Below, in pieces: positions 1 to 64,000 of a DNA stretch of 64,000 nucleotides. Under the pieces are notes generated by a model. It was given only the letters and a program-made list of their open reading frames with translations, made no database searches and had not been told where the DNA came from. Source of the stretch: Cyclobacterium sp. SYSU L10401 (lineage in GTDB: Bacteria; Bacteroidota; Bacteroidia; Cytophagales; Cyclobacteriaceae); assembly GCF_010993705.1 (NCBI RefSeq), contig NZ_WOFO01000001.1:1082132-1146131 (forward strand), read 5' to 3'. The position numbers and the translations under genes were made by a program. Each line of letters opens with the position of its first letter. Position 1 is the stretch's first letter.

Positions 1-1803
1 ATGGTACAGACTCTCCAGTCCAGGATTATCATGGCTCAAGCCGCCAGAACCACTTTTTTAAAAAATAATAAAGTCCTGGAACCAGTGACCGAAACCTATC
101 AGAGCAAAGGGTATATTGGTCAAGTATTGCGTACAGAGGTCAAGAAAGGCGAAACATATACCCTCGAAAAAATTGTAGGAATTTTTACTTCCAGGGATCG
201 GGCGATCAGTGAACCTGCTGTGGAGGCGAAGAAGTCCATTGTACGTGCCGGGTGCTTTGAGGAAATCTTCCAGAGGCACACCGATGCTTTTAAAAATTTA
301 TGGAACAGGGCAGATATTGGTATGGTCAATGGGGATCGAAACCAACAGTTGCTTAGGCTCCATATTTTTCATGTGTTTCAATCTGTTTCTACCAATGTTA
401 TAGGAATGGATGTTGGGGTTACTTCCAGAGGACTTCATGGAGAAGCCTACAGGGGACATATATTCTGGGATGAGATTTATATTTTCCCATTTCTTAACCT
501 GCGTTTTCCAGAATTGACGCGAAGTTTACTAATGTACCGTTATTATAGGATAGAGGAAGCCAGGTTTGCGGCAAAGGAGGATGGCAAAAAAGGAGCCATG
601 TATCCTTGGCAAAGCGGAAGCAATGGCCGGGAGGAAACCCAGGTAGTACACCTGAACCCCAAGTCCGGAAATTGGATTCCTGATAATACCCATTTACAGC
701 GGCACATCAACGCTGCCATAGCCTATAATATTTGGAGCTACTTTTTAACTACAGATGACCAGCAATTTCTTTCCATTTTTGGAGCGGAGATGTTCCTGAG
801 CATTGCAGTTTTCTGGGAAAGCATGACTACCTATAATAAAGAAAAAGGCCGGTATGAAATTCTCGGCGTAGTAGGTCCGGATGAATACCACACTTCCTAT
901 CCGGATACCGATCAATCGGGATTAAACAATAATGCTTACACCAACGTAATGGCCGCCTGGGTGATGCAAAAGGCACTGGAAATTCTTAGCCTCATTGAAA
1001 AAAGTAGGAAAAGAGAGTTACTTAGGGAGCTTGATATCAAAAATGAAGATTTGGCAGTATGGGAGGATATCAGTAAAAAAATGTATGTACCATTTATTGA
1101 TAAATATATTATTTCACAATTTGAAGGATATGAAAAACTAGAGGAATTTTCCTGGGAAGAATATCAAAACAAATACGATGATATCCAAAGGCTCGATAGG
1201 GTATTGGAAAGTGAAGGAGACAGTCCAAACCGATACAAGGCCAGTAAGCAAGCGGATGTACTGATGCTTTTTTATCTATTTTCCAAAAGCCAGATATCAA
1301 CGATTTTTGAAAATCTGGGGTATGATTTTTCTGAGGAAATGATCCTGAAAAACATCCGGTACTACAGCAAAAGGACTTCTCACGGGTCAACTTTAAGCCG
1401 ATTGGTGTTTTCCTGGATTTTAATCAAATATGATCAGCAAAGATCCTGGGAGAATTTTGAGGCCGTTTTAAAAAGTGACTTTGAAGACATACAGGGAGGA
1501 ACGACAGCCGAAGGTATACACCTGGGTGCCATGGCAGGATCATTGGATCTTGTGCAACGAGGATTTCTTGGGCTGGAGGTAGGGGAGGAGGCCTTGTGGA
1601 TAAAGCCTCCTATACTGGAACCCCTGAAAAAAATATCCATAAAGGTGCAATACCGCAGGCACTGGATTGCGATCTCTCTACATGAAAAAAAGTTGACCAT
1701 TTCATTTGAAGAGGGATGGAGAAATAAAGTTAAAATTGGCGTAGTGGACAAGGTCCATGAGTTTAAATTGGGCGAAGTAAGGGAATTTGACCTGGAGAAG
1801 TAA
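1..1803 (+). CDS. GH65 family glycoside phosphorylase/hydrolase (5' end outside window)
   Basis: Cytoplasmic (alpha/alpha)6-barrel enzyme of glycoside hydrolase family 65, which includes maltose, trehalose and kojibiose phosphorylases. The 600 visible residues contain the family core: HGEAYRGHIFWDE near residues 150-162, the catalytic acid in GPDEYH (Glu295), and HGSTLSRLVFSW near 460, which in the family contributes to the phosphate/substrate pocket. Family members are usually about 750-800 residues with an N-terminal beta-sandwich domain. That domain is only partly present here, so the reading frame almost certainly begins upstream and the ATG at base 1 is internal. The C-terminal beta domain is complete. 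It ends 33 bases before a P-type ATPase on the same strand. Substrate cannot be told from sequence alone; a beta-phosphoglucomutase partner, if present, would lie upstream. Confidence 0.9.
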   Translation: MVQTLQSRIIMAQAARTTFLKNNKVLEPVTETYQSKGYIGQVLRTEVKKGETYTLEKIVGIFTSRDRAISEPAVEAKKSIVRAGCFEEIFQRHTDAFKNLWNRADIGMVNGDRNQQLLRLHIFHVFQSVSTNVIGMDVGVTSRGLHGEAYRGHIFWDEIYIFPFLNLRFPELTRSLLMYRYYRIEEARFAAKEDGKKGAMYPWQSGSNGREETQVVHLNPKSGNWIPDNTHLQRHINAAIAYNIWSYFLTTDDQQFLSIFGAEMFLSIAVFWESMTTYNKEKGRYEILGVVGPDEYHTSYPDTDQSGLNNNAYTNVMAAWVMQKALEILSLIEKSRKRELLRELDIKNEDLAVWEDISKKMYVPFIDKYIISQFEGYEKLEEFSWEEYQNKYDDIQRLDRVLESEGDSPNRYKASKQADVLMLFYLFSKSQISTIFENLGYDFSEEMILKNIRYYSKRTSHGSTLSRLVFSWILIKYDQQRSWENFEAVLKSDFEDIQGGTTAEGIHLGAMAGSLDLVQRGFLGLEVGEEALWIKPPILEPLKKISIKVQYRRHWIAISLHEKKLTISFEEGWRNKVKIGVVDKVHEFKLGEVREFDLEK

Positions 1804-1836
1804 TAGATATTTACTTTTTTTTCAACAAACAAGTCG

Positions 1837-4611
1837 ATGAATAATTCAAAAGAATCAAAATTGAAGGTGGAAGACGCTTACCAGAAGACCACGGAAGAAA
1901 TTCTGGAGTTGATGGCTGTAGATCAGCAGCACGGTCTTACTGACGAAGAGGTTGGAAAACGAAGGAAAGCTCATGGACCAAATATACTGGAAGAACAGGA
2001 AAAGGAAAGCATATGGAAACTTATCTTGTCACAAATAAATAATCCGGTAATATACCTTTTGTTTGCTGCGGCTGCTCTGGCTTTTGTATTCGGCGATATT
2101 CCGGAAGGTATCGCGATTTTGGTTGTGCTTTTGATCAATACTGTTATTGGGTTCTGGATGGAATACAAGGCTCAAAAGTCTATGGATGCATTAAAGAGAA
2201 TGGACAGGATCCAGGCCAGGGTAATGCGCAGTGGAAAAAAAACGACGATTGATGCAGAAGAGATAGTCCCCGGCGATATTTTACTGATAGAATCAGGTGA
2301 CCTGATTCCAGCTGACGCTAGGATTTTGGAAGCCAATGAACTGGCAGTGGATGAGTCGCCGCTAACAGGAGAATCAGTACCTGTCAACAAATCAGCTGAA
2401 ACCCTGGAAGGAGAGAAACAGGTTGCCGACCGTACGGACATGCTTTATAAAGGTACTGCGGTGACAGGTGGTGCGGGAAAAGTGGTGGTATGCAGCATAG
2501 GGATGGAAACAGAGCTTGGAAGTATTTCATCCATGGTGGGAGAACAGGAAAAGGAAGAAACGCCATTAAATCAGAAGTTAAATAAACTTACCAAAACGCT
2601 TATTTACGTTACCCTCGGTTTAGCGTTTGGTTTTTTAGTCGTAGGCTGGATGACAGGTAAAGAAATCTATCAGCTGATCCAAACTTCCATCGCCTGGACC
2701 ATAGCCGCCATACCTGAAGGGCTTCCTATAGTGGCGAGCATTGCCCTGGCAAGGGGCATGCTTCGATTGGCCAAAAAGAATGTTATTGTCAAAAAGTTGG
2801 AAGCGGTTGAAACCCTGGGAGAGACCACCATGATTTTTACCGACAAAACAGGAACCCTCACAAAAAATCAATTGACTGTCAATACCCTGTTTTTTCCGGA
2901 CGAAAATCGTATGGAAACAGACTGGACAGAAAATGACAGAGTCAAATTCAGGGAATCGGGTGATCCTGCAAAAAATAAAAATTTAGACCATTTGTTTAAA
3001 ATTTCAGTGCTGGCCAACGATGCCAGCCTAAAGAAAGAATCAACGGGAGAAGCTGATGATTCAACTGAAAAAAACAGCCAGCAAAAGAAGAAACCAAAAG
3101 AGCGGCTAAGCGGGGAAGGAGATGGTGATCCCCTTGATGTGGCATTACTCCATTTCTCAAGAAGTTTTGATTCTTCTGCCTATAAAGGTTTCAGGAAATT
3201 AAAAAGAAAATTGCATGACCCTTTTGATTCGGAAGCCATGGTGATGGGTGCTGTATATGAGGATGACAATGGACTATATGCTGCTGGAAAAGGAGCCACA
3301 CATGCTATCTTGGAGCGCTCCCGAAAAATATTTATAAATGGTGATTCTAAGGATTTTTCTGAGGAAGATAAAAATTATTGGCATAAAAAAAACAATGACT
3401 TAGCGGATGAAGGGTTGCGGGTTTTGGCTTTTGCCTACAAAACCATGGACAAGCTACCTGAAGGAAAAGCTGCGGAGGATTTTTTAAGGGATTTGATTTT
3501 TATTGGCTTGATTGGATTCATTGATCCACCCAGAAAAGAAGTGGCCGACGCCATTAAAATTTGCAAGGAAGCAGGTATAAGAGTGGTTATGGTGACGGGT
3601 GACCATCCCGGTACGGCGAAAAATGTAGGTCAAAAAGTAAAATTATTTGATAAAGAAGAGGAAAATGTGCAGATGGCTCTTTCAGGTAATGAACTCAATG
3701 AAAAACTGGAGACCAATGAGCATGATGATATCCTTGGCACCCAGATTTTCTCAAGAGTGGATCCTTCTCAAAAGCTGGAACTGATTAAATATTTTCAGGA
3801 CAAAGGAGAGATTGTTGCGATGACTGGAGATGGTATCAATGATGCTCCGGCGCTGAAAAGGGCCAATATTGGTATTGCTATGGGAAAAAGGGGAACCCAG
3901 GTGGCTCAGGAGGTTTCAGATATGGTATTGAAAGATGATTCATTCGGCTCCATAGTCAAAGCCATCGAACAAGGGCGAATCATTTTTGGAAACATAAGAA
4001 AATTCATCATGTATCAACTGTCTTATCACCTGAGTGAAATAGTGATCATAGCACTGATTAGTTTTAGTTTGTTTACCCTACCCTTATTGCCGTTACAACT
4101 GCTTTTTTTAAACCTTCTGTCTGATGTTTTTCCTGCTTTGGCATTGGGAGTGGGAGAAGGGAATCCGGGCACGATGAAAAAACTACCCAAGGATCCCGAT
4201 GAGCCGATTTTAACCCGGAAAAATTGGTTACAAATCAGTATCTATGGTTTGATTTTGTCCATTTGTATATCTGGTGCTTATTTCTATGCCCATTTCGTTT
4301 GGGATCAGTCCGAGGAAATATCCAATAATGTGGCTTTTTTTAGCCTTGCCTTTGCCCAACTATTACATGTTTTTAACATGAGAGAAGGAGATGAACCTTT
4401 GATAAATAATCAGGTTAGCCGAAACAAATTCATCTGGATGGCCTTGGCGATTTGCACCGCTGCCATCGCACTTGCCTATTTCATTCCCCAGATTTCGGAT
4501 ATACTTTCTTTCCAGGAACTGGAAGCTAGGGTTTGGGCACTCATTGGCATTACCAGCATATTGCCATTATTGATTATTCAACTAATAAAATTCTTTAACA
4601 AAAACTTGTAA
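1837..4611 (+). CDS. P2-type cation-transporting ATPase (Ca2+-ATPase-like)
   Basis: Inner-membrane P-type ATPase of 924 residues. Domains in order: N-terminal cation-ATPase domain (about 10-80), TM pair, actuator domain with LTGES near 180, TM pair with PEGLP in M4, phosphorylation site DKTGTLT (Asp336), nucleotide domain with GDPLDVALL, hinge TGDGINDAPALK near 665, and six C-terminal TM segments with NLLSDVFPAL in M6. PEGLP in M4 and Asn/Asp in M6 fit the P2A/P2B calcium-type group rather than heavy-metal pumps; no N-terminal metal-binding HMA domain is present. A charged, low-complexity insert (Lys/Glu/Asp/Ser rich, about residues 400-428) sits just before the GDP motif. The ion could be Ca2+, Na+ or Mg2+; calcium is an inference. 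The ATG follows the GH65 stop by 33 bases. Confidence 0.88.
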   Translation: MNNSKESKLKVEDAYQKTTEEILELMAVDQQHGLTDEEVGKRRKAHGPNILEEQEKESIWKLILSQINNPVIYLLFAAAALAFVFGDIPEGIAILVVLLINTVIGFWMEYKAQKSMDALKRMDRIQARVMRSGKKTTIDAEEIVPGDILLIESGDLIPADARILEANELAVDESPLTGESVPVNKSAETLEGEKQVADRTDMLYKGTAVTGGAGKVVVCSIGMETELGSISSMVGEQEKEETPLNQKLNKLTKTLIYVTLGLAFGFLVVGWMTGKEIYQLIQTSIAWTIAAIPEGLPIVASIALARGMLRLAKKNVIVKKLEAVETLGETTMIFTDKTGTLTKNQLTVNTLFFPDENRMETDWTENDRVKFRESGDPAKNKNLDHLFKISVLANDASLKKESTGEADDSTEKNSQQKKKPKERLSGEGDGDPLDVALLHFSRSFDSSAYKGFRKLKRKLHDPFDSEAMVMGAVYEDDNGLYAAGKGATHAILERSRKIFINGDSKDFSEEDKNYWHKKNNDLADEGLRVLAFAYKTMDKLPEGKAAEDFLRDLIFIGLIGFIDPPRKEVADAIKICKEAGIRVVMVTGDHPGTAKNVGQKVKLFDKEEENVQMALSGNELNEKLETNEHDDILGTQIFSRVDPSQKLELIKYFQDKGEIVAMTGDGINDAPALKRANIGIAMGKRGTQVAQEVSDMVLKDDSFGSIVKAIEQGRIIFGNIRKFIMYQLSYHLSEIVIIALISFSLFTLPLLPLQLLFLNLLSDVFPALALGVGEGNPGTMKKLPKDPDEPILTRKNWLQISIYGLILSICISGAYFYAHFVWDQSEEISNNVAFFSLAFAQLLHVFNMREGDEPLINNQVSRNKFIWMALAICTAAIALAYFIPQISDILSFQELEARVWALIGITSILPLLIIQLIKFFNKNL

Positions 4612-5260
4612 AATACCCAATCAAAAAGCATCACCGTAGCATGATAATTTGCATGTGGTAAATTATGGATATCGAATAATTGGCTTGTCTTAAAATGAAA
4701 GCAACGGGTAAAAAGAATTAATCCAGCATGAAATGTTTGAATTTATCTAAACAGAAATGATCGGTAAGAAAAATTTCACTTCGCAGGGCTATCCTGCCAG
4801 GTCTTTAGTTGCTATGCCAAAAGACCATGAATTCAATGTCGTTGATTGCCTGTAATGTTCTATTAGCATAGTTTTTGTTAAGATTTAGAAAATTTAGTTT
4901 AAATTGATTTGATGTTTTTAACAGACTTTGATGCCTGAATCAGAGCATTGTGTACCGCATCATCAAAACTTTTATCAGATCTGGCGATTATTTCTAACAC
5001 TATAACAATTGCCATACCTTTTAGAATTTGTGGGTTGAATACTGAAAACCAATCTGGATTCCTGTCTTATATAAAACTCCTCAGACACCATGTCTTATTG
5101 ATTTTATTATCAATCAATCAAATAAAATTTTAGAGTTATAATTAGTTAACCTCGCTTTTTTCCCACCAGGTGGCATTATGGTATTGGTAACACCCCATTA
5201 AAAATACCTTTTGGAAAGAATAAATGGTTAAGTTCACCTGGCAATTACAGCAATTTGTTA
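4612..5260. other. Intergenic region carrying a dodecin relic
   Basis: This 649-base stretch lies between the P-type ATPase and the M48 protease. Apart from the truncated dodecin copy at 4899-5015 and its upstream flank I see no coding signal, RNA gene or repeat. Confidence 0.6.
4899..5015 (-). pseudogene. Truncated dodecin gene copy
   Basis: Reading from ATG at 5015 the frame gives about 38 residues ending in a TAA at 4899-4901. They align with the N-terminal half of the intact dodecin at 25347-25550: both contain SDKSFDDAV and ASKSVKNIKS in the same spacing. The intact gene continues through VYVKHF to 67 residues, whereas this copy stops at the matching point and the DNA beyond it no longer matches. 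DNA similarity also extends upstream of the start codon (5016 to about 5070 resembles 25551-25605), so this is a duplicated segment rather than chance similarity. Without its C-terminal beta strands it could not form the dodecin 12-mer. Confidence 0.75.
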
Positions 5261-6706
5261 TCATTCCACCACCTTGATCAATGTACCCGCTGGCAGCTGT
5301 TCGTCAAGCAGCATGCCATTTAAAATGGCCATCTCCTCCAGACGGTTTTCTGGTATTTTGTGGTTTTTGAGGGCCGTTTCCAGGGTCATGGCCTGATTGA
5401 TACTTTGGATAGCTAATCTTTCGGGTTGACGGTTCAGTTTATCTGCCGCTTTCAGTTCGCTGAAGTTCTTCATGGTACCCAGAAAATCTTGCTCATACCG
5501 GCTAAAATTACTTCCCTCCGCCAATCCCATCAGGCGGTAAGTATTGTCAGCATGCCTGATAAAGTAAACCAATAGCTTGATGCTACTGCCCGATTCCTGT
5601 TTTTGTTCCGCCAGAAGTTGAAGGGAATTCAGGTTGTTGACCTTTTCTTCGCTTACGGAAAGTACTTCGAGTTGATATTGTTGCACCATTTGGTCGGCCA
5701 ATTCCCGGAGGTTATCTCCAGAACTCAGGGTAAGCGACATGACCGCCTCTCCGCTTTTTGGGGCCATTTGCACTTGCTGGGGACTGTTTTGCAGGCTCCA
5801 TTCTTTTGGAACGGGGAAATTAAATTTTAATTCAGGATGATAGAAAACCTGATTTTCTACAAAACCTTGTCTTGGATCTTCCCCATATACCAGGCCTTCT
5901 ATTCTTTTCAGGTAGCTTTCCCTGTTGACTTTTGTTTCACTCAGGTCAAGTTTTTCTTTCCAGTTTTGCGCCAGTTGGGCTACGGTTACGTTTCTTTCTG
6001 CAGGAGAGGGGTGAGTGGAAAGGAATTCGGGTACGGGACTGCCCCCTTCTTTTGTCTGTTGGCGTTCCAGGGTTTCAAAAAAACCGGCCATTTCCACCGC
6101 ATCATACCCTATTTTGGAAGAGTATTCTACACCAAGTTCATCCGACTGCCGCTCTGCATCCCTGCCAAAACTCAGCAGTGCCAATTGCATTCCCTGAGAA
6201 AGGGGTTCTACAAATTCAGAAAGTTGGGGAACCAACACGATTCCGGCAATCATTCCCAGCTGGCCCAGCATGGCGTTGCGCTGTTGTATTACAGAATGCC
6301 TGGCCGTGACATGGCCGATTTCATGGCCAAGTACGCCTGCAAACTCTGCTTCATTGTTGAAATGAGCCATGATACCCCTGGTAAAATACACAAAACCACC
6401 CGGTACGGCAAAGGCATTGATTACAGGGGAGTCAACGATTTTGAACTCATAATCCAGTTTTGGCCGGTGGGAGACGGCAGCCATTTCATTCCCTTTTTCT
6501 GTAATAAATGCCTGTAAGTCGGGATCATCATATCTACCAAAAAAAGCCATGATTTCAGGGTCAGAAGACTTTCCCATCTCCACTTCCTGTTTTTCCGACA
6601 TGAGTACCAATTGCTTTTTACCCGTTACCGGATTTCGGGCGCAGCTGATCTGTATGAACAACAACCCAAATAAAATAAAACGTTGGAAAATGAATAGGAT
6701 GGACAT
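5261..6706 (-). CDS. M48 family metalloprotease lipoprotein with C-terminal LysM-like domain
   Basis: Predicted periplasmic, lipid-anchored zinc protease of 481 residues in the BepA/LoiP-like group of M48. The N-terminus is hydrophobic and ends in a lipobox (IQISC). The zinc and catalytic motif is HEIGH at 128-132, and a third ligand is expected in the DAERQSDELG segment near 180. The central region (about 280-420) is a less conserved domain, and the last 50 residues (AIQSINQAMTLETALKN onward, ending GTLIKVV) resemble a LysM peptidoglycan-binding fold. BepA-like enzymes act in outer-membrane protein quality control; that role here is inferred from family. It is transcribed divergently from the M28 peptidase at 6902 across a 195-base gap. 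Confidence 0.85.
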   Translation of the reverse strand: MSILFIFQRFILFGLLFIQISCARNPVTGKKQLVLMSEKQEVEMGKSSDPEIMAFFGRYDDPDLQAFITEKGNEMAAVSHRPKLDYEFKIVDSPVINAFAVPGGFVYFTRGIMAHFNNEAEFAGVLGHEIGHVTARHSVIQQRNAMLGQLGMIAGIVLVPQLSEFVEPLSQGMQLALLSFGRDAERQSDELGVEYSSKIGYDAVEMAGFFETLERQQTKEGGSPVPEFLSTHPSPAERNVTVAQLAQNWKEKLDLSETKVNRESYLKRIEGLVYGEDPRQGFVENQVFYHPELKFNFPVPKEWSLQNSPQQVQMAPKSGEAVMSLTLSSGDNLRELADQMVQQYQLEVLSVSEEKVNNLNSLQLLAEQKQESGSSIKLLVYFIRHADNTYRLMGLAEGSNFSRYEQDFLGTMKNFSELKAADKLNRQPERLAIQSINQAMTLETALKNHKIPENRLEEMAILNGMLLDEQLPAGTLIKVVE

Positions 6707-6901
6707 AGCTTGAAGTGTGATGGTTGAGTTTAAATATACTTAACAAATGTTGTGCTATATTTTTTTCGTGGTAGATTTATGCTTACAAAACATATGGATA
6801 CATGAAATCTACACGATTGAAATCATCATTAAACACACAGGGTAATGATTATTTTAATCGTCAAAGATTCCATCTGACCGCTTAAAACAAATTATAAACA
6901 G

Positions 6902-8248
6902 ATGAAAACTGCTACCCTTCTTTTGATCTTGCTATCACCTCTTTCCAGTTTGGCCCAGGTTGCTGGAATACACCGGATGCCCGCTATTCAAACCAAGGTG
7001 GAAGAAGTTTCCAAAGACAGTCTCGAATCTTACCTGGAAGACCTGGTCAGCTTTGGTACCAGACACAGTTTAAGCCCAGACCAGGATAGCAGGGGGATAG
7101 AGGCCGCCAGACAATATGTTTTGAAGAAATTTCAATCCTATGAGCATGCCTCGAATGGACGTTTGACCGCAGCGATCGACTATTTCACCGTAGCAGCAAA
7201 CGGAAGAAGGGTATTGGAAGATACCCGCATGGGCAATGTGATGGCAACCCTAAAAGGTACTGATCCGGAGGACGACCGGATTTTTATCGTTAGTGGACAC
7301 ATTGACAGCCGGGTTTCAGATATCATGAATGCGGAAGATGATGCACCCGGTGCCAATGATGACGGTTCCGGTGTAGTGGCCTTGATTGAGATGGTGCGGA
7401 TCCTGAGTCGGAAAGACTTCCCTGCCACCATCATCTTTGTGGCGGTATCCGGAGAAGAGCAGGGCCTGATCGGTGCAGCCCATCTGGCCAGGAGAGCCAG
7501 GGAAGAAAACTGGAACCTGGTAGCCATGATCAACAATGACATGATCGGAAACAGTGCATCCAGCGGTACGGATATACGCGACAATACTAAACTGCGTGTC
7601 TTTAGTGAGGGAGTACCCCTTTTGGAAACTGAGCAGATGGCCTCCCTTCGCCGGTCAACCAATGCCGAAAATGACAGCAAGTCCCGGCAACTGGCCCGGT
7701 ACATCAAGGAAATAGGGGAACGTTACGTAGATCAGCTGGAAATCAAATTGCTGTACCGAAATGACCGCTTTTTAAGAGGGGGTGATCATACTCCCTTCTC
7801 CAGAGAGGGATTTACCGCCGTGCGCTTGTGTGAAATGAATGAAAACTACTACCAGCAGCACCAGGACCTGCGTACTGAAGAGGGTATACAATACGGGGAT
7901 CTTATTGAGCACATCGATTACGAATACTTGCGAAAAAATACCGCCGTTAACCTGGCTGTCCTGGCAAATCTGGCCACTGCTCCATCGGTTCCCGAATCTG
8001 TAGGACTGGATATCAGTGGACTAAGCAATTCCACCCTGTTGCGCTGGGAGGCTCCGGAATATGGTACAGCAAAGGGTTATTATGTGCTGATGCGGGAAAC
8101 CAGTTCGGCCATGTGGGAACGGAAATTTTATACCGAAGAGATGGAGCTGGAATTGCCCTATTCCAAAGACAATTACTTCTTCGCGGTACAAGCTGTAGGT
8201 GAGGGAGGAGCTGAAAGTTTGGCGGTCTTTCCCCGGCCGGTTCGGTAA
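6902..8248 (+). CDS. Secreted M28 family zinc aminopeptidase with C-terminal FnIII-like domain
   Basis: Exported peptidase of 448 residues with a Sec signal peptide ending near LSSLAQ. The M28 di-zinc site is visible in order: SGHID (ligand His), GANDDGSG (bridging Asp), SGEEQG (catalytic and ligand Glu), NNDMIGN (ligand Asp) and GGDHTPF (ligand His). About 85 C-terminal residues (VPESVGLDISG onward) look like a fibronectin type III or similar beta-sandwich with the pattern LRWEAPEYGTAKGYYVL. M28 members cleave N-terminal amino acids or dipeptides from peptides; the substrate is unknown. The neighbours are other envelope proteins but no operon is evident. Confidence 0.88.
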   Translation: MKTATLLLILLSPLSSLAQVAGIHRMPAIQTKVEEVSKDSLESYLEDLVSFGTRHSLSPDQDSRGIEAARQYVLKKFQSYEHASNGRLTAAIDYFTVAANGRRVLEDTRMGNVMATLKGTDPEDDRIFIVSGHIDSRVSDIMNAEDDAPGANDDGSGVVALIEMVRILSRKDFPATIIFVAVSGEEQGLIGAAHLARRAREENWNLVAMINNDMIGNSASSGTDIRDNTKLRVFSEGVPLLETEQMASLRRSTNAENDSKSRQLARYIKEIGERYVDQLEIKLLYRNDRFLRGGDHTPFSREGFTAVRLCEMNENYYQQHQDLRTEEGIQYGDLIEHIDYEYLRKNTAVNLAVLANLATAPSVPESVGLDISGLSNSTLLRWEAPEYGTAKGYYVLMRETSSAMWERKFYTEEMELELPYSKDNYFFAVQAVGEGGAESLAVFPRPVR

Positions 8249-8446
8249 AGGGCTGAACAGGGAGTTAGGCAACTGATCTACATTTATAGGAGTAATATTT
8301 ACTCAGATCGGTCCGATTTAATCGGCGATTTTTTAGTGGACGCTTTGGGGGAGGAAAAGGTTTAACATAATCAAGCTAATATCCTTTATTCTAATAATAT
8401 TTTTTATAAATTGGTGATGTTTCGAAATAATAAAAGCCAATCCACT

Positions 8447-8947
8447 ATGAAACCAAACATTCAAATTCTTCTTGTCTTAATTCTATTTGTAGGTTTTTCG
8501 TCATGTTCGTTAGATGATGATGACAGGGATATCAAAAGAGAAATTTGCAATAATAATATCGATGACGATGGTGATGGACTGATCGATTGCGCCGACAGCG
8601 ATTGCTCTGAAGATGATAATTGTGTACAGGCTGGTTCGGATTACAGGTTAAAAGACAATATTTCTTTGCTTCAATATGGGCTGTCAGAAGCCTTGCTATT
8701 GGACGCAAAGATCTACACCTATAAATCCGATGAGTCCTCAGAAAAACGTATGGGTTTTATGGCCCAGGATGTACAATCAATTATGCCGGAATTGGTTAAT
8801 ATTGATAAATCCAACCAACACCTAAAACTAAAATACATGGATTTAGTGGCAGTTTTGGTCAATGCAATTCAAGAGCAACAAAAGATGATTGAAGCTAACG
8901 AACAACAAATAGAAATGCTTATTTGCGAAATTGAAAAGTTAGAGTAA
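8447..8947 (+). CDS. Small lipoprotein with MopE-type motif and S74 (tail-spike chaperone) domain
   Basis: 166 residues from ATG 8447, chosen because MKPNIQILLVLILF begins a clean lipoprotein signal with lipobox GFSSC; possible starts 30-36 bases upstream would bury it. After the lipidated Cys comes an acidic patch, then the motif CNNNIDDDGDGLIDCADSDC, which is the MopE/calcium-binding-like repeat common in bacterial surface proteins. Residues from about 80 to the end match the peptidase S74 intramolecular-chaperone domain (SDYRLKDNI, GFMAQDVQ, LKYMDLVAVLVNAIQEQ) followed by a trimeric coiled coil. In phage tail spikes this domain drives trimerisation and then cuts itself off. Here there is almost nothing upstream of it to be chaperoned, which is unusual. 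Confidence 0.75.
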   Translation: MKPNIQILLVLILFVGFSSCSLDDDDRDIKREICNNNIDDDGDGLIDCADSDCSEDDNCVQAGSDYRLKDNISLLQYGLSEALLLDAKIYTYKSDESSEKRMGFMAQDVQSIMPELVNIDKSNQHLKLKYMDLVAVLVNAIQEQQKMIEANEQQIEMLICEIEKLE

Positions 8948-9283
8948 GTCAACTATTTTAGAAACGCTTCAGCTACCTTTCCAAGACTTCTCGACAGTAA
9001 TCTCCACTATTCCTTCCTACGGTATGCAAATGAACCTCGCAAACCGCTACAAGTTGGCCGGTTGCTGAATAGGTTCGGAAATAGGAACGGCCAGTGGATA
9101 GACTCTTTTGACTTTTGGGTAGGCGCAACTTCTTTATGATATAAGTTTGAAACAGGTCTTTCATACCAAAAAACATTTTTTCGGAAGGATGCCAGGATAG
9201 AATTTTCCATTCGTCTCCCTCTTCGATCGCCGTCAAATCCGAAATGGCCGTCTGCACTTCACTCTATGTCATCGAACCTGGTT
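8948..9283. other. Gene-poor interval with an unassigned minus-strand open frame
   Basis: A minus-strand frame from GTG at 9257 to a stop at 8973 would encode about 94 residues (includes EGDEWKILSWHPSEKMFFG). It has a protein-like first half but a low-complexity basic second half, no ATG start and no family I recognise. It may be the decayed end of a gene. I do not call it as a CDS. Confidence 0.3.
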
Positions 9284-10840
9284 TCAATAGGCAAAATTGG
9301 TCAGGTGTGCTGCAGCAAAGGTTTTAAATACCTGGTTGAAGTAGGTGCAATAGGCTGCATACATTCCGGGGTTGTTGCAATCCAGGCCGTATGTCATGGC
9401 TAAGGTTAGCATTTCTACAGGTACCGGGATGGTGGCAATAGCCAGAAAGGTTTTTTCTTCGGTCATGAGCAGTGTCATGTATACATAAAAGCCATATTGC
9501 AGGCCATCCTGTCCCATAAGGTATTCATTGCCCAGCGAAAGGATCCAGGCTACTTTCCTTCCGCCCTCAAACTCGTCCCAGGTGGAATAGTCCTCATCAA
9601 TGGTAAATCCACTCATGCCATATCGATAAGCAAAATTTTGGTTGATAATTTCTCCCATAAGCAAAAGCAATTCCTCGAAATCTGTTTGGGAGAAATCACT
9701 TTGCATGCCATAAAAATAGAGTTGCATGTCATTCCCATCAAAGTTGGTTACCTGAAAGGCTTCCTCAGCTGGGTTGAATTGCAGAGAACGTCCTTCCGGT
9801 ACGGCGAGTACCACACCATTATTAATGTCTTCGTAAATGTCAAAACGCATGTTTTCATAGTCCAGCTGGATGTTGATGTCAAGGGAAAACTCGTCGGCTA
9901 GCTTTTGGATGTTCTCAGGGTCATCAGAAGTTTCCATCATTTCTGTGAGCGAGCGATTTTTGGTAGCGTAAAACTCAAATCCGATGGCCTCAACCGGCCC
10001 CTCATCCATTTTGCTAAAGCTGCTTTCCAGTATTTTTTCTCCAGAATCTGTATTTCTTTCTGTTTCATCGGCTGCTATTTCTATTCTGGCAGCAGCGGAG
10101 AAGAGCTGAGTCAGGTTTTCAAATCCGGCAGGTAAGCTCGATAAGGTAGAGGCTTCCAACTCCGACAGGTAGCTTGCAGGAATGATCCAGCTTACGTTGC
10201 TGGCACCTTTTTCCAGGCCTCCATCTCCTATGCCTATCAGCCGGGTTTGAGAGTCAAAAACGGGTGCTCCTGAAAATCCGGGTAGCAGGCTTCCTTCCAG
10301 ATAGAGTATGTTCAGGTCCAGGGCAGGAAACCCTATTCTGGCCAGGGCATCTTTGTCCTTTTTCGGGATGAGGTTAGCCAATGTTTCAGGGTCAACATAT
10401 CCTTTTTTCATTTGCCTTGACGAACTTCCGGTAGCCCCGCCATTGTATCCCAAGGCAAATACATCTGTTCCTATCGCGACTTTTCCCGAATGGAAATTGG
10501 TGATAGGCAGCAGCCCGGAAGGAAGGACTGGTTGGCCCGGCAATAATTCCAACAGAACCAGATCTGCCTTTTGAAGCACCTTTTTAATCCGGGCTTTTCT
10601 CCAGGCCTGGCCCTGATACAAAACCCGAATTTCTCCGGTTGGGCTCATGCCATGCAGGGAAGTCACTATTTGATCGGGAGTTTTCCAAAGAAAGCCGGTA
10701 AGGGAGTTGGACTCCCGGCTGTTGATGGATACGATTACCTTTACCAGGGAATGCTTTACTTTATCGGGATTAAAGGTTTGTGCTGGCAATTTTATATACC
10801 ACAGCAGCAAAACAAGTAGTATCCAGGACAATTTATTCAT
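9284..10840 (-). CDS. Secreted trypsin-fold serine protease-like protein
   Basis: 518 residues with a signal peptide (cleavage near KLPAQ). Residues about 25-240 show a trypsin/HtrA-like fold: His in VTSLHGM (near 63), Asp in KADLVLLEL (near 93) and the nucleophile region LPGFSGAPVFDSQ (Ser near 190), followed by LIGIGDGG. GFSGAP replaces the usual GNSGGP; Ser is kept, so activity is plausible. The following 280 residues are rich in acidic and aromatic residues and match no family I recognise. The start codon lies within the last codons of the membrane-protein gene at 10833-11696 (8-base overlap), so the two are probably translated together, and the substrate may be linked to that partner. 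Confidence 0.75.
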   Translation of the reverse strand: MNKLSWILLVLLLWYIKLPAQTFNPDKVKHSLVKVIVSINSRESNSLTGFLWKTPDQIVTSLHGMSPTGEIRVLYQGQAWRKARIKKVLQKADLVLLELLPGQPVLPSGLLPITNFHSGKVAIGTDVFALGYNGGATGSSSRQMKKGYVDPETLANLIPKKDKDALARIGFPALDLNILYLEGSLLPGFSGAPVFDSQTRLIGIGDGGLEKGASNVSWIIPASYLSELEASTLSSLPAGFENLTQLFSAAARIEIAADETERNTDSGEKILESSFSKMDEGPVEAIGFEFYATKNRSLTEMMETSDDPENIQKLADEFSLDINIQLDYENMRFDIYEDINNGVVLAVPEGRSLQFNPAEEAFQVTNFDGNDMQLYFYGMQSDFSQTDFEELLLLMGEIINQNFAYRYGMSGFTIDEDYSTWDEFEGGRKVAWILSLGNEYLMGQDGLQYGFYVYMTLLMTEEKTFLAIATIPVPVEMLTLAMTYGLDCNNPGMYAAYCTYFNQVFKTFAAAHLTNFAY

Positions 10841-11696
10841 GGTTCAATACATTTAGTAAGGATACATAGACCCGTTTTCTTTCGGTTGCATGGAAGCGTT
10901 TCCCTAATTCATCCTGTAGCCGGTTCCAGGGCTGGGAAGCATTCCCGAATTCCTCTTCGATCTGTTCTAAAGGGGCTCCGGCAGCCAGATTTCTGAGGTT
11001 TTTACCTACTTCAATGGTCCCCTGACCGGGACTGCAGAAACTGTCTCTCAAGGTCAAAAGTGCAAGGACAGCCACAGGTTCCGGTAAGTCCCTTTTAAAA
11101 GCAATCACAAATTCCCCCCATATTCCTCCTGCAGTCTCAAAAGTATTGAAAATCTCAGCCGGAGCTGTTTCTGCATTGGCATAAATCAGGAAATCACAAG
11201 CACCAATCTCTATTTCTGAAGAATAAAGTACATTCGCCTGCCTGATGGCCAGTGAGGAAGAGTCTGCTCGGATAAATCCGGTGACAAAGGCTTTGGCTTC
11301 AGCTTCCGAATAGCCAATAGCCAGATATTCTTCCATTTTATCTGAAAGGGTAGGAGCAAATGGGTCATTGGCCCTGATGTAAAGGCCAAGGATAATTCCG
11401 ATTACGGAAAACAGTCCAAATGCGCCAATCCGGAGGCTTTTGATAGGATCCAGAAATTTTTCATTCAGTCCGATGAGTATGGCCAGTAGAGAAGAAATCG
11501 TTCCGATAACACCACTGACAACAGGAGAAACAGAGAGCCCGAGTAAAAGTCCCAGGAATAGACCTATTCCCAAACCATTGAAAACGGCAGCAACTCCCTG
11601 AAGGAGATTAGGTTTGGTATTTCCGGCCCCATCTGGAAGCAGTTTTTCAAAATTACTCTTCGGGGATGTACTTTCGTCGTGAGTGGAGTCCTCCAT
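10833..11696 (-). CDS. Membrane protein of unknown function, coupled to trypsin-like gene
   Basis: 287 residues. After a polar N-terminus of about 30 residues come hydrophobic stretches at roughly 32-55, 57-77 and 90-107, glycine/leucine rich, consistent with three membrane segments. The C-terminal 170 residues are soluble and alpha-helical looking, with no motif I recognise (segments GYSEAEAKAFVTGFIRAD and PWNRLQDELGKRFHATERKR). The gene overlaps the following protease-like gene by 8 bases, which is the strongest clue to its role: the pair may form an inner-membrane/periplasmic regulatory unit. No function is assigned. Confidence 0.7.
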   Translation of the reverse strand: MEDSTHDESTSPKSNFEKLLPDGAGNTKPNLLQGVAAVFNGLGIGLFLGLLLGLSVSPVVSGVIGTISSLLAILIGLNEKFLDPIKSLRIGAFGLFSVIGIILGLYIRANDPFAPTLSDKMEEYLAIGYSEAEAKAFVTGFIRADSSSLAIRQANVLYSSEIEIGACDFLIYANAETAPAEIFNTFETAGGIWGEFVIAFKRDLPEPVAVLALLTLRDSFCSPGQGTIEVGKNLRNLAAGAPLEQIEEEFGNASQPWNRLQDELGKRFHATERKRVYVSLLNVLNHE

Positions 11697-11946
11697 GGTG
11701 GTTGTTGGGTTGGTTGTAAGGCCAAACCTGGGATTTTTCTGAAAACGGTGCAGAAAGCAGGTTTAACCATACAATATAAGTATTTATGGCTCAAATGATA
11801 CCGGCTTTATTATCTTTTATAGTTTAATGGGCTGAAAATAAACCTACTGACCATAATGATTTCATCCCATCAATGGATAAGGGTTGATTGTTTTAATTTT
11901 CTACCATAAATCAGTAAAATTGTATCTGAAGTCTAAACTTGTTGAC

Positions 11947-12228
11947 ATGAACCATTACCTGCTAACCTACGAAGTAGCCGAAGATTATGTGGAAAAAAGA
12001 ATTCCCTTTCGTAAAGCACATTTGTCGCTTGCGGAAAATTATTTCAGGAAAGGGCTCCTCATTATGGGTGGTGCATTGGCTCATCCGGCCGATACGGCCG
12101 TATTGGTTTTTCGTTGTGAAGAGGTTAAAACTGTAGAAGATTTTGTAAAGCAGGATCCGTATTGGCAAAATGGCCTGGTAAAATCCTGGAAGATCCGGGA
12201 GTGGACCGTGGTAGTGGGAGTTAATTAG
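11947..12228 (+). CDS. YciI-like family protein
   Basis: 93 residues from ATG 11947; earlier in-frame starts are non-ATG and add an unrelated lead. The fold is the small ferredoxin-like YciI/DGPF domain: MNHYLLTYEV strand, conserved RKAHLSLAENYFRKG helix with the family His, GGALAHPADTAVLVF, and DPYWQNGLVKSWKIREWTVV with the family Asp-Pro-Tyr. Members are cytoplasmic and some are dehalogenase- or isomerase-like, but most have no known reaction. It stands alone between the membrane-protein gene and a helicase relic. Confidence 0.85.
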   Translation: MNHYLLTYEVAEDYVEKRIPFRKAHLSLAENYFRKGLLIMGGALAHPADTAVLVFRCEEVKTVEDFVKQDPYWQNGLVKSWKIREWTVVVGVN

Positions 12229-12388
12229 ATTGGCGAAAATCTTGATTTCTGGGGATGTCTTGATTTTTTTTCTCATTGACATAAAGAATTATTCCATTCC
12301 ATTTAGTGATCGCACAGCTCAGCCAGGATCTTACAGGTATGGAATTTTCCTTCAAATAATATAGATAAACGATTATCAAAAGAATCCT

Positions 12389-13382
12389 ATGGATCAGAAA
12401 GAAGAAATCCGGTATCTGAACAAGGTGTTGTCAAAATTGGACCGGGCTATACAGGATATCAACGAAAGGGTAAATGTTCAGAAAAGGGATATCGACGAGG
12501 CAATAGATCATCTTCAGGAACATAAAAGAGACATGGCCAAATCCGGAAAATGCTTCCATCTACTAGTTTGAGAGTACTATATAGAGGCTTTTACCAGTGG
12601 ATGGACCGATCCGAAATACTGAAGATCAGAAAGGGATCACACCATGAATATGCAGATGTGTATCTTTTGGTTTATTTGAAATACAGGCTGGAGGGTCTTA
12701 AACCTTTCTATAAAATCAAGCACCTGATCGTAGATGAAATGCAGGACTATTCTGCGGTACAGTATCACGTGCTTAACCGGCTTTTCCCCTGCAAAAAGAC
12801 TATTCTTGGAGATACCAATCAATCTGTCAACCCATTCAGCACCTCCAATCTGTCAACCATTAAAAACCTGACCCAAATTCTGAATGCATGACAATGCTAA
12901 AGAGTTACCGGTCTACTTTTGAAATAACGGAATTTACAAAGCGGATTAGTGCCCGGGTAGCCGTGGAACCGATTGAAAGACATGGAAAGCTTCCTGAGGT
13001 GAAAAAATTCCAGGGGGAGGATGGGGAGATCCGGTATTTAAGGGAAGTTGTAAATTGTTTTGATAAGGGAGAATACAACTCTTTGGGGATTATTTGCAAA
13101 ACCCAGGAACAAGCGGATCGGATATATGCCTACCTGAAGGAGGAAGATGGTGCCATCAGCCTGCTTGATGCCAGCAGTGTGGCCTTTGCCGGAGGAAAAG
13201 TGATCACTACTGCCCATTTGGCAAAAGGTCTTGAATTTGATCAGGTACTGGTTACATTTGTAAATCAAAAAAATTACCGATCGGAACCTGACCGTCAAAT
13301 GCTGTATGTTGCTTGTACCAGAGCCATGCACGAATTGGAACTCACATATTCCCAATCCATCAGCCCGTCTCTTATAGACTAG
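12389..13382 (+). pseudogene. Decayed HelD/UvrD-like helicase
   Basis: Three consecutive fragments in different frames look like one superfamily-1 helicase of the HelD (RNA-polymerase-recycling) group. 12389-12571 gives the N-terminal coiled coil (RYLNKVLSKLDRAIQDINER). 12550-12891 resumes in another frame with LYRGFYQWMDR, then the Walker B segment LIVDEMQDYSAVQYHVLNRLF and KKTILGD. 12888-13382, in a third frame, gives motifs V/VI (VITTAHLAKGLEFDQVLV and QMLYVACTRAMHELEL). HelD proteins are about 650-770 residues; here roughly 300 central residues, including the Walker A loop, are gone. With two frame changes and no P-loop, it cannot be an active helicase. The start ATG 12389 is the original one. 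Confidence 0.85.
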
Positions 13383-13456
13383 TCTGATGTTGAAAAACAC
13401 AAGTGTTTGCCTGGAAGGTGAAAGGAAAGTTTGACAACTGTGTTTTGCCAATTCCA

Positions 13457-14464
13457 ATGATCAAATTATCGATAATTATACCGGTCAAATTTGACAATCC
13501 CTTTTTTAAAAGGAGCCTGGAAAGTACGCTGTACTTCATGGACAATAATACCATGGAGTTAATTCTGGTGTCGGACCATGCCGATGCAGCCTGTATGGAA
13601 ATCATGGAGCGCTATGTCAGTGAAAGAAAAGAAACAATCAGGCTAATGCAATCTCCGGGAACAGGCATAGTCGATGCACTGAATGCCGGACTTGGCAGGG
13701 CCCGCGGAGCGTATATTGCGCGCATGGATGCAGATGATATATGCCTGAATGACCGTTTTGTACGACAACTGCAATACCTGGAAAATCATCCGGAAGTAGG
13801 TTTGGTCAGTTGTTTGGTTCGGTACGGGGGAGATTTTGAGAAGAATGCTGGATTTGCTCGTTTTGTGGAAGGCTTAAACCAACTCGATACCCACCAGAAG
13901 ATGTGTGCCAGGCGTTTTGCAGAAGCTGTTGTAGCGCATCCCTCAGTAATGTTTCGAAGAGAATTGCTTCATTTGGGGACCTACAGGAAGACCAATTCAA
14001 GAGGCGAAACCGTTCCCGATGATTTTGATCTTTGGCTTCGTTGGTTGAACAAGGGGGTGGTTTTTGCAAAAATTAAAGCATTTCTGCTGGAATGGACAGA
14101 TCTGGAGCATCGGCTCTCAAGGACAGATCGGGCTTATGCAAAGCGATCGTTTAGGAATGCTGCGGCTGCCGGATTTAGTATTCCTACAACCAAGCCGGTT
14201 TGGGTTTGCGGCTATGGCCGACCGGTGGAGCGCAGGCTGGCACCATTCAAAGCAAGAGGCCTAATAATAAGCGGTTACATTGCTTTGGAGGAGAGGGAAA
14301 GATCGGATGGAATACCTGTAATTACCCTTGAGAACAGTCAGGGACTCCGCGGAAAAGCTTTGATCCTGGCAATGGTGGGAAATATGGAAGGTAGAGCTTA
14401 TATCCAACAGTTTTTTGATGATGCAAATTTTCAGGAAGCTGTCGATTACCTCTGGATGGTATAA
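13457..14464 (+). CDS. Family 2 glycosyltransferase
   Basis: 335 residues from ATG 13457; a GTG 54 bases earlier is the only upstream alternative and adds a non-conserved lead. The GT-A fold is clear: LSIIIPVKFDN at the start, GTGIVDALNAGLGRARGAYIARMDADD (DADD metal/nucleotide-sugar motif near residues 95-98), and a later DDFDLWLRW acidic motif where the family places its catalytic base. About 90 C-terminal residues (VWVCGYGRPVERRLAP onward) form a Rossmann-like domain often attached to such enzymes. It probably transfers a sugar to a cell-surface polysaccharide or lipid, but there is no polysaccharide cluster around it. It directly follows the helicase relic. Confidence 0.85.
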   Translation: MIKLSIIIPVKFDNPFFKRSLESTLYFMDNNTMELILVSDHADAACMEIMERYVSERKETIRLMQSPGTGIVDALNAGLGRARGAYIARMDADDICLNDRFVRQLQYLENHPEVGLVSCLVRYGGDFEKNAGFARFVEGLNQLDTHQKMCARRFAEAVVAHPSVMFRRELLHLGTYRKTNSRGETVPDDFDLWLRWLNKGVVFAKIKAFLLEWTDLEHRLSRTDRAYAKRSFRNAAAAGFSIPTTKPVWVCGYGRPVERRLAPFKARGLIISGYIALEERERSDGIPVITLENSQGLRGKALILAMVGNMEGRAYIQQFFDDANFQEAVDYLWMV

Positions 14465-14798
14465 TAGGGATTCATTTTTTTTGATGATTTAGGCTTCAGT
14501 TTTTCCCTGAGACCTGCTACAGCAGTATCACTACCTAGAAGTAGGAGGATTTGATGCTCGTCAATCAATCTACAACAGAAAACTCAATAACCTGCACCAC
14601 CGTTGAGGGTATATTGATATAAAATGATTCGCTTTTCAGTCTTTTGATCAATTGAACTTTGGTTTTATATCCCATCTACAGTGTTTTAAATAAATAAAAA
14701 GTACCGGAAAGATAAGGAATAATTCTACCCTTTCTTTATCTGGCATGATGCCAGCTACCAAACATTAGAGAAACCAATTTGGCCAGGATTAGATACAG
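14465..14798. other. Intergenic region, no gene recognised
   Basis: This 334-base region separates the glycosyltransferase and the RES toxin gene, which point towards each other. It holds one short open stretch near 14505-14600 that does not start with a usable codon and matches nothing I know. Confidence 0.4.
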
Positions 14799-15254
14799 TT
14801 ACCTGACAATCCTGTGATCCAATTGTAGCGGATAGACTTTGAAATTTACAGGATTAATTTTTTCGGATAAGGGATTGATGACAAAATTTAAGGAGCTTGG
14901 ATCTACAACTGATGGTACGCCAAAACAAAGCAGGCCGGATCTCAACAAATCAGACCCAAACTGCTGTGATTTTACCTTTGGGGGTATGGCATCCCATTCA
15001 GCAGGCAATTCCTCTAAATCAGGAATGTACACCCCATCCTTAGGAATATCGAATTCCATCACCGCATAAAGGATATAACGCTCGGAGGAAAAAAGTTCAG
15101 CATCTATAGTAAGCCGCTCCAGCAAGGAAGAGGAGACGAAGGAACTCCCATATAAAGCAGGGATACCGGGTAGATTCCACCTTCCGCCATACAGTTTTGC
15201 CCCTTCACCACTACTATCACAGTATTTCGTCAAAGCCATCCGGTATATTTTCAT
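14799..15254 (-). CDS. RES-domain toxin (NAD+-degrading) of a type II toxin-antitoxin system
   Basis: 151 residues, full length for a RES domain. The three residues that name the family are present: Arg in GGRWN (near 25), Glu in SSLLERLTID (near 46) and Ser in VPSVVDPSSLNFVINP (near 115). RES toxins degrade NAD+ by phosphorolysis or hydrolysis and arrest growth until neutralised. The gene starts 8 bases after the stop of the Xre/MbcA/ParS-type antitoxin gene, the standard antitoxin-first arrangement for RES-Xre modules. Confidence 0.9.
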   Translation of the reverse strand: MKIYRMALTKYCDSSGEGAKLYGGRWNLPGIPALYGSSFVSSSLLERLTIDAELFSSERYILYAVMEFDIPKDGVYIPDLEELPAEWDAIPPKVKSQQFGSDLLRSGLLCFGVPSVVDPSSLNFVINPLSEKINPVNFKVYPLQLDHRIVR

Positions 15255-15262
15255 ATATCCAG

Positions 15263-15724
15263 CTAAACTGCTATTCCGTGCTGCAAACGCATGATTTCAG
15301 CTTTTAAGAGATTAAGCCCCTCTGAAACATCGATTAATTCGATAGGCTTAATATTACCAATGGAAAAAAGGGGTCGTTCCATCCACCGCCTAAATCCTTC
15401 CTTTCCAAAATAAGTATTGCCCAGGGCATACAATTCCGCCAGTTGGTACAATTTTTCGGACTGTATGGCATCAAAAATCTCCTTCCGCTGAAGGGTTTTG
15501 GCAGAAACTCCCAATGCTGCAGCCAGCGTGTTATTGTCCAAACCAGAAACTTCCTTAAGCCTTTTAAAGGATTTTTTCCCCAGGCCATTGCGGAAAGTTG
15601 CTACCCGATTTAAAGGCTCATTCAACCAGTTAATTTCTACATCCAGGATTTCTTGTACAGTTTTTGGGGCCTTTTGATAGGAGGCAACTCCAGGTTCATT
15701 CACTTTTGAGGACTTTTTGGCCAT
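15263..15724 (-). CDS. Xre/MbcA/ParS-type antitoxin partner of the RES toxin
   Basis: 153 residues. The N-terminal third is polar and basic; the centre contains a helix-turn-helix (LKEVSGLDNNTLAAALGVSAKTLQR) and the C-terminal 60 residues form the antitoxin domain known as MbcA/ParS/Xre toxin-binding (LYQLAELYALGNTYFGKEGFRRWMERPLFSIGN). This domain binds and blocks the RES active site, while the HTH normally autoregulates the operon. It precedes the toxin gene by 8 bases on the same strand. Confidence 0.9.
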   Translation of the reverse strand: MAKKSSKVNEPGVASYQKAPKTVQEILDVEINWLNEPLNRVATFRNGLGKKSFKRLKEVSGLDNNTLAAALGVSAKTLQRKEIFDAIQSEKLYQLAELYALGNTYFGKEGFRRWMERPLFSIGNIKPIELIDVSEGLNLLKAEIMRLQHGIAV

Positions 15725-15862
15725 CGTTTAACTGGTAATTTGTCCCCTAAGATAAGGTATTTTGTCCGGAATTTAAATTTTTATCCAATTTTTTTCCAAT
15801 CATCAGGCCAAGGTCATTTCATCTGATCTCGTCCTTCCATCAAAGGTTGTTGCTGCTTAATT

Positions 15863-16486
15863 TCAGTTTAATTTAAAAGGGGCCATATGCCCGGGATGGA
15901 GACGGTTGCTGGAAATGATCAGGGTCTGGATCAAAAGGAGGACAAGTATTAAAGCGACTATTTCCAGTTGGGCAAAGCTTTCTCCTGAATGGATGATTTT
16001 TTCCGTTTGTGAAATAATGGCCTTTCCTTCTTCCATTTGGATACGGGAAAGCTTCTGCAATTCGGCCAGAGAAAGGGTAATTTGCTTTTCTAAATCAGAG
16101 AGAAGCAGGCCTCCCAATGGAGAGGACCTGATCTTATCCACCCTTTCTACCAGGTGGCGGAGATGTTGCTCCTCCGCCACTGTCAGTTGAGTTTTCTGAA
16201 ACAATTCGATCCGATCATCAATGAATTCAATTTTTTCATTGAGGAACTGGGGATTTTCGGTTGTGCTTTCCTGATAATGTTTCCTGATCTCCGAAAAAGC
16301 CAGTGAAATGTCGTAAATATACCCTTCCACCATTAGCCTATCCTGATACATGGCCGTCATGGCTTTACTCATTTTATTGGCATTACTTCTTTCTTTAAAA
16401 TGGTTGAGTAAAACGACGCCTACAATAACCATTAGCAGCAATGAAAGCTTGCCTTTGTTTCGGATGCTATATGCCCATTTCATCAT
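15863..16486 (-). CDS. Four-helix-bundle sensor-like membrane protein
   Basis: 207 residues: a membrane segment at about 13-28, a long helical periplasmic region (30-175) with the heptad-like pattern of 4HB_MCP ligand-binding domains, and a second membrane segment at 175-195. The cytoplasmic tail is only about 12 residues, so the usual signalling, kinase or HAMP domain is missing. It may act as a stand-alone sensor partner or be the sensor half of a lost chemoreceptor. It starts 30 bases downstream of the GreA/Rnk-like gene and could be co-transcribed with it. Confidence 0.7.
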   Translation of the reverse strand: MMKWAYSIRNKGKLSLLLMVIVGVVLLNHFKERSNANKMSKAMTAMYQDRLMVEGYIYDISLAFSEIRKHYQESTTENPQFLNEKIEFIDDRIELFQKTQLTVAEEQHLRHLVERVDKIRSSPLGGLLLSDLEKQITLSLAELQKLSRIQMEEGKAIISQTEKIIHSGESFAQLEIVALILVLLLIQTLIISSNRLHPGHMAPFKLN

Positions 16487-16516
16487 TTTTTGGAAAACTG
16501 GTTTGAAAATTGATTT

Positions 16517-16909
16517 TTAACTCACAGGTATGGATTCAGGATTACTCACTTTAAGGATTTGAATGGTTCTTTTCCCTCCGGGTAATTTCCATTCTATACT
16601 ATCTCCTTCCTTAAAGCCGATCAATGCCACGCCCAGGGGAGAAAGCAGGGAAAGTTTATGACTGCTCAGGTCTGCATTTTTTGGGTGTACCAGGGTCATG
16701 CCTATTTGTTGCCCCCCTTCCTCAAACCTGGCTTCAAAATAGCTGTTTAATTGTATGACATGCTGTGGTATGGTCCCGTCAGGGACTTTTTTGGCTTTTT
16801 GAATTTCGGAAACCAACTGTCTTACTTCTTTCGTTTTCTCTCCGGGAGTCAGGTTGCCTACTAATTTTAGGATGGTTTCCACATCCGTTACTTTGATAAC
16901 AGGTATCAT
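16517..16909 (-). CDS. GreA/GreB-family (Rnk-like) transcription factor
   Basis: 130 residues. The C-terminal 75 residues carry the GreA/GreB C-terminal FKBP-like domain: IGMTLVHPKNAD, LSLLSPLGVALIGFKEGDSIEWKLPGG. The N-terminal part is short and helical rather than the long coiled coil of GreA, so it resembles Rnk, a factor that binds RNA polymerase near the secondary channel without stimulating transcript cleavage. That functional difference is inferred from the short helices. It lies upstream of the 4HB membrane protein on the same strand. Confidence 0.8.
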   Translation of the reverse strand: MIPVIKVTDVETILKLVGNLTPGEKTKEVRQLVSEIQKAKKVPDGTIPQHVIQLNSYFEARFEEGGQQIGMTLVHPKNADLSSHKLSLLSPLGVALIGFKEGDSIEWKLPGGKRTIQILKVSNPESIPVS

Positions 16910-16981
16910 GATTTATAAATATTTTAAAGATTTAATAATTACTGGTGATGGCGATCCAGAAAGGGATTGCCTGAAAATACG

Positions 16982-17013
16982 ACCCTCTACCTGTACTTGT
17001 GGGGGTAGAGGGT
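16982..17013. other. Strong inverted repeat (10-bp stem)
   Basis: ACCCTCTACC at 16982-16991 pairs perfectly with GGTAGAGGGT at 17004-17013 around a 12-base loop. No T-run follows on either strand, so it is not a textbook terminator. It lies about 75 bases upstream of the Rnk-like start and may be a leader hairpin or a protein site. Confidence 0.6.
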
Positions 17014-17315
17014 TTAGCTAATGAAGGCTTTATTGTGCCCAAAAAGCAATGCGCTGGTTCTCAAAAGAAAACCAACATCAAGTAAGCGGGCCGTATGATG
17101 GAAAAATTTTATAACCATGACTTCTGGTCAAGTTACAAAAAAAAATACCAACTTATCTGCTTTATTGCGAAAATGTTACAGGCGGCTGACCAGACTTCCG
17201 TAAAGGGTATAATTATATTGGATGGACTATAGAATGATTAGTTTTTAAATCCTTCTTTTTTAGTTTTATAATTGTGATTTACCGATTAAAAAATGAAAGG
17301 TACTTAACGGATTAA

Positions 17316-17333
17316 TCGTCCGCTAGCGGACGA
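17316..17333. promoter_or_regulatory. Candidate enhancer dyad for the NtrC-like regulator (site 1)
   Basis: TCGTCCGC-TA-GCGGACGA is a perfect 18-bp palindrome and the most symmetric member of a five-copy family in this window (others at 22973, 28321, 33873 and 37667). It ends 70 bases before a -24/-12-like element and lies about 140 bases upstream of the ABC ATPase start, the position expected for an NtrC-type upstream activating sequence. Confidence 0.7.
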
Positions 17334-17403
17334 AGTTGTACGGATAAAACAGACCCATTGAGGAATAAAACACCCCTATTCAGCCCTATAACCGTCTGTT
17401 TTA

Positions 17404-17419
17404 TGGCATGGTACTGGAA
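17404..17419 (+). promoter_or_regulatory. Sigma-54-like -24/-12 promoter element for ATPase-TolC operon
   Basis: TGGCATGGTACTGGAA has the -24 GG and, ten bases later, GA where sigma-54 promoters usually have GC. The same pattern stands upstream of three permease genes. A start site about 12 bases after the -12 G would fall near 17429, giving a leader of roughly 44 bases to the ATG at 17473. Confidence 0.6.
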
Positions 17420-17472
17420 TCAAGCTTTTACAGTAGATGTAATTCCTCCTCAATGACCATCATTCTGTATTT

Positions 17473-18147
17473 ATGATCCAGTTAAAAGAAATCGACAAGT
17501 TTATAGCATCCCGTTTCCAAAGGGTCTTCATTTTAAATGGCATTCACCTTCACATCGGGCAAGGGGAGTTCATCACACTGATGGGACCCTCAGGCGTGGG
17601 AAAATCCACTTTGCTCAATATCATTGGCCTGCTGGACGAAGATTATGAAGGAGAGTACATCTTCGATGGCAAAGCCATGGCGTCCTTGAAGGACAAGCAG
17701 CGGTCATCACTTCATAAATCGGAATTCGGATATATCTTCCAGGCTTATCACCTGATCGATGAGTTGACCGTGTATGAGAATATCGAGACTCCTTTGCTTT
17801 ACAGGAAAGTATCCTCAGGGGAAAGGAAAAGCATTGTAGCGGCCCTGCTGGACCGATTCAATATGGTAGCCAAAAAAGACCTGTTTCCGGAACAACTTTC
17901 AGGGGGACAGCAACAGCTGGTGGGAGTGGCCAGGGCCATCGCCGGAAAGCCCCGGATACTTTTGGCTGATGAGCCTACCGGCAACCTGCATTCTGCCCAG
18001 GCAAGGGAAATCATGGAGGTATTCAGGGAACTCAACCAGGAGGGGACCACAATTATTCAGGCCACCCATGCCAGGGAAAATGCTGATTATGGGAGCCGCC
18101 TCATAGAAATGCTGGACGGTAAAATTGCAAAAGACATTCAAATTTGA
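17473..18147 (+). CDS. ABC transporter ATP-binding protein (MacB/LolD type)
   Basis: 224 residues, a complete ABC ATPase: Walker A GPSGVGKST (near 37-45), Q-loop FGYIFQAYHLIDELT, signature LSGGQQQLVGVARA, Walker B ILLADEPTGNL and H-loop ATHA. It belongs to the LolD/MacB/FtsE group that energises FtsX-fold permeases acting on periplasmic substrates. In the signature segment the usual Arg after LSGGQQQ is Leu, unlike the second ATPase at 24443 (LSGGQQQRVAIARA), and NLHSAQ replaces NLDS. The stop is one base before the TolC-like gene, so the two form an operon under the element at 17404. No permease lies next to it. Confidence 0.9.
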   Translation: MIQLKEIDKFIASRFQRVFILNGIHLHIGQGEFITLMGPSGVGKSTLLNIIGLLDEDYEGEYIFDGKAMASLKDKQRSSLHKSEFGYIFQAYHLIDELTVYENIETPLLYRKVSSGERKSIVAALLDRFNMVAKKDLFPEQLSGGQQQLVGVARAIAGKPRILLADEPTGNLHSAQAREIMEVFRELNQEGTTIIQATHARENADYGSRLIEMLDGKIAKDIQI

Positions 18148-18148
18148 T

Positions 18149-19483
18149 ATGAAAAAATTGATGATTTTCCCGATGATGATCCTACTTGCCTGCGTTCAAA
18201 CCTTGGCACAGGATACCATTCCCCTTTCGTTCGAGGAGGCAGTGGCCATCGGATTGGAGCAGCAGATGGATCTGAAAGTTTTGGAAAACCAACAGCAGGT
18301 GCTCCGCATGAATAGCCTCAATGCCCGCTTGAGGCAGCTGCCATCGCTCAATATCAATAACAGTATCGGCAGGCAGGTAGGCCAGCAATTTCAGCAGGTG
18401 GAAGGCGAGCTGATCGTAACCAACCAAATCAATGACAGGATATCTTCCGGACTCAATTCCCAGGTGCCGGTATTCGCCGGCTTTCAACGGGTAAATGAAT
18501 CCAGGGCATCCAGGTATTTTGAGGAGGCGGGGGAATTTGCCCTGGGCAGGGCTCAGGAAGATGTCAAATTTACCATCGCACAGCAATACCTGCAGGTATT
18601 ACTGGATGAGCAGTTGCACGCCATTGCCAGTGAAAATCTCCAAAACCAAAAAAAGCAGTTGGAACAAATTGAAGGTTTTGTGGAAGCCGGTCTCCGCACC
18701 CTATCGGACCAGTACAACCAACAATCGGAGGTAGCCAGATTGGAAACAGTAGTATTAAATGCGAGGATTCAATGGGAAACAGACTTATGGACCCTGGCCG
18801 AAACCCTGCAACTGGAACCCAATATTTTACCCAGACTCCAGGCTGTTGATTTGAAGCAAACCAGGAATGAATGGTTGGTCATGGATTTGCAAGCACTTTA
18901 TGAGCAGGCTTTACAGCAGAGGAAGGATTTTAGGGAACAGCAGTTGCTGGAGCAGGGAAACCAAAGGCTGTTGGTAGCGGCAAAAGGATCCAGGTATCCG
19001 CAGTTGTTTGCATTTTTCAATTACAATACCTTTTTCACCTCTCTGGATGAAAGGACCATCAGGGATCAGCTGTTGACTGTTTACCCCCAGCGGATTTTTG
19101 GCTTGAACCTGAGCATCCCCATTTTTAATAATTTTGACAACCAGGCAGCCATTACCCGTGCAAGGGTCAATAGGATGAACCAGAAACTGGAAAGTAAAGC
19201 CCTGGAAAGGAAAATTTCGCAGGAAGTAAAGTTGGCCCTTGAAAATTATAAAGGGGCCTTACAAAGGCAGGCATCCACTGCATTGCAACTCAAAGCAGCA
19301 GCACAGGCCAGAGAGGCCATTGCAGAAAGATTCCGCTTAGGCGTAAGCAATTTTGTGGATCTGGCACAGGCCAATCAGCAATGGGTCACTGCCCAATCCG
19401 ACCATGTGCAAGCCAGGTATACCCTTTACTTTCAGGAGATCATAATGGATTACGCCATGGGGGAGGCTTCTGTAAGTTACTAA
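18149..19483 (+). CDS. TolC-family outer membrane efflux protein
   Basis: 444 residues from ATG 18149, one base after the ATPase stop; a TTG further upstream overlaps the ATPase gene and would spoil the signal peptide. A Sec signal (MKKLMIFPMMILLACVQTLAQ) precedes two repeated OEP domains with the long helical pairs typical of TolC: residues about 35-215 and 240-435, including SLNINNSIGRQVGQQF and RFRLGVSNFVDLAQANQQWV. It would form the trimeric outer-membrane/periplasmic channel of a tripartite exporter. The membrane fusion protein it would need is encoded at 23099, beyond the two-component genes. Confidence 0.92.
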   Translation: MKKLMIFPMMILLACVQTLAQDTIPLSFEEAVAIGLEQQMDLKVLENQQQVLRMNSLNARLRQLPSLNINNSIGRQVGQQFQQVEGELIVTNQINDRISSGLNSQVPVFAGFQRVNESRASRYFEEAGEFALGRAQEDVKFTIAQQYLQVLLDEQLHAIASENLQNQKKQLEQIEGFVEAGLRTLSDQYNQQSEVARLETVVLNARIQWETDLWTLAETLQLEPNILPRLQAVDLKQTRNEWLVMDLQALYEQALQQRKDFREQQLLEQGNQRLLVAAKGSRYPQLFAFFNYNTFFTSLDERTIRDQLLTVYPQRIFGLNLSIPIFNNFDNQAAITRARVNRMNQKLESKALERKISQEVKLALENYKGALQRQASTALQLKAAAQAREAIAERFRLGVSNFVDLAQANQQWVTAQSDHVQARYTLYFQEIIMDYAMGEASVSY

Positions 19484-19749
19484 AATTAGGGACTGGCCAT
19501 TTGTTTTGCAGACCCGACGACCAGTTTTTATTCAAACTTCATGCTATTTGATCTCTTTTAACATCCACTCTTCTGACCTGGACTTTTTTTAAAGGAACAC
19601 ATTACCACGTTTTTTCTATTATAGGTAAACAAACTGCGGTTTCATGTTGAAGGGGAAATAACCATTGCCAATTATCAAATCCGTTAGCTTTAAAGTGAGG
19701 TGTAGCTTCTTAGGTTTGACCATTGAAAAACATGGAGCCTGTACTTGAT

Positions 19750-19956
19750 TCAGTCTTTGTTATTTTTGATGGTCATCCATAAGGCAATGCCTGCGATGGT
19801 AACCACTCCGCTTAGAACAAGGGCCAGGTTGATGTCTCTTTGGGTTTTTCTTGCCTTCTTCAGATAGGTTGAACCAAGGCCATTTGATGCGATGAATTCC
19901 TCAATTTTATCAAGACGATTTTCCAATTCCTCTTTGGCTTTTTTAGTTATATCCAT
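19750..19956 (-). CDS. Small coiled-coil membrane protein, unknown function
   Basis: 68 residues: an N-terminal charged helix (MDITKKAKEELENRLDKIEE) likely to form a coiled coil, then one membrane segment at about 43-62 (LALVLSGVVTIAGIALWM) and a short Lys/Asn tail. ATG 19956 is the only sensible start. It is on the same strand as the sensor kinase and 92 bases downstream-facing from its end, but whether it belongs to that operon is unclear. Confidence 0.6.
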   Translation of the reverse strand: MDITKKAKEELENRLDKIEEFIASNGLGSTYLKKARKTQRDINLALVLSGVVTIAGIALWMTIKNNKD

Positions 19957-20048
19957 AATAATTTAGATTTTTAATTTTATATTCCAACTTATTCAACCGA
20001 AAAGGGAAAAAAATAGTTCTGGTTATAGATAGATCGCTTCCCTGCGCC

Positions 20049-21425
20049 TTAAATTTTTGACAGACCCCCGGAAGTTCCAAACAACAAAGTAAATGTAGTC
20101 CTTTCACCAGGTACTGAGGTTACCTCCAGACTTCCCTGGTGCAGGTTCATGATTTGTCGGGAGATGGCCAGTCCAATGCCGCTACCCGTTTTTTTGGTGG
20201 TATAGAAGGGGACGAATATGCGTTCCAGGGCTTCGGCGACTATTCCATCCCCATGGTCAGTAATTTGTATAAAGGGATGTCCGTGCTGGTCAGAGCAGGC
20301 AGTAAGTTGGATGGTCCTGTTGGTGGCTTTTTCCATGGCTTCACTGGCATTTTTGATCAGGTTGATCAGGATCATCTGAATCATTTCCTTATCTGCAATG
20401 ATTTCCAGGCCCGGAGGTTGAATACTGGATTTTAGGATCAATTCCGACTTTGCGAGCTCCTCTTTCATGAGTATACAAATATTCTCGAAGAGCTTGCTAA
20501 CCCGAAGTCTCTTGGGATGCGGGTTAGGGATATTCGTGTAATCACGATAAGCGTTTACAAAATCCACCAGGCCGCTACTCCGTTTAGAAATGGTTTCCAA
20601 TCCCTCTGACAGGTCCAGGAAACTGTCTTTATTGATCATCAGGCCGGATGGTACTTCTTCCAGGTCCTCTTCCAGTATGGTGCCCAGTGAATTGGCAAGG
20701 CTGGCGATAGGGGTCATGGAGTTCATGATCTCATGTCGCAGGACTTTGGTCAGGTTTTGCCAGGCTTTTAATTCATTTTTCTGAAGTTCTGACCTGATAT
20801 TTTGAAAAGACAGCAAGGTCCAGCTCTGCCCATCCATTTTGAAGGCAGCAGATTGCACATTCAGGTGGAGGTCAGCATTGATTTTCATGGAAAACGATCC
20901 GCCTGGCTGAAGCTCCAGGACCATTTTAAGTAAGTCCTCCGAGCGTTTTCCCAGATCGTGAATGTCTTTAAACTGTGGGATTTGAAGCAGCTGTTTGGCA
21001 GCTCCATTGATTACTCCGATTTTTCCTCCACTTTCAAACGATAGGATTCCTGTATTGATGTGTTGAATCATGATCTGTAAAAAAAGCATCTGCTCTTCCT
21101 TTTCGGCCCTGGTTTTTTTGAAGGCTTTTATGACCTCATTAAAGGACAGGTTCATTTCCATAAAGGACCTGCCCAGCTTGCTGTCTTTGGTAAAGGAGGA
21201 GGAAAAATCTGAATACCGGATGGAGTCCAGAAAACGTGTAATTTTCCTGTTGGTGGTATTGCTATAGGCAATCAGGTTGATGGTTTGGAACACCAGTATA
21301 AGGGAGAAGACAAATCCCAGCAGGAGGGCATTTTCCCGGATATAGAAATACATAGCCAGATGTATGATCAGGATGACCAACAGCACCCTGATGACAATCC
21401 CGAAAGCAAAAGACTTAAAGCCCAT
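20049..21425 (-). CDS. NtrB-like membrane sensor histidine kinase
   Basis: 458 residues from ATG 21425 (MGFKSFAF), chosen over an ATG at 21497 because it leaves only an 11-base overlap with the response-regulator gene and begins a membrane segment. Two TM segments lie at about 8-28 and 35-55. A PAS-like region follows (about 110-215, with INTGILSFESGGKIGVING), then the H-box LRHEIMNSMTP (phospho-acceptor His231), N-box NLIKNASEAM, G1 DHGDGI and G2 GSGIGLAI. Downstream of the regulator in the same operon, it is the obvious partner of the NtrC-like protein and probably senses envelope or membrane stress, since the likely targets are exporters. Confidence 0.9.
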   Translation of the reverse strand: MGFKSFAFGIVIRVLLVILIIHLAMYFYIRENALLLGFVFSLILVFQTINLIAYSNTTNRKITRFLDSIRYSDFSSSFTKDSKLGRSFMEMNLSFNEVIKAFKKTRAEKEEQMLFLQIMIQHINTGILSFESGGKIGVINGAAKQLLQIPQFKDIHDLGKRSEDLLKMVLELQPGGSFSMKINADLHLNVQSAAFKMDGQSWTLLSFQNIRSELQKNELKAWQNLTKVLRHEIMNSMTPIASLANSLGTILEEDLEEVPSGLMINKDSFLDLSEGLETISKRSSGLVDFVNAYRDYTNIPNPHPKRLRVSKLFENICILMKEELAKSELILKSSIQPPGLEIIADKEMIQMILINLIKNASEAMEKATNRTIQLTACSDQHGHPFIQITDHGDGIVAEALERIFVPFYTTKKTGSGIGLAISRQIMNLHQGSLEVTSVPGERTTFTLLFGTSGGLSKI

Positions 21426-22803
21426 AACGTTCCAATCTTCTGTAGAGGGAGGATCTGGTAAGACCCAATTCCTCTGCTGCCCGGGTAATATGGCCATTGT
21501 GCTTCTGCAAGGCTTTTCTGATCAGTATTTTTTCCACATCTTCTATGTTATAGTGGTCCAGGTTGATGCTTTCTTCATGTTTTTCAGGAGGAAGCTGTTT
21601 TTGCATGAACAGATCTTCCGGCTGCAGTACGCTGTGGTTGGACATGATGACCGCCCGCTCTATGCTGTGCTGTAGTTCCCGGATATTTCCAGGCCAGGTA
21701 TATTTTTGCATCCTTTTGATCAGCCCTTCCCCGGCTTTGCGGATATCCTTGTTGTATTTTTTGGCATAGATACCGATAAAATGATTGGCCAGGGGCATGA
21801 TGTCTTCCAGCCTTTCTCTCAGTGGGGGGAGGGTGATTTCTATGGTATTGATGCGGTAGAGCAGGTCCTGCCGGAAACTATTGTCATATACCATGTTATG
21901 GATGGCCATATTGGTGGCAGAAATCAGGCGGATATTCACAGGCAGCGCTTTGTTGGTACCCACCCGGGTGACCTCACGGTTTTGGAGCGTGGCCAATAAT
22001 TTGGCCTGAAGGGGCAGGGGTAGGTTGCCGATCTCATCCAGAAAAAGGGTGCCCTTATGCGCCTGTTCAAATCGTCCGGAACGATCCTCCCGGGCATCCG
22101 TGAAAGCCCCTTTTTTGTGACCAAACAGTTCGCTTTCAAACAAGGTAGGGGTGATGGATCCCAGGTCTACGCCCACAAAAGCTTCCTTGTGTCGCTTTGA
22201 ATTTCGGTGAATGGCTCTGGCCACCAGTTCCTTACCGGTGCCATTTTCTCCCAATATCAAAACATTGGCATCCGTGCCTGCCACCCGGTCTATGGTTTCA
22301 AATACTTTCATCATGGCCGGGCTCTGCCCGATGATGTCCTTAAATTTCTGATCCATGTCCTGAAGGAATTGTTGCTGTTGGTTCCTCAATTGAGAGATTT
22401 CCAACTTGGACTGGCGGAGTTGCAAGGCGGCATTAAGGGTAGCCAGTAATTTTTCGTTTTCCCAGGGTTTGAGCACAAAATCAGTAGCACCCTCTTTGAT
22501 GGCTTTTACAGCGGTAGTCACATCACCATATGCGGTGATCAAAACCACCACCGCAGAGGAGTCCAACTCCAGGATCCTGTCCAGCCAATAAAACCCTTCC
22601 TGTCCGCTGCTGACATCCCTGGTGAAATTCATGTCCAGTAAGATGACATCGTATTGTTCATTGACCATCAGGATTGGTAATAGTCCCGGATTGGTTTCTG
22701 TATCTACCTGGCCAAAATGCCTTTTCAAGAAAATTTTGGCTGCCTTCAGCAGGTCTTCGTTGTCATCAATGATCAGTATTTTACCGGCTTTCTGCTCTTT
22801 CAT
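21415..22803 (-). CDS. NtrC-family sigma-54-dependent response regulator
   Basis: 462 residues from ATG 22803 (MKEQKAGKILIIDDNED); non-ATG starts upstream have no matching domain. Domains: receiver (10-130) with phospho-acceptor Asp in VILLDMNFT; AAA+ sigma-54 activator (about 155-390) with Walker A GENGTGKE, sigma-54 contact loop GAFTDA (Asp236 where GAFTGA is usual), Walker B LFLDEIGNLP and an arginine-finger region; C-terminal Fis-type HTH (HNGHITRAAEELGLTRSSLYRR). When phosphorylated, such proteins bind enhancer dyads and remodel sigma-54 RNA polymerase. Five matching dyads with -24/-12-like elements occur upstream of exporter genes in this window. The gene is divergent from the membrane fusion protein operon and overlaps the kinase gene by 11 bases. 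Confidence 0.93.
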   Translation of the reverse strand: MKEQKAGKILIIDDNEDLLKAAKIFLKRHFGQVDTETNPGLLPILMVNEQYDVILLDMNFTRDVSSGQEGFYWLDRILELDSSAVVVLITAYGDVTTAVKAIKEGATDFVLKPWENEKLLATLNAALQLRQSKLEISQLRNQQQQFLQDMDQKFKDIIGQSPAMMKVFETIDRVAGTDANVLILGENGTGKELVARAIHRNSKRHKEAFVGVDLGSITPTLFESELFGHKKGAFTDAREDRSGRFEQAHKGTLFLDEIGNLPLPLQAKLLATLQNREVTRVGTNKALPVNIRLISATNMAIHNMVYDNSFRQDLLYRINTIEITLPPLRERLEDIMPLANHFIGIYAKKYNKDIRKAGEGLIKRMQKYTWPGNIRELQHSIERAVIMSNHSVLQPEDLFMQKQLPPEKHEESINLDHYNIEDVEKILIRKALQKHNGHITRAAEELGLTRSSLYRRLERYGL

Positions 22804-22972
22804 AAGTTTTGATAGGAATGGCTGATTGTCATTTGGGAAAGCCAAAACATGTACCGCAATGCTACAACCGAACAAATTTTTCCCAAAATCGGTCAATACT
22901 TGAAATTTAAGCTTATTTTTTGAATTCTTTTTTTTCCATACCCAAGAAACCCATGACCTGTTTCATACAATT

Positions 22973-22990
22973 TTGGTCGCTGGCGGACAA
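22973..22990. promoter_or_regulatory. Candidate enhancer dyad (site 2)
   Basis: TTGGTCGC-TG-GCGGACAA is an 18-bp near-palindrome of the five-copy family. It lies between the divergent regulator gene and the membrane fusion protein operon, 71 bases before the -24/-12-like element at 23062. It could also act on the regulator's own operon. Confidence 0.65.
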
Positions 22991-23061
22991 ATTTGTTCGA
23001 AAAAATCAGCTATTTGCTGGGGCAAAGGGCTTGCAGGGCAAATTTCCTGCGCTTTTGGGGC

Positions 23062-23078
23062 TGGCATGCTAATTGGCA
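23062..23078 (+). promoter_or_regulatory. Sigma-54-like promoter of the fusion protein-ATPase operon
   Basis: TGGCATGCTAATTGGCA has the -24 TGGCA and TTG in the -12 box, the closest of the five elements to the sigma-54 consensus. The predicted start site near 23087 is just upstream of the two candidate start codons (23099 and 23111). Confidence 0.6.
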
Positions 23079-23098
23079 ATGGTAAGAAAGAAATAAAA

Positions 23099-24364
23099 AT
23101 GCTCCCGGAGATGGATAGAAAGCTTGAGAAAAAAACCTGGACCCCCCAATTAATTGGTGTTTTGATCACAGGGTTCCTTTTGGTGGCCTTTGTGATTTAT
23201 CAATTGGTATTTGCGGACACCCGATCCAGTATGAATGTAGACCGGGAAAGAATTACGATTGCCACGGTCAAAAGAGGTGAGTTTACCGATTATATCCCGG
23301 TCAGTGGCACCATCGAGCCGAAGGAGGTTTTCTACCTGGATGCCATCGAGCGGGGAAATATTCAGGAGATTGTCCGGGAGTCAGGTTCCATGGTAGAAAA
23401 AGGAGATACGATTTTGAAATTGACCAATTCAAACCTTCAATTGGACGTGATGCAAAGGGAGACGGACCTTTATTTTCAAATCAATAACCTCAGGCAAACC
23501 CGCCTGCTCCTGGATCAAAATGACCTCAACCAACAGGCCCAACTGGCAGAAATTGACTATCAGATTAACCTGCTGCAACCGCAATACGAAAGGTTTCGGG
23601 AATTGCATGAAAAAAGGCTAATTTCTGACAGGGAACTGGAAGAAGTCAAGGAGGAATACGAATACAATTTGAAAAGGCAAAGGCTGACCTATGCCTCTTA
23701 TAGAGCCGACTCCATTGCCCGGTCTATTCAAAAGAAGCAGTTACGGGATTCAGAGGAAAGAATGAATCAATCCTTAAATGGAGTGGGACACATTCTGGAT
23801 AACCTGATCGTCAGGGCCCCTATTCCGGGCCAATTGACCACAGAAGAGATTGAGGTAGGCCAGTCTATCAATGCGGGTGAGCGTTATGGACAAATTGATA
23901 TCATCGATAAATTCAAAGCAAGGGTTCCTGTCGACGAATTGTATTTGCCCAGAATCAATATCGGATTGAAAGGGGCCTTTAGTTTTTCTGGAGAAACCTA
24001 CGAAATGGAAATTGACAAAATTTACCCTAATGTGACCGGGGGAAGGTTTGAAGTAGACATGGTCTTTAGCAGTGCAAGCCCATCCGGCATCCGCAGGGGA
24101 CAAACCGTGAGAATCCGGCTTGAACTTGGAGAAAGCGAACAGGCCAATTTATTGCCTACGGGCGGTTTTTATAAGGATACCGGTGGAAATTGGGTGTTCG
24201 TTGTGGATGAAGAAAGTGGAAAAGCAGAAATAAGAAACATCCGCCTGGGCAGAAAAAATCCGGAATATTACGAGGTGATCGAAGGTCTCACTGAAGGAGA
24301 AAAAGTGATTGTCAGTGGCTATGAAAATTTCGGTAAAAATGAGGTGCTGAATCTTGGCCGTTAG
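23099..24364 (+). CDS. Periplasmic adaptor (membrane fusion protein, HlyD/MacA-like)
   Basis: 421 residues from ATG 23099; ATG 23111 is equally possible. Upstream in-frame codons run through the promoter element and are not translated if the promoter is right. An N-terminal membrane anchor (LIGVLITGFLLVAFVIYQLV) is followed by a lipoyl/barrel-sandwich half (ITIATVKRGEFTDYIPVSG), a long coiled-coil hairpin (about 100-220), the second barrel half (IVRAPIPGQLTTEEIEVGQSI) and beta-barrel/membrane-proximal domains ending in GLTEGEKVIVSGYENFGKNE. It joins the inner-membrane ABC transporter to TolC. The matching ATPase follows 78 bases downstream. Confidence 0.9.
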   Translation: MLPEMDRKLEKKTWTPQLIGVLITGFLLVAFVIYQLVFADTRSSMNVDRERITIATVKRGEFTDYIPVSGTIEPKEVFYLDAIERGNIQEIVRESGSMVEKGDTILKLTNSNLQLDVMQRETDLYFQINNLRQTRLLLDQNDLNQQAQLAEIDYQINLLQPQYERFRELHEKRLISDRELEEVKEEYEYNLKRQRLTYASYRADSIARSIQKKQLRDSEERMNQSLNGVGHILDNLIVRAPIPGQLTTEEIEVGQSINAGERYGQIDIIDKFKARVPVDELYLPRINIGLKGAFSFSGETYEMEIDKIYPNVTGGRFEVDMVFSSASPSGIRRGQTVRIRLELGESEQANLLPTGGFYKDTGGNWVFVVDEESGKAEIRNIRLGRKNPEYYEVIEGLTEGEKVIVSGYENFGKNEVLNLGR

Positions 24365-24442
24365 CAAATAGACAAATATGAATATTTCCCAAATACCCTC
24401 ACCAATTGGCAATTCAAAGGTTAAATCCATAATTTGAAAAAC

Positions 24443-25141
24443 ATGCAAAACATCATCAAAACCAATCAATTGAAAAAGCGGTATACCACCGAGGAAGTAG
24501 AAACCACCGCCCTGGACGATATCCAAATTGAAATCAAAAAAGGAGAGTTTGTCGCGATCATGGGACCCTCCGGATGTGGGAAATCTACCCTGCTGAATAT
24601 CATTGGGCTGCTGGATAACCCCGACGAGGGAGAGTATTACTTCCTGGAAAAAGAGGTCGCCAAATTTTCAGAACGGCAGCGGTCTCAACTCAGAAAGGGC
24701 AATATAGGATTCGTTTTTCAGAGTTTTAACCTGATCGATGAACTCACCTGCTTTGAAAATGTAGAATTGCCCCTACTGTACCTTAAAATCCCTTCTGATG
24801 AAAGGAAAAAGAAGGTGGAGGAAGTATTGACCCGGATGAATATCATGCACCGGAAAAACCATTTCCCCCAGCAGCTTTCGGGAGGTCAGCAGCAAAGGGT
24901 AGCCATTGCCCGGGCCATTGTGGCCAAACCGGCGGTGATCCTGGCAGATGAGCCAACAGGAAACCTGGATTCCGCCAATGGGGAAGAGGTGATGCGCCTT
25001 TTAGAGGAGTTGAACAATGAAGGGACCACCATCGTCATGGTCACCCACTCCCCCCATGATGCCAACTACGCCCACCGGATTATCAATCTTTTTGATGGCA
25101 AGGTGGTGACTGAAAATATCCGGGAACAATTTCACATTTAG
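24443..25141 (+). CDS. ABC transporter ATP-binding protein (MacB/LolD type)
   Basis: 232 residues from ATG 24443; a TTG nine bases earlier is less likely. All ABC motifs are canonical: Walker A GPSGCGKST, Q-loop FVFQSFNLIDELT, signature LSGGQQQRVAIARA, Walker B VILADEPTGNLDSA and H-loop VTHSP. Second gene of the fusion-protein operon. The permease expected next is present only as a stub (25154-25321), so this ATPase must pair with a permease encoded elsewhere, most economically one of the three co-regulated MacB-type permeases at 25657, 31087 and 35140. Confidence 0.93.
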   Translation: MQNIIKTNQLKKRYTTEEVETTALDDIQIEIKKGEFVAIMGPSGCGKSTLLNIIGLLDNPDEGEYYFLEKEVAKFSERQRSQLRKGNIGFVFQSFNLIDELTCFENVELPLLYLKIPSDERKKKVEEVLTRMNIMHRKNHFPQQLSGGQQQRVAIARAIVAKPAVILADEPTGNLDSANGEEVMRLLEELNNEGTTIVMVTHSPHDANYAHRIINLFDGKVVTENIREQFHI

Positions 25142-25153
25142 GAAGGGCTTTTC

Positions 25154-25321
25154 ATGTTTAAAAACCATTTTAAAATTGCAATAAGGGGCTTTGTCCGGTA
25201 CAAGCTGACCTTTTTCCATTGCCTGTATAACTGTTACCCTGGAGGCCTTGCGTGCGACAGGTTCAAAGGCAGTCCATGCTTTGAAAACGGAATAAAAAAT
25301 GAACCAAAGAAGGTAAGATAA
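25154..25321 (+). pseudogene. Stub of a MacB/FtsX-type permease gene
   Basis: Twelve bases after the ATPase stop an ATG opens MFKNHFKIAIRGFVRYKLTF, which matches the N-terminus of the nearby permeases (for example MIKNYFKIAIRNLLRDKSFT). After about 20 codons the match stops and the frame runs through unrelated, cysteine-rich sequence to a TAA at 25319-25321. The other roughly 780 codons are gone. It is placed exactly where the permease of a fusion protein-ATPase-permease operon should be. Confidence 0.8.
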
Positions 25322-25334
25322 TACCTTCTTTGGT
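25303..25334. terminator. Bidirectional terminator hairpin
   Basis: ACCAAAGAAGGTA (25303-25315) and TACCTTCTTTGGT (25322-25334) form a perfect 13-bp stem with a 6-base loop. It separates the end of the fusion protein-ATPase operon (plus) from the convergent dodecin gene (minus) and overlaps the end of the permease stub's frame. Confidence 0.75.
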
Positions 25335-25346
25335 GTCTTGGATTTA

Positions 25347-25550
25347 TTATTGATTTACTTCAAATGAAATCTTGGCATTTACTCCATAGGATACAATTTG
25401 GTTATTTTCCACATTGGCGTTGAAATGCTTGACATAAACAGATTTGATGTTTTTTACTGACTTGGAAGCTTCCTTAAGTGCATTCTTAACAGCATCATCA
25501 AAGCTTTTGTCAGAGCTGGCGATTACTTCTATTATTTTTACAATTCCCAT
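25347..25550 (-). CDS. Dodecin family flavin-binding protein
   Basis: 67 residues, the normal dodecin length. Pattern: strand IVKIIEVIASSDKSFDDAVKNAL, helix EASKSVKNIKSVYVKHF, then two strands ending VSYGVNAKISFEV. Dodecins assemble into hollow dodecamers that bind flavins (or CoA) and are thought to buffer free flavin in the cytoplasm. The Trp that stacks on flavin in archaeal/halophile dodecins is Phe here (SFDDA). It lies 106 bases downstream of a permease gene on the same strand but probably has its own promoter. A truncated copy is at 4899-5015. Confidence 0.9.
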   Translation of the reverse strand: MGIVKIIEVIASSDKSFDDAVKNALKEASKSVKNIKSVYVKHFNANVENNQIVSYGVNAKISFEVNQ

Positions 25551-25656
25551 AGCTTTACGAATTTTAATCTTGAAAATGGAAAACCAACCTGGTTTTCATT
25601 CTTTATTACCTATACAAACTTTATGCCCTATTCTATTTCATTTCGGAGCATTTCTC

Positions 25657-28092
25657 CTATTCACTACGCAAAGATTTCACTGGATTCGCTAAAGCAGCCT
25701 TAATGGCCTCCTTGCCAACGGCCAACCAGGCCACCAGTAAAACCAATCCTCCTGCAGCCAAATAGGTCCAGATGGAAATATCTATCCGGTAAGCAAAGCC
25801 TTCCAGCCATTGGTTCATCAGCCACCAGGAAATTGGGAATGCAATGAAGGCTGACAAAAGTACCAGCTTTATATATTCCCTGGACAGCATGCTCACAATG
25901 GTGGATACATCCGCACCAAGAACCTTTCGGATTCCAATCTCTTTATTGCGCTGTTTTGCAGTAAACATAGCCAGCCCAAATAAACCCAAACAGGCAACAA
26001 AGATGATCAAGCCTGAAAACACCACCAGGATGTATCCTATCCTTCGTTCTGCCTGATAGGTTTGGTAATACCTTTCGTCCAAAAATGAGTACTCAAAGGG
26101 TTCCTCTGGGGCAAGGGTATTCCATTTCAATTTGATGTCTTCCAGTAAGCTTCCTGGCTCATCGGTATTGAGCCTGGCGATGACAGCTCCATGGCTGTTA
26201 CTTTTTGCCATAACCAATGGAAAGATGCGTTCATGCAAGGACCTGAAATGGAAGTCTTTCACAATGCCAATGACCTGGTAATTTGTTTGGTTCCCTTCAT
26301 TGTCCAGGTGGGAAAGGGTCTTACCCAGGGCATCTTCTTCCCAGTTCAATGCCCGGGCCGCAGTCTCATTCAGAATAATGGAGGTTTGTTCGGATCCAAA
26401 AGCTTCCGAAAAATTTCTACCGGCCTCCAATTCCATGCCCAGAGTGGGTATGTAATCGGCATCTACATCATACCTCAAGGTTTTCACTTGCCTGCGCACA
26501 TCCCCATCCGGATACAAAAAGAAATTATTATTGAAGGATGGCCCTGAAGGCAGGTATCCGGAAATACTTACGCTTGCGACTCTTGAGTCCTGAAGCAGCT
26601 GTTGCCGGAATACTTCAGTATTGTTTCCCAGGTACCGGACCTCTGGAAAAATCAAAACCTGATCTTTGTTGTAACCCAGGTTTTTATTTTGGATAAACTC
26701 CAGTTGGTTGTAAACCACGATGGTGCCTATAATCAGTATTACAGACACGGCGAACTGGAATATAACCAATCCGCTGCGCAAACTAAAGGACCGTTTGCCC
26801 ATGCTGCCTGAGCCTGGGAAAAAGGATCCTTTCAATACGGAAACAGGCTTGAAAGTAGAGAGGAAAAATGCCGGATATATACCGGCAAGTATCCCTACCA
26901 TCAGCCCAAATAAAAGCAGGGCGGGCACAGTCCATAGGTTGGAAAAATACTGAATGTCTACGTCTTTTCCTGCAAGGTTATTAAATACGGGCAGCGATAA
27001 TTTTACCAATGTCATGGCTATTAATAGTGCAAAAAGGCTCAATAGGGTGTATTCGGCAAGAAATTGTCCAACAAGTTGCTGCTTTTCTGACCCAAGTACT
27101 TTTCGAACACCCACTTCCCGGGCCCTTTTGCCGGCACTTGCTGTGGAAAGGTTAATGAAATTGATGCTGGCAATCAGGATCATAAAAAGGGCAATGGCCC
27201 CGGAAATGTAGACATACCTGATATCCCCACCCGGTCCCAGTTCGCCCATCAAGTCAGAATGCAAATGAATGGAAGTGAGTGGCTGCAGGAAGATGCCGAT
27301 ATCGTTTCCATCTTCCTTGAATTGATTGTAACTGATTCCCATGGCTTCTTCTAGTTGCGGGCCCATGTATTTTTCGGCTACCTGGGGAAGTTTTGCTTCC
27401 AGGTTTTTGTAATTATAGCCGGGTTGAAGCAACAAATAGGTATAAAATTCTGAAACCATCCAGGAAGGGTTTTTGGCTTGCGGAAAGGTCGCCATGGAAG
27501 CCAAAAGGTCAAAATGAAAATGGGAGTTGGCCGGCATATCTGCCATGACACCCGTAATGGTGAACAGGTCCCTGTCATCCCCGATCAACAGCTCTTTTCC
27601 TATCGGATTCTCCCCCTTAAAATAGGTTTGTGCGGTAGATGCAGAAATCACAATGGTGTGGGGTTCTTTTAAAGCCTGATCCGGATCCCCCTGGATCAAT
27701 GGAAAGGTAAACACCTGGAAAAAATTGGCATCTGCAAAGGCAGCGGGTTTGTCTCGGAATGCGCTGTTCTCATAAATAACCTTAGGATTCCCCATCTTCC
27801 GGATGCGCGTAGCCTGCTCTACCTCAGGATAATCTGCCTTCAGGGCAGCTGCTACCGGAGGCATCACATGTGCTTCATTCATCGTCCCCCCCTGTATGGA
27901 TCCACGAAAGACTACCCGGACAATGCGGTCTGCCTTGTCATGAAAACTATCGTACCCAAGCTCGCTGATTATTGAAAGTAGGATAAGCAGGCAGGAGGCC
28001 ATTCCAATAGCCAGCCCCAATATATTGATAGCAGTGAAGGATTTGTCCCTAAGCAGGTTTCTAATCGCAATTTTAAAATAGTTTTTTATCAT
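25657..28092 (-). CDS. MacB/FtsX-type ABC transporter permease
   Basis: 811 residues from ATG 28092 (MIKNYFKIAIRN). Architecture of the long Bacteroidota permeases: TM1 (about 20-40), large periplasmic MacB core domain (50-245), three FtsX TM segments (about 285-425), a further TM segment, a second periplasmic core domain (455-645) and three final TM segments; both FtsX halves carry the conserved KEIGIRKVLG / REVGVRKVLG cytoplasmic loop. Such permeases do not move substrate across the inner membrane but couple ATP use to periplasmic events such as pushing substrate into TolC. No ATPase gene adjoins it; ATPases at 17473 or 24443 are the likely partners through shared regulation. Confidence 0.92.
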   Translation of the reverse strand: MIKNYFKIAIRNLLRDKSFTAINILGLAIGMASCLLILLSIISELGYDSFHDKADRIVRVVFRGSIQGGTMNEAHVMPPVAAALKADYPEVEQATRIRKMGNPKVIYENSAFRDKPAAFADANFFQVFTFPLIQGDPDQALKEPHTIVISASTAQTYFKGENPIGKELLIGDDRDLFTITGVMADMPANSHFHFDLLASMATFPQAKNPSWMVSEFYTYLLLQPGYNYKNLEAKLPQVAEKYMGPQLEEAMGISYNQFKEDGNDIGIFLQPLTSIHLHSDLMGELGPGGDIRYVYISGAIALFMILIASINFINLSTASAGKRAREVGVRKVLGSEKQQLVGQFLAEYTLLSLFALLIAMTLVKLSLPVFNNLAGKDVDIQYFSNLWTVPALLLFGLMVGILAGIYPAFFLSTFKPVSVLKGSFFPGSGSMGKRSFSLRSGLVIFQFAVSVILIIGTIVVYNQLEFIQNKNLGYNKDQVLIFPEVRYLGNNTEVFRQQLLQDSRVASVSISGYLPSGPSFNNNFFLYPDGDVRRQVKTLRYDVDADYIPTLGMELEAGRNFSEAFGSEQTSIILNETAARALNWEEDALGKTLSHLDNEGNQTNYQVIGIVKDFHFRSLHERIFPLVMAKSNSHGAVIARLNTDEPGSLLEDIKLKWNTLAPEEPFEYSFLDERYYQTYQAERRIGYILVVFSGLIIFVACLGLFGLAMFTAKQRNKEIGIRKVLGADVSTIVSMLSREYIKLVLLSAFIAFPISWWLMNQWLEGFAYRIDISIWTYLAAGGLVLLVAWLAVGKEAIKAALANPVKSLRSE

Positions 28093-28235
28093 CGCCAATA
28101 ACTAATGATTTTTTTCCGTCCAAGTTCAACCTCCCCGATCTCTTTTCCAAACTAACAATAGGCAGCTCATTCCTGATTAGCCGACAAGTTTTGTTAAGAT
28201 CTGGTAATGCCCTAGCGAGGCTTACAATATATCAT

Positions 28236-28251
28236 ATCTACTTCCATACCA
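28236..28251 (-). promoter_or_regulatory. Sigma-54-like promoter of permease gene 25657-28092
   Basis: On the minus strand TGGTATGGAAGTAGAT, differing from the element upstream of the 35140-37500 permease at only two positions. The predicted start near 28226 gives a leader of about 134 bases. It lies 69 bases from the dyad at 28321, counting between element edges. Confidence 0.6.
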
Positions 28252-28320
28252 GTAAAAAAATATCTCCAAATAGCTGTTTGGGGATGAAGGGGCTTTTTTG
28301 TGCTATTTTATCGCACATTG

Positions 28321-28338
28321 TTGTTCGCTGGCGGGCAA
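28321..28338. promoter_or_regulatory. Candidate enhancer dyad (site 3)
   Basis: TTGTTCGC-TG-GCGGGCAA, an 18-bp near-palindrome of the five-copy family. It is nested within longer arms: CACATTG at 28314-28320 and CAATGTG at 28343-28349 are also inverted copies. The permease it would control is to the left; no -24/-12-like element is seen towards the membrane-protein gene at 28486. Confidence 0.65.
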
Positions 28339-28485
28339 AAGCCAATGTGGCCTTGTAGTACATCTGCCGCAAAGACTAAAGTTCTTATCAGAACTGTTGG
28401 TTGTTTATTTCTTTTTTCAACTTGCAAAGTTGGTAATTATAGAGATTAATTCGTTAGTTGCAGCACAATTGACCCAAACCTCTAC

Positions 28486-29430
28486 ATGGAGCATTTTATA
28501 ACAAAAAGGCATTTCTTTCGATTTTATTTTTTACTGGTCCTGATGCTTTTACTAATGGGCGGATTTGGTGTTTTTGTCATCATGGATTTCTACGGAAAAT
28601 GGGGAACACCGGATTTTGAAGTTGGGAATTATCTTTTGTTGTTATTAGGTGGTTTTATGCTAATGTTTGGGGTATTCTTTTTGATCATGTATTTCAGAAA
28701 TTCACCCATTATCAGGCTGCATCAAGATAGGATTTCATTTGGCAATGAATCCTATGATTTAAAGGAGGTAGCGGTTTTGGAAATGACAGGAAAATTTCCC
28801 TTTGGCTGGGGTATTTCCCTTCCTGAAGAAGGAGCTTGCCTTACCTTCAAAGATGGTCAAAAGAAGTATATTTTCGACATCATGTATGCCAATGGTCCGG
28901 AGTTAAAAATGTTACTGGAACGGAAAATTCACAATACTTCAGCACCAAAACCTGTTAGCATTCGAAACTTTAATAGGATCCGAAAAGCGGATATGGAACT
29001 GTTTAAAGGAAATCCTTTGGTCAATTTCCGGGCATCATTTTTATGGTTTATCATCGGTTTTTTCCTCTGGTATTTGCTGGTAGTTCCACCAAACCATAAT
29101 GACGTATTTATTGCTTTGGCATTGATCGGTGTTGTCTGGTTTTTTGTTCTTTCCTTTAGCATGTATTATTTTGGCTTGTCAAACGACTATTTTATCGTTC
29201 AAAACCACTTTTTTTTCTGGAAAAAGCATGTGTATAATTTTAGGGACATAAAGGAGATTATATTCGAAAGCGGTGGCAAAGGTCCCTATCGCATGAGGTT
29301 GATCACAGAAGATTATCAAACAAAAATTTACGCTGCCAGCACCCTAAAAACCAAGACCTGGTTGAACCTAAAAAAAGCATTGGAGCAAATGGAGGTTCAG
29401 GTGAGAAACGAGGCATTTCCAGAAGGTTAA
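28486..29430 (+). CDS. Membrane protein with two PH-like halves, unknown function
   Basis: 314 residues. Two similar halves: a TM hairpin (about 12-32 and 45-68) followed by a beta-rich cytoplasmic stretch (IRLHQDRISFGNESYDLKEVAVLEMTG), then a second hairpin (about 185-205 and 212-232) followed by DYFIVQNHFFFWKKHVYNFRDIKEIIFES. This hairpin plus PH-like pattern resembles bacterial PH/YdbT-type membrane proteins, but the match is by layout only. Transcribed away from the permease across the shared intergenic region. Confidence 0.7.
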   Translation: MEHFITKRHFFRFYFLLVLMLLLMGGFGVFVIMDFYGKWGTPDFEVGNYLLLLLGGFMLMFGVFFLIMYFRNSPIIRLHQDRISFGNESYDLKEVAVLEMTGKFPFGWGISLPEEGACLTFKDGQKKYIFDIMYANGPELKMLLERKIHNTSAPKPVSIRNFNRIRKADMELFKGNPLVNFRASFLWFIIGFFLWYLLVVPPNHNDVFIALALIGVVWFFVLSFSMYYFGLSNDYFIVQNHFFFWKKHVYNFRDIKEIIFESGGKGPYRMRLITEDYQTKIYAASTLKTKTWLNLKKALEQMEVQVRNEAFPEG

Positions 29431-29582
29431 ATCCCCAAGGATTTTCTATTGGTCTTTCTGAAATTACAGCGTTAGTCCATCCGAGAATAAAATACCTTGA
29501 AGTTGGATTTTACTCTGATTTCAAAAAACATAGGAGAACCATCCTTTTTTGTATATTTAATGAAGCAATTGCTAAATTTTGA

Positions 29583-29801
29583 ATGACAAATATGGCGAAT
29601 AGATCCAAATTACCTATTTACTACATTGATGAAGAGAAGGATTTGGAAATGCTCGTTGAGCAGGCAGTCAATTCTACTCTTGAAGAGAACATTACACGCT
29701 ACTTCCAGGTTCTGGCATTTAATTACTCGCTGGCGGGGATTGATATTTACGATCATTCCATGGAAAAGACCATTAATTACATAGCCGATGAATCAAAATA
29801 A
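29583..29801 (+). CDS. Small protein paired with nucleotidyltransferase, unknown function
   Basis: 72 residues, acidic, mostly helical, no motif I recognise (YYIDEEKDLEMLVEQAVNSTLEEN). Its last 14 bases overlap the start of the nucleotidyltransferase gene, so the two are translated as a pair. Small gene upstream and MNT-fold gene downstream is a layout seen in toxin-antitoxin modules, so it may be the partner subunit. Confidence 0.6.
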   Translation: MTNMANRSKLPIYYIDEEKDLEMLVEQAVNSTLEENITRYFQVLAFNYSLAGIDIYDHSMEKTINYIADESK

Positions 29802-30279
29802 CCGCTTCCCGGAGGATTTTAGATCCTTCATAGAATCCCTGAACAAACATGGTGTGGAATACCTCTTGATCGGAGGTTTTGCAATGGGAGCATATGGTTA
29901 TATCAGGAGTACGGGAGATTTGGATATTTTTATTCATGCCACAGAGGAAAATGCCCAAAGGGCGTTAAAAGCCTGTATCGATTTTGGTATAGATGAAGCC
30001 GATCTCAAAGAAGAAATGTTTCTGGTGGAAAAAATGATTGGAATCGGGATGCCTCCTTTAAGAATCGAAATCCTTAAAAAGCTTGACACAATAGATTTTA
30101 AATATGCCTATCAAAGGGCAGAGACGAAAAGCCCTGATGGATTGGAGATCAAAATTGTTGCATTGGATGATCTCATTTTGCTCAAAGAAGCTGCCGTGAA
30201 GGGAAGAAACAAGGAGCGTGATCGGGAGGACCTGGCGTTTCTAAAACAATACAAAAATAAATTAAATCCTGGAAAATAG
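29788..30279 (+). CDS. MNT-fold nucleotidyltransferase (AbiEii/DUF6036-like)
   Basis: 163 residues. The polymerase-beta-type signature is clear: LLIGGFAMGAYGYIRSTGDLDIFI, giving GG(F) followed by the metal-binding DxD pair (TGDLDIF, near 50-52). The rest is a small helical domain ending KGRNKERDREDLAFLKQY, a pattern common in AbiEii/DUF6036-like nucleotidyltransferases. Such proteins add nucleotides to tRNA, protein or antibiotics, and several are toxins. The target here is unknown. It overlaps the small gene at 29583 by 14 bases and converges on the ERCC4-type nuclease gene. Confidence 0.8.
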   Translation: MNQNNRFPEDFRSFIESLNKHGVEYLLIGGFAMGAYGYIRSTGDLDIFIHATEENAQRALKACIDFGIDEADLKEEMFLVEKMIGIGMPPLRIEILKKLDTIDFKYAYQRAETKSPDGLEIKIVALDDLILLKEAAVKGRNKERDREDLAFLKQYKNKLNPGK

Positions 30280-30323
30280 GAAAGTCCAGCTAACCCTTTA
30301 AGGGAGATCTTCACCTATTCAAG

Positions 30324-31004
30324 CTACTTCTTCAAAACATCTATTAACCGCTCCACCGTCTTTTTTCCTAATCCCGGTACCTTCCGGAGCTCCGTATCCT
30401 CTGCGGTAAACACCCTCTGGAGGTTGCCGAATTCCAACAACAAGCTTTTTGCCTTATATGGTCCGATACCGGGAAGGTTTTCCAAAAGTTGGATTTTTTG
30501 CGATTGCAGCGGAGTATGCTTCTTTTTCAGCGAAGTAGGCCGGCGATAAAATTTCACGTCTTCCGGCCGGTCTTTGGTAAGTTGTTTAAAGCCTTGCAAC
30601 ATGACCCTCACTGTTTCTCCGGGATTTTTTGTCCTCACTATTGGGATTCTGAATCCCAGGGAAATGGATAGCAAAAGTCCCTGAATGGCCTGTTGGGAAA
30701 AATCCGTTGTTCTAAAATGCCGGCTTTTTCCTTCCAGAATCAGGCAGGAAGGTACGGAACTGTTGCTTAGTTTTTTCGCCTGTTGAAACAATCGGCCATC
30801 CTTTATGGATTGGCAAAAGTCTGGAATCGTCTTCCGCTCTACCAGTAAGTCTCCATCCAAAAGATAGTCTCCTGCCAACAGCCGTTGGCGGTGTATGATC
30901 ATGTTTCCTATTTTCCGAAATTCCTCGCCCATCAGGGCTGGTTCGCGGTCATCGATAGTGACCTGTAAAGGAAAATAGAAAGAAGACTTTAGCAACCTGG
31001 ACAT
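30324..31004 (-). CDS. ERCC4-domain (XPF/MUS81-like) nuclease with helix-hairpin-helix
   Basis: 226 residues from ATG 31004 (MSRLLKSSFYFPLQVTIDDRE); a GTG at 31094 would overlap the neighbouring permease gene. Residues 15-140 form an ERCC4 nuclease domain with the active-site pattern VTIDDRE, AGDYLLDGDLLVERKTIPDF, SIKDGRLFQQ; GDYxxx...ERKxxxD is the XPF-family catalytic signature. The last 60 residues are two helix-hairpin-helix motifs (LLENLPGIGPYKAKSLLLEF and LRKVPGLGKKTVERLIDVL) for DNA binding. Bacterial stand-alone versions resemble half of an archaeal XPF homodimer and should cut branched or flapped DNA. Confidence 0.88.
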   Translation of the reverse strand: MSRLLKSSFYFPLQVTIDDREPALMGEEFRKIGNMIIHRQRLLAGDYLLDGDLLVERKTIPDFCQSIKDGRLFQQAKKLSNSSVPSCLILEGKSRHFRTTDFSQQAIQGLLLSISLGFRIPIVRTKNPGETVRVMLQGFKQLTKDRPEDVKFYRRPTSLKKKHTPLQSQKIQLLENLPGIGPYKAKSLLLEFGNLQRVFTAEDTELRKVPGLGKKTVERLIDVLKK

Positions 31005-31086
31005 AGACAGATCATTGATTCCCTTCCTGAATGTACAAATTTTAGAGGTGGGGTGCAGTATTAAGTGAATGTTTTTTGTAGTTGAA

Positions 31087-33531
31087 TTATTCACTTCTCA
31101 AGGCATTTACCGGATTGGCAATAGCTGCTCTTATGGTTTGGACGCTTACTGTCAGCAGGGCAATCCCCATCGACACAAGTCCAGCCAGCGCAAACATCCA
31201 CCAATTCATATCAATCTTGTAGGCAAAGTTTTCCAGCCAATGGTTCATGACATACCAGGCCATGGGCGAGGCTATCGCAAAAGCAAGTAGAATCAATTTC
31301 ACAAGATCTTTGCTCAGGATTCCTACGATAGCCGGAACATTTGCCCCCATCACTTTGCGGATGCCTATTTCCTTGGTGCGCTGTTGGACGGAAACAGTAA
31401 TCATTCCAAGCAGACCTAAGCTGGAGAGTAAAATACTTAACCCACCAAATGCCACACTCAAGGACAAAGCCCTGCGGTCATCTTTGTACAACCTGTCAAA
31501 TTCCTCATCCAAAAAAGTGTATTCAAAAGGGTGCTCAGGAGTAAATTCATTCCATACTTTTTTGGCCTGGTCCAGTGCCTGAGGCGTATTTCCTGGGTTT
31601 ATTTTGACCAAATAAGATGAAGCCCCATAGGGGTCAAGTGAAAATACGATTGGATCAATTTTTTCGTGTAAGCTTTTGTGGTGATAATCCTGGACTACTC
31701 CGATGATCGTTCCGCTTTCCTCTGATCCTGTCCGATAGGACATGGTGGAGAAGGAGGTTCCCACCAGGGGCTCCTGAAGGCCGAAAACTTTAACCGCTGT
31801 TTCATTGAGGATTAAGTTGTTGAAGTCCGACGTATTTTCGTTTTCAAACCAACGGCCAGATGCCAGCGTCAGGTTGGCCAGTTCGGCGTAGTTTTCATCC
31901 GCCCAAATCTGGACTACCTCAAAAGGATCCCGGGCTTCCGGATAGCCCGACCAGGAAATACTGACCGGTTGTTTTCTTTTGTCATCCAGGATTGAGGTGC
32001 CATTGACCTGCGAAACAGACTGTATGGCGTTACTTGCAAGCAAACTGGTTTTAATACTGCTAACCCGAGACGCATGGCGTTTTTTCGCCTCTTCATCACC
32101 AGATCCAAAACCTATTGGCAAAGGTACATGTAACCTGAATACCTGCTCCTTCTGGTAACTATCCGTTTGCTGCTGAATAAAAGCAAATTGATTATGGATG
32201 GTAATGATTCCCACCAGTAGCACCACTGAAAAAACAAGTTGGCCTGTAACCAGGGCCTTACGGAAACCCTGTTTACTAAGGCCTGCCAACACCTGGTTTT
32301 TAAGCAAGGCTACCGGCTTCAAAGTAGCCAGAACCAAAGCAGGGTAGAGACCGGTTAATAGGAGTACCAGGGTTACTATTCCCAGAATCAGCCATAAAAT
32401 CTGAGGATTCAGCAGGTCCATTACCAGGTTTCTTTCTACAAAGGCATTGAAATCCGGAAGCAGCAAAAAGGCCAGCAACAAGGTGAAGCCAGTGGCCATG
32501 GTGATGGAAAGGAAGGTTTCTACCATTACCTGGACAATCAAATGATTTTTTGAAGCACCCACGATTTTGCGAATCCCAATTTCCTTCAATCGGGTACCGA
32601 TCCGGGCAATGGATAAGTTGACAAAATTAACACTGGCTACTCCAAGCAGTAAAACCGCGAGAATCGAAAAGACCCATAAGTTGAGGGTATTCCCGTGCGG
32701 AATGATTTGATCAAGTAATCCGTTTTCAAAATGTAAATCCCTTAATGCAACCAATTTGGATCGCCTGGCTGACTCCGCCATCCATGATGGCCGGTTTCTG
32801 GCAATGATTTCAGCTATTTTTTGCTCTGCTTCCACGATAGACGCAGCAGGATACAACTTTATAAACAAAAGTTGAGAGAAGATGCCCCAGGACTGGGTGT
32901 TACCCAAATCCTCCTTGCTTTCCTGATAAATGGAATTTGAAACCAGGATATCCTGTTGGAAGGAGGAGTTGGCTGGAATATCCTCGATGACTGCCGCTAC
33001 GGCATAAGGGATTGAGTCAATATAAATTGTCTGTTCTAAGGGGGGCAGGTCTCCAAAATACCTGGCCGCTTTGGAGCGGGTCAGGATCACTGAACGCGGA
33101 TTATTGAAAAAATAGTCCAGACTTCCCTGCTGAACCTTGTAGGTGAACATGTCTATCCAGTCCCTGCCCACAATCAGGCCATTGGTTTCTTTGAATGGCT
33201 GACCATTGATTTCCAAAACCTTTCTACTCAGGCCGGTTCCGGCCATGGCCATTTGTTCTATTTCGGGGACCTTTTCATGAATGGCCTCGGAGGTCGGATA
33301 AGAGGAATGCCCGCTAAAGGTGTATGCTGACTTAATCGTATCATAATCCGCTCGTAAATATATCCGCTCTGCGTCCGGATGATAGTTGTCAAAACGCAGC
33401 TCATTGTGACCCCAAAGAAGAATAAGAATAGCCGCAGTCATGGCTATGGCTAGCCCCCCTATGTGGATGATAGCGCTTATTTTGTTTTGCCGGAGATAGC
33501 GAAAAGCGATTTTAAAGTAATTTTTTATCAT
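31087..33531 (-). CDS. MacB/FtsX-type ABC transporter permease
   Basis: 814 residues, same architecture as the 25657 protein: TM1 near 20-40, MacB core domain (50-250), FtsX TM block with LKEIGIRKIVGASKNHLIVQ, a second periplasmic domain (about 450-650) and a last FtsX block with TKEIGIRKVMGANVPAIV. It starts MIKNYFKIAFRYLRQNK. The promoter-like element at 33789 and dyad at 33873 precede it by about 260 and 340 bases, a longer leader than its two relatives. The end lies 82 bases before the start of the ERCC4 nuclease gene on the same strand. Confidence 0.92.
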   Translation of the reverse strand: MIKNYFKIAFRYLRQNKISAIIHIGGLAIAMTAAILILLWGHNELRFDNYHPDAERIYLRADYDTIKSAYTFSGHSSYPTSEAIHEKVPEIEQMAMAGTGLSRKVLEINGQPFKETNGLIVGRDWIDMFTYKVQQGSLDYFFNNPRSVILTRSKAARYFGDLPPLEQTIYIDSIPYAVAAVIEDIPANSSFQQDILVSNSIYQESKEDLGNTQSWGIFSQLLFIKLYPAASIVEAEQKIAEIIARNRPSWMAESARRSKLVALRDLHFENGLLDQIIPHGNTLNLWVFSILAVLLLGVASVNFVNLSIARIGTRLKEIGIRKIVGASKNHLIVQVMVETFLSITMATGFTLLLAFLLLPDFNAFVERNLVMDLLNPQILWLILGIVTLVLLLTGLYPALVLATLKPVALLKNQVLAGLSKQGFRKALVTGQLVFSVVLLVGIITIHNQFAFIQQQTDSYQKEQVFRLHVPLPIGFGSGDEEAKKRHASRVSSIKTSLLASNAIQSVSQVNGTSILDDKRKQPVSISWSGYPEARDPFEVVQIWADENYAELANLTLASGRWFENENTSDFNNLILNETAVKVFGLQEPLVGTSFSTMSYRTGSEESGTIIGVVQDYHHKSLHEKIDPIVFSLDPYGASSYLVKINPGNTPQALDQAKKVWNEFTPEHPFEYTFLDEEFDRLYKDDRRALSLSVAFGGLSILLSSLGLLGMITVSVQQRTKEIGIRKVMGANVPAIVGILSKDLVKLILLAFAIASPMAWYVMNHWLENFAYKIDMNWWMFALAGLVSMGIALLTVSVQTIRAAIANPVNALRSE

Positions 33532-33788
33532 GCTATTAGTAAATATGATTGTTGACTAACTCAGGCATAAATTTTCAGTTGCACCCGTTTCTCCACAAAT
33601 CCATCATGATCAAACCAGGCTTTCTGCGACACCCTGTTACAGGTCTTTTCCTGTACCTTGGATTGGCCAGGATTCCCTATTTCTGCCTTTCTGTATCGGA
33701 ATTCAGTTAAAAATAAGGAAAAAGGAATAGCCCTTTTATTCGAAGGGAGTTTTTTCAGCCGGGATTTATCGGATTCCATTACTATTTA

Positions 33789-33804
33789 TTCCACTTCTAT
33801 GCCA
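33789..33804 (-). promoter_or_regulatory. Sigma-54-like promoter of permease gene 31087-33531
   Basis: On the minus strand TGGCATAGAAGTGGAA, with -24 GG and GA at -12. The predicted start near 33779 leaves a leader of about 248 bases. The near edge of the dyad at 33873 is 68 bases away. Confidence 0.6.
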
Positions 33805-33872
33805 TTGATAATCCAGCTGAAAGTGCATAAAAGCCCCATTCATTGATCCTTTGATTTCCCAAACGGGCAAAA

Positions 33873-33890
33873 GTGTCCGTTGACGGGCAA
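33873..33890. promoter_or_regulatory. Candidate enhancer dyad (site 4)
   Basis: GTGTCCGT-TG-ACGGGCAA, the least symmetric of the five sites but with the same spacing. An identical half-site ACGGGCAA lies 20 bases to the left (33863-33870), two helical turns away. Confidence 0.55.
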
Positions 33891-34024
33891 ATTGGCGGAA
33901 AAATATCAGGTTTTTCATTTCGAGCTGTCCCCTTCACATAACCGAGGAGGATGGTTGGTGTCAAACTAAAATTAAAGAAACCAAAGCATTTTCTAAGCAA
34001 TCCAATAAACTTATTGACTTTTTT

Positions 34025-34051
34025 ATACGTATTTATTAATATTATACGCAT
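34025..34051. promoter_or_regulatory. Candidate operator of the RHH antitoxin
   Basis: Two near-identical short palindromes, ATACGTAT (34025-34032) and ATACGCAT (34044-34051), lie 19 bases apart just upstream of the RHH gene start at 34068. Spacing of about two helical turns suits cooperative binding by ribbon-helix-helix dimers. Confidence 0.5.
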
Positions 34052-34067
34052 AATAGGTATTTGTATT

Positions 34068-34340
34068 ATGAAGAATCGACTAAACCTCACTGTAAACAAT
34101 GATCTGATCCAAAAAATGAAAAAATATGCAGATCTCAGGCATACCAGTCTATCCCAAATAGTGGAAGAGCACTTTGAAGAATTATTGAATCGGCCAACCA
34201 GACTTCACGAAGATAAGTCCTTGTTGGAGTATGTGAAAACCCTGCCTAAATCCAAGGTGGATTATCCCAAGGATTTTGATTTTAATGAGGAATACTACAA
34301 AGCAAAAAACAAAGAAAGCAATGAGCAAAATCCTGTTTGA
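34068..34340 (+). CDS. Ribbon-helix-helix antitoxin (DUF6364-like)
   Basis: 90 residues from ATG 34068; an earlier frame extension is hydrophobic and lies in the operator region. The N-terminus MKNRLNLTVNNDLIQKMKKYADLRHTSLSQIVEEHF is a ribbon-helix-helix DNA-binding fold (strand, two helices), and the acidic/lysine-rich C-terminal part is the usual disordered toxin-binding tail. It overlaps the PIN toxin gene by 20 bases and probably represses its own promoter through the sites at 34025-34051. Confidence 0.85.
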   Translation: MKNRLNLTVNNDLIQKMKKYADLRHTSLSQIVEEHFEELLNRPTRLHEDKSLLEYVKTLPKSKVDYPKDFDFNEEYYKAKNKESNEQNPV

Positions 34341-34740
34341 TGCCAATGTTCTTTTGGATTTTTTTCTTGAGCGAAATTTGCAGCCTGAAACGATAGAAAA
34401 GATATTTATGCTGATTGACAATAAAAAGGTTGAGGGCTATGTAACCGTAACCATACTTCAAATTTGTGCTTATTATTTAACGAAGGCAAAAGGGGTAGCA
34501 GTAGCAAAAGAGATTTTGGAGATGGTTATTTTGAAATTTCAGCTTTTGGATGGCAATAAAAAAAATGTTCTGAATGCCCTGAAATCAGAACAGCAGGATA
34601 TTGAAGATGCCATTCACTATTTTATTGCGCTTGAGAACGAAGTCAATGCGATCGTTACTTTAGATCAAGGTTTTATTAAATTGTCCTCTCCCTATTTACC
34701 CATTTACAGTCCTGCTGACCTATTGAACAATATTGGTTAG
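34321..34740 (+). CDS. PIN-domain ribonuclease toxin
   Basis: 139 residues from ATG 34321 inside the end of the antitoxin gene. PIN fold with the acidic metal-binding residues in order: LFDANVLLDFF (Asp near 6 and 11), QQDIEDAIHYFIAL (Glu/Asp near 97-100) and VTLDQGF (Asp near 117). PIN toxins cut RNA, often tRNA or rRNA. With the overlapping RHH gene it forms a typical VapBC-like module. The gene is 58% A/T-looking like its antitoxin, and lies between two co-regulated permeases. Confidence 0.88.
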   Translation: MSKILFDANVLLDFFLERNLQPETIEKIFMLIDNKKVEGYVTVTILQICAYYLTKAKGVAVAKEILEMVILKFQLLDGNKKNVLNALKSEQQDIEDAIHYFIALENEVNAIVTLDQGFIKLSSPYLPIYSPADLLNNIG

Positions 34741-35139
34741 GAAGTGCTTTGTCTTTATTTTGCTTTCTGACCCGATTTTTTGACCAGGAAAAAAAAAGCC
34801 TTCATTCCCACAAGCCTCCTGCGCATCCCCTGAGAAAATTCAGGACCGACCACTGACTACCGTCAGGACAGGTTCGGTTTTTTGTCGGGCCAGTGCGCAT
34901 TGCATATTTAAAATATAGTTCTTCTATTTTTCAAATTTTTCCCAAGTAATACCTTTTAGAAATCAGTTTTAAATCCGTCATTGGTAAATTGGCCAATCCC
35001 CTTTTTCAATAGCCATTCCCGTTGTGGTTCATTTGTTTGGTTTGATTATCTTAAGGTCACCATATGATTTATCACCTGAACGGAAACTCATGTGATCACT
35101 GATCAATTTTTCCTGATCATAAATTATCATAACATCCAA
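34741..35139. other. Intergenic region, nothing recognised
   Basis: A 399-base gap between convergent PIN toxin and permease genes. No open frame, RNA gene, strong hairpin or member of the dyad family was seen. Confidence 0.5.
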
Positions 35140-37500
35140 TTACTCGCTCTTCAGCGTCTCAGCGGGATTGACCAGCCCCGCTTTGATCGCCTGGGCGCTT
35201 ACCGTCAGTAAGGCAATCAAAAGCGTCAAGCCACCGGTCCATAAGAACAAGGCCCAATCAATAGTAGTCCTGTAAGCAAATGTCTCCAGCCAATCGCTCA
35301 TAAAATACCAGGTAACCGGTATACCTATGATCACGGAGATCAGCACCAGTTTGGTAAATTCTGAAGAGATCAACGCCACCACGCTGCCAATTGATGCACC
35401 CAATACTTTCCTGACAGAGATTTCCTTTTTTCGCCGTTCTGCTATATAGGTCGCCAATCCAAAAAGCCCCATACAGGATATTATCCCGGCCAGGCCTGTA
35501 AACAAGGATGTCAGCCTGGCAGTACGTTCCTGGGATATGAATTTGCGGGCATGCTCCTGATCTACAAATCGGTATTCAAAAGGGGAGTCGGGATTGTATT
35601 TATTGAAAACGGTCTCAACCCTGGCGAGGGAATTCAAATAATCAGCTGCTTCTTCAAACCGGATTTGGATGAAATTCAGGTCGCGCTTTGGCCCCATTAC
35701 CATGATCGGAGACACTTCATCAAAGGGAGATTCCACAATAAAATCCTTTACTACGCCCACAATGGTAAAGGAATAGGCGTCATCCTTGACCACCTGACCA
35801 ATGGGGTCCTCAAACCCCATCACCTCAACCGCTTTTTCATTGACGATTGCCGAAAGGCTGTCACTGGCATAGGAATAAATATCAATATCCCTTCCTGCGA
35901 TCAATTCCATTCCGGCTGTTTTCACCAGGTTTGCATCTGTTCCCATGCGACTGATATTTGGCTTGTATTCCGGGTCTTTGCCTTGCCATTCCATCCCATC
36001 AGTGTCGCTGTAAATATTGGTTAAGGGAGAAAAGGTATAGCTGACCTCGGCTACCTCCGGAAGGGCCTGCAATCCAAGACGAAGTGCCGTTTTGTTCTTT
36101 CTGATACTTTGCGTTACCGGATGAAAAATCAGGTTCTCCTTGTCCATTCCCAAATCTCTGTTTTGGACAAACCTCATCTGATCCTGCACAATCCATACAC
36201 AGGATATGAGGGTGACCACAACGGCAAACTGAAAAACCACCAAAACCTCCCGAGGCTTCCATCCAAGGTTACTCCTTGTTCTCATTTGGGATTTAAAAAC
36301 TGCTGTGGGCTGGTAAGCACTTAATAAAAATGCCGGATAGCTACCTGCAAGTATCCCTGTTACAAAAATATAAACGGCAGAAATCCCCCAAAAGTAGGGT
36401 TGGGTAAACGGGTTGGGCAATTCCTGGCCCACCAAACCCTTAAACCAGGGAAAAGAAAGGGATACAATGGTGATGGCCAGCAAATAGGCGGTGAGTGCGA
36501 TGAATACAGATTCGGCGAGGAACTGGCCAATCAGCATGCCTTTGCCTGCACCGGAGATCTTCCGGATTCCCACTTCTTTGGACCGTTGGTCACTTTGGGC
36601 AGTACTCAGGTTCACAAAGTTAATCGCTGCAAGCACCAAAACAATAATGGAGACGATGCCAAACATCCGGATCATTTCGATTTTTCCCCCTACAGACTTT
36701 CCATTTTCGAATTTGGAATAAAGATGAAGATCACGAATAGGAAAAAGAAAATCAGAAATGTCTTCCAGATCGGAGTTACTGGTAGTGAAGTCCGCAAACT
36801 TCTGATTGAATGCAGCATGATCGGCATGCTCATTTAACAAGGCAAAGGTACGGTAGGAATTATTTCCCCAATAGTCATCAGCCCAGCCCTCGGCTTCCAA
36901 TTTCTTGAAAGGCAGAAAGACTGTAAAAGGGAAAGCGGTATTCTCCGGTAAGTCCTTTATCACTGCGCCAACGGCAAAATCCCATTGCTTGCTTACCGTC
37001 ACTATTTTACCCAGAGCTGAGGTCTGGCCGAATAATTTAAGTGCAACGGATTCAGTCAGAACAATATTTCCCGGTTCCGTCAATGCAATAATTGGGTCAC
37101 CTGCCAGGGCTTCAAAGCTGAAAATTTCAAAAAATCCATGGTCGGTAAAAGTGGCCTCTTCATAGAAATTATTTTCACCCACGGTTAAGAGTTGTTGGTC
37201 CCATTCGGTGATCCTGGCTACTTCTTCCACTTCGGGAAACTGCGCTTTCATGGCTGGGGCATAGGGAGCTGGTGTATAGTCCCAGGTTGATACCTGGCCT
37301 TGCATGGTTGCATTTCTCCAGACGGCATATATCCGATTTGAATTTTCATGAAAGCGGTCGACAGATAGCTCAAACTGCACCCAGATAAGTATGAGTATAG
37401 AAGCGGCCATGCCGATCCCCAGTCCTGCAATGTTTATAAATGCGTATCCCTTACTCCTGCGGATGTTTCTCCAGGCGATTTTAAAGTAATTTTTCCACAT
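35140..37500 (-). CDS. MacB/FtsX-type ABC transporter permease
   Basis: 786 residues starting MWKNYFKIAWRNIRRSKGYAF. Same two-core, two-FtsX-block architecture as the other two permeases, with SKEVGIRKISGAGKGML and KKEISVRKVLGASIGSVV as the conserved cytoplasmic loops. It is somewhat shorter than its relatives and has more sequence change in the first periplasmic domain, so the three are paralogues rather than recent duplicates. It is preceded by the -24/-12-like element at 37582 and dyad at 37667. Confidence 0.92.
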   Translation of the reverse strand: MWKNYFKIAWRNIRRSKGYAFINIAGLGIGMAASILILIWVQFELSVDRFHENSNRIYAVWRNATMQGQVSTWDYTPAPYAPAMKAQFPEVEEVARITEWDQQLLTVGENNFYEEATFTDHGFFEIFSFEALAGDPIIALTEPGNIVLTESVALKLFGQTSALGKIVTVSKQWDFAVGAVIKDLPENTAFPFTVFLPFKKLEAEGWADDYWGNNSYRTFALLNEHADHAAFNQKFADFTTSNSDLEDISDFLFPIRDLHLYSKFENGKSVGGKIEMIRMFGIVSIIVLVLAAINFVNLSTAQSDQRSKEVGIRKISGAGKGMLIGQFLAESVFIALTAYLLAITIVSLSFPWFKGLVGQELPNPFTQPYFWGISAVYIFVTGILAGSYPAFLLSAYQPTAVFKSQMRTRSNLGWKPREVLVVFQFAVVVTLISCVWIVQDQMRFVQNRDLGMDKENLIFHPVTQSIRKNKTALRLGLQALPEVAEVSYTFSPLTNIYSDTDGMEWQGKDPEYKPNISRMGTDANLVKTAGMELIAGRDIDIYSYASDSLSAIVNEKAVEVMGFEDPIGQVVKDDAYSFTIVGVVKDFIVESPFDEVSPIMVMGPKRDLNFIQIRFEEAADYLNSLARVETVFNKYNPDSPFEYRFVDQEHARKFISQERTARLTSLFTGLAGIISCMGLFGLATYIAERRKKEISVRKVLGASIGSVVALISSEFTKLVLISVIIGIPVTWYFMSDWLETFAYRTTIDWALFLWTGGLTLLIALLTVSAQAIKAGLVNPAETLKSE

Positions 37501-37581
37501 GGTGCCTAATGTAAATGCTTTAGTCCGCTAAATAAAACGCCATTTCAGGTCTATTTACCTATCTATTCCAGAGCTAACGTA

Positions 37582-37597
37582 ATCCACTTCCATGCCA
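37582..37597 (-). promoter_or_regulatory. Sigma-54-like promoter of permease gene 35140-37500
   Basis: On the minus strand TGGCATGGAAGTGGAT, with -24 GG and GA at -12. The predicted start near 37572 gives a leader of about 72 bases. The dyad at 37667 begins 69 bases away. Confidence 0.6.
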
Positions 37598-37666
37598 GTC
37601 CAAAACACCGCATTTGTGCGGAAAATGTAATGTTTATATTCATTCACGAAAGCTATTCGAACAAAA

Positions 37667-37684
37667 ATGTGCGCATGCGGACAA
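37667..37684. promoter_or_regulatory. Candidate enhancer dyad (site 5)
   Basis: ATGTGCGC-AT-GCGGACAA, an 18-bp member of the five-copy family with a perfect right half-site and a weaker left one. Confidence 0.55.
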
Positions 37685-37841
37685 GAATTCCTGACTTCTT
37701 CCGGGAAGTACCCATCCAATCCCCTCATTTTTCAAACGGTGAATGCAACCAAAGGGAAATGGTTATGGTACATGTATCTTTTGTTACCTGGGACAAGATC
37801 ACATCATTTTTCGTAGTGGTAATTAATAAACAATTCTTCTT

Positions 37842-38381
37842 ATGAAAAACTGGACAGCCATAATCATCTTGACATTTTTGATACTATCGGGTGCATGTAT
37901 GGAAGATGAGAACCCAGGTTGTCCCGTTCCGTACTCCATCCAATCCGGAAACCACGAAATTTATAACTCCTGGGCCTTTGTAGGCTTTAGACACAAAACC
38001 TTGCGATGGACTGACTATCCGCCCTGTGAATTGTACATAAATGATGAAGGTAGGGTTACACCAGACAGAATAAGGATCACTTTTACAGAGGAAGCTTCCA
38101 GGGACGAAGAATTGGTGGACTATCAAATTTTTTCCGGTGCAGGTCCCGTTAATGGCTTTTCCGGGGATTTCCAACTTTCCGGTAACACTATCCAAAGTGG
38201 AGGCAAAATCGCTACTACTTTCATTGCATCAATTCATGCCAATGTGAATGAATATGAGTCAAAGCTTTATTCCGCATTGATGCAAATGACACATTTTAAC
38301 ATTGTAAAGAATCAGTTACTCATCACCTTTGGGGAAGGAGAGGAGGAAATGTTGTGGGTGCTTGCGGAAGGCCATCTTTGA
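37842..38381 (+). CDS. Lipoprotein with META/HslJ-like domain
   Basis: 179 residues with a lipoprotein signal (LILSGACMED). The body is beta-rich; the C-terminal part (FQLSGNTIQSGGKIATTFIASIHANVNEYESKLYSAL...) resembles the META/HslJ pattern in which a small lipoprotein domain contains a T-x-A/S motif followed by E-x-x-Y/F and an M-x-x-H/L-F segment. The similarity is modest. No neighbours suggest its role; it is divergent from the permease at 35140. Confidence 0.65.
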   Translation: MKNWTAIIILTFLILSGACMEDENPGCPVPYSIQSGNHEIYNSWAFVGFRHKTLRWTDYPPCELYINDEGRVTPDRIRITFTEEASRDEELVDYQIFSGAGPVNGFSGDFQLSGNTIQSGGKIATTFIASIHANVNEYESKLYSALMQMTHFNIVKNQLLITFGEGEEEMLWVLAEGHL

Positions 38382-38541
38382 TCAATCCCCTACTGCATTT
38401 TATTGATCAGGAGAATAAATCTTTATTGGCAGCATTGAATGATTAACCTTTATCCAGATCACTGCTTGAGAACAGCTGTTTTTCAGGGCCTTCAATCATT
38501 CAATTAAATTTAAAGCAGGTTTAAAGAGTTGTTTCTTTGCA

Positions 38542-39183
38542 CTACACCCTTGAACCGTCCACCAGCTCCTGGTATAATAGTTGTCCTTTTTCCGTCATGT
38601 AAGGAAAAAGTAGTTTCCAAATATTGTCCGACATGCCGCTGTTGTTTTTTTTAGATTTGGAATTGGAAAGCAATTCCTCCTGTGATAGCCAGAAAGTAAT
38701 AATGATCCTGATGGACAAAAGCAGTTGCTCGATGTGGTCTTCCGTGCTTTTGATAAAATAGCCATCTTCAATCGCCCGTTTAAACAGGTCTGACATTTGT
38801 TGTTTCCGGATCCTTAGGGTGTTTTTCAGCAGCCGGTTGATTTTTGGGTAGGACCGGGAAATTTCCAAAACATCCAGGTTAAAAAATCGGAATTTATATT
38901 GAAAGGATTCCAAATGAAGCAATAATCGGTGGATCTGATCAAAACTCCCTGTAGCAGGATCAGCGGCCTTGTAGGAATCGGACATTTCAGCCCGCATTTG
39001 CTTGTATATGGCCAGCAAAAGTACTTCCTTGTTTTTAAAATGGTAGTCAAGGTTGCCATAACTTATACCCATCTCTTTGGCAATATGCCTGCTGGTAATG
39101 CTTTGAACCCCATCTTTATTGAAAAGGTCTACGGCAGTATCCATGATTCGCTGCTTGGTATTTGTTTTGCTCTTTTTTGTCAT
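38542..39183 (-). CDS. TetR-family transcriptional regulator
   Basis: 213 residues. N-terminal TetR HTH at about 10-57: RIMDTAVDLFNKDGVQSITSRHIAKEMGISYGNLDYHFKNKE, one of the best conserved parts of the family. The C-terminal 150 residues are all helical and form a ligand-binding domain with no close match visible. It lies 418 bases upstream of the end of the fucan utilization locus but is not clearly part of it; its target is unknown. Confidence 0.88.
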   Translation of the reverse strand: MTKKSKTNTKQRIMDTAVDLFNKDGVQSITSRHIAKEMGISYGNLDYHFKNKEVLLLAIYKQMRAEMSDSYKAADPATGSFDQIHRLLLHLESFQYKFRFFNLDVLEISRSYPKINRLLKNTLRIRKQQMSDLFKRAIEDGYFIKSTEDHIEQLLLSIRIIITFWLSQEELLSNSKSKKNNSGMSDNIWKLLFPYMTEKGQLLYQELVDGSRV

Positions 39184-39600
39184 CTTAACTGTTTCATGGA
39201 AATTCCGGCAAATTAACCCTTCATCTTTACAAAAGTAAAAAAAACACAGGTATTAACACTAAAAATATAACCCATTACTTTCCCAAGTTATAATTGATAA
39301 TTTTGATTTTTCTCCAACGATATTTTGCTTGATTCGGGTAAAGGCTTTAAAAATAGTGCAGATTTCCCATTATCATATCATGACCTACCTGTATTGACTT
39401 TTTTCCTGTCGTGCTGGTTTCCCTAATTTCCGTCATGCTAATGGACAGCATGTTTTCATACCCCAATGAAAAAGTGCTGCAGGTTGAAATTAAAAGGCTA
39501 CTTTAAATTCCATGATAATGGGATCTTCAGGATCCGGTATGGTCTCCAATTCCTATCCAGTCATTTTCCCCACTGTTATCATTTTACCTTATGGATGAAT
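39184..39600. other. Intergenic region between TetR gene and the PUL
   Basis: A 417-base, A/T-rich gap. No gene, dyad of the exporter family or strong terminator was recognised. Confidence 0.45.
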
Positions 39601-41883
39601 TTATTTGTTCAAAAAGAAATACCTTATCCGGCACGCATTACCGCTACTTTGCGGGTTCTTTTCCCCGACCGTTCTTATTTGCAGCACATGCCCACCGTCT
39701 GTCAATCCCGCCGCCAGGGTATAATACCATGGTAGGTGTAGGTTTAAGCTCCATTGGGTGAAAAGATCCTGCTTTTGCCAGTCATTATTGTCGATTCTGT
39801 ATTCGATAATGCCCGCATCGGGTCCGGCTGCGACAGCTATGCCAACCGCATTTCCGCTAAACTCAAATTCCAGTACAGCACCTTCCTCCTGAGCAATAAG
39901 CATGGGAACATGCACATAATTGGCCCGGGTGCCGGCATTATCATCCGGAGCCCAGGAAGCAAGCAGCTTCCAGCCATGGCGTATACGGGCCCTGCGGGGC
40001 TCGATCAGTACTCCATTATCGTAATTCGCCGGATCGAGCAGTTGGGGCAAAACGTAGCGTTCACGGCTGTCGTCTTCTGCGCCTGTTTCGTCCCATGCGT
40101 TCTCAAGAAACGTTTTCATGGAGCGAAAATACACCCCCTGCCCAAAAGGTGAGGGATGGAGATTTTTAAAATCTTCTTCCCAGGAAAATTCACCAGCGTC
40201 GATACGCTCAGTTACTTCTTTTGCTAAATTAATGCTTGGGACATGGTAGTGAGCGGCTACTTTTTCCTGATTTTCAATCACCTCCGGCACTTGCCCCTCA
40301 CGGTAGCGTTCCATCTTGGGAGGGTCCACAAAATGCATGAGGACGATATCGGTGGAGGCATCGTTCCGGCGGACCTGCCTGATTATTCCTTCCATTGCCC
40401 GGACTTGTTCCTGAGCGCTTCTGCCGTTCGATGCGTCGTTTACCGCGGCCTCCACAAACAGCAAGTCGACCGAACCGGCAGCCAGCACATCGCGTTGAAG
40501 CCGGAAAGCAGCGGGAGTGGATCCCATGGAAGGAATGCCTGCATTGATAAATTGGAATTCGGTATCCGGGAAACGCTTTTGAAGGTAATTGGAGACGCTG
40601 TCCCGCCAGCCATCGTTGTAGGTAATGGAACCGCCGAGGAAAGCAACCCGTCCTCTTTTATCCCGCTGAAACGTTAAACGACTGTTTCGGATACCCTGCC
40701 GCTGCTTGTGGTAGCTTTCAGCATTGAGCAAAGGTTTGGGTAATTCCGTGTGGTACCTGATAAAATCGGCACCTAGTCGGGGTGTTTCAATGGGGAAATG
40801 ATGCCCGAATAACGCGTGCTTTCCTTCGGTACAGGGGACGACCGTTGCAGGACCCCCGAGTTTGATATAGCGATCAACCAGGACAAAGGTGTTTTCCTCC
40901 GGCGGAACCACCTGGTCGTTTAATCCAATCATGTGCATAATGGGCACCTTTGCTGCTGCCAGTGCCTCGAGGTTATCCACCGGATGATCTGCGTATGCCA
41001 GGGCTTCTTCGTCCGAAGTGAATCCATTCCATTCCGTTTTTTCTCCCGGAAAGGTTGTGAGTTGTGATTTTTCATTTTCGGGAAGCAGCGATAGATACGC
41101 CTCAAAAATTCGTTTTCCATGTCCCACTAATCCTGCTGGAGTAAGGTGCGTCGCATCTGCTTTTGGAAGGCCCAGCATGCTGGTAAAGGCAATCGTTGCA
41201 TCTTCTGCGGCTATTCGTTTTTGGGCTTCTACCACCACGGACCGTTCTTTCACGAAGGGATGCTGTTCATCCACTCCAAGAATGATTTTCAGCTTGGGCT
41301 CATTTATTACGTTCTGCCGCAAATCAGTAATCATTTTCTTTAGGTTAGCATCATATTCCTGAGCCGTATTTTCATTACCAGCGTCAGTTTCGCCCTGAAT
41401 CCAGATAAACCCTCGCACGTTGACCTTAAAATTCTCTTCTTCCAGTAGTTTTAAAGCCGACTTCAGATCTTCGATCATCCGATCATAGATACCGCCTTCT
41501 CCGGGAGATTTCCAGTCGCGAGCAAGGCCGGTAGCACCCTTGGTATACTTGAATATGGCCGGATTATAACCTGCTTTTTTGAGTTCACGAGCAAAGCGTA
41601 CCTCCGGCCCGAAATGGCCTTTGGGGAATCTTCCGGCCTGGGCTTGCATGGTGCCCCACTTTCCCCCTGAACTTTGATGATCCACAAATGTCCAGTGTAA
41701 GCGAATCGATTCATCCAATTCCTGTCCCGCTTCCGGGTAGCTGGCAGCATCTCCCATCCATCCCTGCGCATTGGACTGGCCGGCCCAGATAAACAGATCC
41801 AGGGCCTGCTGTGCAGGTGCATCGATTGGTAGCAAAAGCAGAAGATGCAGGAAAATACCGGTGATTGCGCTGAAACACTTCAT
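39601..41883 (-). CDS. Chimeric secreted esterase: SASA/CE6-like + alpha/beta-hydrolase tail + SGNH hydrolase
   Basis: 760 residues with a signal peptide (cut near DAPAQQ). Residues 28-275 are a SASA/CE6-type acetylesterase: catalytic Ser in AGQSNAQG (Ser37), WIQGETDA, and the Asp/His pair in DATHLTPAGLVGHG. At about 290-390 it carries the last third of an alpha/beta hydrolase (EEALAYADHPVDNL, VPIMHMIGLNDQVVPPEENT, GKHALFGHHFP) without its nucleophile elbow. From about 410 on is an SGNH hydrolase (GGSITYNDGW with Ser419, VEAAVNDAS, NLHPSPFGQG) and a beta-sandwich end. Such enzymes remove acetyl groups from plant or algal glycans. Last gene of the locus; its sequence looks more G/C-rich than its neighbours. 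Confidence 0.85.
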   Translation of the reverse strand: MKCFSAITGIFLHLLLLLPIDAPAQQALDLFIWAGQSNAQGWMGDAASYPEAGQELDESIRLHWTFVDHQSSGGKWGTMQAQAGRFPKGHFGPEVRFARELKKAGYNPAIFKYTKGATGLARDWKSPGEGGIYDRMIEDLKSALKLLEEENFKVNVRGFIWIQGETDAGNENTAQEYDANLKKMITDLRQNVINEPKLKIILGVDEQHPFVKERSVVVEAQKRIAAEDATIAFTSMLGLPKADATHLTPAGLVGHGKRIFEAYLSLLPENEKSQLTTFPGEKTEWNGFTSDEEALAYADHPVDNLEALAAAKVPIMHMIGLNDQVVPPEENTFVLVDRYIKLGGPATVVPCTEGKHALFGHHFPIETPRLGADFIRYHTELPKPLLNAESYHKQRQGIRNSRLTFQRDKRGRVAFLGGSITYNDGWRDSVSNYLQKRFPDTEFQFINAGIPSMGSTPAAFRLQRDVLAAGSVDLLFVEAAVNDASNGRSAQEQVRAMEGIIRQVRRNDASTDIVLMHFVDPPKMERYREGQVPEVIENQEKVAAHYHVPSINLAKEVTERIDAGEFSWEEDFKNLHPSPFGQGVYFRSMKTFLENAWDETGAEDDSRERYVLPQLLDPANYDNGVLIEPRRARIRHGWKLLASWAPDDNAGTRANYVHVPMLIAQEEGAVLEFEFSGNAVGIAVAAGPDAGIIEYRIDNNDWQKQDLFTQWSLNLHLPWYYTLAAGLTDGGHVLQIRTVGEKNPQSSGNACRIRYFFLNK

Positions 41884-41899
41884 GCTAATGCCTCTCTTT

Positions 41900-44197
41900 T
41901 TAACGGTTAAAAACTACTTGTTGTCCTTCAGCTAAAGTAAGTTTTATATTCAGACCATCCTTTATATATTCTTTATCAGATGAAAATTGATCTTTACCAA
42001 ACGGATTTTCAAAAATTATTTCTCCTCCTTTTTCGGAGGTAATCTCCACTTTTTCCACTTTTCCATTCTCTCTAGTTGCAGAAACAAGGAATGCTCCTTG
42101 GGTCCGCAGGGTTTTAAAAGAAACATCTTGCCAGTCTGCAGGAATGGCTGGAAACAGCTTTACCACGCCAGTGTGACTTTGTATCAGCATTTCTTGTATC
42201 CCTGTAGCAAAGGCAAAATTTCCTTCCAGGGTAAAAGGGCGGTAGGTAAAGCTTGACTTACCCGTTCCCGATTGGTCTCCATTTACGTGAAAACTATTGG
42301 GCAATACAAAGGAGGAAGCAAAATCCCTTAAGGCCCTGGCAGCTCCCTCTCCATCTCCTGCCCTTGCCTTAAGATTTCCCAGCCAGGCAAAGGAATAGCC
42401 GGTCCAGTTGGATGATCCCAGCTTATCTAAATGGGCAATGGTATTTTCTATGATTTCCCGTTCCTTTTCTCCATTGGAGGGATCTATCAGGCTTAGGGGA
42501 TGAATGGCCATGATATGGGAAAAATGCCGGTGGGAATCTTCTAGCGGATTGTCAGGTGCTACCATTAGGCCTGATTCATCCGTGGCATAATCGGGCCATT
42601 CGGCCAGCATGGTATTCCAATCTGCTGCTTCATCAGTATAACCCAGTTCCAGGGCCAGTTCGGCAGCGGTGGTATAGGTCCAACGCACCAGGGCCAGGTC
42701 ATAATTGGTCATTTGGTCAAACCATGCCCGGGCATCATTGTTATAGATTTCGGGGCTGGAAGACAAGGGAAGCTTCCTTTTGCCGTCATCAGCCTGTACG
42801 GAAAGCTCATTTAGAAAAACGGCGACCTCCCTTATCCAGGGATAGGCTTCGGCTTCCAGAAATTGTCTATCCATCGTATACCGCCAATGCAGGTAATAGT
42901 GGTGTCCCAGCCAGGCACTTACGGTAGGTCCGAATGCATATTGTATCCAGCCGCCCATGGGATCTCCCTCCAGCGTGGTCACTCCGGGTACATTCAATCC
43001 ATTCGTTCCAAAATATTCCCGGGTGTATTTTTTAAAAGTAGGTTGATGTTGATTGAGCCAGTCAATAAAGCCTTGTTCCAGCTCCAGGTGATTGCCTGCA
43101 TAGGTAGGCCAGTAACTTAACTGGGTGTTGAGGTCGTGGTGGAAATCCCCTTTCCAGGGAGGTAATTTACCATTGTCCGCAGTCCAGACGCTTTGAAGCG
43201 AAATGGGCGGCGCTCCCTGTCTGGCAGCAGCTCCTAATTTGTACATATCCATGTAATATTGCTGCTGCAAAAGGCTGTCGGGAAGGGTAATGGAGGATGC
43301 CTTCCAGTAGCCATCCCACCAGGTATGGTGCACCTGATGGTATTCATCCTGATTTTTGGTAAAAGCTTTTTCAGTGATCTCCGAGGCGGTATCGGCGGTT
43401 CGCTGGTCTTTCTTCCTCGAACTGATGCTCCAGAATCCCTCCAGTTGATCTGCTGTTTTCTCCCATCGGGTATTTACCTGAAACCGGAATCCGTCCCATC
43501 CTTCCTGCTCATAAGTCAGGGTATTTTCTTCCTGGGAAAGTTTGCCGGCCGGATATCCCAACCTTCGCAGGTCTTGTCCACTGACCGGGTCCAGGGCTTC
43601 TGATGGTCCGGCTCCTACGTAAGGGGGAGGCACGATTTCTGGCAACAGGTCAACTTTGAGGTTTTCAAAACGATACCAGCCAACCGGTTCGGTGGCGTGT
43701 ACAAAAGTTCTTAATAGGGTGCCATTTTTCCACCGGATTTCACTGCTTGCTTTTTGAAGGTCCAATTTGACGGATGCTATTTCGCCCAATTCGGAAATAT
43801 CAAATTCAAGTGCCGCTCCCGGGATTTTAGAAGGTCCGGCAAGGGTGTCATACGGAAGGTCATATTGTCTCTGTACTGCCGCATATTGCTTGGCTTCCCA
43901 TTGTTTTTTCACCCAGTTGAAATCATTGTTTTCAAAGTCCAGGTTTTTCATTTCTCTAAGATCCCAAAGATCTGCCCGATCCAGGGAAAACCGCAGTTTT
44001 CCTTCCTTTTGCCAGACCAGTGCGCCAAGCATGGCATTGCCGAGGGGTATCCCTTCGTCCCAGGTCTTTGCCAGGTCCGGGAAGCTGCGTTCCATATAAA
44101 AGGGTGTGCCTTGATTGGCTTGCTTTTCCTTACAGCCACCCATCGATAGCACACAAAATAGGGTACATGCAAAACCTAGTAGTTTTTTGAATTCCAT
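41900..44197 (-). CDS. GH95-like glycoside hydrolase lipoprotein
   Basis: 765 residues with lipobox MGGC, so a surface or periplasmic lipoprotein. The catalytic region shows GH95 landmarks: LQSVWTADNGKLPPW, GDFHHDLNTQLSYWP (355-357), SSSPEIYNN (general-acid Glu), HRHFSHIMAIHPLSLI, and RPFTLEGNFAFATGIQEMLIQS (Glu658). GH95 includes alpha-L-fucosidases and alpha-L-galactosidases that invert. In the family's best studied enzyme the water-activating Asn pair and an Asp in the DGN motif are used; here the first Asn is Asp355 and the DGN Asp is Glu658. The start overlaps the sulfatase stop by one base (TAATG). Confidence 0.82.
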   Translation of the reverse strand: MEFKKLLGFACTLFCVLSMGGCKEKQANQGTPFYMERSFPDLAKTWDEGIPLGNAMLGALVWQKEGKLRFSLDRADLWDLREMKNLDFENNDFNWVKKQWEAKQYAAVQRQYDLPYDTLAGPSKIPGAALEFDISELGEIASVKLDLQKASSEIRWKNGTLLRTFVHATEPVGWYRFENLKVDLLPEIVPPPYVGAGPSEALDPVSGQDLRRLGYPAGKLSQEENTLTYEQEGWDGFRFQVNTRWEKTADQLEGFWSISSRKKDQRTADTASEITEKAFTKNQDEYHQVHHTWWDGYWKASSITLPDSLLQQQYYMDMYKLGAAARQGAPPISLQSVWTADNGKLPPWKGDFHHDLNTQLSYWPTYAGNHLELEQGFIDWLNQHQPTFKKYTREYFGTNGLNVPGVTTLEGDPMGGWIQYAFGPTVSAWLGHHYYLHWRYTMDRQFLEAEAYPWIREVAVFLNELSVQADDGKRKLPLSSSPEIYNNDARAWFDQMTNYDLALVRWTYTTAAELALELGYTDEAADWNTMLAEWPDYATDESGLMVAPDNPLEDSHRHFSHIMAIHPLSLIDPSNGEKEREIIENTIAHLDKLGSSNWTGYSFAWLGNLKARAGDGEGAARALRDFASSFVLPNSFHVNGDQSGTGKSSFTYRPFTLEGNFAFATGIQEMLIQSHTGVVKLFPAIPADWQDVSFKTLRTQGAFLVSATRENGKVEKVEITSEKGGEIIFENPFGKDQFSSDKEYIKDGLNIKLTLAEGQQVVFNR

Positions 44198-45657
44198 TAG
44201 TTTTCAGGTTGATAAGAGGGGTTTGGATAAGGTAATTGTACTGCCATTTCCTTCACCCAGTGTTGTAATTTTTTATTTAATTGTTTTCTTCTTTTAGGGG
44301 ACGAATTACTTAGGTCGGAGTCTTCGGCTCGATCTGTCTCCAGATCGTATAATTCCGATCGGTCGCTTTCAAAAAAGTGAATCAGTTTGTACTGCCCTTC
44401 TCGGATGGCAGCCGAAGGTCGACCTCCAAGACCTCCACTATAGTGGGGATAATACCAAAATATAGGCCGCTCTTCCATACTTTCACCCTTCAACAGGGGC
44501 TTTAGGCTTAGACCGTCCCGGTGCTGATGCGGCAATGGATTTAGACCCGCCATTTCCAGAAAGGTGGGAAAGAGATCGGTACCGGTAACCGGAAACTCAT
44601 TGGTACTTCCTTCTTTTATGGTTCCTGGCCAGCGGAAAATAAGTGGAACACGGATGCCTCCCTCGTACAAATACCCTTTTCCTGTGCGCAGGGGGGCGTT
44701 TGAAGTAGGTATTTGTTCGGCCAGGTTGCTGGTGGCCATCCCGCCGTTATCCGAGGTGAAAATAACCAAGGTGTTTTGGTCAAGCCCTGTTCGGGAAAGG
44801 GCTTGCAACAGCCTTCCAATATTTTCGTCCAGGCTTTCCACCATGGCTGCATAGGTAGGATGGTCCTGATGATTTTTAATAAACGTTTGATTTTGCTGGT
44901 CGAATGCCGCTCCCTCAGATGGCATTTGCTGGCGTTTATTTTGATACTTTTTTACTTTTTCTTCCTTCCCTTGCAAAGGCAGATGCACGGTATAATAGGA
45001 AAGGAGGGCAAAAAAGGGCTTTTCTCTTTTTTTGGTAATAAACCGGATGGTTTCTTCCGTAAGGCGATCCGTAAGGTACTCTCCTTCCGGCCCATCGGGC
45101 AGTTGCGGGTTTGCATAGGGTGAAAAATACCCTCCGGCAGGGTGACCCGTAGCATTGCCACCCACATTTACCTCAAAACCATGATTTTCCGGATAATGCA
45201 TCTCATTTTCACCCAAATGCCATTTTCCGGCAAAAAAGGTGGCATAGCCGCTGGACTTAAAGGCTTCCGCCATCGTGGTTTCCTTTGGATCCAGAAACAG
45301 CTCAAAGGGGTGGGATGCCAGTTTTTGGTCGGGATGGGGACCGTAATGCCGGTTGCCGGGGATGTAGTCGGTCAGGTTTAACCGAGCCGGGTATTTTCCG
45401 GTCAGAATGGCTGCTCTGGAGGGGGAGCAAATTGGGCTGGCGGCAAAGGCATTGGTAAAGCTCATGCCTTCTGCAGCCAGCTTATCAATATGTGGCGTTT
45501 CATAAAAGTGGCTTCCGGTATATCCCAAATCATGATATCCTAAATCATCCACCAGGATAAACAGGATGTTTGGAGGCTTTTCACCTGGGCTCTGGGCCTG
45601 GCTTACAAGGGGAAGCAGAGACAAAAAGAAGAGCAATTGTCGCACAGGTTTAGTCAT
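44197..45657 (-). CDS. Secreted sulfatase (family S1)
   Basis: 486 residues from ATG 45657; a TTG at 45675 overlaps the upstream fucosidase. After a signal peptide come the S1 hallmarks: PNILFILVDDLGYHDLG (calcium ligands), CSPSR with Cys77 as the formylglycine residue, GKWHLG and FTSDNGG. A formylglycine-generating enzyme would be needed to activate it; none is seen here. It should remove sulfate esters from fucose or other sugars. It begins one base after the GH29 gene stop and ends overlapping the GH95-like gene. Confidence 0.92.
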   Translation of the reverse strand: MTKPVRQLLFFLSLLPLVSQAQSPGEKPPNILFILVDDLGYHDLGYTGSHFYETPHIDKLAAEGMSFTNAFAASPICSPSRAAILTGKYPARLNLTDYIPGNRHYGPHPDQKLASHPFELFLDPKETTMAEAFKSSGYATFFAGKWHLGENEMHYPENHGFEVNVGGNATGHPAGGYFSPYANPQLPDGPEGEYLTDRLTEETIRFITKKREKPFFALLSYYTVHLPLQGKEEKVKKYQNKRQQMPSEGAAFDQQNQTFIKNHQDHPTYAAMVESLDENIGRLLQALSRTGLDQNTLVIFTSDNGGMATSNLAEQIPTSNAPLRTGKGYLYEGGIRVPLIFRWPGTIKEGSTNEFPVTGTDLFPTFLEMAGLNPLPHQHRDGLSLKPLLKGESMEERPIFWYYPHYSGGLGGRPSAAIREGQYKLIHFFESDRSELYDLETDRAEDSDLSNSSPKRRKQLNKKLQHWVKEMAVQLPYPNPSYQPEN

Positions 45658-45658
45658 T

Positions 45659-47086
45659 TTAGCGCAGGGGATCAATTTTATATACGGATAGGGCTTTTAA
45701 TTGGGGGTCGCCAATGGATGATTGGGCAACAAAGCGGATTTTGCCCGTGCGCACTGGATCGATTTTCACGATGTGCTTGTGGCCAATGGAGGAACCGGTA
45801 TAAATGGCGGTCCATTTTCCGTTGATTTCGGCTTCCAGCATAAACTCCCGTACCCGTTCCCCTTTTGAAATGTCTTCCTGTAACACAATGTGGTCAATAA
45901 GCTGTGCTTTGTCCAGAACCAGGGAAATGTTGTTTCCATTTCCCGAAATTCGGGCTATTGGATTGGAAAACCGCCGGTTGATTTCATCTCCAAATTCTTT
46001 AAGTCTTTTTACGTCCGGTTCTGGCATTAGCCCTTCGGGATTGGGGGTTACCCCCAGAATTAAGGTGGAATTATGTCCCACGGATTCGTAGTACATGTCC
46101 ACCAGGTTTTCCAGTGGATAGATGATAGATGCCCGATTGGGTTCCCAAAACCAGTCGTGTCCGCCATTTCCGCGAAGCGGTGCATCGCTCATGGCAGGCA
46201 TGTAATAGCTGCCGTTGGGATCTCCGGTCTTCAGAAGGGCAAAATTATTGGCTGCAATTTCCTTTCGGGTACTTTCCCCGGCGCCAATTGCCGGATAGGG
46301 AAATGTCCCCCAACTGGGATAGGGTACCGTACCCGTTTCGCTGCCACCCCAGCGGATATCCGCCCGTTGGAGGTTGTGGTAAAAAATACTGTTTGGCTGG
46401 TGTTTCTCAAAAACGGAGAGTACATCCGGTCCTCCTTGTTCTGGACCATGTGCGCCCCCGTCAAACCAGACCATTGCCCAGTCGCCGTAATTGGTGAAGA
46501 TTTCTTCCACGATTTTTTCGATCATTCGGTTGTAGTGCTCTTGTCGGTTGCGGGCAAATTCATTGTCTCCCTGCACCTTAAAGTCGTACACGCCATAAAA
46601 GGCATTCCAGCGTGTGCCTATATAGACGGCCGGGAGCATATCGTATTTTTCACAAGCTGCCTTGAAATCACGGAGAATATCTCCCTTGCCGTTCTGCCAT
46701 TCCAACGCTTTCATGGAATAGGGTGTGGCGTTACTTTGGTGAAAAAAGAAGCCGGTCTCATGGCTTACGGTAAAAATGGCGATTTTGAATCCGGCATCTT
46801 TTAAGGACCGGATCCACTGGTCCATATCATACTTTTGTGGATTGAAGGTGTTGTAATCTTCTACCGGGGTAATTCTTGCTTTGGGCTGAACATAGAATTC
46901 ACCATCAAATACATGCATGTCCCAGCAAACCAATGCTGCCAGTTCGGCCTGCTGCCACTGTAGTTGGGCGGGTGTAGGGATGGGAACCTGCTGCTGCGCA
47001 GTTGTATTCAAATAAAGGGCAAAAAATATGCCCAGGGAAAATAGCATCGTTTTAAACATCGGTTTTCTAAAATTAAATGGCATCAT
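45659..47086 (-). CDS. GH29 alpha-L-fucosidase
   Basis: 475 residues with a signal peptide ending near NTTAQQ. GH29 (beta/alpha)8 barrel: VSHETGFFFHQS near 105, WFDGGAHGPE (nucleophile Asp209), HNLQRADIRWGGSE and DWFWEPNRASI (candidate acid/base Glu near 305), with a C-terminal beta-sandwich. Its closest relative in the window is the GH29 at 50508, with long identical blocks. It would release alpha-linked L-fucose after desulfation; linkage is unknown. It precedes the sulfatase gene by one base. Confidence 0.92.
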   Translation of the reverse strand: MMPFNFRKPMFKTMLFSLGIFFALYLNTTAQQQVPIPTPAQLQWQQAELAALVCWDMHVFDGEFYVQPKARITPVEDYNTFNPQKYDMDQWIRSLKDAGFKIAIFTVSHETGFFFHQSNATPYSMKALEWQNGKGDILRDFKAACEKYDMLPAVYIGTRWNAFYGVYDFKVQGDNEFARNRQEHYNRMIEKIVEEIFTNYGDWAMVWFDGGAHGPEQGGPDVLSVFEKHQPNSIFYHNLQRADIRWGGSETGTVPYPSWGTFPYPAIGAGESTRKEIAANNFALLKTGDPNGSYYMPAMSDAPLRGNGGHDWFWEPNRASIIYPLENLVDMYYESVGHNSTLILGVTPNPEGLMPEPDVKRLKEFGDEINRRFSNPIARISGNGNNISLVLDKAQLIDHIVLQEDISKGERVREFMLEAEINGKWTAIYTGSSIGHKHIVKIDPVRTGKIRFVAQSSIGDPQLKALSVYKIDPLR

Positions 47087-47091
47087 TCTAT

Positions 47092-47814
47092 TTACTTATG
47101 GCCTGTGAGTTCCTTTGCTATCAATTTTGCAATGGCCTCGTAACCCTCCTTATTAGGGTGAACCCCATCGCTTATCGTAAACAGTTCCGGTCGATGGTCC
47201 AATGGTTCATTGAGGTCAATGAAGGATACATTCTTCTCCTTTGCCACCTTTTTTGTCATACTAATAAGTTCTTGAAGCCTCGGTTTTCGGACTTTCAGCC
47301 CTGCTATCCGTTCAGCATCCAGGCCAGGGGTTTCCAACACCATGGGCGAGGGTGCGCATAGGAAGATTTGCGGATCAGATGGGAGTTGGGAAAGTTCATC
47401 GATGAGGTCCCGGTAATCACTTTCGAATTCATCCTTGTACTCCCAGCACTTACGGTCTCCACAGGTACCATAGCCGCAGGTATCGTTGGTGCCAAGGCTG
47501 ATGACGATGATATCCGGGTTTGCGGCTTTTATTTTTCGCAACTCGTTCCATACGGTAGGGATACCTTTTCGGATAAGGGTACATCCTCCTACACCAAAAT
47601 TTTCCACTGCATAATCATCCCCAAGGAGCTTTTGCAATTGCGCGGGATAGGAATCGCTGTCCGGGTCATCCAGTCGTGCCCCGTAGGTAATGCTATCCCC
47701 GACACTGGCTACTTTTTTTTTTTCATTGGTGCTAAAACCTGTAAAAGTAGAAAGCACAATCATTAACATGGTGCAAAAAATAATGGGAGGGATGAATTTT
47801 TCTATACGCTTCAT
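47092..47814 (-). CDS. SGNH/GDSL hydrolase
   Basis: 240 residues with a membrane-anchored or cleaved signal (KRIEKFIPPIIFCTMLMIVL). Four SGNH blocks: VGDSITYGARLD (catalytic Ser), NFGVGGCTL, ISLGTNDT, and SDGVHPNKEGYEAIA (Asp/His). Cys residues in GTCGDRKCW may form a disulfide. Likely a carbohydrate esterase removing acetyl groups from the glycan. It sits between a propeller hydrolase and GH29 gene with a 5-base spacing to the latter. Confidence 0.88.
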   Translation of the reverse strand: MKRIEKFIPPIIFCTMLMIVLSTFTGFSTNEKKKVASVGDSITYGARLDDPDSDSYPAQLQKLLGDDYAVENFGVGGCTLIRKGIPTVWNELRKIKAANPDIIVISLGTNDTCGYGTCGDRKCWEYKDEFESDYRDLIDELSQLPSDPQIFLCAPSPMVLETPGLDAERIAGLKVRKPRLQELISMTKKVAKEKNVSFIDLNEPLDHRPELFTISDGVHPNKEGYEAIAKLIAKELTGHK

Positions 47815-47890
47815 AGGTCTAATCTTTTATATTTTGTTCTTTAAAACTAATAATTGCTGGCTTTCCTTTTGATTTGTCAATGGCCTTTAC

Positions 47891-48976
47891 TTATGGGTCG
47901 GTCGGATGCTCTTGCACTGGAACAAAAACAATATAAGCGTCATCTCCCTTTTTTACTGCCATACTTAAGACCATGGGCTCACCCTCTTCCTGGTACAGAA
48001 AGGGACGCTCCATGCGGTCGGGTACCAGCTCCGAACCGTTAGCCATAGGGATCCGCTTGTTTTGAATCACATATTCTGTGGCTTTCCTCCAGTTGATCCC
48101 ATCTGGTGAATTTATCATACCGATAAAGCTGTGGGCGTGGAAGACACCGTAGAACCTGTCGCGCCTGTCATCATACCAGACCGACATGTCTTCTGTGTCC
48201 ATGTCGTCGATTACCGCCTCGGGGTGCATTTTAAAAAGCCCAGTGGGAGAATCGGATATGGCGACAGCCTGGTTGCGGTTAAATCCGATGTCTTTGGGCT
48301 TATCACCTTTCACAATCAGGTAGTATTTCCCATCTTTCCCCTGTACAACGGCTGGGTTTACCGTCAACGTTGTAATAGGCCCAGAGGGCTCAATGAGCGG
48401 TCTTTCCATTCGCTTCCACGGTCCATCAATCGACTCAGCCACCGCCACGCCGGTTCGCTGATTCGGTCGCAGGTATTCTTGCCAGTTGGAATGAGGGTAT
48501 CCTACCCGAGCGATTTCAATCAGCTCTTCTTCAGTATAATCATTATCTCCCATATTTGTAGAAATATAATAGAGGTAGTATTTATCCCCGAATTTTTTGA
48601 TTTTGGGATTGTGCACCGTGATCGCATCCCAGTGGCCTGGTCCCCGGCTTTTCAATACCGTTTCTTTGTATTCCCAGGGTCCGGAAGGATTGTCGGCTAT
48701 TGCGTGGGCAACTTCGGAATGAGTCAACCAACTTAAAAAAGTGTATTTTTTCGGCCATCGCGAATAAAACAAGTGATACTTTCCGTCCTCTCCTTTTATG
48801 ATTGATGAGCACCAGTTAAAGTAGTCATCCGATTTAAAAATGTTTTTTTCAGTCAGTGGCTGCAGCCGATCTTTGAAAATCAATGGATTTTTTTGGATTT
48901 GTGCCGAAAGATGCATTCCCATCAATATGACTACTATAGCACTGAAAATAAACAGCTTTTTATTCACGATTCTCAA
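47891..48976 (-). CDS. Five-bladed beta-propeller glycoside hydrolase (GH43/GH117 clan-like)
   Basis: 361 residues with a signal peptide. Repeated propeller motifs: GEDGKYHLFYSRWP, FGDKYYLYYIS, GKDGKYYLIVKGD and VWYDDRRDRFYGVFH; acidic residues at blade starts fit the GH43/GH117/GH32-type catalytic layout, but the exact family is not clear. No ATG precedes the signal peptide: the start is probably TTG 48976 or GTG 48967, both right after the sulfatase stop at 48979, suggesting coupling. A glycan-specific exo-hydrolase (fucosyl, galactosyl or anhydro-galactosyl) is likely. Confidence 0.75.
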   Translation of the reverse strand: MRIVNKKLFIFSAIVVILMGMHLSAQIQKNPLIFKDRLQPLTEKNIFKSDDYFNWCSSIIKGEDGKYHLFYSRWPKKYTFLSWLTHSEVAHAIADNPSGPWEYKETVLKSRGPGHWDAITVHNPKIKKFGDKYYLYYISTNMGDNDYTEEELIEIARVGYPHSNWQEYLRPNQRTGVAVAESIDGPWKRMERPLIEPSGPITTLTVNPAVVQGKDGKYYLIVKGDKPKDIGFNRNQAVAISDSPTGLFKMHPEAVIDDMDTEDMSVWYDDRRDRFYGVFHAHSFIGMINSPDGINWRKATEYVIQNKRIPMANGSELVPDRMERPFLYQEEGEPMVLSMAVKKGDDAYIVFVPVQEHPTDP

Positions 48977-48978
48977 AT

Positions 48979-50511
48979 TTATAATTCTATTTCATCAGGC
49001 CAGGGTACCGGTTGCCCTGTCTCAATAAACGAGGGCCGCTGGGCAGCTACATTTCTCAGGTATTCTCCCAGTTTCAAAGTCAGTTCATTCACTTTTCCAG
49101 GATTTCTTTCAGCCAGATTATTTTGCTCGCCGATATCTTCCGGAATATTGAAAAGTTCGAAATGCTGATTGTGGTAATAATAAATCAGTTTCCAGTCGCC
49201 GCTGCGGATGGTGCTGGTAGCGCCGATTCCTGGGCCGGTAGGGCCCCAGTTATTGGGAAAATGCCAGACCAAATCCCGGGCTTTGGTTTCTTTTTCAGGG
49301 TTTAAAAGCAAAGAGACAAAACTTTTGCCGTCAATGGTTTGAACTGTTTCATACTCTTTTACTCCGGCAATTTCAAGAATCGTTGGAAAGAAGTCCTCGA
49401 TAATCAACATTTTATCACTTTTTGAGCCGGGTTTCACTGTTTCAGGCCATTTCACAATCATAGGTACACGAATTCCTCCTTCGTAAACCGAGCCCTTGCC
49501 GCTGTTCAACGGTTGATTGTGCGTGTTTGGCTCGCCTGCTCTGTGAGAAGCGCTCAAGCCTCCATTGTCTGACATGAATATAATAATGGTATTATCAGTC
49601 AACTCCTTTTCATCAAGGTAATTCATTAAATCCCCCAGGCTTTTGTCCATCCCTTCCAGCATCGATGCGTATTTGGCTTCCGATTCGGGTAATCCCTTAT
49701 CTATGTATTTCTGGTAAAAACGCAGGTCGGCATTCAAAGGAATATGAACCGCATAGTGAGACATGTACAGATAAAATGGCTTGTTTGCCCCCAATGCTTT
49801 ATCCATCGCTTTCGTAGCCTCTATCGTAAGGGCCTCTGTTAAAAATATCGAGTCCCCGTGGTATTTTTCCATCCCCGGTACTCCCCAGGGTAGGGTATGA
49901 CCACCTTTTTCCTTATTACCAAAGTTTTCAGTTCCGAGATAATTACCCAAACCTCCTGCCGCATGCCCGGCAATGTTTACATCGAAGCCGCAGTTTTCGG
50001 GATTGGCTGCCGGGGTATTCATTGCTCCGAAATGGGCCTTGCCGGCGTGAATCGTGAAATAGCCATTATCTTTCAAAATCTGAGGTAATAGGCTGGCATG
50101 AACCGAACGCTCGATGCTATCGACCGGCTGAACGCCATTTACATTCCATTCAGGATAGCTAAGTATATCGTGTGGGGCATCAACGGAGGCATTTCGGCGC
50201 AATGTCCAGTTAGTGACTCGGTGACGTGCTGCGTTCATACCACTCATCAGGCTGACGCGGGTGGGTGAACAAACCGGAGTGGCATAGGCCTGTGTGAACA
50301 TCATCCCATCGGCTGCCAGTTGCTCCATTCCGGGCGTATAGTACCGTTGATTGAACGGGGTTTGGTCTTTCCAAAAAGGAACCGAAGTATCCTGCCAACC
50401 CATGTCATCGACCAGAAATAGGATAATGTTGGGCTGTTTCTCCTTTTCATCGTTTGTAATCCCTGTACAGGATGTCAGAATAAAAAACAGCAAGAAGGAT
50501 CGTATTTTCAT
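48979..50511 (-). CDS. Secreted sulfatase (family S1)
   Basis: 510 residues; lipobox-like TSCTG suggests a lipoprotein. S1 marks are PNIILFLVDDMGWQDTS, PVCSPTRVSL with Cys81 for formylglycine, HAGKAHFG and FMSDNGG. Its start overlaps the stop of the GH29 gene at 50508 as ATGA, so translation is probably coupled. Distinct from the sulfatase at 44197 (other inserts and C-terminus), suggesting a different sulfate position. Confidence 0.92.
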   Translation of the reverse strand: MKIRSFLLFFILTSCTGITNDEKEKQPNIILFLVDDMGWQDTSVPFWKDQTPFNQRYYTPGMEQLAADGMMFTQAYATPVCSPTRVSLMSGMNAARHRVTNWTLRRNASVDAPHDILSYPEWNVNGVQPVDSIERSVHASLLPQILKDNGYFTIHAGKAHFGAMNTPAANPENCGFDVNIAGHAAGGLGNYLGTENFGNKEKGGHTLPWGVPGMEKYHGDSIFLTEALTIEATKAMDKALGANKPFYLYMSHYAVHIPLNADLRFYQKYIDKGLPESEAKYASMLEGMDKSLGDLMNYLDEKELTDNTIIIFMSDNGGLSASHRAGEPNTHNQPLNSGKGSVYEGGIRVPMIVKWPETVKPGSKSDKMLIIEDFFPTILEIAGVKEYETVQTIDGKSFVSLLLNPEKETKARDLVWHFPNNWGPTGPGIGATSTIRSGDWKLIYYYHNQHFELFNIPEDIGEQNNLAERNPGKVNELTLKLGEYLRNVAAQRPSFIETGQPVPWPDEIEL

Positions 50512-51911
50512 TTACCTGATGATTTTTGCTCAATATTATAAACGTTAAAGGCTTTGATTTGAGGTTCTCCTTTTGATTCAGCGATTTTAAGCCTTACCGC
50601 ATCTACCTCCATTTCGTCAAATTTATGGATAAACTTGTGGCCGATAACGGAACCCTCAAAAATAGGCTGCCAGCCCTTTTTTGTTTTGCCTTCTAATTTA
50701 AATTCCCGAACCCTTTCGCCCTGGGCGATCTCTTCTTGCAAAACGATGTGGTTTACAGTGGTCCATTCTTTTAATTTAAGCCTGTGCTTTTTGCCTGTTC
50801 CAGAAGTTTCTGCCAACGGATTGCGAAACCGTCGTTTTATTTCGGCTCCCCATTCCTTCAAACGCTCCACATCGGCCTGGGGCAGCAAGCCATCTGCATT
50901 AGGCGTCAGCCCCATAATCAGGGTGGTATTGTGCCCGACACTTTTGTAGTACATGTCCATAAGGTTTTCCAGTGGATAGATATGTTTTTCATCATCCGGC
51001 TCCCAAAACCACTCGTGTCCGCCATTGTATCCACGCAATGGTGCATCGCTCATAGCAGGCATGTAATGCTTCCCGTCTGGGTCCCCTTCCTTAAGTAGTT
51101 GAAAATTATTTTTAAGAACGACTTCCTGATTGGCAGCATGCGAGAAAGGAAAGGGAAATGTACCCCAACTCGGGTAGGGGACCGTTCCACTTTCACTTCC
51201 TCCCCAGCGGATATCTGCGCGTTGGGTATTGTGGTAGAAAATGCCGTTGGGTTGGTTCTTTTCAAAAATGGATAGCACGTCCGGTCCTCCTTTTTCGGGT
51301 CCATGTGCTCCTCCATCAAACCAAATGATGGCCAGTTCACCGTATTGGCTGGTCAACTCTTCGACCATCTCCTCACACATTTTATTGTAATAGGCCTGTC
51401 TGTTTTTTGCAAATTCATTATCCCCATTCACTTTAAAATCATGCACGCCAAAAAAGGAATTCCAGCGGATCCCAATGTAAATACCAGGAGCAATACCGTA
51501 TTTGCGGCAGGAATTTACAAAGTCCTGGACAATATCCCCTTCTCCTTCCCGCCATTCTACCGCTTTCAATGAATAAGGATTGACCTTGCTCTGATAGAGG
51601 GCAAAACCGGTCTCATGTGTTGCCGTTAAGATGGCAATCTTAAAGCCAGCATCTTTGGCGGCTTTGACCCATTGATCCGTATCAAGCTTAACGGGATTAA
51701 AGATGTTGTAGTCGGGGATAGGGGTGACCCTGTTTTTTGCCTGGTTATAGGCTTTTCCATCAAAGACATGCAAATCGTAATGGAATACGGCAGCCAATTC
51801 TGCATGCTGCCAGTCTAACTGGGCTTGTGTTGGAATGGGAACTTCTGTTTGCCCCCAACTTTTTAATCCATGGACCAGGAAGCACGCTACTAAGAGTATT
51901 TTCAATTGCAT
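50508..51911 (-). CDS. GH29 alpha-L-fucosidase
   Basis: 467 residues with a signal peptide (cut near SWGQ). Motifs match the GH29 at 45659: ATHETGFALYQSK, WFDGGAHGPE (nucleophile Asp199), HNTQRADIRWGGSE, EWFWEPDDEKH (acid/base Glu region). The two enzymes share most of their catalytic barrel and differ more in the C-terminal domain, so they are paralogues from an older duplication. It overlaps the sulfatase gene by 4 bases. Confidence 0.92.
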   Translation of the reverse strand: MQLKILLVACFLVHGLKSWGQTEVPIPTQAQLDWQHAELAAVFHYDLHVFDGKAYNQAKNRVTPIPDYNIFNPVKLDTDQWVKAAKDAGFKIAILTATHETGFALYQSKVNPYSLKAVEWREGEGDIVQDFVNSCRKYGIAPGIYIGIRWNSFFGVHDFKVNGDNEFAKNRQAYYNKMCEEMVEELTSQYGELAIIWFDGGAHGPEKGGPDVLSIFEKNQPNGIFYHNTQRADIRWGGSESGTVPYPSWGTFPFPFSHAANQEVVLKNNFQLLKEGDPDGKHYMPAMSDAPLRGYNGGHEWFWEPDDEKHIYPLENLMDMYYKSVGHNTTLIMGLTPNADGLLPQADVERLKEWGAEIKRRFRNPLAETSGTGKKHRLKLKEWTTVNHIVLQEEIAQGERVREFKLEGKTKKGWQPIFEGSVIGHKFIHKFDEMEVDAVRLKIAESKGEPQIKAFNVYNIEQKSSGK

Positions 51912-52223
51912 ATGATTATTAATTCTTTTTCAATTCAATTTAATTCAATTTAATTCAAATTCAGCCAATACAGCCCAGTGGTCAGAAGGCCAGTCAGCAT
52001 TCCATTTAACCTCGCCGACTCCTTTTGAATCGGTTACCAGCGCCGCTGTTTTGCACGTCAGTCCCGAGCGGGTAAAATATATCCGGTACACTGGGCAAAC
52101 TATATAAATAACGCAATGCAGTAGCCAATATATTTAAATGGTTGGTTCATGGAGTCAAATCAAGTCTGCTATCCTGCGCAGTGGTATTTGGGGGTTTATA
52201 GATGAATAATTAATAGGCAATTA
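51912..52223. other. Intergenic region with enzyme remnant
   Basis: This 312-base gap contains the 3' tail of an EEP-fold gene (51945-52100) and a repetitive A/T patch (TTCAATTTAA repeated near 51930-51960). Confidence 0.7.
51945..52100 (-). pseudogene. 3' remnant of an endonuclease/exonuclease/phosphatase-family gene
   Basis: Reading on the minus strand, about 50 codons translate without a stop to YRIYFTRSGLTCKTAAL...WNADWPSDHWAVLAEFELN and then TGA at 51945-51947. The ending SDHWAVLAEF is the last motif (SDHxPV/AVxAEF) of the EEP superfamily of phosphoesterases. No start and no other EEP motifs are found upstream, where the sequence turns into unrelated A/T-rich DNA. Confidence 0.65.
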
Positions 52224-53240
52224 TCATTTGGAGACCAATTCGAAACGGACCAGGTAACATTCGTGTTTGTTGTGGATCATGGATATGCCCCATTTTAATC
52301 CTTCGCCAACCACCACAGGATCGGTAATATCAGGCCTAAACCCTCCCGGGGCAACCGCACGTTCCTTTACCTTTGCATTAAGTTTGTTTGACATAAAATC
52401 AATTCCATCAGGGGCATATTCAAATGTTTCCGATAAGGAGGCGAAGGCACCTACCCCGGTACCCTGAGGCCAGATGAATACTTCATGACTTCTTTCAAGT
52501 ATTTCTTTCCCGAATTTGGTATAAGGTCCTTCCGGATAATTTGAATAGGCCACACCCATGGCCGTGTGTGCCGGTCCGCCCTGTCCCCCAATTATGGATC
52601 GGCCTTTGTAATACATCCAATACAATCCATTTCGGTAAAGCAAGGAAGCATCGTCCACCCGGTAACTATCAAATTTTTCAGGTTCTACACTTACTTTAAG
52701 AATGGGTTCCGGGTTTATTCGCTTGAAAGGACCGGTTGGCGAATCGGACACTGCCACACCAATCGATGTGATGTCACTGATATTATTGTTCTCAAACTCG
52801 CCATTGGCGTTTCCCGGTGTCGGCTTTACCCCGGTATAATACAGGTAGTACTTGCCGTCGGCAAAAAAAATGTTTGGGGTAAAAACTGCCTGTGAATCCC
52901 ATTCTCCATCTTGCCCTACGTCCAGCATTTGCCCTACTTCTGTCCATGAAAAACCCTCGTCTTCCGATTTGGCACACCAGACACTGGCTCCCCAATAACC
53001 TGCTCCCCAATATTTTGGTTGAGCATCGGGGATTTTGGTGTAATACACGTAATAGGTTTCTCCGACTTTGATGACATCGCTGGGATCCCTGCGGGTGACA
53101 CCCGATTCATAACCAATGCCTGACACCTCGGCGAATTTAAATTCACCACCGGAAAAAGAGATATTGTTTTCCTGGGCAATGATCGAATTGGTCGATAGGA
53201 AAAAGAGGAGGAGCAGACTTTTATAATAATTTTCTTTCAT
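52224..53240 (-). CDS. Five-bladed beta-propeller glycoside hydrolase (GH43/GH117-like)
   Basis: 338 residues with a signal peptide (NSIIAQ). Propeller motifs: RRDPSDVIKVGETYYVYYTK, TPNIFFADGKYYLYYTGV, DDASLLYRNGLYWMYYKG; the Asp of RDPSDV and later acidic residues match the catalytic layout of this clan. It resembles anhydro-galactosidase/fucan-related GH117-type enzymes more than the 47891 protein does, but this is by pattern only. First hydrolase after the SusCD-lipoprotein genes. Confidence 0.75.
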   Translation of the reverse strand: MKENYYKSLLLLFFLSTNSIIAQENNISFSGGEFKFAEVSGIGYESGVTRRDPSDVIKVGETYYVYYTKIPDAQPKYWGAGYWGASVWCAKSEDEGFSWTEVGQMLDVGQDGEWDSQAVFTPNIFFADGKYYLYYTGVKPTPGNANGEFENNNISDITSIGVAVSDSPTGPFKRINPEPILKVSVEPEKFDSYRVDDASLLYRNGLYWMYYKGRSIIGGQGGPAHTAMGVAYSNYPEGPYTKFGKEILERSHEVFIWPQGTGVGAFASLSETFEYAPDGIDFMSNKLNAKVKERAVAPGGFRPDITDPVVVGEGLKWGISMIHNKHECYLVRFELVSK

Positions 53241-53284
53241 TTTACAAACGGCTTAAATTAAGTATACGTTTTTCATAGGCTAAA

Positions 53285-53539
53285 TCAGTACTTCAAAAAG
53301 TAAGGATTGGAATTAGTAAATCTATTTGTATTTGAAAATATAACTGGCAGGTGCTTCTCCTCCAAACCAATAGCAATCCCAATGTACTCCCACCCATCGG
53401 CAAAGGTTTGTTCATTTGAACTAAGATGTCCTGTAATCGCAACTACCTTATAAGCTTTAAAGATTCGATGACCATGTGTTACCAATCCCGAAGGCGTTAA
53501 ATGGGTAAAAAAAAACAGCGCTATTTTAAGGGTATTCAT
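53285..53539 (-). pseudogene. Internally deleted SASA-type esterase stub
   Basis: ATG 53539 opens a signal-like MNTLKIALFFF which jumps directly to THLTPSGLVTHGHRIFKAYK, the C-terminal Asp/His block of a SASA/CE6 esterase; compare THLTPAGLVGHGKRIFEAYL in the gene at 39601. The jump is at a run of T's. The frame then continues for some 50 unmatched residues to a stop at 53285. The catalytic Ser domain is missing, so the product should be inactive. Confidence 0.65.
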
Positions 53540-53626
53540 AGGTTATAGTTAGGGCAATTGAATCTGTGATTTTTGTGAAGTTGTATACTTTTCTTTTAGG
53601 CAATTATTTGAATGGTAAACATAAAT

Positions 53627-53655
53627 CAAGCAGCCAAGATACACTTGACTGCTTG
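53627..53655. terminator. Hairpin after the SusCD-lipoprotein genes
   Basis: CAAGCAGCCAAG (53627-53638) and CTTGACTGCTTG (53644-53655) pair at 11 of 12 positions with a 5-base loop, about 40 bases after the lipoprotein gene stop. The T-run after the minus-strand hairpin is weak, so it may attenuate rather than end transcription of the downstream enzyme genes. Confidence 0.55.
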
Positions 53656-53695
53656 AATTGCTTTTTATTTGGAAACTTATTTTAAATTTCAGGAC

Positions 53696-54148
53696 TTATT
53701 CTTCTTCTACAATCCTGATTACCCAATCGTGTGTCGTTCCATCGGCTGACACAAGCTTGTAAATAAATTCTCGATCGGATAAGTCGGTAATAATACCAGC
53801 AACCGGAGAAAGACCAACAGGCTCTACCCGCATGCTTTGGTGATTAATGATGATACCGGTCCTGGTAAGGTCCGCAGATGCTGGTACGGTAACCGTAGCA
53901 GTGAAATTTTCATCTTCTATCACCGCATTTCCTGTGGATATAATGAGTCTTCTGCGTGCCGGAGTCAGCTCACCATTCTCAAAAAACTCCTGAAGTTCAT
54001 GCTCATCTGCTTGTAAGGTAAATATATTTACATTGGTGATAAATGCAGTGTCTCCCCATTGCCCTTCATCAAAGTCAATCCTGGGTTCGCAGGCAGATAG
54101 TACCCCTCCAATTACAAGGATATATAGTATTAAAATATTCTTTTTCAT
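53696..54148 (-). CDS. Surface lipoprotein of SusCD operon (glycan-binding candidate)
   Basis: 150 residues from ATG 54148 (MKKNILIL); ATG 54157 is an alternative 9 bases upstream. Lipobox GVLSAC. The remainder is beta-rich and resembles DUF5018-type lipoproteins encoded behind SusD genes, ending in SADGTTHDWVIRIVEEE, a pattern typical of a C-terminal immunoglobulin-like domain. Such proteins bind glycan at the cell surface. Third gene of the SusCD operon, 29 bases after SusD. Confidence 0.75.
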   Translation of the reverse strand: MKKNILILYILVIGGVLSACEPRIDFDEGQWGDTAFITNVNIFTLQADEHELQEFFENGELTPARRRLIISTGNAVIEDENFTATVTVPASADLTRTGIIINHQSMRVEPVGLSPVAGIITDLSDREFIYKLVSADGTTHDWVIRIVEEE

Positions 54149-54177
54149 ATCATTCATTTTTTGAAAGTCAATTTAAT

Positions 54178-56067
54178 TTAGAACCATCCGGGATTTTGTG
54201 TCAATTCATATCCGGCATCAGCGTATACTTCAATTTCATTTCTGGGAATAGGCGCCAAATACACCCGGCCCGGTTCAATGAAGAAGCCCTCTCCAGAAGA
54301 TCTGAAATCTGGGTTTCGGAAAAATGGATTGATGTGCCCATCACTGAAGATATCAAAGTCTTCACCCATCGTCAAGGCCCAAATACCCGTATTGCCAGAA
54401 TTAACACCATCTGCTTCTAATTTTGACGGATCATTGTAATAATCAACAAATTCCTGGTAATGGGCACCTTTTGGTTTCCAATCATTGATCACCTGATGGA
54501 AAACTCCCCACCTTTTCAAATCATTCTGTCTGTGGCCTTCAAAAACCAGCTCCACCAGGCGTTCCCTGCGGATTTCATTCAGGATATTTGATTCGGATGG
54601 CTCAAAGCCATCTTCTGCCGAATACGTTATGGGCCATGAATTTACCTCAGCCAGCGACAGCGGTGCCATTCCTACTCTTTCACGAAGGAGGTTCACTGTT
54701 TTGTCTAAATCGCTTTGATTGATCGTACCCAATATGGCTTTTGCTTCTGCCAGCGCCAATAATCCTTCTGCATACCGTATCAATACCTCATCGGTTGAGC
54801 CATTTCTCCATTCATTATTATCCAAAATAGCACCTTTCCACCTGCGGAGGCCCGTTGAGGTATAATTTGCGGAGAAAACATTGTTAAGCTGGGGATATCG
54901 TAATGGCAGCGGGGTGGGTGTGTTCCCGTACCCTTGTATTTGCTGGTGAGGTCCTCTGTCAGGAGTCCAGACTGACTGTCTGAAGCGCGGATCGAGGTTT
55001 TCTCCCAGATTATTCAAACTTGCATAGTCTATGGGCAAGGAGGATAGTTCTTGAGGCATCCCCTCTTTGTCCAGGTAACTGCCAACCAATTTCCAGGTTA
55101 GTGCCTGTGCATTATCTACTACCAAATCGTAGAAATTATGTCCCACAATTTCATTCACATCGTAGATGCGGTATAGAAACACGCCTGCAGATGATGAGGC
55201 ATCCTGCTGGGAAAACAGTTGATTATAGGCCTCATTAAAGGGACCTCCGTTGGTAAATAAATTGCTGCCCTGATGGTCAATCAATTGTTGTATGGTAGGT
55301 TCTACCATTTGCAGAAATTCACTACCATCCTGGCCTTCGACGGCAAAGGGAGTGTTCTTAGATCCGTGGTAACGCTCCCAGGTTCCTTCAAATAAAGCTG
55401 CCCGTGCTTTCATTACCAGGGCAGCTTCTTTTGTTACCCGTCCCGGTGTTGCGAAGGTGGAGTTTTTCCAACCTATGTTTGCAATGGCAGAGTCCAGGTC
55501 CTGAATGATAAATTTGGCAACCTCATACCTGGAGTCTCTTGCTTTATATAACCTTTCACTATCTGTATCCAGCACTTCCGTGTAAATGGGAACATCTCCA
55601 TACCGCTCCAACATGTTCAAATAGACCCAGGCCCTGAAAAAATAGGCTTCTCCCGTATATTGATTGGCTTCAACACTTACATCAACGCGCCTTGCGTTAT
55701 TTATTAAATAATTAATTTGTCTTATCCAATTAAAGTTTCCGTTCCAGCTACCATCTGTAGCCGGAGCCTGCCCGGAGGCTCCTCTTTGGAACAAAAAGCC
55801 GGAAGGGCCGGTGCCCACCTGAATGTCGGTATTGGCATCTAAGAAATTATTTTGAGGACCATTTCCCTGGCTTTGAAAATGGTACCTTGGAAATAACCTG
55901 TAAAAGCCATTGGCCATTACCTTTAAATCATTTGGCGACGTAAAGTAGGTCGCGTCGGTCATGGCATCTAAGGGATATCTTTCCAGAAAATCCTCTACGC
56001 AGCTATAAAATGACATTGTAAATAGGATTAGCAATGTCCTTATATGTTTCAGATTAAATTTCATCAT
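54178..56067 (-). CDS. susD-like: SusD/RagB-family glycan-binding lipoprotein
   Basis: 629 residues with lipobox FYSC and the typical SusD N-terminal motif DFLERYPLDAMTDATYF. A helical TPR-rich scaffold follows (EAYFFRAWVYLNMLERYGDVPIYTEVL), with the C-terminal SusD domain containing IRRERLVELVFEGHRQNDLKRW, one of the most conserved family features. As a surface lid on the SusC barrel it captures oligosaccharides. It starts 13 bases after the SusC stop. Confidence 0.95.
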   Translation of the reverse strand: MMKFNLKHIRTLLILFTMSFYSCVEDFLERYPLDAMTDATYFTSPNDLKVMANGFYRLFPRYHFQSQGNGPQNNFLDANTDIQVGTGPSGFLFQRGASGQAPATDGSWNGNFNWIRQINYLINNARRVDVSVEANQYTGEAYFFRAWVYLNMLERYGDVPIYTEVLDTDSERLYKARDSRYEVAKFIIQDLDSAIANIGWKNSTFATPGRVTKEAALVMKARAALFEGTWERYHGSKNTPFAVEGQDGSEFLQMVEPTIQQLIDHQGSNLFTNGGPFNEAYNQLFSQQDASSSAGVFLYRIYDVNEIVGHNFYDLVVDNAQALTWKLVGSYLDKEGMPQELSSLPIDYASLNNLGENLDPRFRQSVWTPDRGPHQQIQGYGNTPTPLPLRYPQLNNVFSANYTSTGLRRWKGAILDNNEWRNGSTDEVLIRYAEGLLALAEAKAILGTINQSDLDKTVNLLRERVGMAPLSLAEVNSWPITYSAEDGFEPSESNILNEIRRERLVELVFEGHRQNDLKRWGVFHQVINDWKPKGAHYQEFVDYYNDPSKLEADGVNSGNTGIWALTMGEDFDIFSDGHINPFFRNPDFRSSGEGFFIEPGRVYLAPIPRNEIEVYADAGYELTQNPGWF

Positions 56068-56080
56068 TAATTTTTTTATA

Positions 56081-59000
56081 TTAAATACCTACGTTTACAC
56101 CAAAAGAAATTTGCCGCTGTGGAGGATACCCGTTTCCTCCATATCTGGACAATATTTCAGGTTCATATCTGAAATTTGATTTATAATAAATCATTCCCAG
56201 GTTTTCGGCACTTGTGTAGACATACACCTTTCTCAACTTTGCCCTTTCCAACAGGGATTGAGGTAGGTTGTAACCAAGGCGTAAATTCTGAACCCTGAGA
56301 TGGGCCAGGTTTTCCACATACTGGTCGTTTGCCCCATAGGTTTTGAAGGAGTGCCGGGGGAAATAATTATCCGGTGTTTCAGGAGACCAGGTACCTAACT
56401 CCCTGTGGCTTGTAAACCATTTTGAGTTCCAAATATTTACGCCTGCAGGAATGACGTGGAAATTATTGGTATAGGTAATCCATTTGGGTACGCCCGTAAA
56501 TGTTACCGAAAGGTCAATGCCATTCCAATTGGCTTGCAAATTCATCCCATACCGGTACCGCCCGTAATTATAGCCGGCCATGACCTGGTCCCCCCGGGCA
56601 TACCAGCGGCCTCCTTCTCCAGCATTGATCTGCCCATCCCCATTTAAATCTTTCATCATCAGATCTCCAGGGTAGTACCAACCGCCTCCCTGAGGGACGT
56701 TTGCTTCCACATCGGCGATATCTTGTGCCACACCATTAGACTCATACATCCAAATCTGGCCAAATACCTGTCCCGGAGTCCAGGTGCCATTTCGTTGTCC
56801 ATTGACGTTTTCATCGTATTCTACTACATAACCGATGTAATCGGCAATATTAAATCTTGCAGAATAATTAATTGGTCTGCCGGCTAATCGGCCCGTATTT
56901 CTCCACTTCATCGAAAACTCCCAGCCTCTGGTCTCACTAACTGCGTTATTGATACTTGGCAAACCGGTTCCAATGGTTTGGGGTAAAATTTTAGCAGGGC
57001 CGGGTTGATTGTAAATGGTACGCTGGTACCAATCATAGGTCAACTCGAGCCTGTTTTCGATGGCCACTACATCCAAACCAAAGCCAAGCGTTTGCGGGGA
57101 AGACCAGGTCAAGTCGGAACTGACCAATGGTGGCATAAAGACCATGTTTGGTTTTACTCCGCCAAGCAATACATCCCCATTTCCTATACCGGTACCCATG
57201 GTTGGAAGGTACAGGTAATTACCAGATCCAGGGTCGCCGGAAGAAGTATAAGCGGCTCTTATTTTGAAGGCATCTACTTTATTGACAGACCAGAAATTCT
57301 CTTCAGCTATATTCCAGGCCCCCGAAATGGAGGGGAAAAAGGACCACCTGATGGCTGCTGGAAATTTAGAGTGCGCATCGTAACGCCCGTTAAATTCGAT
57401 AAAATATTTCTCCGCATAATTGTATGCCATCCTGCCGAAAACACCCTGTGTCGCCCAATGGGTTAACATGTCATTCACAGTTGGGTTGGGATTAAAGGTG
57501 GTACTTATACTGGGTACCGAATTGGTATATAAATCCCTACCTGTCCCGGATAAACGAGAAAAATTATTATACTCTTCCTGGTAACCCACCAGGGCATTGA
57601 TAGAATGCTTACCAATTTGCTTATTGTAATCAGCAACGATGTCTGCAGTGTGATAATTCGTAAAATTCATTTGCCGGATCACACTACTCTGCTGTGCAGA
57701 TCTGGCGGAATTTCGGATGCTTCCATCGGCCTCTTCAACGAAAATCACAAACGTATTGCGCTCAAGATGAGAGGTAAGGTTCCTCCAGGTATAATTTCCC
57801 CGGATGTCAAGCCCTTCAAATGGCTTTAATGTAAACCCTCCGGTCAGGGTCGTTTCGTTTCTTTGATTGGTTTGGGTTCCGCCCTCCCCACGCAATGAGG
57901 GTCCACTGCTTAAAAAAGAAGGACTCCCATTCGGGTTTAAATCGTTCCAATTTGGAAGCGATGCGGATGCATTCTGCCAAATGTCACCGTAATTAGGTCC
58001 TCCTCCCCGGTAATTGGGTGCTTGTTCATCTGTTCGTACATAATTCATGCTCATCCTGAGGCTGAGCCAATCCGTGACATCTGAATTTACTTTTAAAAGG
58101 GCATTGTACCGATTCAATCTGTCATCGGAACCTTTAATAAGCCCCATGGATTCATTGTAGCCAAGCCCTACATAATACCCCGTATTGTTACTTCCTCCTG
58201 AAACGCTGGCATTATGTTGTTGACTTGGCACCACACTTTTATACATGATGTCAAACCAGTCACTGTTGCCATTCATGTCCCAGTGTGCGCCATAGGTGCC
58301 ATTTTCGGTTACTATGTTATTGGGGATTAATCCGGCACCATGGTCCCTCATTCGTTGGATGGCTTCTTCTGTATAAATAGGCGCTTGTAATGAGTTTCTG
58401 TATTGCTCATTTATTTTTTCGGCATATTCCCAGGAATTGGCCCATTGGGGCATTCCTATGGGCGATCCTATACTGTAATTACCGCTGTAATTGACTTGTA
58501 TTTTTTCACCTTTCGTTCCTGACTTCGTCGTAATAAGGATGACACCTGACGGAGCCCTTGATCCATATATGGCAGAGGCAGCAGCATCTTTCAATACCGT
58601 CACCGATTCTACATCGTTTGGATTGACATCGCTCATGGTACGCTCTATCCCATCTATCAATACCAGAGGGCCCCCTTTCTGCCCAAATCCGGTATATCCG
58701 CGAATATTGAAATTTGACTCCTGTGCAGGTCCACCATTAACCGGGGTAACATACAAACCGGCAACAGCCCCCTGAAGAGCTTCGGATAACCTGTTAATAG
58801 GCCTGTTTTCTATCAAGTCGCTGCCTATTTGCTCCACGGCTGCGGTAAGGTGCGATTTCTTTTGGGTACCAAAACCAACCACTACCACCTCATCCATTTG
58901 TGCAATGTCTTCAACGAGCGTAATTTCAAAATCAGTCTGGTTTCCCACTTCGATTTCCTGTGTGATAAATCCCAAAAAGGAAACCACAATAATTGCTTCT

Positions 59001-59293
59001 TCATCTACCTCAAGTGAAAAGTTTCCATCGATATCGGTCGTGGTACCTGAAGTGGTGCCTTTTACGAGGATAGCTGCTCCCGGGATAGGATTTCCTTCCC
59101 CATCTACTACTTTTCCTTCTACCAAAATAGCTGCGACTAGATCACCGGCAGGTTTCGTTTGAAGAGCATCGCTTTTGTCTTTTTCGTTGACCCCGAATGC
59201 TACTACCTCCTGGAATAGTAGCAATTGGATTGCCAGGCCATAAATGAAATACCGGGCCAACATTGGGCCCTTCTTTAGTAATTTTACTAGCAT
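56081..59293 (-). CDS. susC-like: SusC/RagA-family TonB-dependent outer-membrane transporter
   Basis: 1070 residues. Signal peptide, a carboxypeptidase-D-like regulatory domain (about 55-130, VEGKVVDGEGNPIPGAAILVKGTTSGT), the SusC signature MDEVVVVGFGTQKKSHLTAAV, a plug domain (NIRGYTGFGQKGGPLVLIDGIERTMSDV, ASAIYGSRAPSGVILITTKSG) and a 22-strand barrel ending in a terminal aromatic/Gly strand. No N-terminal STN signalling domain is present, so regulation is not through an anti-sigma/ECF pair at this protein. It imports fucose-containing oligosaccharides bound by SusD. Confidence 0.95.
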   Translation of the reverse strand: MLVKLLKKGPMLARYFIYGLAIQLLLFQEVVAFGVNEKDKSDALQTKPAGDLVAAILVEGKVVDGEGNPIPGAAILVKGTTSGTTTDIDGNFSLEVDEEAIIVVSFLGFITQEIEVGNQTDFEITLVEDIAQMDEVVVVGFGTQKKSHLTAAVEQIGSDLIENRPINRLSEALQGAVAGLYVTPVNGGPAQESNFNIRGYTGFGQKGGPLVLIDGIERTMSDVNPNDVESVTVLKDAAASAIYGSRAPSGVILITTKSGTKGEKIQVNYSGNYSIGSPIGMPQWANSWEYAEKINEQYRNSLQAPIYTEEAIQRMRDHGAGLIPNNIVTENGTYGAHWDMNGNSDWFDIMYKSVVPSQQHNASVSGGSNNTGYYVGLGYNESMGLIKGSDDRLNRYNALLKVNSDVTDWLSLRMSMNYVRTDEQAPNYRGGGPNYGDIWQNASASLPNWNDLNPNGSPSFLSSGPSLRGEGGTQTNQRNETTLTGGFTLKPFEGLDIRGNYTWRNLTSHLERNTFVIFVEEADGSIRNSARSAQQSSVIRQMNFTNYHTADIVADYNKQIGKHSINALVGYQEEYNNFSRLSGTGRDLYTNSVPSISTTFNPNPTVNDMLTHWATQGVFGRMAYNYAEKYFIEFNGRYDAHSKFPAAIRWSFFPSISGAWNIAEENFWSVNKVDAFKIRAAYTSSGDPGSGNYLYLPTMGTGIGNGDVLLGGVKPNMVFMPPLVSSDLTWSSPQTLGFGLDVVAIENRLELTYDWYQRTIYNQPGPAKILPQTIGTGLPSINNAVSETRGWEFSMKWRNTGRLAGRPINYSARFNIADYIGYVVEYDENVNGQRNGTWTPGQVFGQIWMYESNGVAQDIADVEANVPQGGGWYYPGDLMMKDLNGDGQINAGEGGRWYARGDQVMAGYNYGRYRYGMNLQANWNGIDLSVTFTGVPKWITYTNNFHVIPAGVNIWNSKWFTSHRELGTWSPETPDNYFPRHSFKTYGANDQYVENLAHLRVQNLRLGYNLPQSLLERAKLRKVYVYTSAENLGMIYYKSNFRYEPEILSRYGGNGYPPQRQISFGVNVGI

Positions 59294-59760
59294 AATTTTG
59301 TCTGTTAGGTTTATAATAATTGAATGCAGGGTCTTGTTAATCAGGAATTTTCACCCTGCAACCATCCGGGTTTCCCATCGGATTCTTATGAGGTGTTTGG
59401 GTTTTTTACTTCCATCGCTAAAGATTTATGTGTGATTCGTATGTATTTATCGGCTATTCAACACTTAGACCCTGGATTCTCCAGATTACTTTCCTTGGAA
59501 TTTAGATTTTCAAAGAGGGGGTCCGGATAACTGAGGTCTTTCTTTTTCATTCTAAGTGGGTCGCACCTGGCCCTGGATTTATGGGTGAATGCTCATCCAA
59601 TCAATTGACAAGAGATACCCTAAAAAACACATAAACAGGCGATTGCAATTTATCTAACTTAGGGCATCTGCCCCAATATTAGGAATATTAGGTCAAACGA
59701 CCTAATAATTAATAAAATTTAAATCACAAAATTTTGCAGATCTGACTGTTATTGGAAAAA
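59294..59760. other. Regulatory region upstream of SusC
   Basis: This 467-base region is the longest gap in the locus and holds the repeats at 59675-59707. It likely contains the main promoter of the SusCD and enzyme genes. No regulator gene (HTCS, SusR-like or ECF sigma) is seen in the window. Confidence 0.6.
59675..59707. promoter_or_regulatory. Candidate operator: tandem and inverted TATTAGG repeats
   Basis: AATATTAGG occurs twice in tandem (59675-59683 and 59684-59692), and the second copy also pairs with a downstream inverted copy: TATTAGGTC (59686-59694)-AAAC-GACCTAATA (59699-59707), a perfect 9-bp arm palindrome. It lies between the fuconate dehydratase stop and SusC, about 380 bases before the SusC start. 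A binding site for a regulator is more likely than a terminator, because no T-run follows. Confidence 0.55.
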
Positions 59761-61026
59761 TCAACGGGAGAGGACCGTTTTCTCCTGTACAAAATCCTTG
59801 AAATCGGAACTTAAGCCCGGTTCCTGAGGTGTTGTATACTTTCCTCCCACCACCTGAGCAGGAAATTTAAAATAGTCCTTTAAATGAGGAATGTATTCCA
59901 GCAGAATAGCTGGATGGCCAAGCGAAATATGATTAAAAAGCACCAGGTGCTGGTGGATCTGTCCCATATCCCCTACGTGAGGCACTACCGGAATGGAATA
60001 TTTCCTTGACAGTAGGCTGATCAGGAGAAATTCAGATACTCCCCCCACCCTAACGGCATCCACCTGGTTAAAAGACATGCAGCCAGACTGGATAAAATTT
60101 TTGAACATTATTTTGTTGGGTACATGTTCTCCAAGCGCAATTGGAATCGGCACCTCCTTTGAGAGCGTGATATGGGCCTGAATGTCATCGGGATGAGTAG
60201 GCTCTTCTATCCAGAAGGGATCAATTCCCAGTAGCTTTTTACAGGTAGAAATGGCTTTAGGCAGGTTCCATTGCTGATTGGCATCCAGCATAATGGTCGC
60301 TTTTGCCCCTGCCGCCTTGCGAACCAGTTCTGCCCGGCGAATATCCCTGTCCTCCGCTATGGAGCCTACTTTCAATTTTATAGCTGTAAAGCCCTGATCA
60401 ATCGATTTTTTAATATTGGTAGTTAACTGTTCATCGGAATAATTGAACCAGCCGATGGACGTGTCATACCCCGGATATCCGGTTTTAAGGATGCCCATCC
60501 GGCTACTTTTTCCAGGCGCCTGGTTTTTCATTAGCTGAATGGCTTCCTCCTTTGACAGGATGTCTTCATAATAGGAGAAATCCAGCGTATTGGCCAGTTC
60601 TTCCGGAGAAAGTTCTATCAGCAATTGCCAAAGAGGCAGGCACCTGGATTTAGCCCAAAGGTCAAAACAGGCATTTACCACTGAGGCCAGTGCCAGGTGA
60701 ATCACTCCCTTGTGAGGCCCCAGCCACCGGAGGTTGGGGTCGTCGGCCATCTTTTTGTAGGTGGCTCCAAAATCAGCCATGAGCTCATTGATTTCCCTAC
60801 CTTCAACATGCCGTACCAGATAATCGATGGCACTACATACCAGCTTGTTTCCCGCACCCAGGGTCAAGGTCAGCCCGAGTCCCTCCAGCCGGGTATCGGT
60901 TTGTAATTTGCAAACGGCATAGGCATAAATGGGCGTGGAATGAACCGCATCCGAGCCGGCACCATTTTCCAAAGCAAACTGGACATCCTGAGATCTTCCG
61001 GTTTTAATATATATTGATTTCTTCAT
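59761..61026 (-). CDS. L-fuconate dehydratase (enolase superfamily)
   Basis: 421 residues with the layout of L-fuconate dehydratase: GSDAVHSTPIYAYAVC, GLGLTLTLGAGN, FGATYKKMADDPNLRWLGPHKGVIHLA, then DANQQW, FWIEEPTHPDD and LGEHVPN metal-binding segments, KLKVGS (Lys as catalytic base) and HVGDMGQIHQHL near the C-terminus (His/Asp). It converts L-fuconate to 2-keto-3-deoxy-L-fuconate in the oxidative, non-phosphorylating fucose route. The upstream gene for a sugar dehydrogenase-like oxidoreductase fits; a fuconolactonase and the later steps are not in the window. Confidence 0.85.
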   Translation of the reverse strand: MKKSIYIKTGRSQDVQFALENGAGSDAVHSTPIYAYAVCKLQTDTRLEGLGLTLTLGAGNKLVCSAIDYLVRHVEGREINELMADFGATYKKMADDPNLRWLGPHKGVIHLALASVVNACFDLWAKSRCLPLWQLLIELSPEELANTLDFSYYEDILSKEEAIQLMKNQAPGKSSRMGILKTGYPGYDTSIGWFNYSDEQLTTNIKKSIDQGFTAIKLKVGSIAEDRDIRRAELVRKAAGAKATIMLDANQQWNLPKAISTCKKLLGIDPFWIEEPTHPDDIQAHITLSKEVPIPIALGEHVPNKIMFKNFIQSGCMSFNQVDAVRVGGVSEFLLISLLSRKYSIPVVPHVGDMGQIHQHLVLFNHISLGHPAILLEYIPHLKDYFKFPAQVVGGKYTTPQEPGLSSDFKDFVQEKTVLSR

Positions 61027-61110
61027 TCATTTTGCATGTTAAGGTTGCTGCATGGTGTTGGGTACTTAGCTAATAGCCCTGCAGCGAGTATATTCTTTTC
61101 AATTTCAATG

Positions 61111-62178
61111 TTATTCGAAAGTCAATCCAGCCTGTGCATTTGATTCATACAGTTTTTCAACCAAACGCATGGTTTGGAAGGCATCTTCCACCGCAGTGGG
61201 AAGCGCTGCCGAAGGGGTTTTAAAGTGCTGCTGCAAGGTGGCCATGGGGCCAATAAATGCATCAGGAAACCAATCTCCGGTCAACGGAACGTCCTGCCAG
61301 CCCTTTTCTTTGGCTTTTTTGCTGTAATATTCAAATGTCGAAGGTCTGCCTTTAGGATAATCATAGGATACCCCAATTTGTACCTTGATGGCACCCTGCG
61401 TTCCCTCTATCTTAAGGTACGATTCCTGCTGTTTCGATCCGTAATCGTGTCCATGATTGGTAAGTATACGAGCTTGTTTAAAGTGATCATAGTCCATAAC
61501 GATGGTGCTTCTGGTGGCAGCCAATGAGCTATTGTTGGGGTGTTTTATTGTATTGGCATATACCTGAGCAGGATTACCCAAAAAGTCCCTGATAGTATCT
61601 ACGTAATGGATGCTATGATATAAAATCTCCAGCCTTGGTTTGTTTTTCAGGAATTCCCATAATTCCCAGGGAGTATATACACATACTTTAAACTCCATGT
61701 CAAACACTTCCCCGATCAGCCCCTGACGAATCACATCTTTAGCCGCTAACATAAATGGGGCATGCCGAAGTTGAAAATTGACTGCCGCCACCAGCGACTT
61801 TTTTCGGCAGAGGTCCCTTATTTTGCTGGCCTCTTTCAGGTTCTCACCCATGGGTTTCTGTATCAACACCGCCGATCCATCGGGTAATTGCGGTAATATT
61901 TCCAGGATCTGTTCGGCGGGTACGGCCAGATCAAATACAGCTCCTACTTCCCGGGCCTTCCGGATGATCAAATCCAGGGAATCAAAAGCCCCCTGTACCC
62001 AAGCAAAGGAACCCGCCAATGATTTCGCTTTGCCTGAACTTATATCATACAGACCGGCAACCGGGAATTTTGCCATGGCGTAGGCAGGGAGATGGGCATC
62101 ACGTACAATGCCGCCTGCTCCTATGATGACAATCGGAAGCGGTTTCTCAGGAATTACCGGGCTTTGGTTAAAATGCAT
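61111..62178 (-). CDS. Gfo/Idh/MocA-family sugar oxidoreductase
   Basis: 355 residues. N-terminal Rossmann fold IVIIGAGGIVRDAHLPAY, the Lys of IQKPMGENLKEA (EKP-like catalytic Lys), and C-terminal domain with YHSIHYVDTIRDFLG (catalytic His). NAD(P)-dependent oxidation or reduction of a sugar; by context it may act on L-fucose or a related deoxysugar, but the substrate is not visible from sequence. It lies 84 bases upstream of the fuconate dehydratase and 46 bases after the symporter. Confidence 0.85.
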   Translation of the reverse strand: MHFNQSPVIPEKPLPIVIIGAGGIVRDAHLPAYAMAKFPVAGLYDISSGKAKSLAGSFAWVQGAFDSLDLIIRKAREVGAVFDLAVPAEQILEILPQLPDGSAVLIQKPMGENLKEASKIRDLCRKKSLVAAVNFQLRHAPFMLAAKDVIRQGLIGEVFDMEFKVCVYTPWELWEFLKNKPRLEILYHSIHYVDTIRDFLGNPAQVYANTIKHPNNSSLAATRSTIVMDYDHFKQARILTNHGHDYGSKQQESYLKIEGTQGAIKVQIGVSYDYPKGRPSTFEYYSKKAKEKGWQDVPLTGDWFPDAFIGPMATLQQHFKTPSAALPTAVEDAFQTMRLVEKLYESNAQAGLTFE

Positions 62179-62224
62179 GTCTAAGAATGAATTAATTTTT
62201 CAGGTATGCGATGTATTTTATTAT

Positions 62225-63823
62225 TTAATAGAAAGTCCAGTACAAAATCAGCATGGTCAGCAATAAAACCATACTCAGCCAATTGACAAGTGAGGAAGGG
62301 CTGCTTACCTTCAGGTAAAACCCGGGGAAAATGACCTGGTCTTTTTTATCAAAATAGGAAATAGCTGCATAGAGCAAGGAAGAGAAAATGAAGAACAGAT
62401 AGGTTTGCTTTAGCCAGTTGATACCCAGCCCCTCAGGACTGGATATGTAATTCGAAATCCCTCCGATGGGCAGGTACTTTTCCACAATAAAAACCGAAGC
62501 AGCGAACAAACTGCCGATTAATAGCGTGTAGAACGCCGCATTTGCCGTCCCCCTGGAAGATAGTATTCCCAACAGGAAAACGGCTACGATCGACGGAGCA
62601 AGTATGGAAAACATTTGGTTGATCAATTCAAATATAGTTCCCAAATTCCCCAGGAAAGGGGACCAAATCACGGCAGAAAGTAAAACCACCACCCCCGTCA
62701 CTCTTCCGATAAAGATTTTTCTCCTGTCAGGTAGGTTGGGTTTTAGTTTATTGAATACGTCATAAACGATCAGTGTGGAGCAGCTATTGATAGCCGCAGC
62801 CACACTGCTCATAACTGCAGCCAGCAGGGCCGCCACCATGAGCCCTTTCAGTCCGATCGGCATTAATTGGGTTATCATTACCGGCAGGACACTTTTGGTG
62901 TCATTCCCTATTTCTTGCCGAAACAAAGCAAAAGCTAGAATCCCTGGAATAACCATGATGAATACTGGGAGGATTTTTAGGAATCCGGCAAATAAAGCGC
63001 CTAGCTTGGCCTGCTTTTCCGAACGGGCACCCAAGACGCGCTGCACAATGGTCTGATCCGTACACCAATACCAGATGCCCAAAATCAGGTGCCCAAACAG
63101 CATGTCGGTAAAAGAAAACCCCGTTTTGGCCGTATCAAAACTTACAATTTTCAAGCGATCAGGATCTACGGCTCCTTTGAGTTCCTCATAGGAAGTAATG
63201 CCGATTTCCGGCAACCGGTAGATGGCCAGTAGGGTAATGGTAAATGAACCGGCAATTAAAATGACCGTCTGAACCGCTTCCGTAATCACCACGGAAGTCA
63301 ATCCTCCAACAATCGTATATATCCCCGTCGCCAGGGCAATGACCAGGATGGAAACCGGAATGCTTAGTCCGGATACATTTTCAAATACGACGGCTCCGGC
63401 ATATAAACTTACCCCAATGTGCATAAAAAGCGCCGCCAGGATGCTGAATATGGCCAATACCACCCGGGATCGGGAATCATAGCGTTTTTCCAGAAACTGG
63501 GGCAGGGTGGTGATTTTGGTGCGCAGGTAAAAGGGAATGAATACAAAGGCAAGGATGAGGAGTTCAATTCCGGAGAACCACTCAAAATTTCCCCAAAGGA
63601 TGCCATCCGTAAACCCGGATTCGGCCAGACCTACCAGGTGTACGGTAGAAATGTTCGAGGCAAAGAGGGAGGCACCGATAACGGCCCATGACAATGACTT
63701 GCCTGCCAAAAAATAGCCCTCGCTCGTTTGTTTCTTTTTCCGAACGGAAAAAAGCCCAATACCGACGATGCCTAGCAGGTAGCCTACGATGATCAAAAGA
63801 TCTACTAATTCCATTGAATTCAT
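62225..63823 (-). CDS. Sodium/solute symporter (SSS family), likely sugar importer
   Basis: 532 residues from ATG 63823; ATG 63814 is also possible. Fourteen hydrophobic segments of the SSS/LeuT fold, with SSS signature IGIYTIVGGLTSVVITEAVQ and LFASNISTVHLVGLAESG in the first core helix, which carries Na+-binding residues. The neighbouring fucose genes make L-fucose or fucosyl product a likely substrate; vSGLT-like sugar transport is inferred. First gene of the sugar-metabolism operon. Confidence 0.88.
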   Translation of the reverse strand: MNSMELVDLLIIVGYLLGIVGIGLFSVRKKKQTSEGYFLAGKSLSWAVIGASLFASNISTVHLVGLAESGFTDGILWGNFEWFSGIELLILAFVFIPFYLRTKITTLPQFLEKRYDSRSRVVLAIFSILAALFMHIGVSLYAGAVVFENVSGLSIPVSILVIALATGIYTIVGGLTSVVITEAVQTVILIAGSFTITLLAIYRLPEIGITSYEELKGAVDPDRLKIVSFDTAKTGFSFTDMLFGHLILGIWYWCTDQTIVQRVLGARSEKQAKLGALFAGFLKILPVFIMVIPGILAFALFRQEIGNDTKSVLPVMITQLMPIGLKGLMVAALLAAVMSSVAAAINSCSTLIVYDVFNKLKPNLPDRRKIFIGRVTGVVVLLSAVIWSPFLGNLGTIFELINQMFSILAPSIVAVFLLGILSSRGTANAAFYTLLIGSLFAASVFIVEKYLPIGGISNYISSPEGLGINWLKQTYLFFIFSSLLYAAISYFDKKDQVIFPGFYLKVSSPSSLVNWLSMVLLLTMLILYWTFY

Positions 63824-63832
63824 AGCATACAA

Positions 63833-64000
63833 TTTGTTCCACGGAGCAACCTAACCTGAATAGAAAGCCGGTTGGTGAATTTATCTTCTGAGCTCCCGAT
63901 CTGGTAAATAAGACCTATCTTTCCAAAGGCCATTCGGATGCATACCTGCATTTTTTTAAAAACTAATCCGGCCAAAAATATACAATCTAGGGCAAAAGAC
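63833..64000. other. Upstream end of window, no gene called
   Basis: Only 168 bases remain beyond the symporter. They are A/T-rich near 63950-63970 and probably hold the operon promoter, but no motif is clear. Confidence 0.3.

Follow-up and report, generated by a model that had tools for sequence, protein, structure and literature searches.

A candidate sigma-54 regulon linking dispersed ABC exporter genes through a three-half-site operator at a fixed distance from the promoter in Cyclobacterium

NtrC-type systems that work on sigma-54 promoters (AtoC, PrsR, NtrC and ZraR in NCBIfam) combine a receiver-AAA-Fis HTH regulator with an adjacent kinase, and both are present at the locus described here, as is a TGGC-type −24 element preceded by a dyad. 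The regulator of this locus, EBP1, scores below the curated cut-offs of those models, and AtoC, PrsR or NtrC proper was rejected as its identity. The locus differs further in its three-half-site operator, its 68-71 bp spacing, a −12 element TNGR that lacks the C, and its dispersed exporter targets. The kinase shares two membrane segments, a tiny loop and FtsX-type permease neighbours with the intramembrane-sensing kinases of the Bce/Lia type in Bacillota, but these act through other response regulator classes and not through sigma-54. The exporter is built from the subunit types of MacAB-TolC and DarBCD (LolD/MacB ATPase, HlyD adaptor, MacB_PCD/FtsX permease and TolC channel), whereas its permeases are duplicated, about 800 aa long and encoded in separate units; the scores against the darobactin exporter models stayed below cut-off (DarB 135 against 700, DarC 198 against 450, DarD 237 and 288 against 375). 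Duplicated permeases also form the ADOP family (TIGR03434), which permease 1, the one of our three covered by this comparison, matches over its full length with 301.8 bits, under the cut-off of 622.3 bits. To our knowledge the ADOP permeases are orphans, whereas here a candidate co-regulated ATPase and adaptor can be named; duplicated permeases without an adjoining ATPase gene have no obvious engine. For Bacteroidia, sigma-54 promoters were found to be enriched before COG0577 permeases, a link to this permease family that is called the first evidence of its kind in the part of the report considered here (PLoS One 2025, PMC12316311). The tie between sigma-54 and such permeases is hence already in print at the COG level; that part of the report gives a class-level enrichment, whereas we describe a regulator, an operator, an exporter set and their dispersed layout.

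We analyzed a stretch of 64,000 nucleotides (the window) from the 5.9 Mb genome of Cyclobacterium sp. SYSU L10401, which holds the following exporter and regulatory genes.

17473..18147, plus strand, ABC ATPase 1 (MacB/LolD type)
18149..19483, plus strand, outer-membrane efflux protein (OEP/TolC type), in one unit with ATPase 1; start codon by eye
20049..21425, minus strand, histidine kinase with two predicted membrane segments and a very short loop; start codon by eye
21415..22803, minus strand, EBP1, NtrC-type response regulator/sigma-54 activator (receiver, AAA+, Fis-type HTH); start codon by eye
23099..24364, plus strand, periplasmic adaptor (HlyD/RND_mfp type); start codon by eye
24434..25141, plus strand, ABC ATPase 2, in one unit with the adaptor
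25657..28092, minus strand, duplicated MacB_PCD/FtsX permease 1; start codon by eye
31087..33531, minus strand, duplicated MacB_PCD/FtsX permease 2
35140..37500, minus strand, duplicated MacB_PCD/FtsX permease 3

The permeases stand in their own transcription units without an ATPase gene. EBP1 confirms the NtrC-family regulator that the original prediction had placed amid five dyads: its domains PF00072, PF00158, PF25601 and PF02954 are all above cut-off, and its sigma-54 contact loop is the variant GAFTDA, not GAFTGA, with GAFTDA or GSFTDA in 35/35 of the EBP1 orthologues listed. The genome encodes one RpoN (5e-58; RpoN box ARRTVAKYRE). Hydropathy of the kinase gave two segments and a loop of 1-14 aa in all 20 orthologues of one set (L060-L079), and two segments in 11 and one segment in 4 of the 15 orthologues L146-L160; two segments, a tiny loop and no periplasmic domain are the marks of an intramembrane-sensing histidine kinase.

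Upstream of the exporter units we found the following elements, each dyad with its third half-site and its promoter.

17316..17333, plus strand, dyad operator 1, TCGTCCGC-TA-GCGGACGA; third half-site TGTACG at 17337-17342
17404..17420, plus strand, sigma-54-like promoter 1, TGGCATGGTACTGGAAT, 70 bp past the dyad
22973..22990, plus strand, dyad operator 2, TTGGTCGC-TG-GCGGACAA; third half-site TGTTCG at 22994-22999
23062..23078, plus strand, sigma-54-like promoter 2, TGGCATGCTAATTGGCA, 71 bp past the dyad
28321..28338, minus strand, dyad operator 3; third half-site TGTGCG at 28312-28317
28235..28251, minus strand, sigma-54-like promoter 3, TGGTATGGAAGTAGATA, 69 bp past the dyad
33873..33890, minus strand, dyad operator 4, the weakest dyad; third half-site-like TGCCCG at 33864-33869
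33788..33804, minus strand, sigma-54-like promoter 4, TGGCATAGAAGTGGAAT, 68 bp past the dyad
37667..37684, minus strand, dyad operator 5; third half-site TGTTCG at 37658-37663
37581..37597, minus strand, sigma-54-like promoter 5, TGGCATGGAAGTGGATT, 69 bp past the dyad

The five predicted 18-mers (17316, 22973, 28321, 33873 and 37667) were recovered letter for letter, and an exporter unit begins after every one of them, with an ABC ATPase, an HlyD adaptor or a MacB_PCD/FtsX permease. All five had been described as symmetric; 17316 is a perfect palindrome and the other four are imperfect. They had also been described as absent from the rest of the window, and no other site there comes within two mismatches, but an unrelated site at 12021 ties with 33873 at four mismatches to TTGTCCGCNNGCGGACAA; we accepted 33873 and not 12021, because neighbouring elements accompany 33873 alone. 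A search of the whole genome with TTGTCCGCNNGCGGACAA gave four sites at up to two mismatches, every one among those predicted, and nine more at three mismatches against 16 for the reversed control. The dyad by itself is therefore at chance level at three mismatches, and as a genome-wide detector it was dropped. A three-mismatch site at C9:856652, rejected as a member, lies where two unrelated genes converge with their 3' ends and has no promoter partner.

The geometry around the dyads is constant. A promoter of the form TGG(C/T)AT-N5-T(G/T/A)G(A/G) lies 68, 69, 69, 70 or 71 bp to the gene side of all five, and a third half-site stands at +21 from each dyad, reading TGTNCG at four of them and TGCCCG at operator 4. 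Under looser limits the window yielded two weak chance pairs, at 51130 and 6052, with spacings of 76 and 78 and summed scores of 19.8 and 18.4, where the five sites reach 39.0-46.0. The promoter element by itself was too loose for a detector (211 places against 59 for the reversed control), and a promoter-like site near C1:25065 was discarded, as it lacked both a matched exporter gene and a fitting dyad. Dyads 3-5 are also close to plus-strand genes at 28486, 33951 and 37842; they were assigned to the permeases since their promoters face these. In 55 distinct composites of dyad and promoter, collected from the window, the family and the genus loci, the spacing was 66-71 bp. The third half-site, left out of the search model, read T53 G55 T53 T41 C55 G55 across them. 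The GG of the −24 element and a G ten bases on were invariant (55/55), which is partly by construction because the search used a promoter model, and the usual C of the −12 element occurred in 1 of the 55.

The original prediction had called for a model scan of related genomes, and this bore it out: of 295 genomes of the family, 28 carry the strict composite, at 30 places in total, the reversed control gave none, and an exporter gene follows in every case (first one downstream: adaptor 16, ATPase1 9, permease 5). An EBP1 of at least 76% identity is encoded in 54 of the 295 genomes, and the strict composite was found in 26 of these 54 against 2 of the 241 without it; within the genus the counts were 7/7 with and 0/5 without EBP1. 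The compared genomes are related to one another, so Fisher values overstate the independence of these counts. Two genomes, G067 and G249, retain all five sites. Among 20 named relatives the dyads adjoin the EBP gene in 18, while L079 had no composite and L078 a weak one only. Genus members without EBP1 do have dyad-only matches at up to two mismatches, at one place each in G195 and G211, two in G266, three in G238 and none in G259; spacing of 68-71 bp and a third half-site were combined in none of these seven places (six scored directly, the seventh within its region). One G238 dyad has TGGCAC at 71 bp but lacks the third half-site, and its 15 kb gave no match to an exporter gene.

A sixth target is a duplicated permease on another contig with the composite upstream; three species preserve it, with proteins 82-88% identical. 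A loose-composite scan over 1.3 of the 5.9 Mb returned six dyads only, namely the five of the window and this one. Its composite score of 26.6 is not decisive alone, as genomes that lack EBP1 contain isolated strong dyads scoring up to 26.4; what distinguishes it is the spacing of 70, the third half-site and the orthologous conservation. A permease at 325617 on contig 17 was rejected as a target: it has no composite, and an ATPase gene adjoins it. Permease loci carried the composite in 16/18 cases against 0/11 in a control set, a difference weaker than it appears because all 11 control loci are found within tandem arrays or at their head; in the three arrays with the upstream region read, an ATPase gene precedes them.

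More distant Bacteroidota encode the kinase, the EBP, the adaptor and the ATPase together in 15/15 regions. Dyad and promoter precede the adaptor in 11/15 of them against 1/89 other genes, and the EBP gene in 7/15. The 11 adaptor promoters have TGGCAC in 10 cases and a −12 element of TTGG in seven, with TTGC, TTGA, TTGT and TGGT once each. Promoters of single permeases are not general, since the composite was absent ahead of the adaptor at 4 of the 15 distant loci and present at only 5 of the 34 distant permeases. The spacings at distant loci (53, 62, 71-73 and 83) are no more than suggestive of helical periodicity (p ~0.02, with hand-picked classes).

Taken together, the original prediction, in which one enhancer-binding protein controls a dedicated exporter regulon, is supported by the 30/30 placement, the tracking within the genus, the sixth target, the distant recurrence and a regulator swap described below. 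What we observe directly is that the sites exist, keep a fixed geometry, are conserved, stand ahead of exporter genes and co-occur with EBP1. As the same DNA switch fronts scattered exporter pieces, one regulator probably switches on the set, and from the sequence we consider it very likely that the five sites act as enhancers within a single sigma-54 regulon, in which the EBP1/kinase pair would drive a tripartite ABC export platform and dispersed permeases.

That the sites are sigma-54 enhancers bound and activated by a paralogue, EBP2, or by both proteins, is improbable but the best of the alternatives. EBP2, on contig 12 of the same genome, is 61% identical to EBP1, its HTH helix is nearly identical (LGLTRASLYRRLEKYGL against LGLTRSSLYRRLERYGL in EBP1), and a similar dyad, ATGTCCATATTCGGACAT, lies 101 bp upstream of its own gene; this dyad was not seen in L131, the one relative checked. 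G195, G211, G238 and G259, which lack EBP1, keep an EBP match at E ~1e-184 to 1e-187, like EBP2, yet have no strict composite, although the separation of EBP1 from EBP2 is not clean here because the EBP1 module is also missing in these genomes. In three of the four (G195, G259 and G211) a related kinase and another EBP, 49% identical, face a similar exporter (OEP-adaptor-ATPase-permeases, ATPase 70% identical), a natural regulator swap. The DNA-binding helix of this EBP is LGISRQTLYNKIKK, or LGITRQTLYNKIKK in G211; the promoter type is retained (TGGCAT-N5-TGGT), while no TGTCCG-type dyad was found at the three exporter loci. Their dyad is A/T-rich, TGTCAAAATTTTTGACA or TGTAAAAAAATTTTACA, as read from three loci in A/T-rich DNA, two of them nearly identical. 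We infer that EBP1, rather than EBP2, would bind the dyads of the window.

A TetR-type repressor gene (38542-39183) adjoins permease 3, and TetR repressors typically bind short symmetric operators. It is nonetheless very unlikely that this or another kind of regulator owns the dyads, as about 70 bp upstream of the promoter would be far for steric repression, the EBP gene adjoins the dyads in most named relatives, and in 11 and 7 of the 15 distant regions the composite stands ahead of the adaptor and the EBP gene, respectively. An origin of the dyads by chance, or as copies of a terminator or mobile repeat, would fit the reversed control for the dyad alone and the dyad-only matches, but can practically be set aside given the constant spacing to the second and third elements, the orthologous conservation, the empty composite control and the letters separating the elements, which vary from site to site.

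If EBP1 governs the set, family knowledge suggests the following course. The membrane kinase, with almost no periplasmic loop, would phosphorylate the adjacent EBP1, which would bind an operator of three half-sites (TTGTCCGC-NN-GCGGACAA and TGTNCG 21 bp on) about 100 bp 5' of the start site, and activate sigma-54 polymerase at TGGYAT-N5-TNGR, 68-71 bp past the dyad. The output would be a single tripartite ABC export platform, made of two ATPases, an adaptor and an outer-membrane channel, together with four or more duplicated permeases from separate transcripts (three encoded in the window, one on another contig), which may share the platform ATPase. The signal, at a guess, might be envelope stress or a toxic compound sensed through the membrane. 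More tentatively, and with the odds rather against it, a constant ATPase, adaptor, channel and regulator may serve changing orphan permeases genome-wide, joined through the enhancer and sigma-54 promoter cassette, with the kinase reading permease activity; the exportable compounds would then evolve with the core untouched. The regulon names a probable regulator, an operator, a promoter geometry, and an ATPase and adaptor under the same control, and by supplying these it makes the control and the engine of the permeases directly testable, while the constant operator-promoter geometry offers a search pattern for more members. Genes for an ERCC4 nuclease, a PIN and RES toxin-antitoxin, a DUF2204 protein and the gene at 28486 were rejected as members, as no composite of the window faces them, and their place next to the permeases differs among species.

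The five 18-bp dyads predicted upstream of exporter genes are all present at exactly the positions proposed (17316, 22973, 28321, 33873 and 37667), and each heads exporter genes as claimed, found as an ATPase/channel pair, an adaptor/ATPase pair and single permeases. The NtrC-family regulator placed amid the sites is EBP1, which combines a receiver domain with a sigma-54 AAA+ domain and a Fis-type HTH. Start codons of EBP1, the kinase, the adaptor, the channel and permease 1 were picked by eye from translations.

Unit 1: ATPase 1 (ABC type) and a TolC-type outer-membrane channel (OEP)
Between units 1 and 2: 20049-21425 (-), histidine kinase; 21415-22803 (-), NtrC-type regulator EBP1
Unit 2: HlyD-type adaptor and ATPase 2
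Units 3 to 5: three single permeases (1-3) of MacB_PCD/FtsX type, minus strand

The dyad by itself carries only moderate information. At two mismatches or fewer it occurs four times in the whole 5.9 Mb genome, always among the five, and with three mismatches nine further sites were found versus 16 for a reversed control; the fifth site, 33873, has four mismatches, as does an unrelated site in the window (12021). On the gene side of all five dyads, at spacings of 70, 71, 69, 68 and 69 bp, we found TGG(C/T)AT-N5-T(G/T/A)G(A/G), a sequence similar to the sigma-54-type -24/-12 promoter element, and a third half-site begins 21 bp past each dyad start (TGTACG, TGTTCG, TGTGCG, TGCCCG and TGTTCG). Relaxed limits added two weak chance dyad-promoter pairs, at window positions 51130 and 6052. 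For permeases 1-3, promoter and gene share the minus strand, and the permease is therefore the neighbour served by these dyads.

Signalling from a kinase through an NtrC-type enhancer-binding protein (EBP) to sigma-54 polymerase is established for this family, and the parts found fit a route in which the kinase would act on EBP1 and EBP1 on sigma-54 polymerase. With two membrane segments and hardly any loop between them, the kinase probably senses a signal within or across the membrane. The permease is the partner of the kinase in Bce systems, and by analogy one might guess at such a partnership here. Pairwise identity is 30-34% among the window permeases and 54% between the two ATPases; from the co-regulation we infer that the ATPases are shared among the permeases. 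An ERCC4-HhH nuclease ORF (30324-31094) has an 8-bp overlap with the end of permease 2 and looks like a passenger, because in relatives this gene has other positions near permeases. Toxin-antitoxin-like pairs (33951-34740 and 14799-15724; DUF6364 with PIN, Xre with RES) lie within or adjoining the exporter region. PMC12316311 describes sigma-54 promoters enriched before COG0577 permeases in Bacteroidia, with the link to this family called first evidence, and is the single directly relevant precedent found in the open literature searched; nothing on EBP1, the operator or the dispersed layout was found there.

A scan of relatives, as proposed with the original prediction, placed the strict composite (dyad plus promoter) at 30 places in 28 of 295 family genomes, with none for the reversed control. 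The first exporter gene downstream, assigned from its closest counterpart among the window proteins, was an adaptor in 16 cases, ATPase 1 in nine and a permease in five (30/30). EBP1 (at least 76% identity) occurs in 54 of the 295 genomes, and the strict composite in 26 of these versus 2 of the 241 others (Fisher test; the genomes are related). Both of those 2 genomes combine a weaker EBP match with a permease downstream of the site. The strict pattern misses true sites, including four of the window's own five. Cyclobacterium species are the nearest named genomes carrying EBP1, and in 18 of 20 named loci the composite adjoins EBP1 at 68-71 bp, L078 being doubtful and L079 without one at the chosen threshold. 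G067 and G249 keep every one of the five sites and units (spacing 68-71); in G224 four sites were found, permease 2 stands directly behind permease 3, and one extra permease has a weaker site. Outside the genus, EBP and kinase are usually divergent from adaptor, ATPase and permeases. Across L060-L077, EBP1 identity is 88-93%, and ATPase 2, where encoded by a single unbroken ORF, is 91-100% identical; the permeases adjoining them outside the genus (L066-L077) are only 32-37% identical to the window's, and therefore different permeases fill that place.

In 55 distinct, mutually non-independent composites from window, family and genus loci, dyad-promoter spacing was 66 (1), 68 (4), 69 (11), 70 (25) or 71 bp (14). 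The third half-site, which lay outside the search model, reads T53 G55 T53 T41 C55 G55 of 55. The search model did include the promoter, where GG and the G that follows ten bases later never vary; the base directly behind that G is A or G in 50 of 55 and C in one.

A scan of 1,305,192 bases of this genome, the window among them, gave six distinct dyads with a summed score of at least 18, the five and one on contig 17; four of the five were also read on the opposite strand. The contig 17 site, seen on scoring the genome's other MacB_PCD genes, precedes a permease with spacing 70 and half-site TGTTCG; the orthologous permeases of G249, G224 and G067, at 82-88% identity, have retained the dyad, the third half-site and the 70-bp spacing. 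In G153 (contig 59, L220, 9269-11740) the orthologue is in two ORFs and the upstream site is kept. The summed score by itself is no proof of a site, as strong isolated dyads from genomes that lack EBP1 score up to 26.4 versus 26.6 at contig 17, with other spacing or no third half-site. One dyad in such a genome (G238 contig 30, L225, 3223) has TGGCAC 71 bp on, with no third half-site and no exporter gene matched nearby, and is perhaps the site of another EBP. Thirty of 66 genus permease places were obtained as loci and examined, two being pieces of one broken G153 gene and counted as one. Where the genome has EBP1, 16 of 18 loci carry dyad, TGTNCG and promoter (spacing 68-70), the other two lying directly behind another permease; where it lacks EBP1, none of 11 does, a weak control because those loci lie in or head tandem arrays.

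The window sites could instead belong to EBP2, a paralogue on contig 12 that is 61% identical to EBP1, has almost the same recognition helix and the contact loop GAYTDA, and whose own gene is preceded by a TGTCC/GGACA dyad. Yet four of five genus members without EBP1 retain an EBP2-class EBP and lack strict composites, a comparison that is not clean because the EBP1 module is also gone from these four. The EBP2 gene (L141, 9395-10774) and its kinase, 61% and 34% identical to the window pair, adjoin phosphoesterase, glycosyltransferase and glycoside hydrolase genes. Assignment of the dyad to EBP1 is further suggested by three genus members without EBP1, G195 (L316), G259 (L317) and G211 (L318), each with one of the tandem permease arrays (ten permeases in G195, 5077766-5102313). 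The array lies behind genes for OEP (20-21% identity), adaptor (38-39%) and ATPase (70%), and is faced by a kinase with 30-32% identity and an EBP that shares only 49% with EBP1. The helix of this EBP reads LGISRQTLYNKIKK or LGITRQTLYNKIKK, versus LGLTRSSLYRRLER in EBP1. A TGGCAT-N5-TGGT promoter precedes the OEP gene, the forms of the TGTCCG-type dyad searched were not found in 6.8 kb, and about 85 bp before the promoter lies an intergenic A/T-rich dyad, TGTCAAAATTTTTGACA in two genomes and TGTAAAAAAATTTTACA in one. EBP and dyad thus changed together while the promoter was kept, which ties the TGTCCG dyad to EBP1, although the comparison covers just three loci in A/T-rich DNA, two of them almost the same.

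EBP1-like proteins (E 1e-130 or better) occur in 66 of 296 phylum genomes. Kinase, EBP, adaptor and ATPase are all encoded in each of fifteen hand-picked regions from these, and one or more matched permeases in 13 of them. Dyad and promoter (summed score 21) precede the adaptor in 11 of the 15 (ten TGGCAC, one TGGCAT), 5 of 34 permeases, none of 17 ATPases and 1 of 89 other genes. Seven of 30 kinase/EBP genes also score because the intergenic dyad is shared; autoregulation would be possible. The one other gene, located ahead of a permease gene, codes for a DUF2807 protein; DUF2807 is a member of the Toastrack group, which PMC11237479 connects with membrane stress. In the window, the stretch from ATPase 2 to permease 1 has no DUF2807 gene; such genes adjoin the exporter in relatives (L147, 17008-17697; L064, 6095-6784), one with its own composite.
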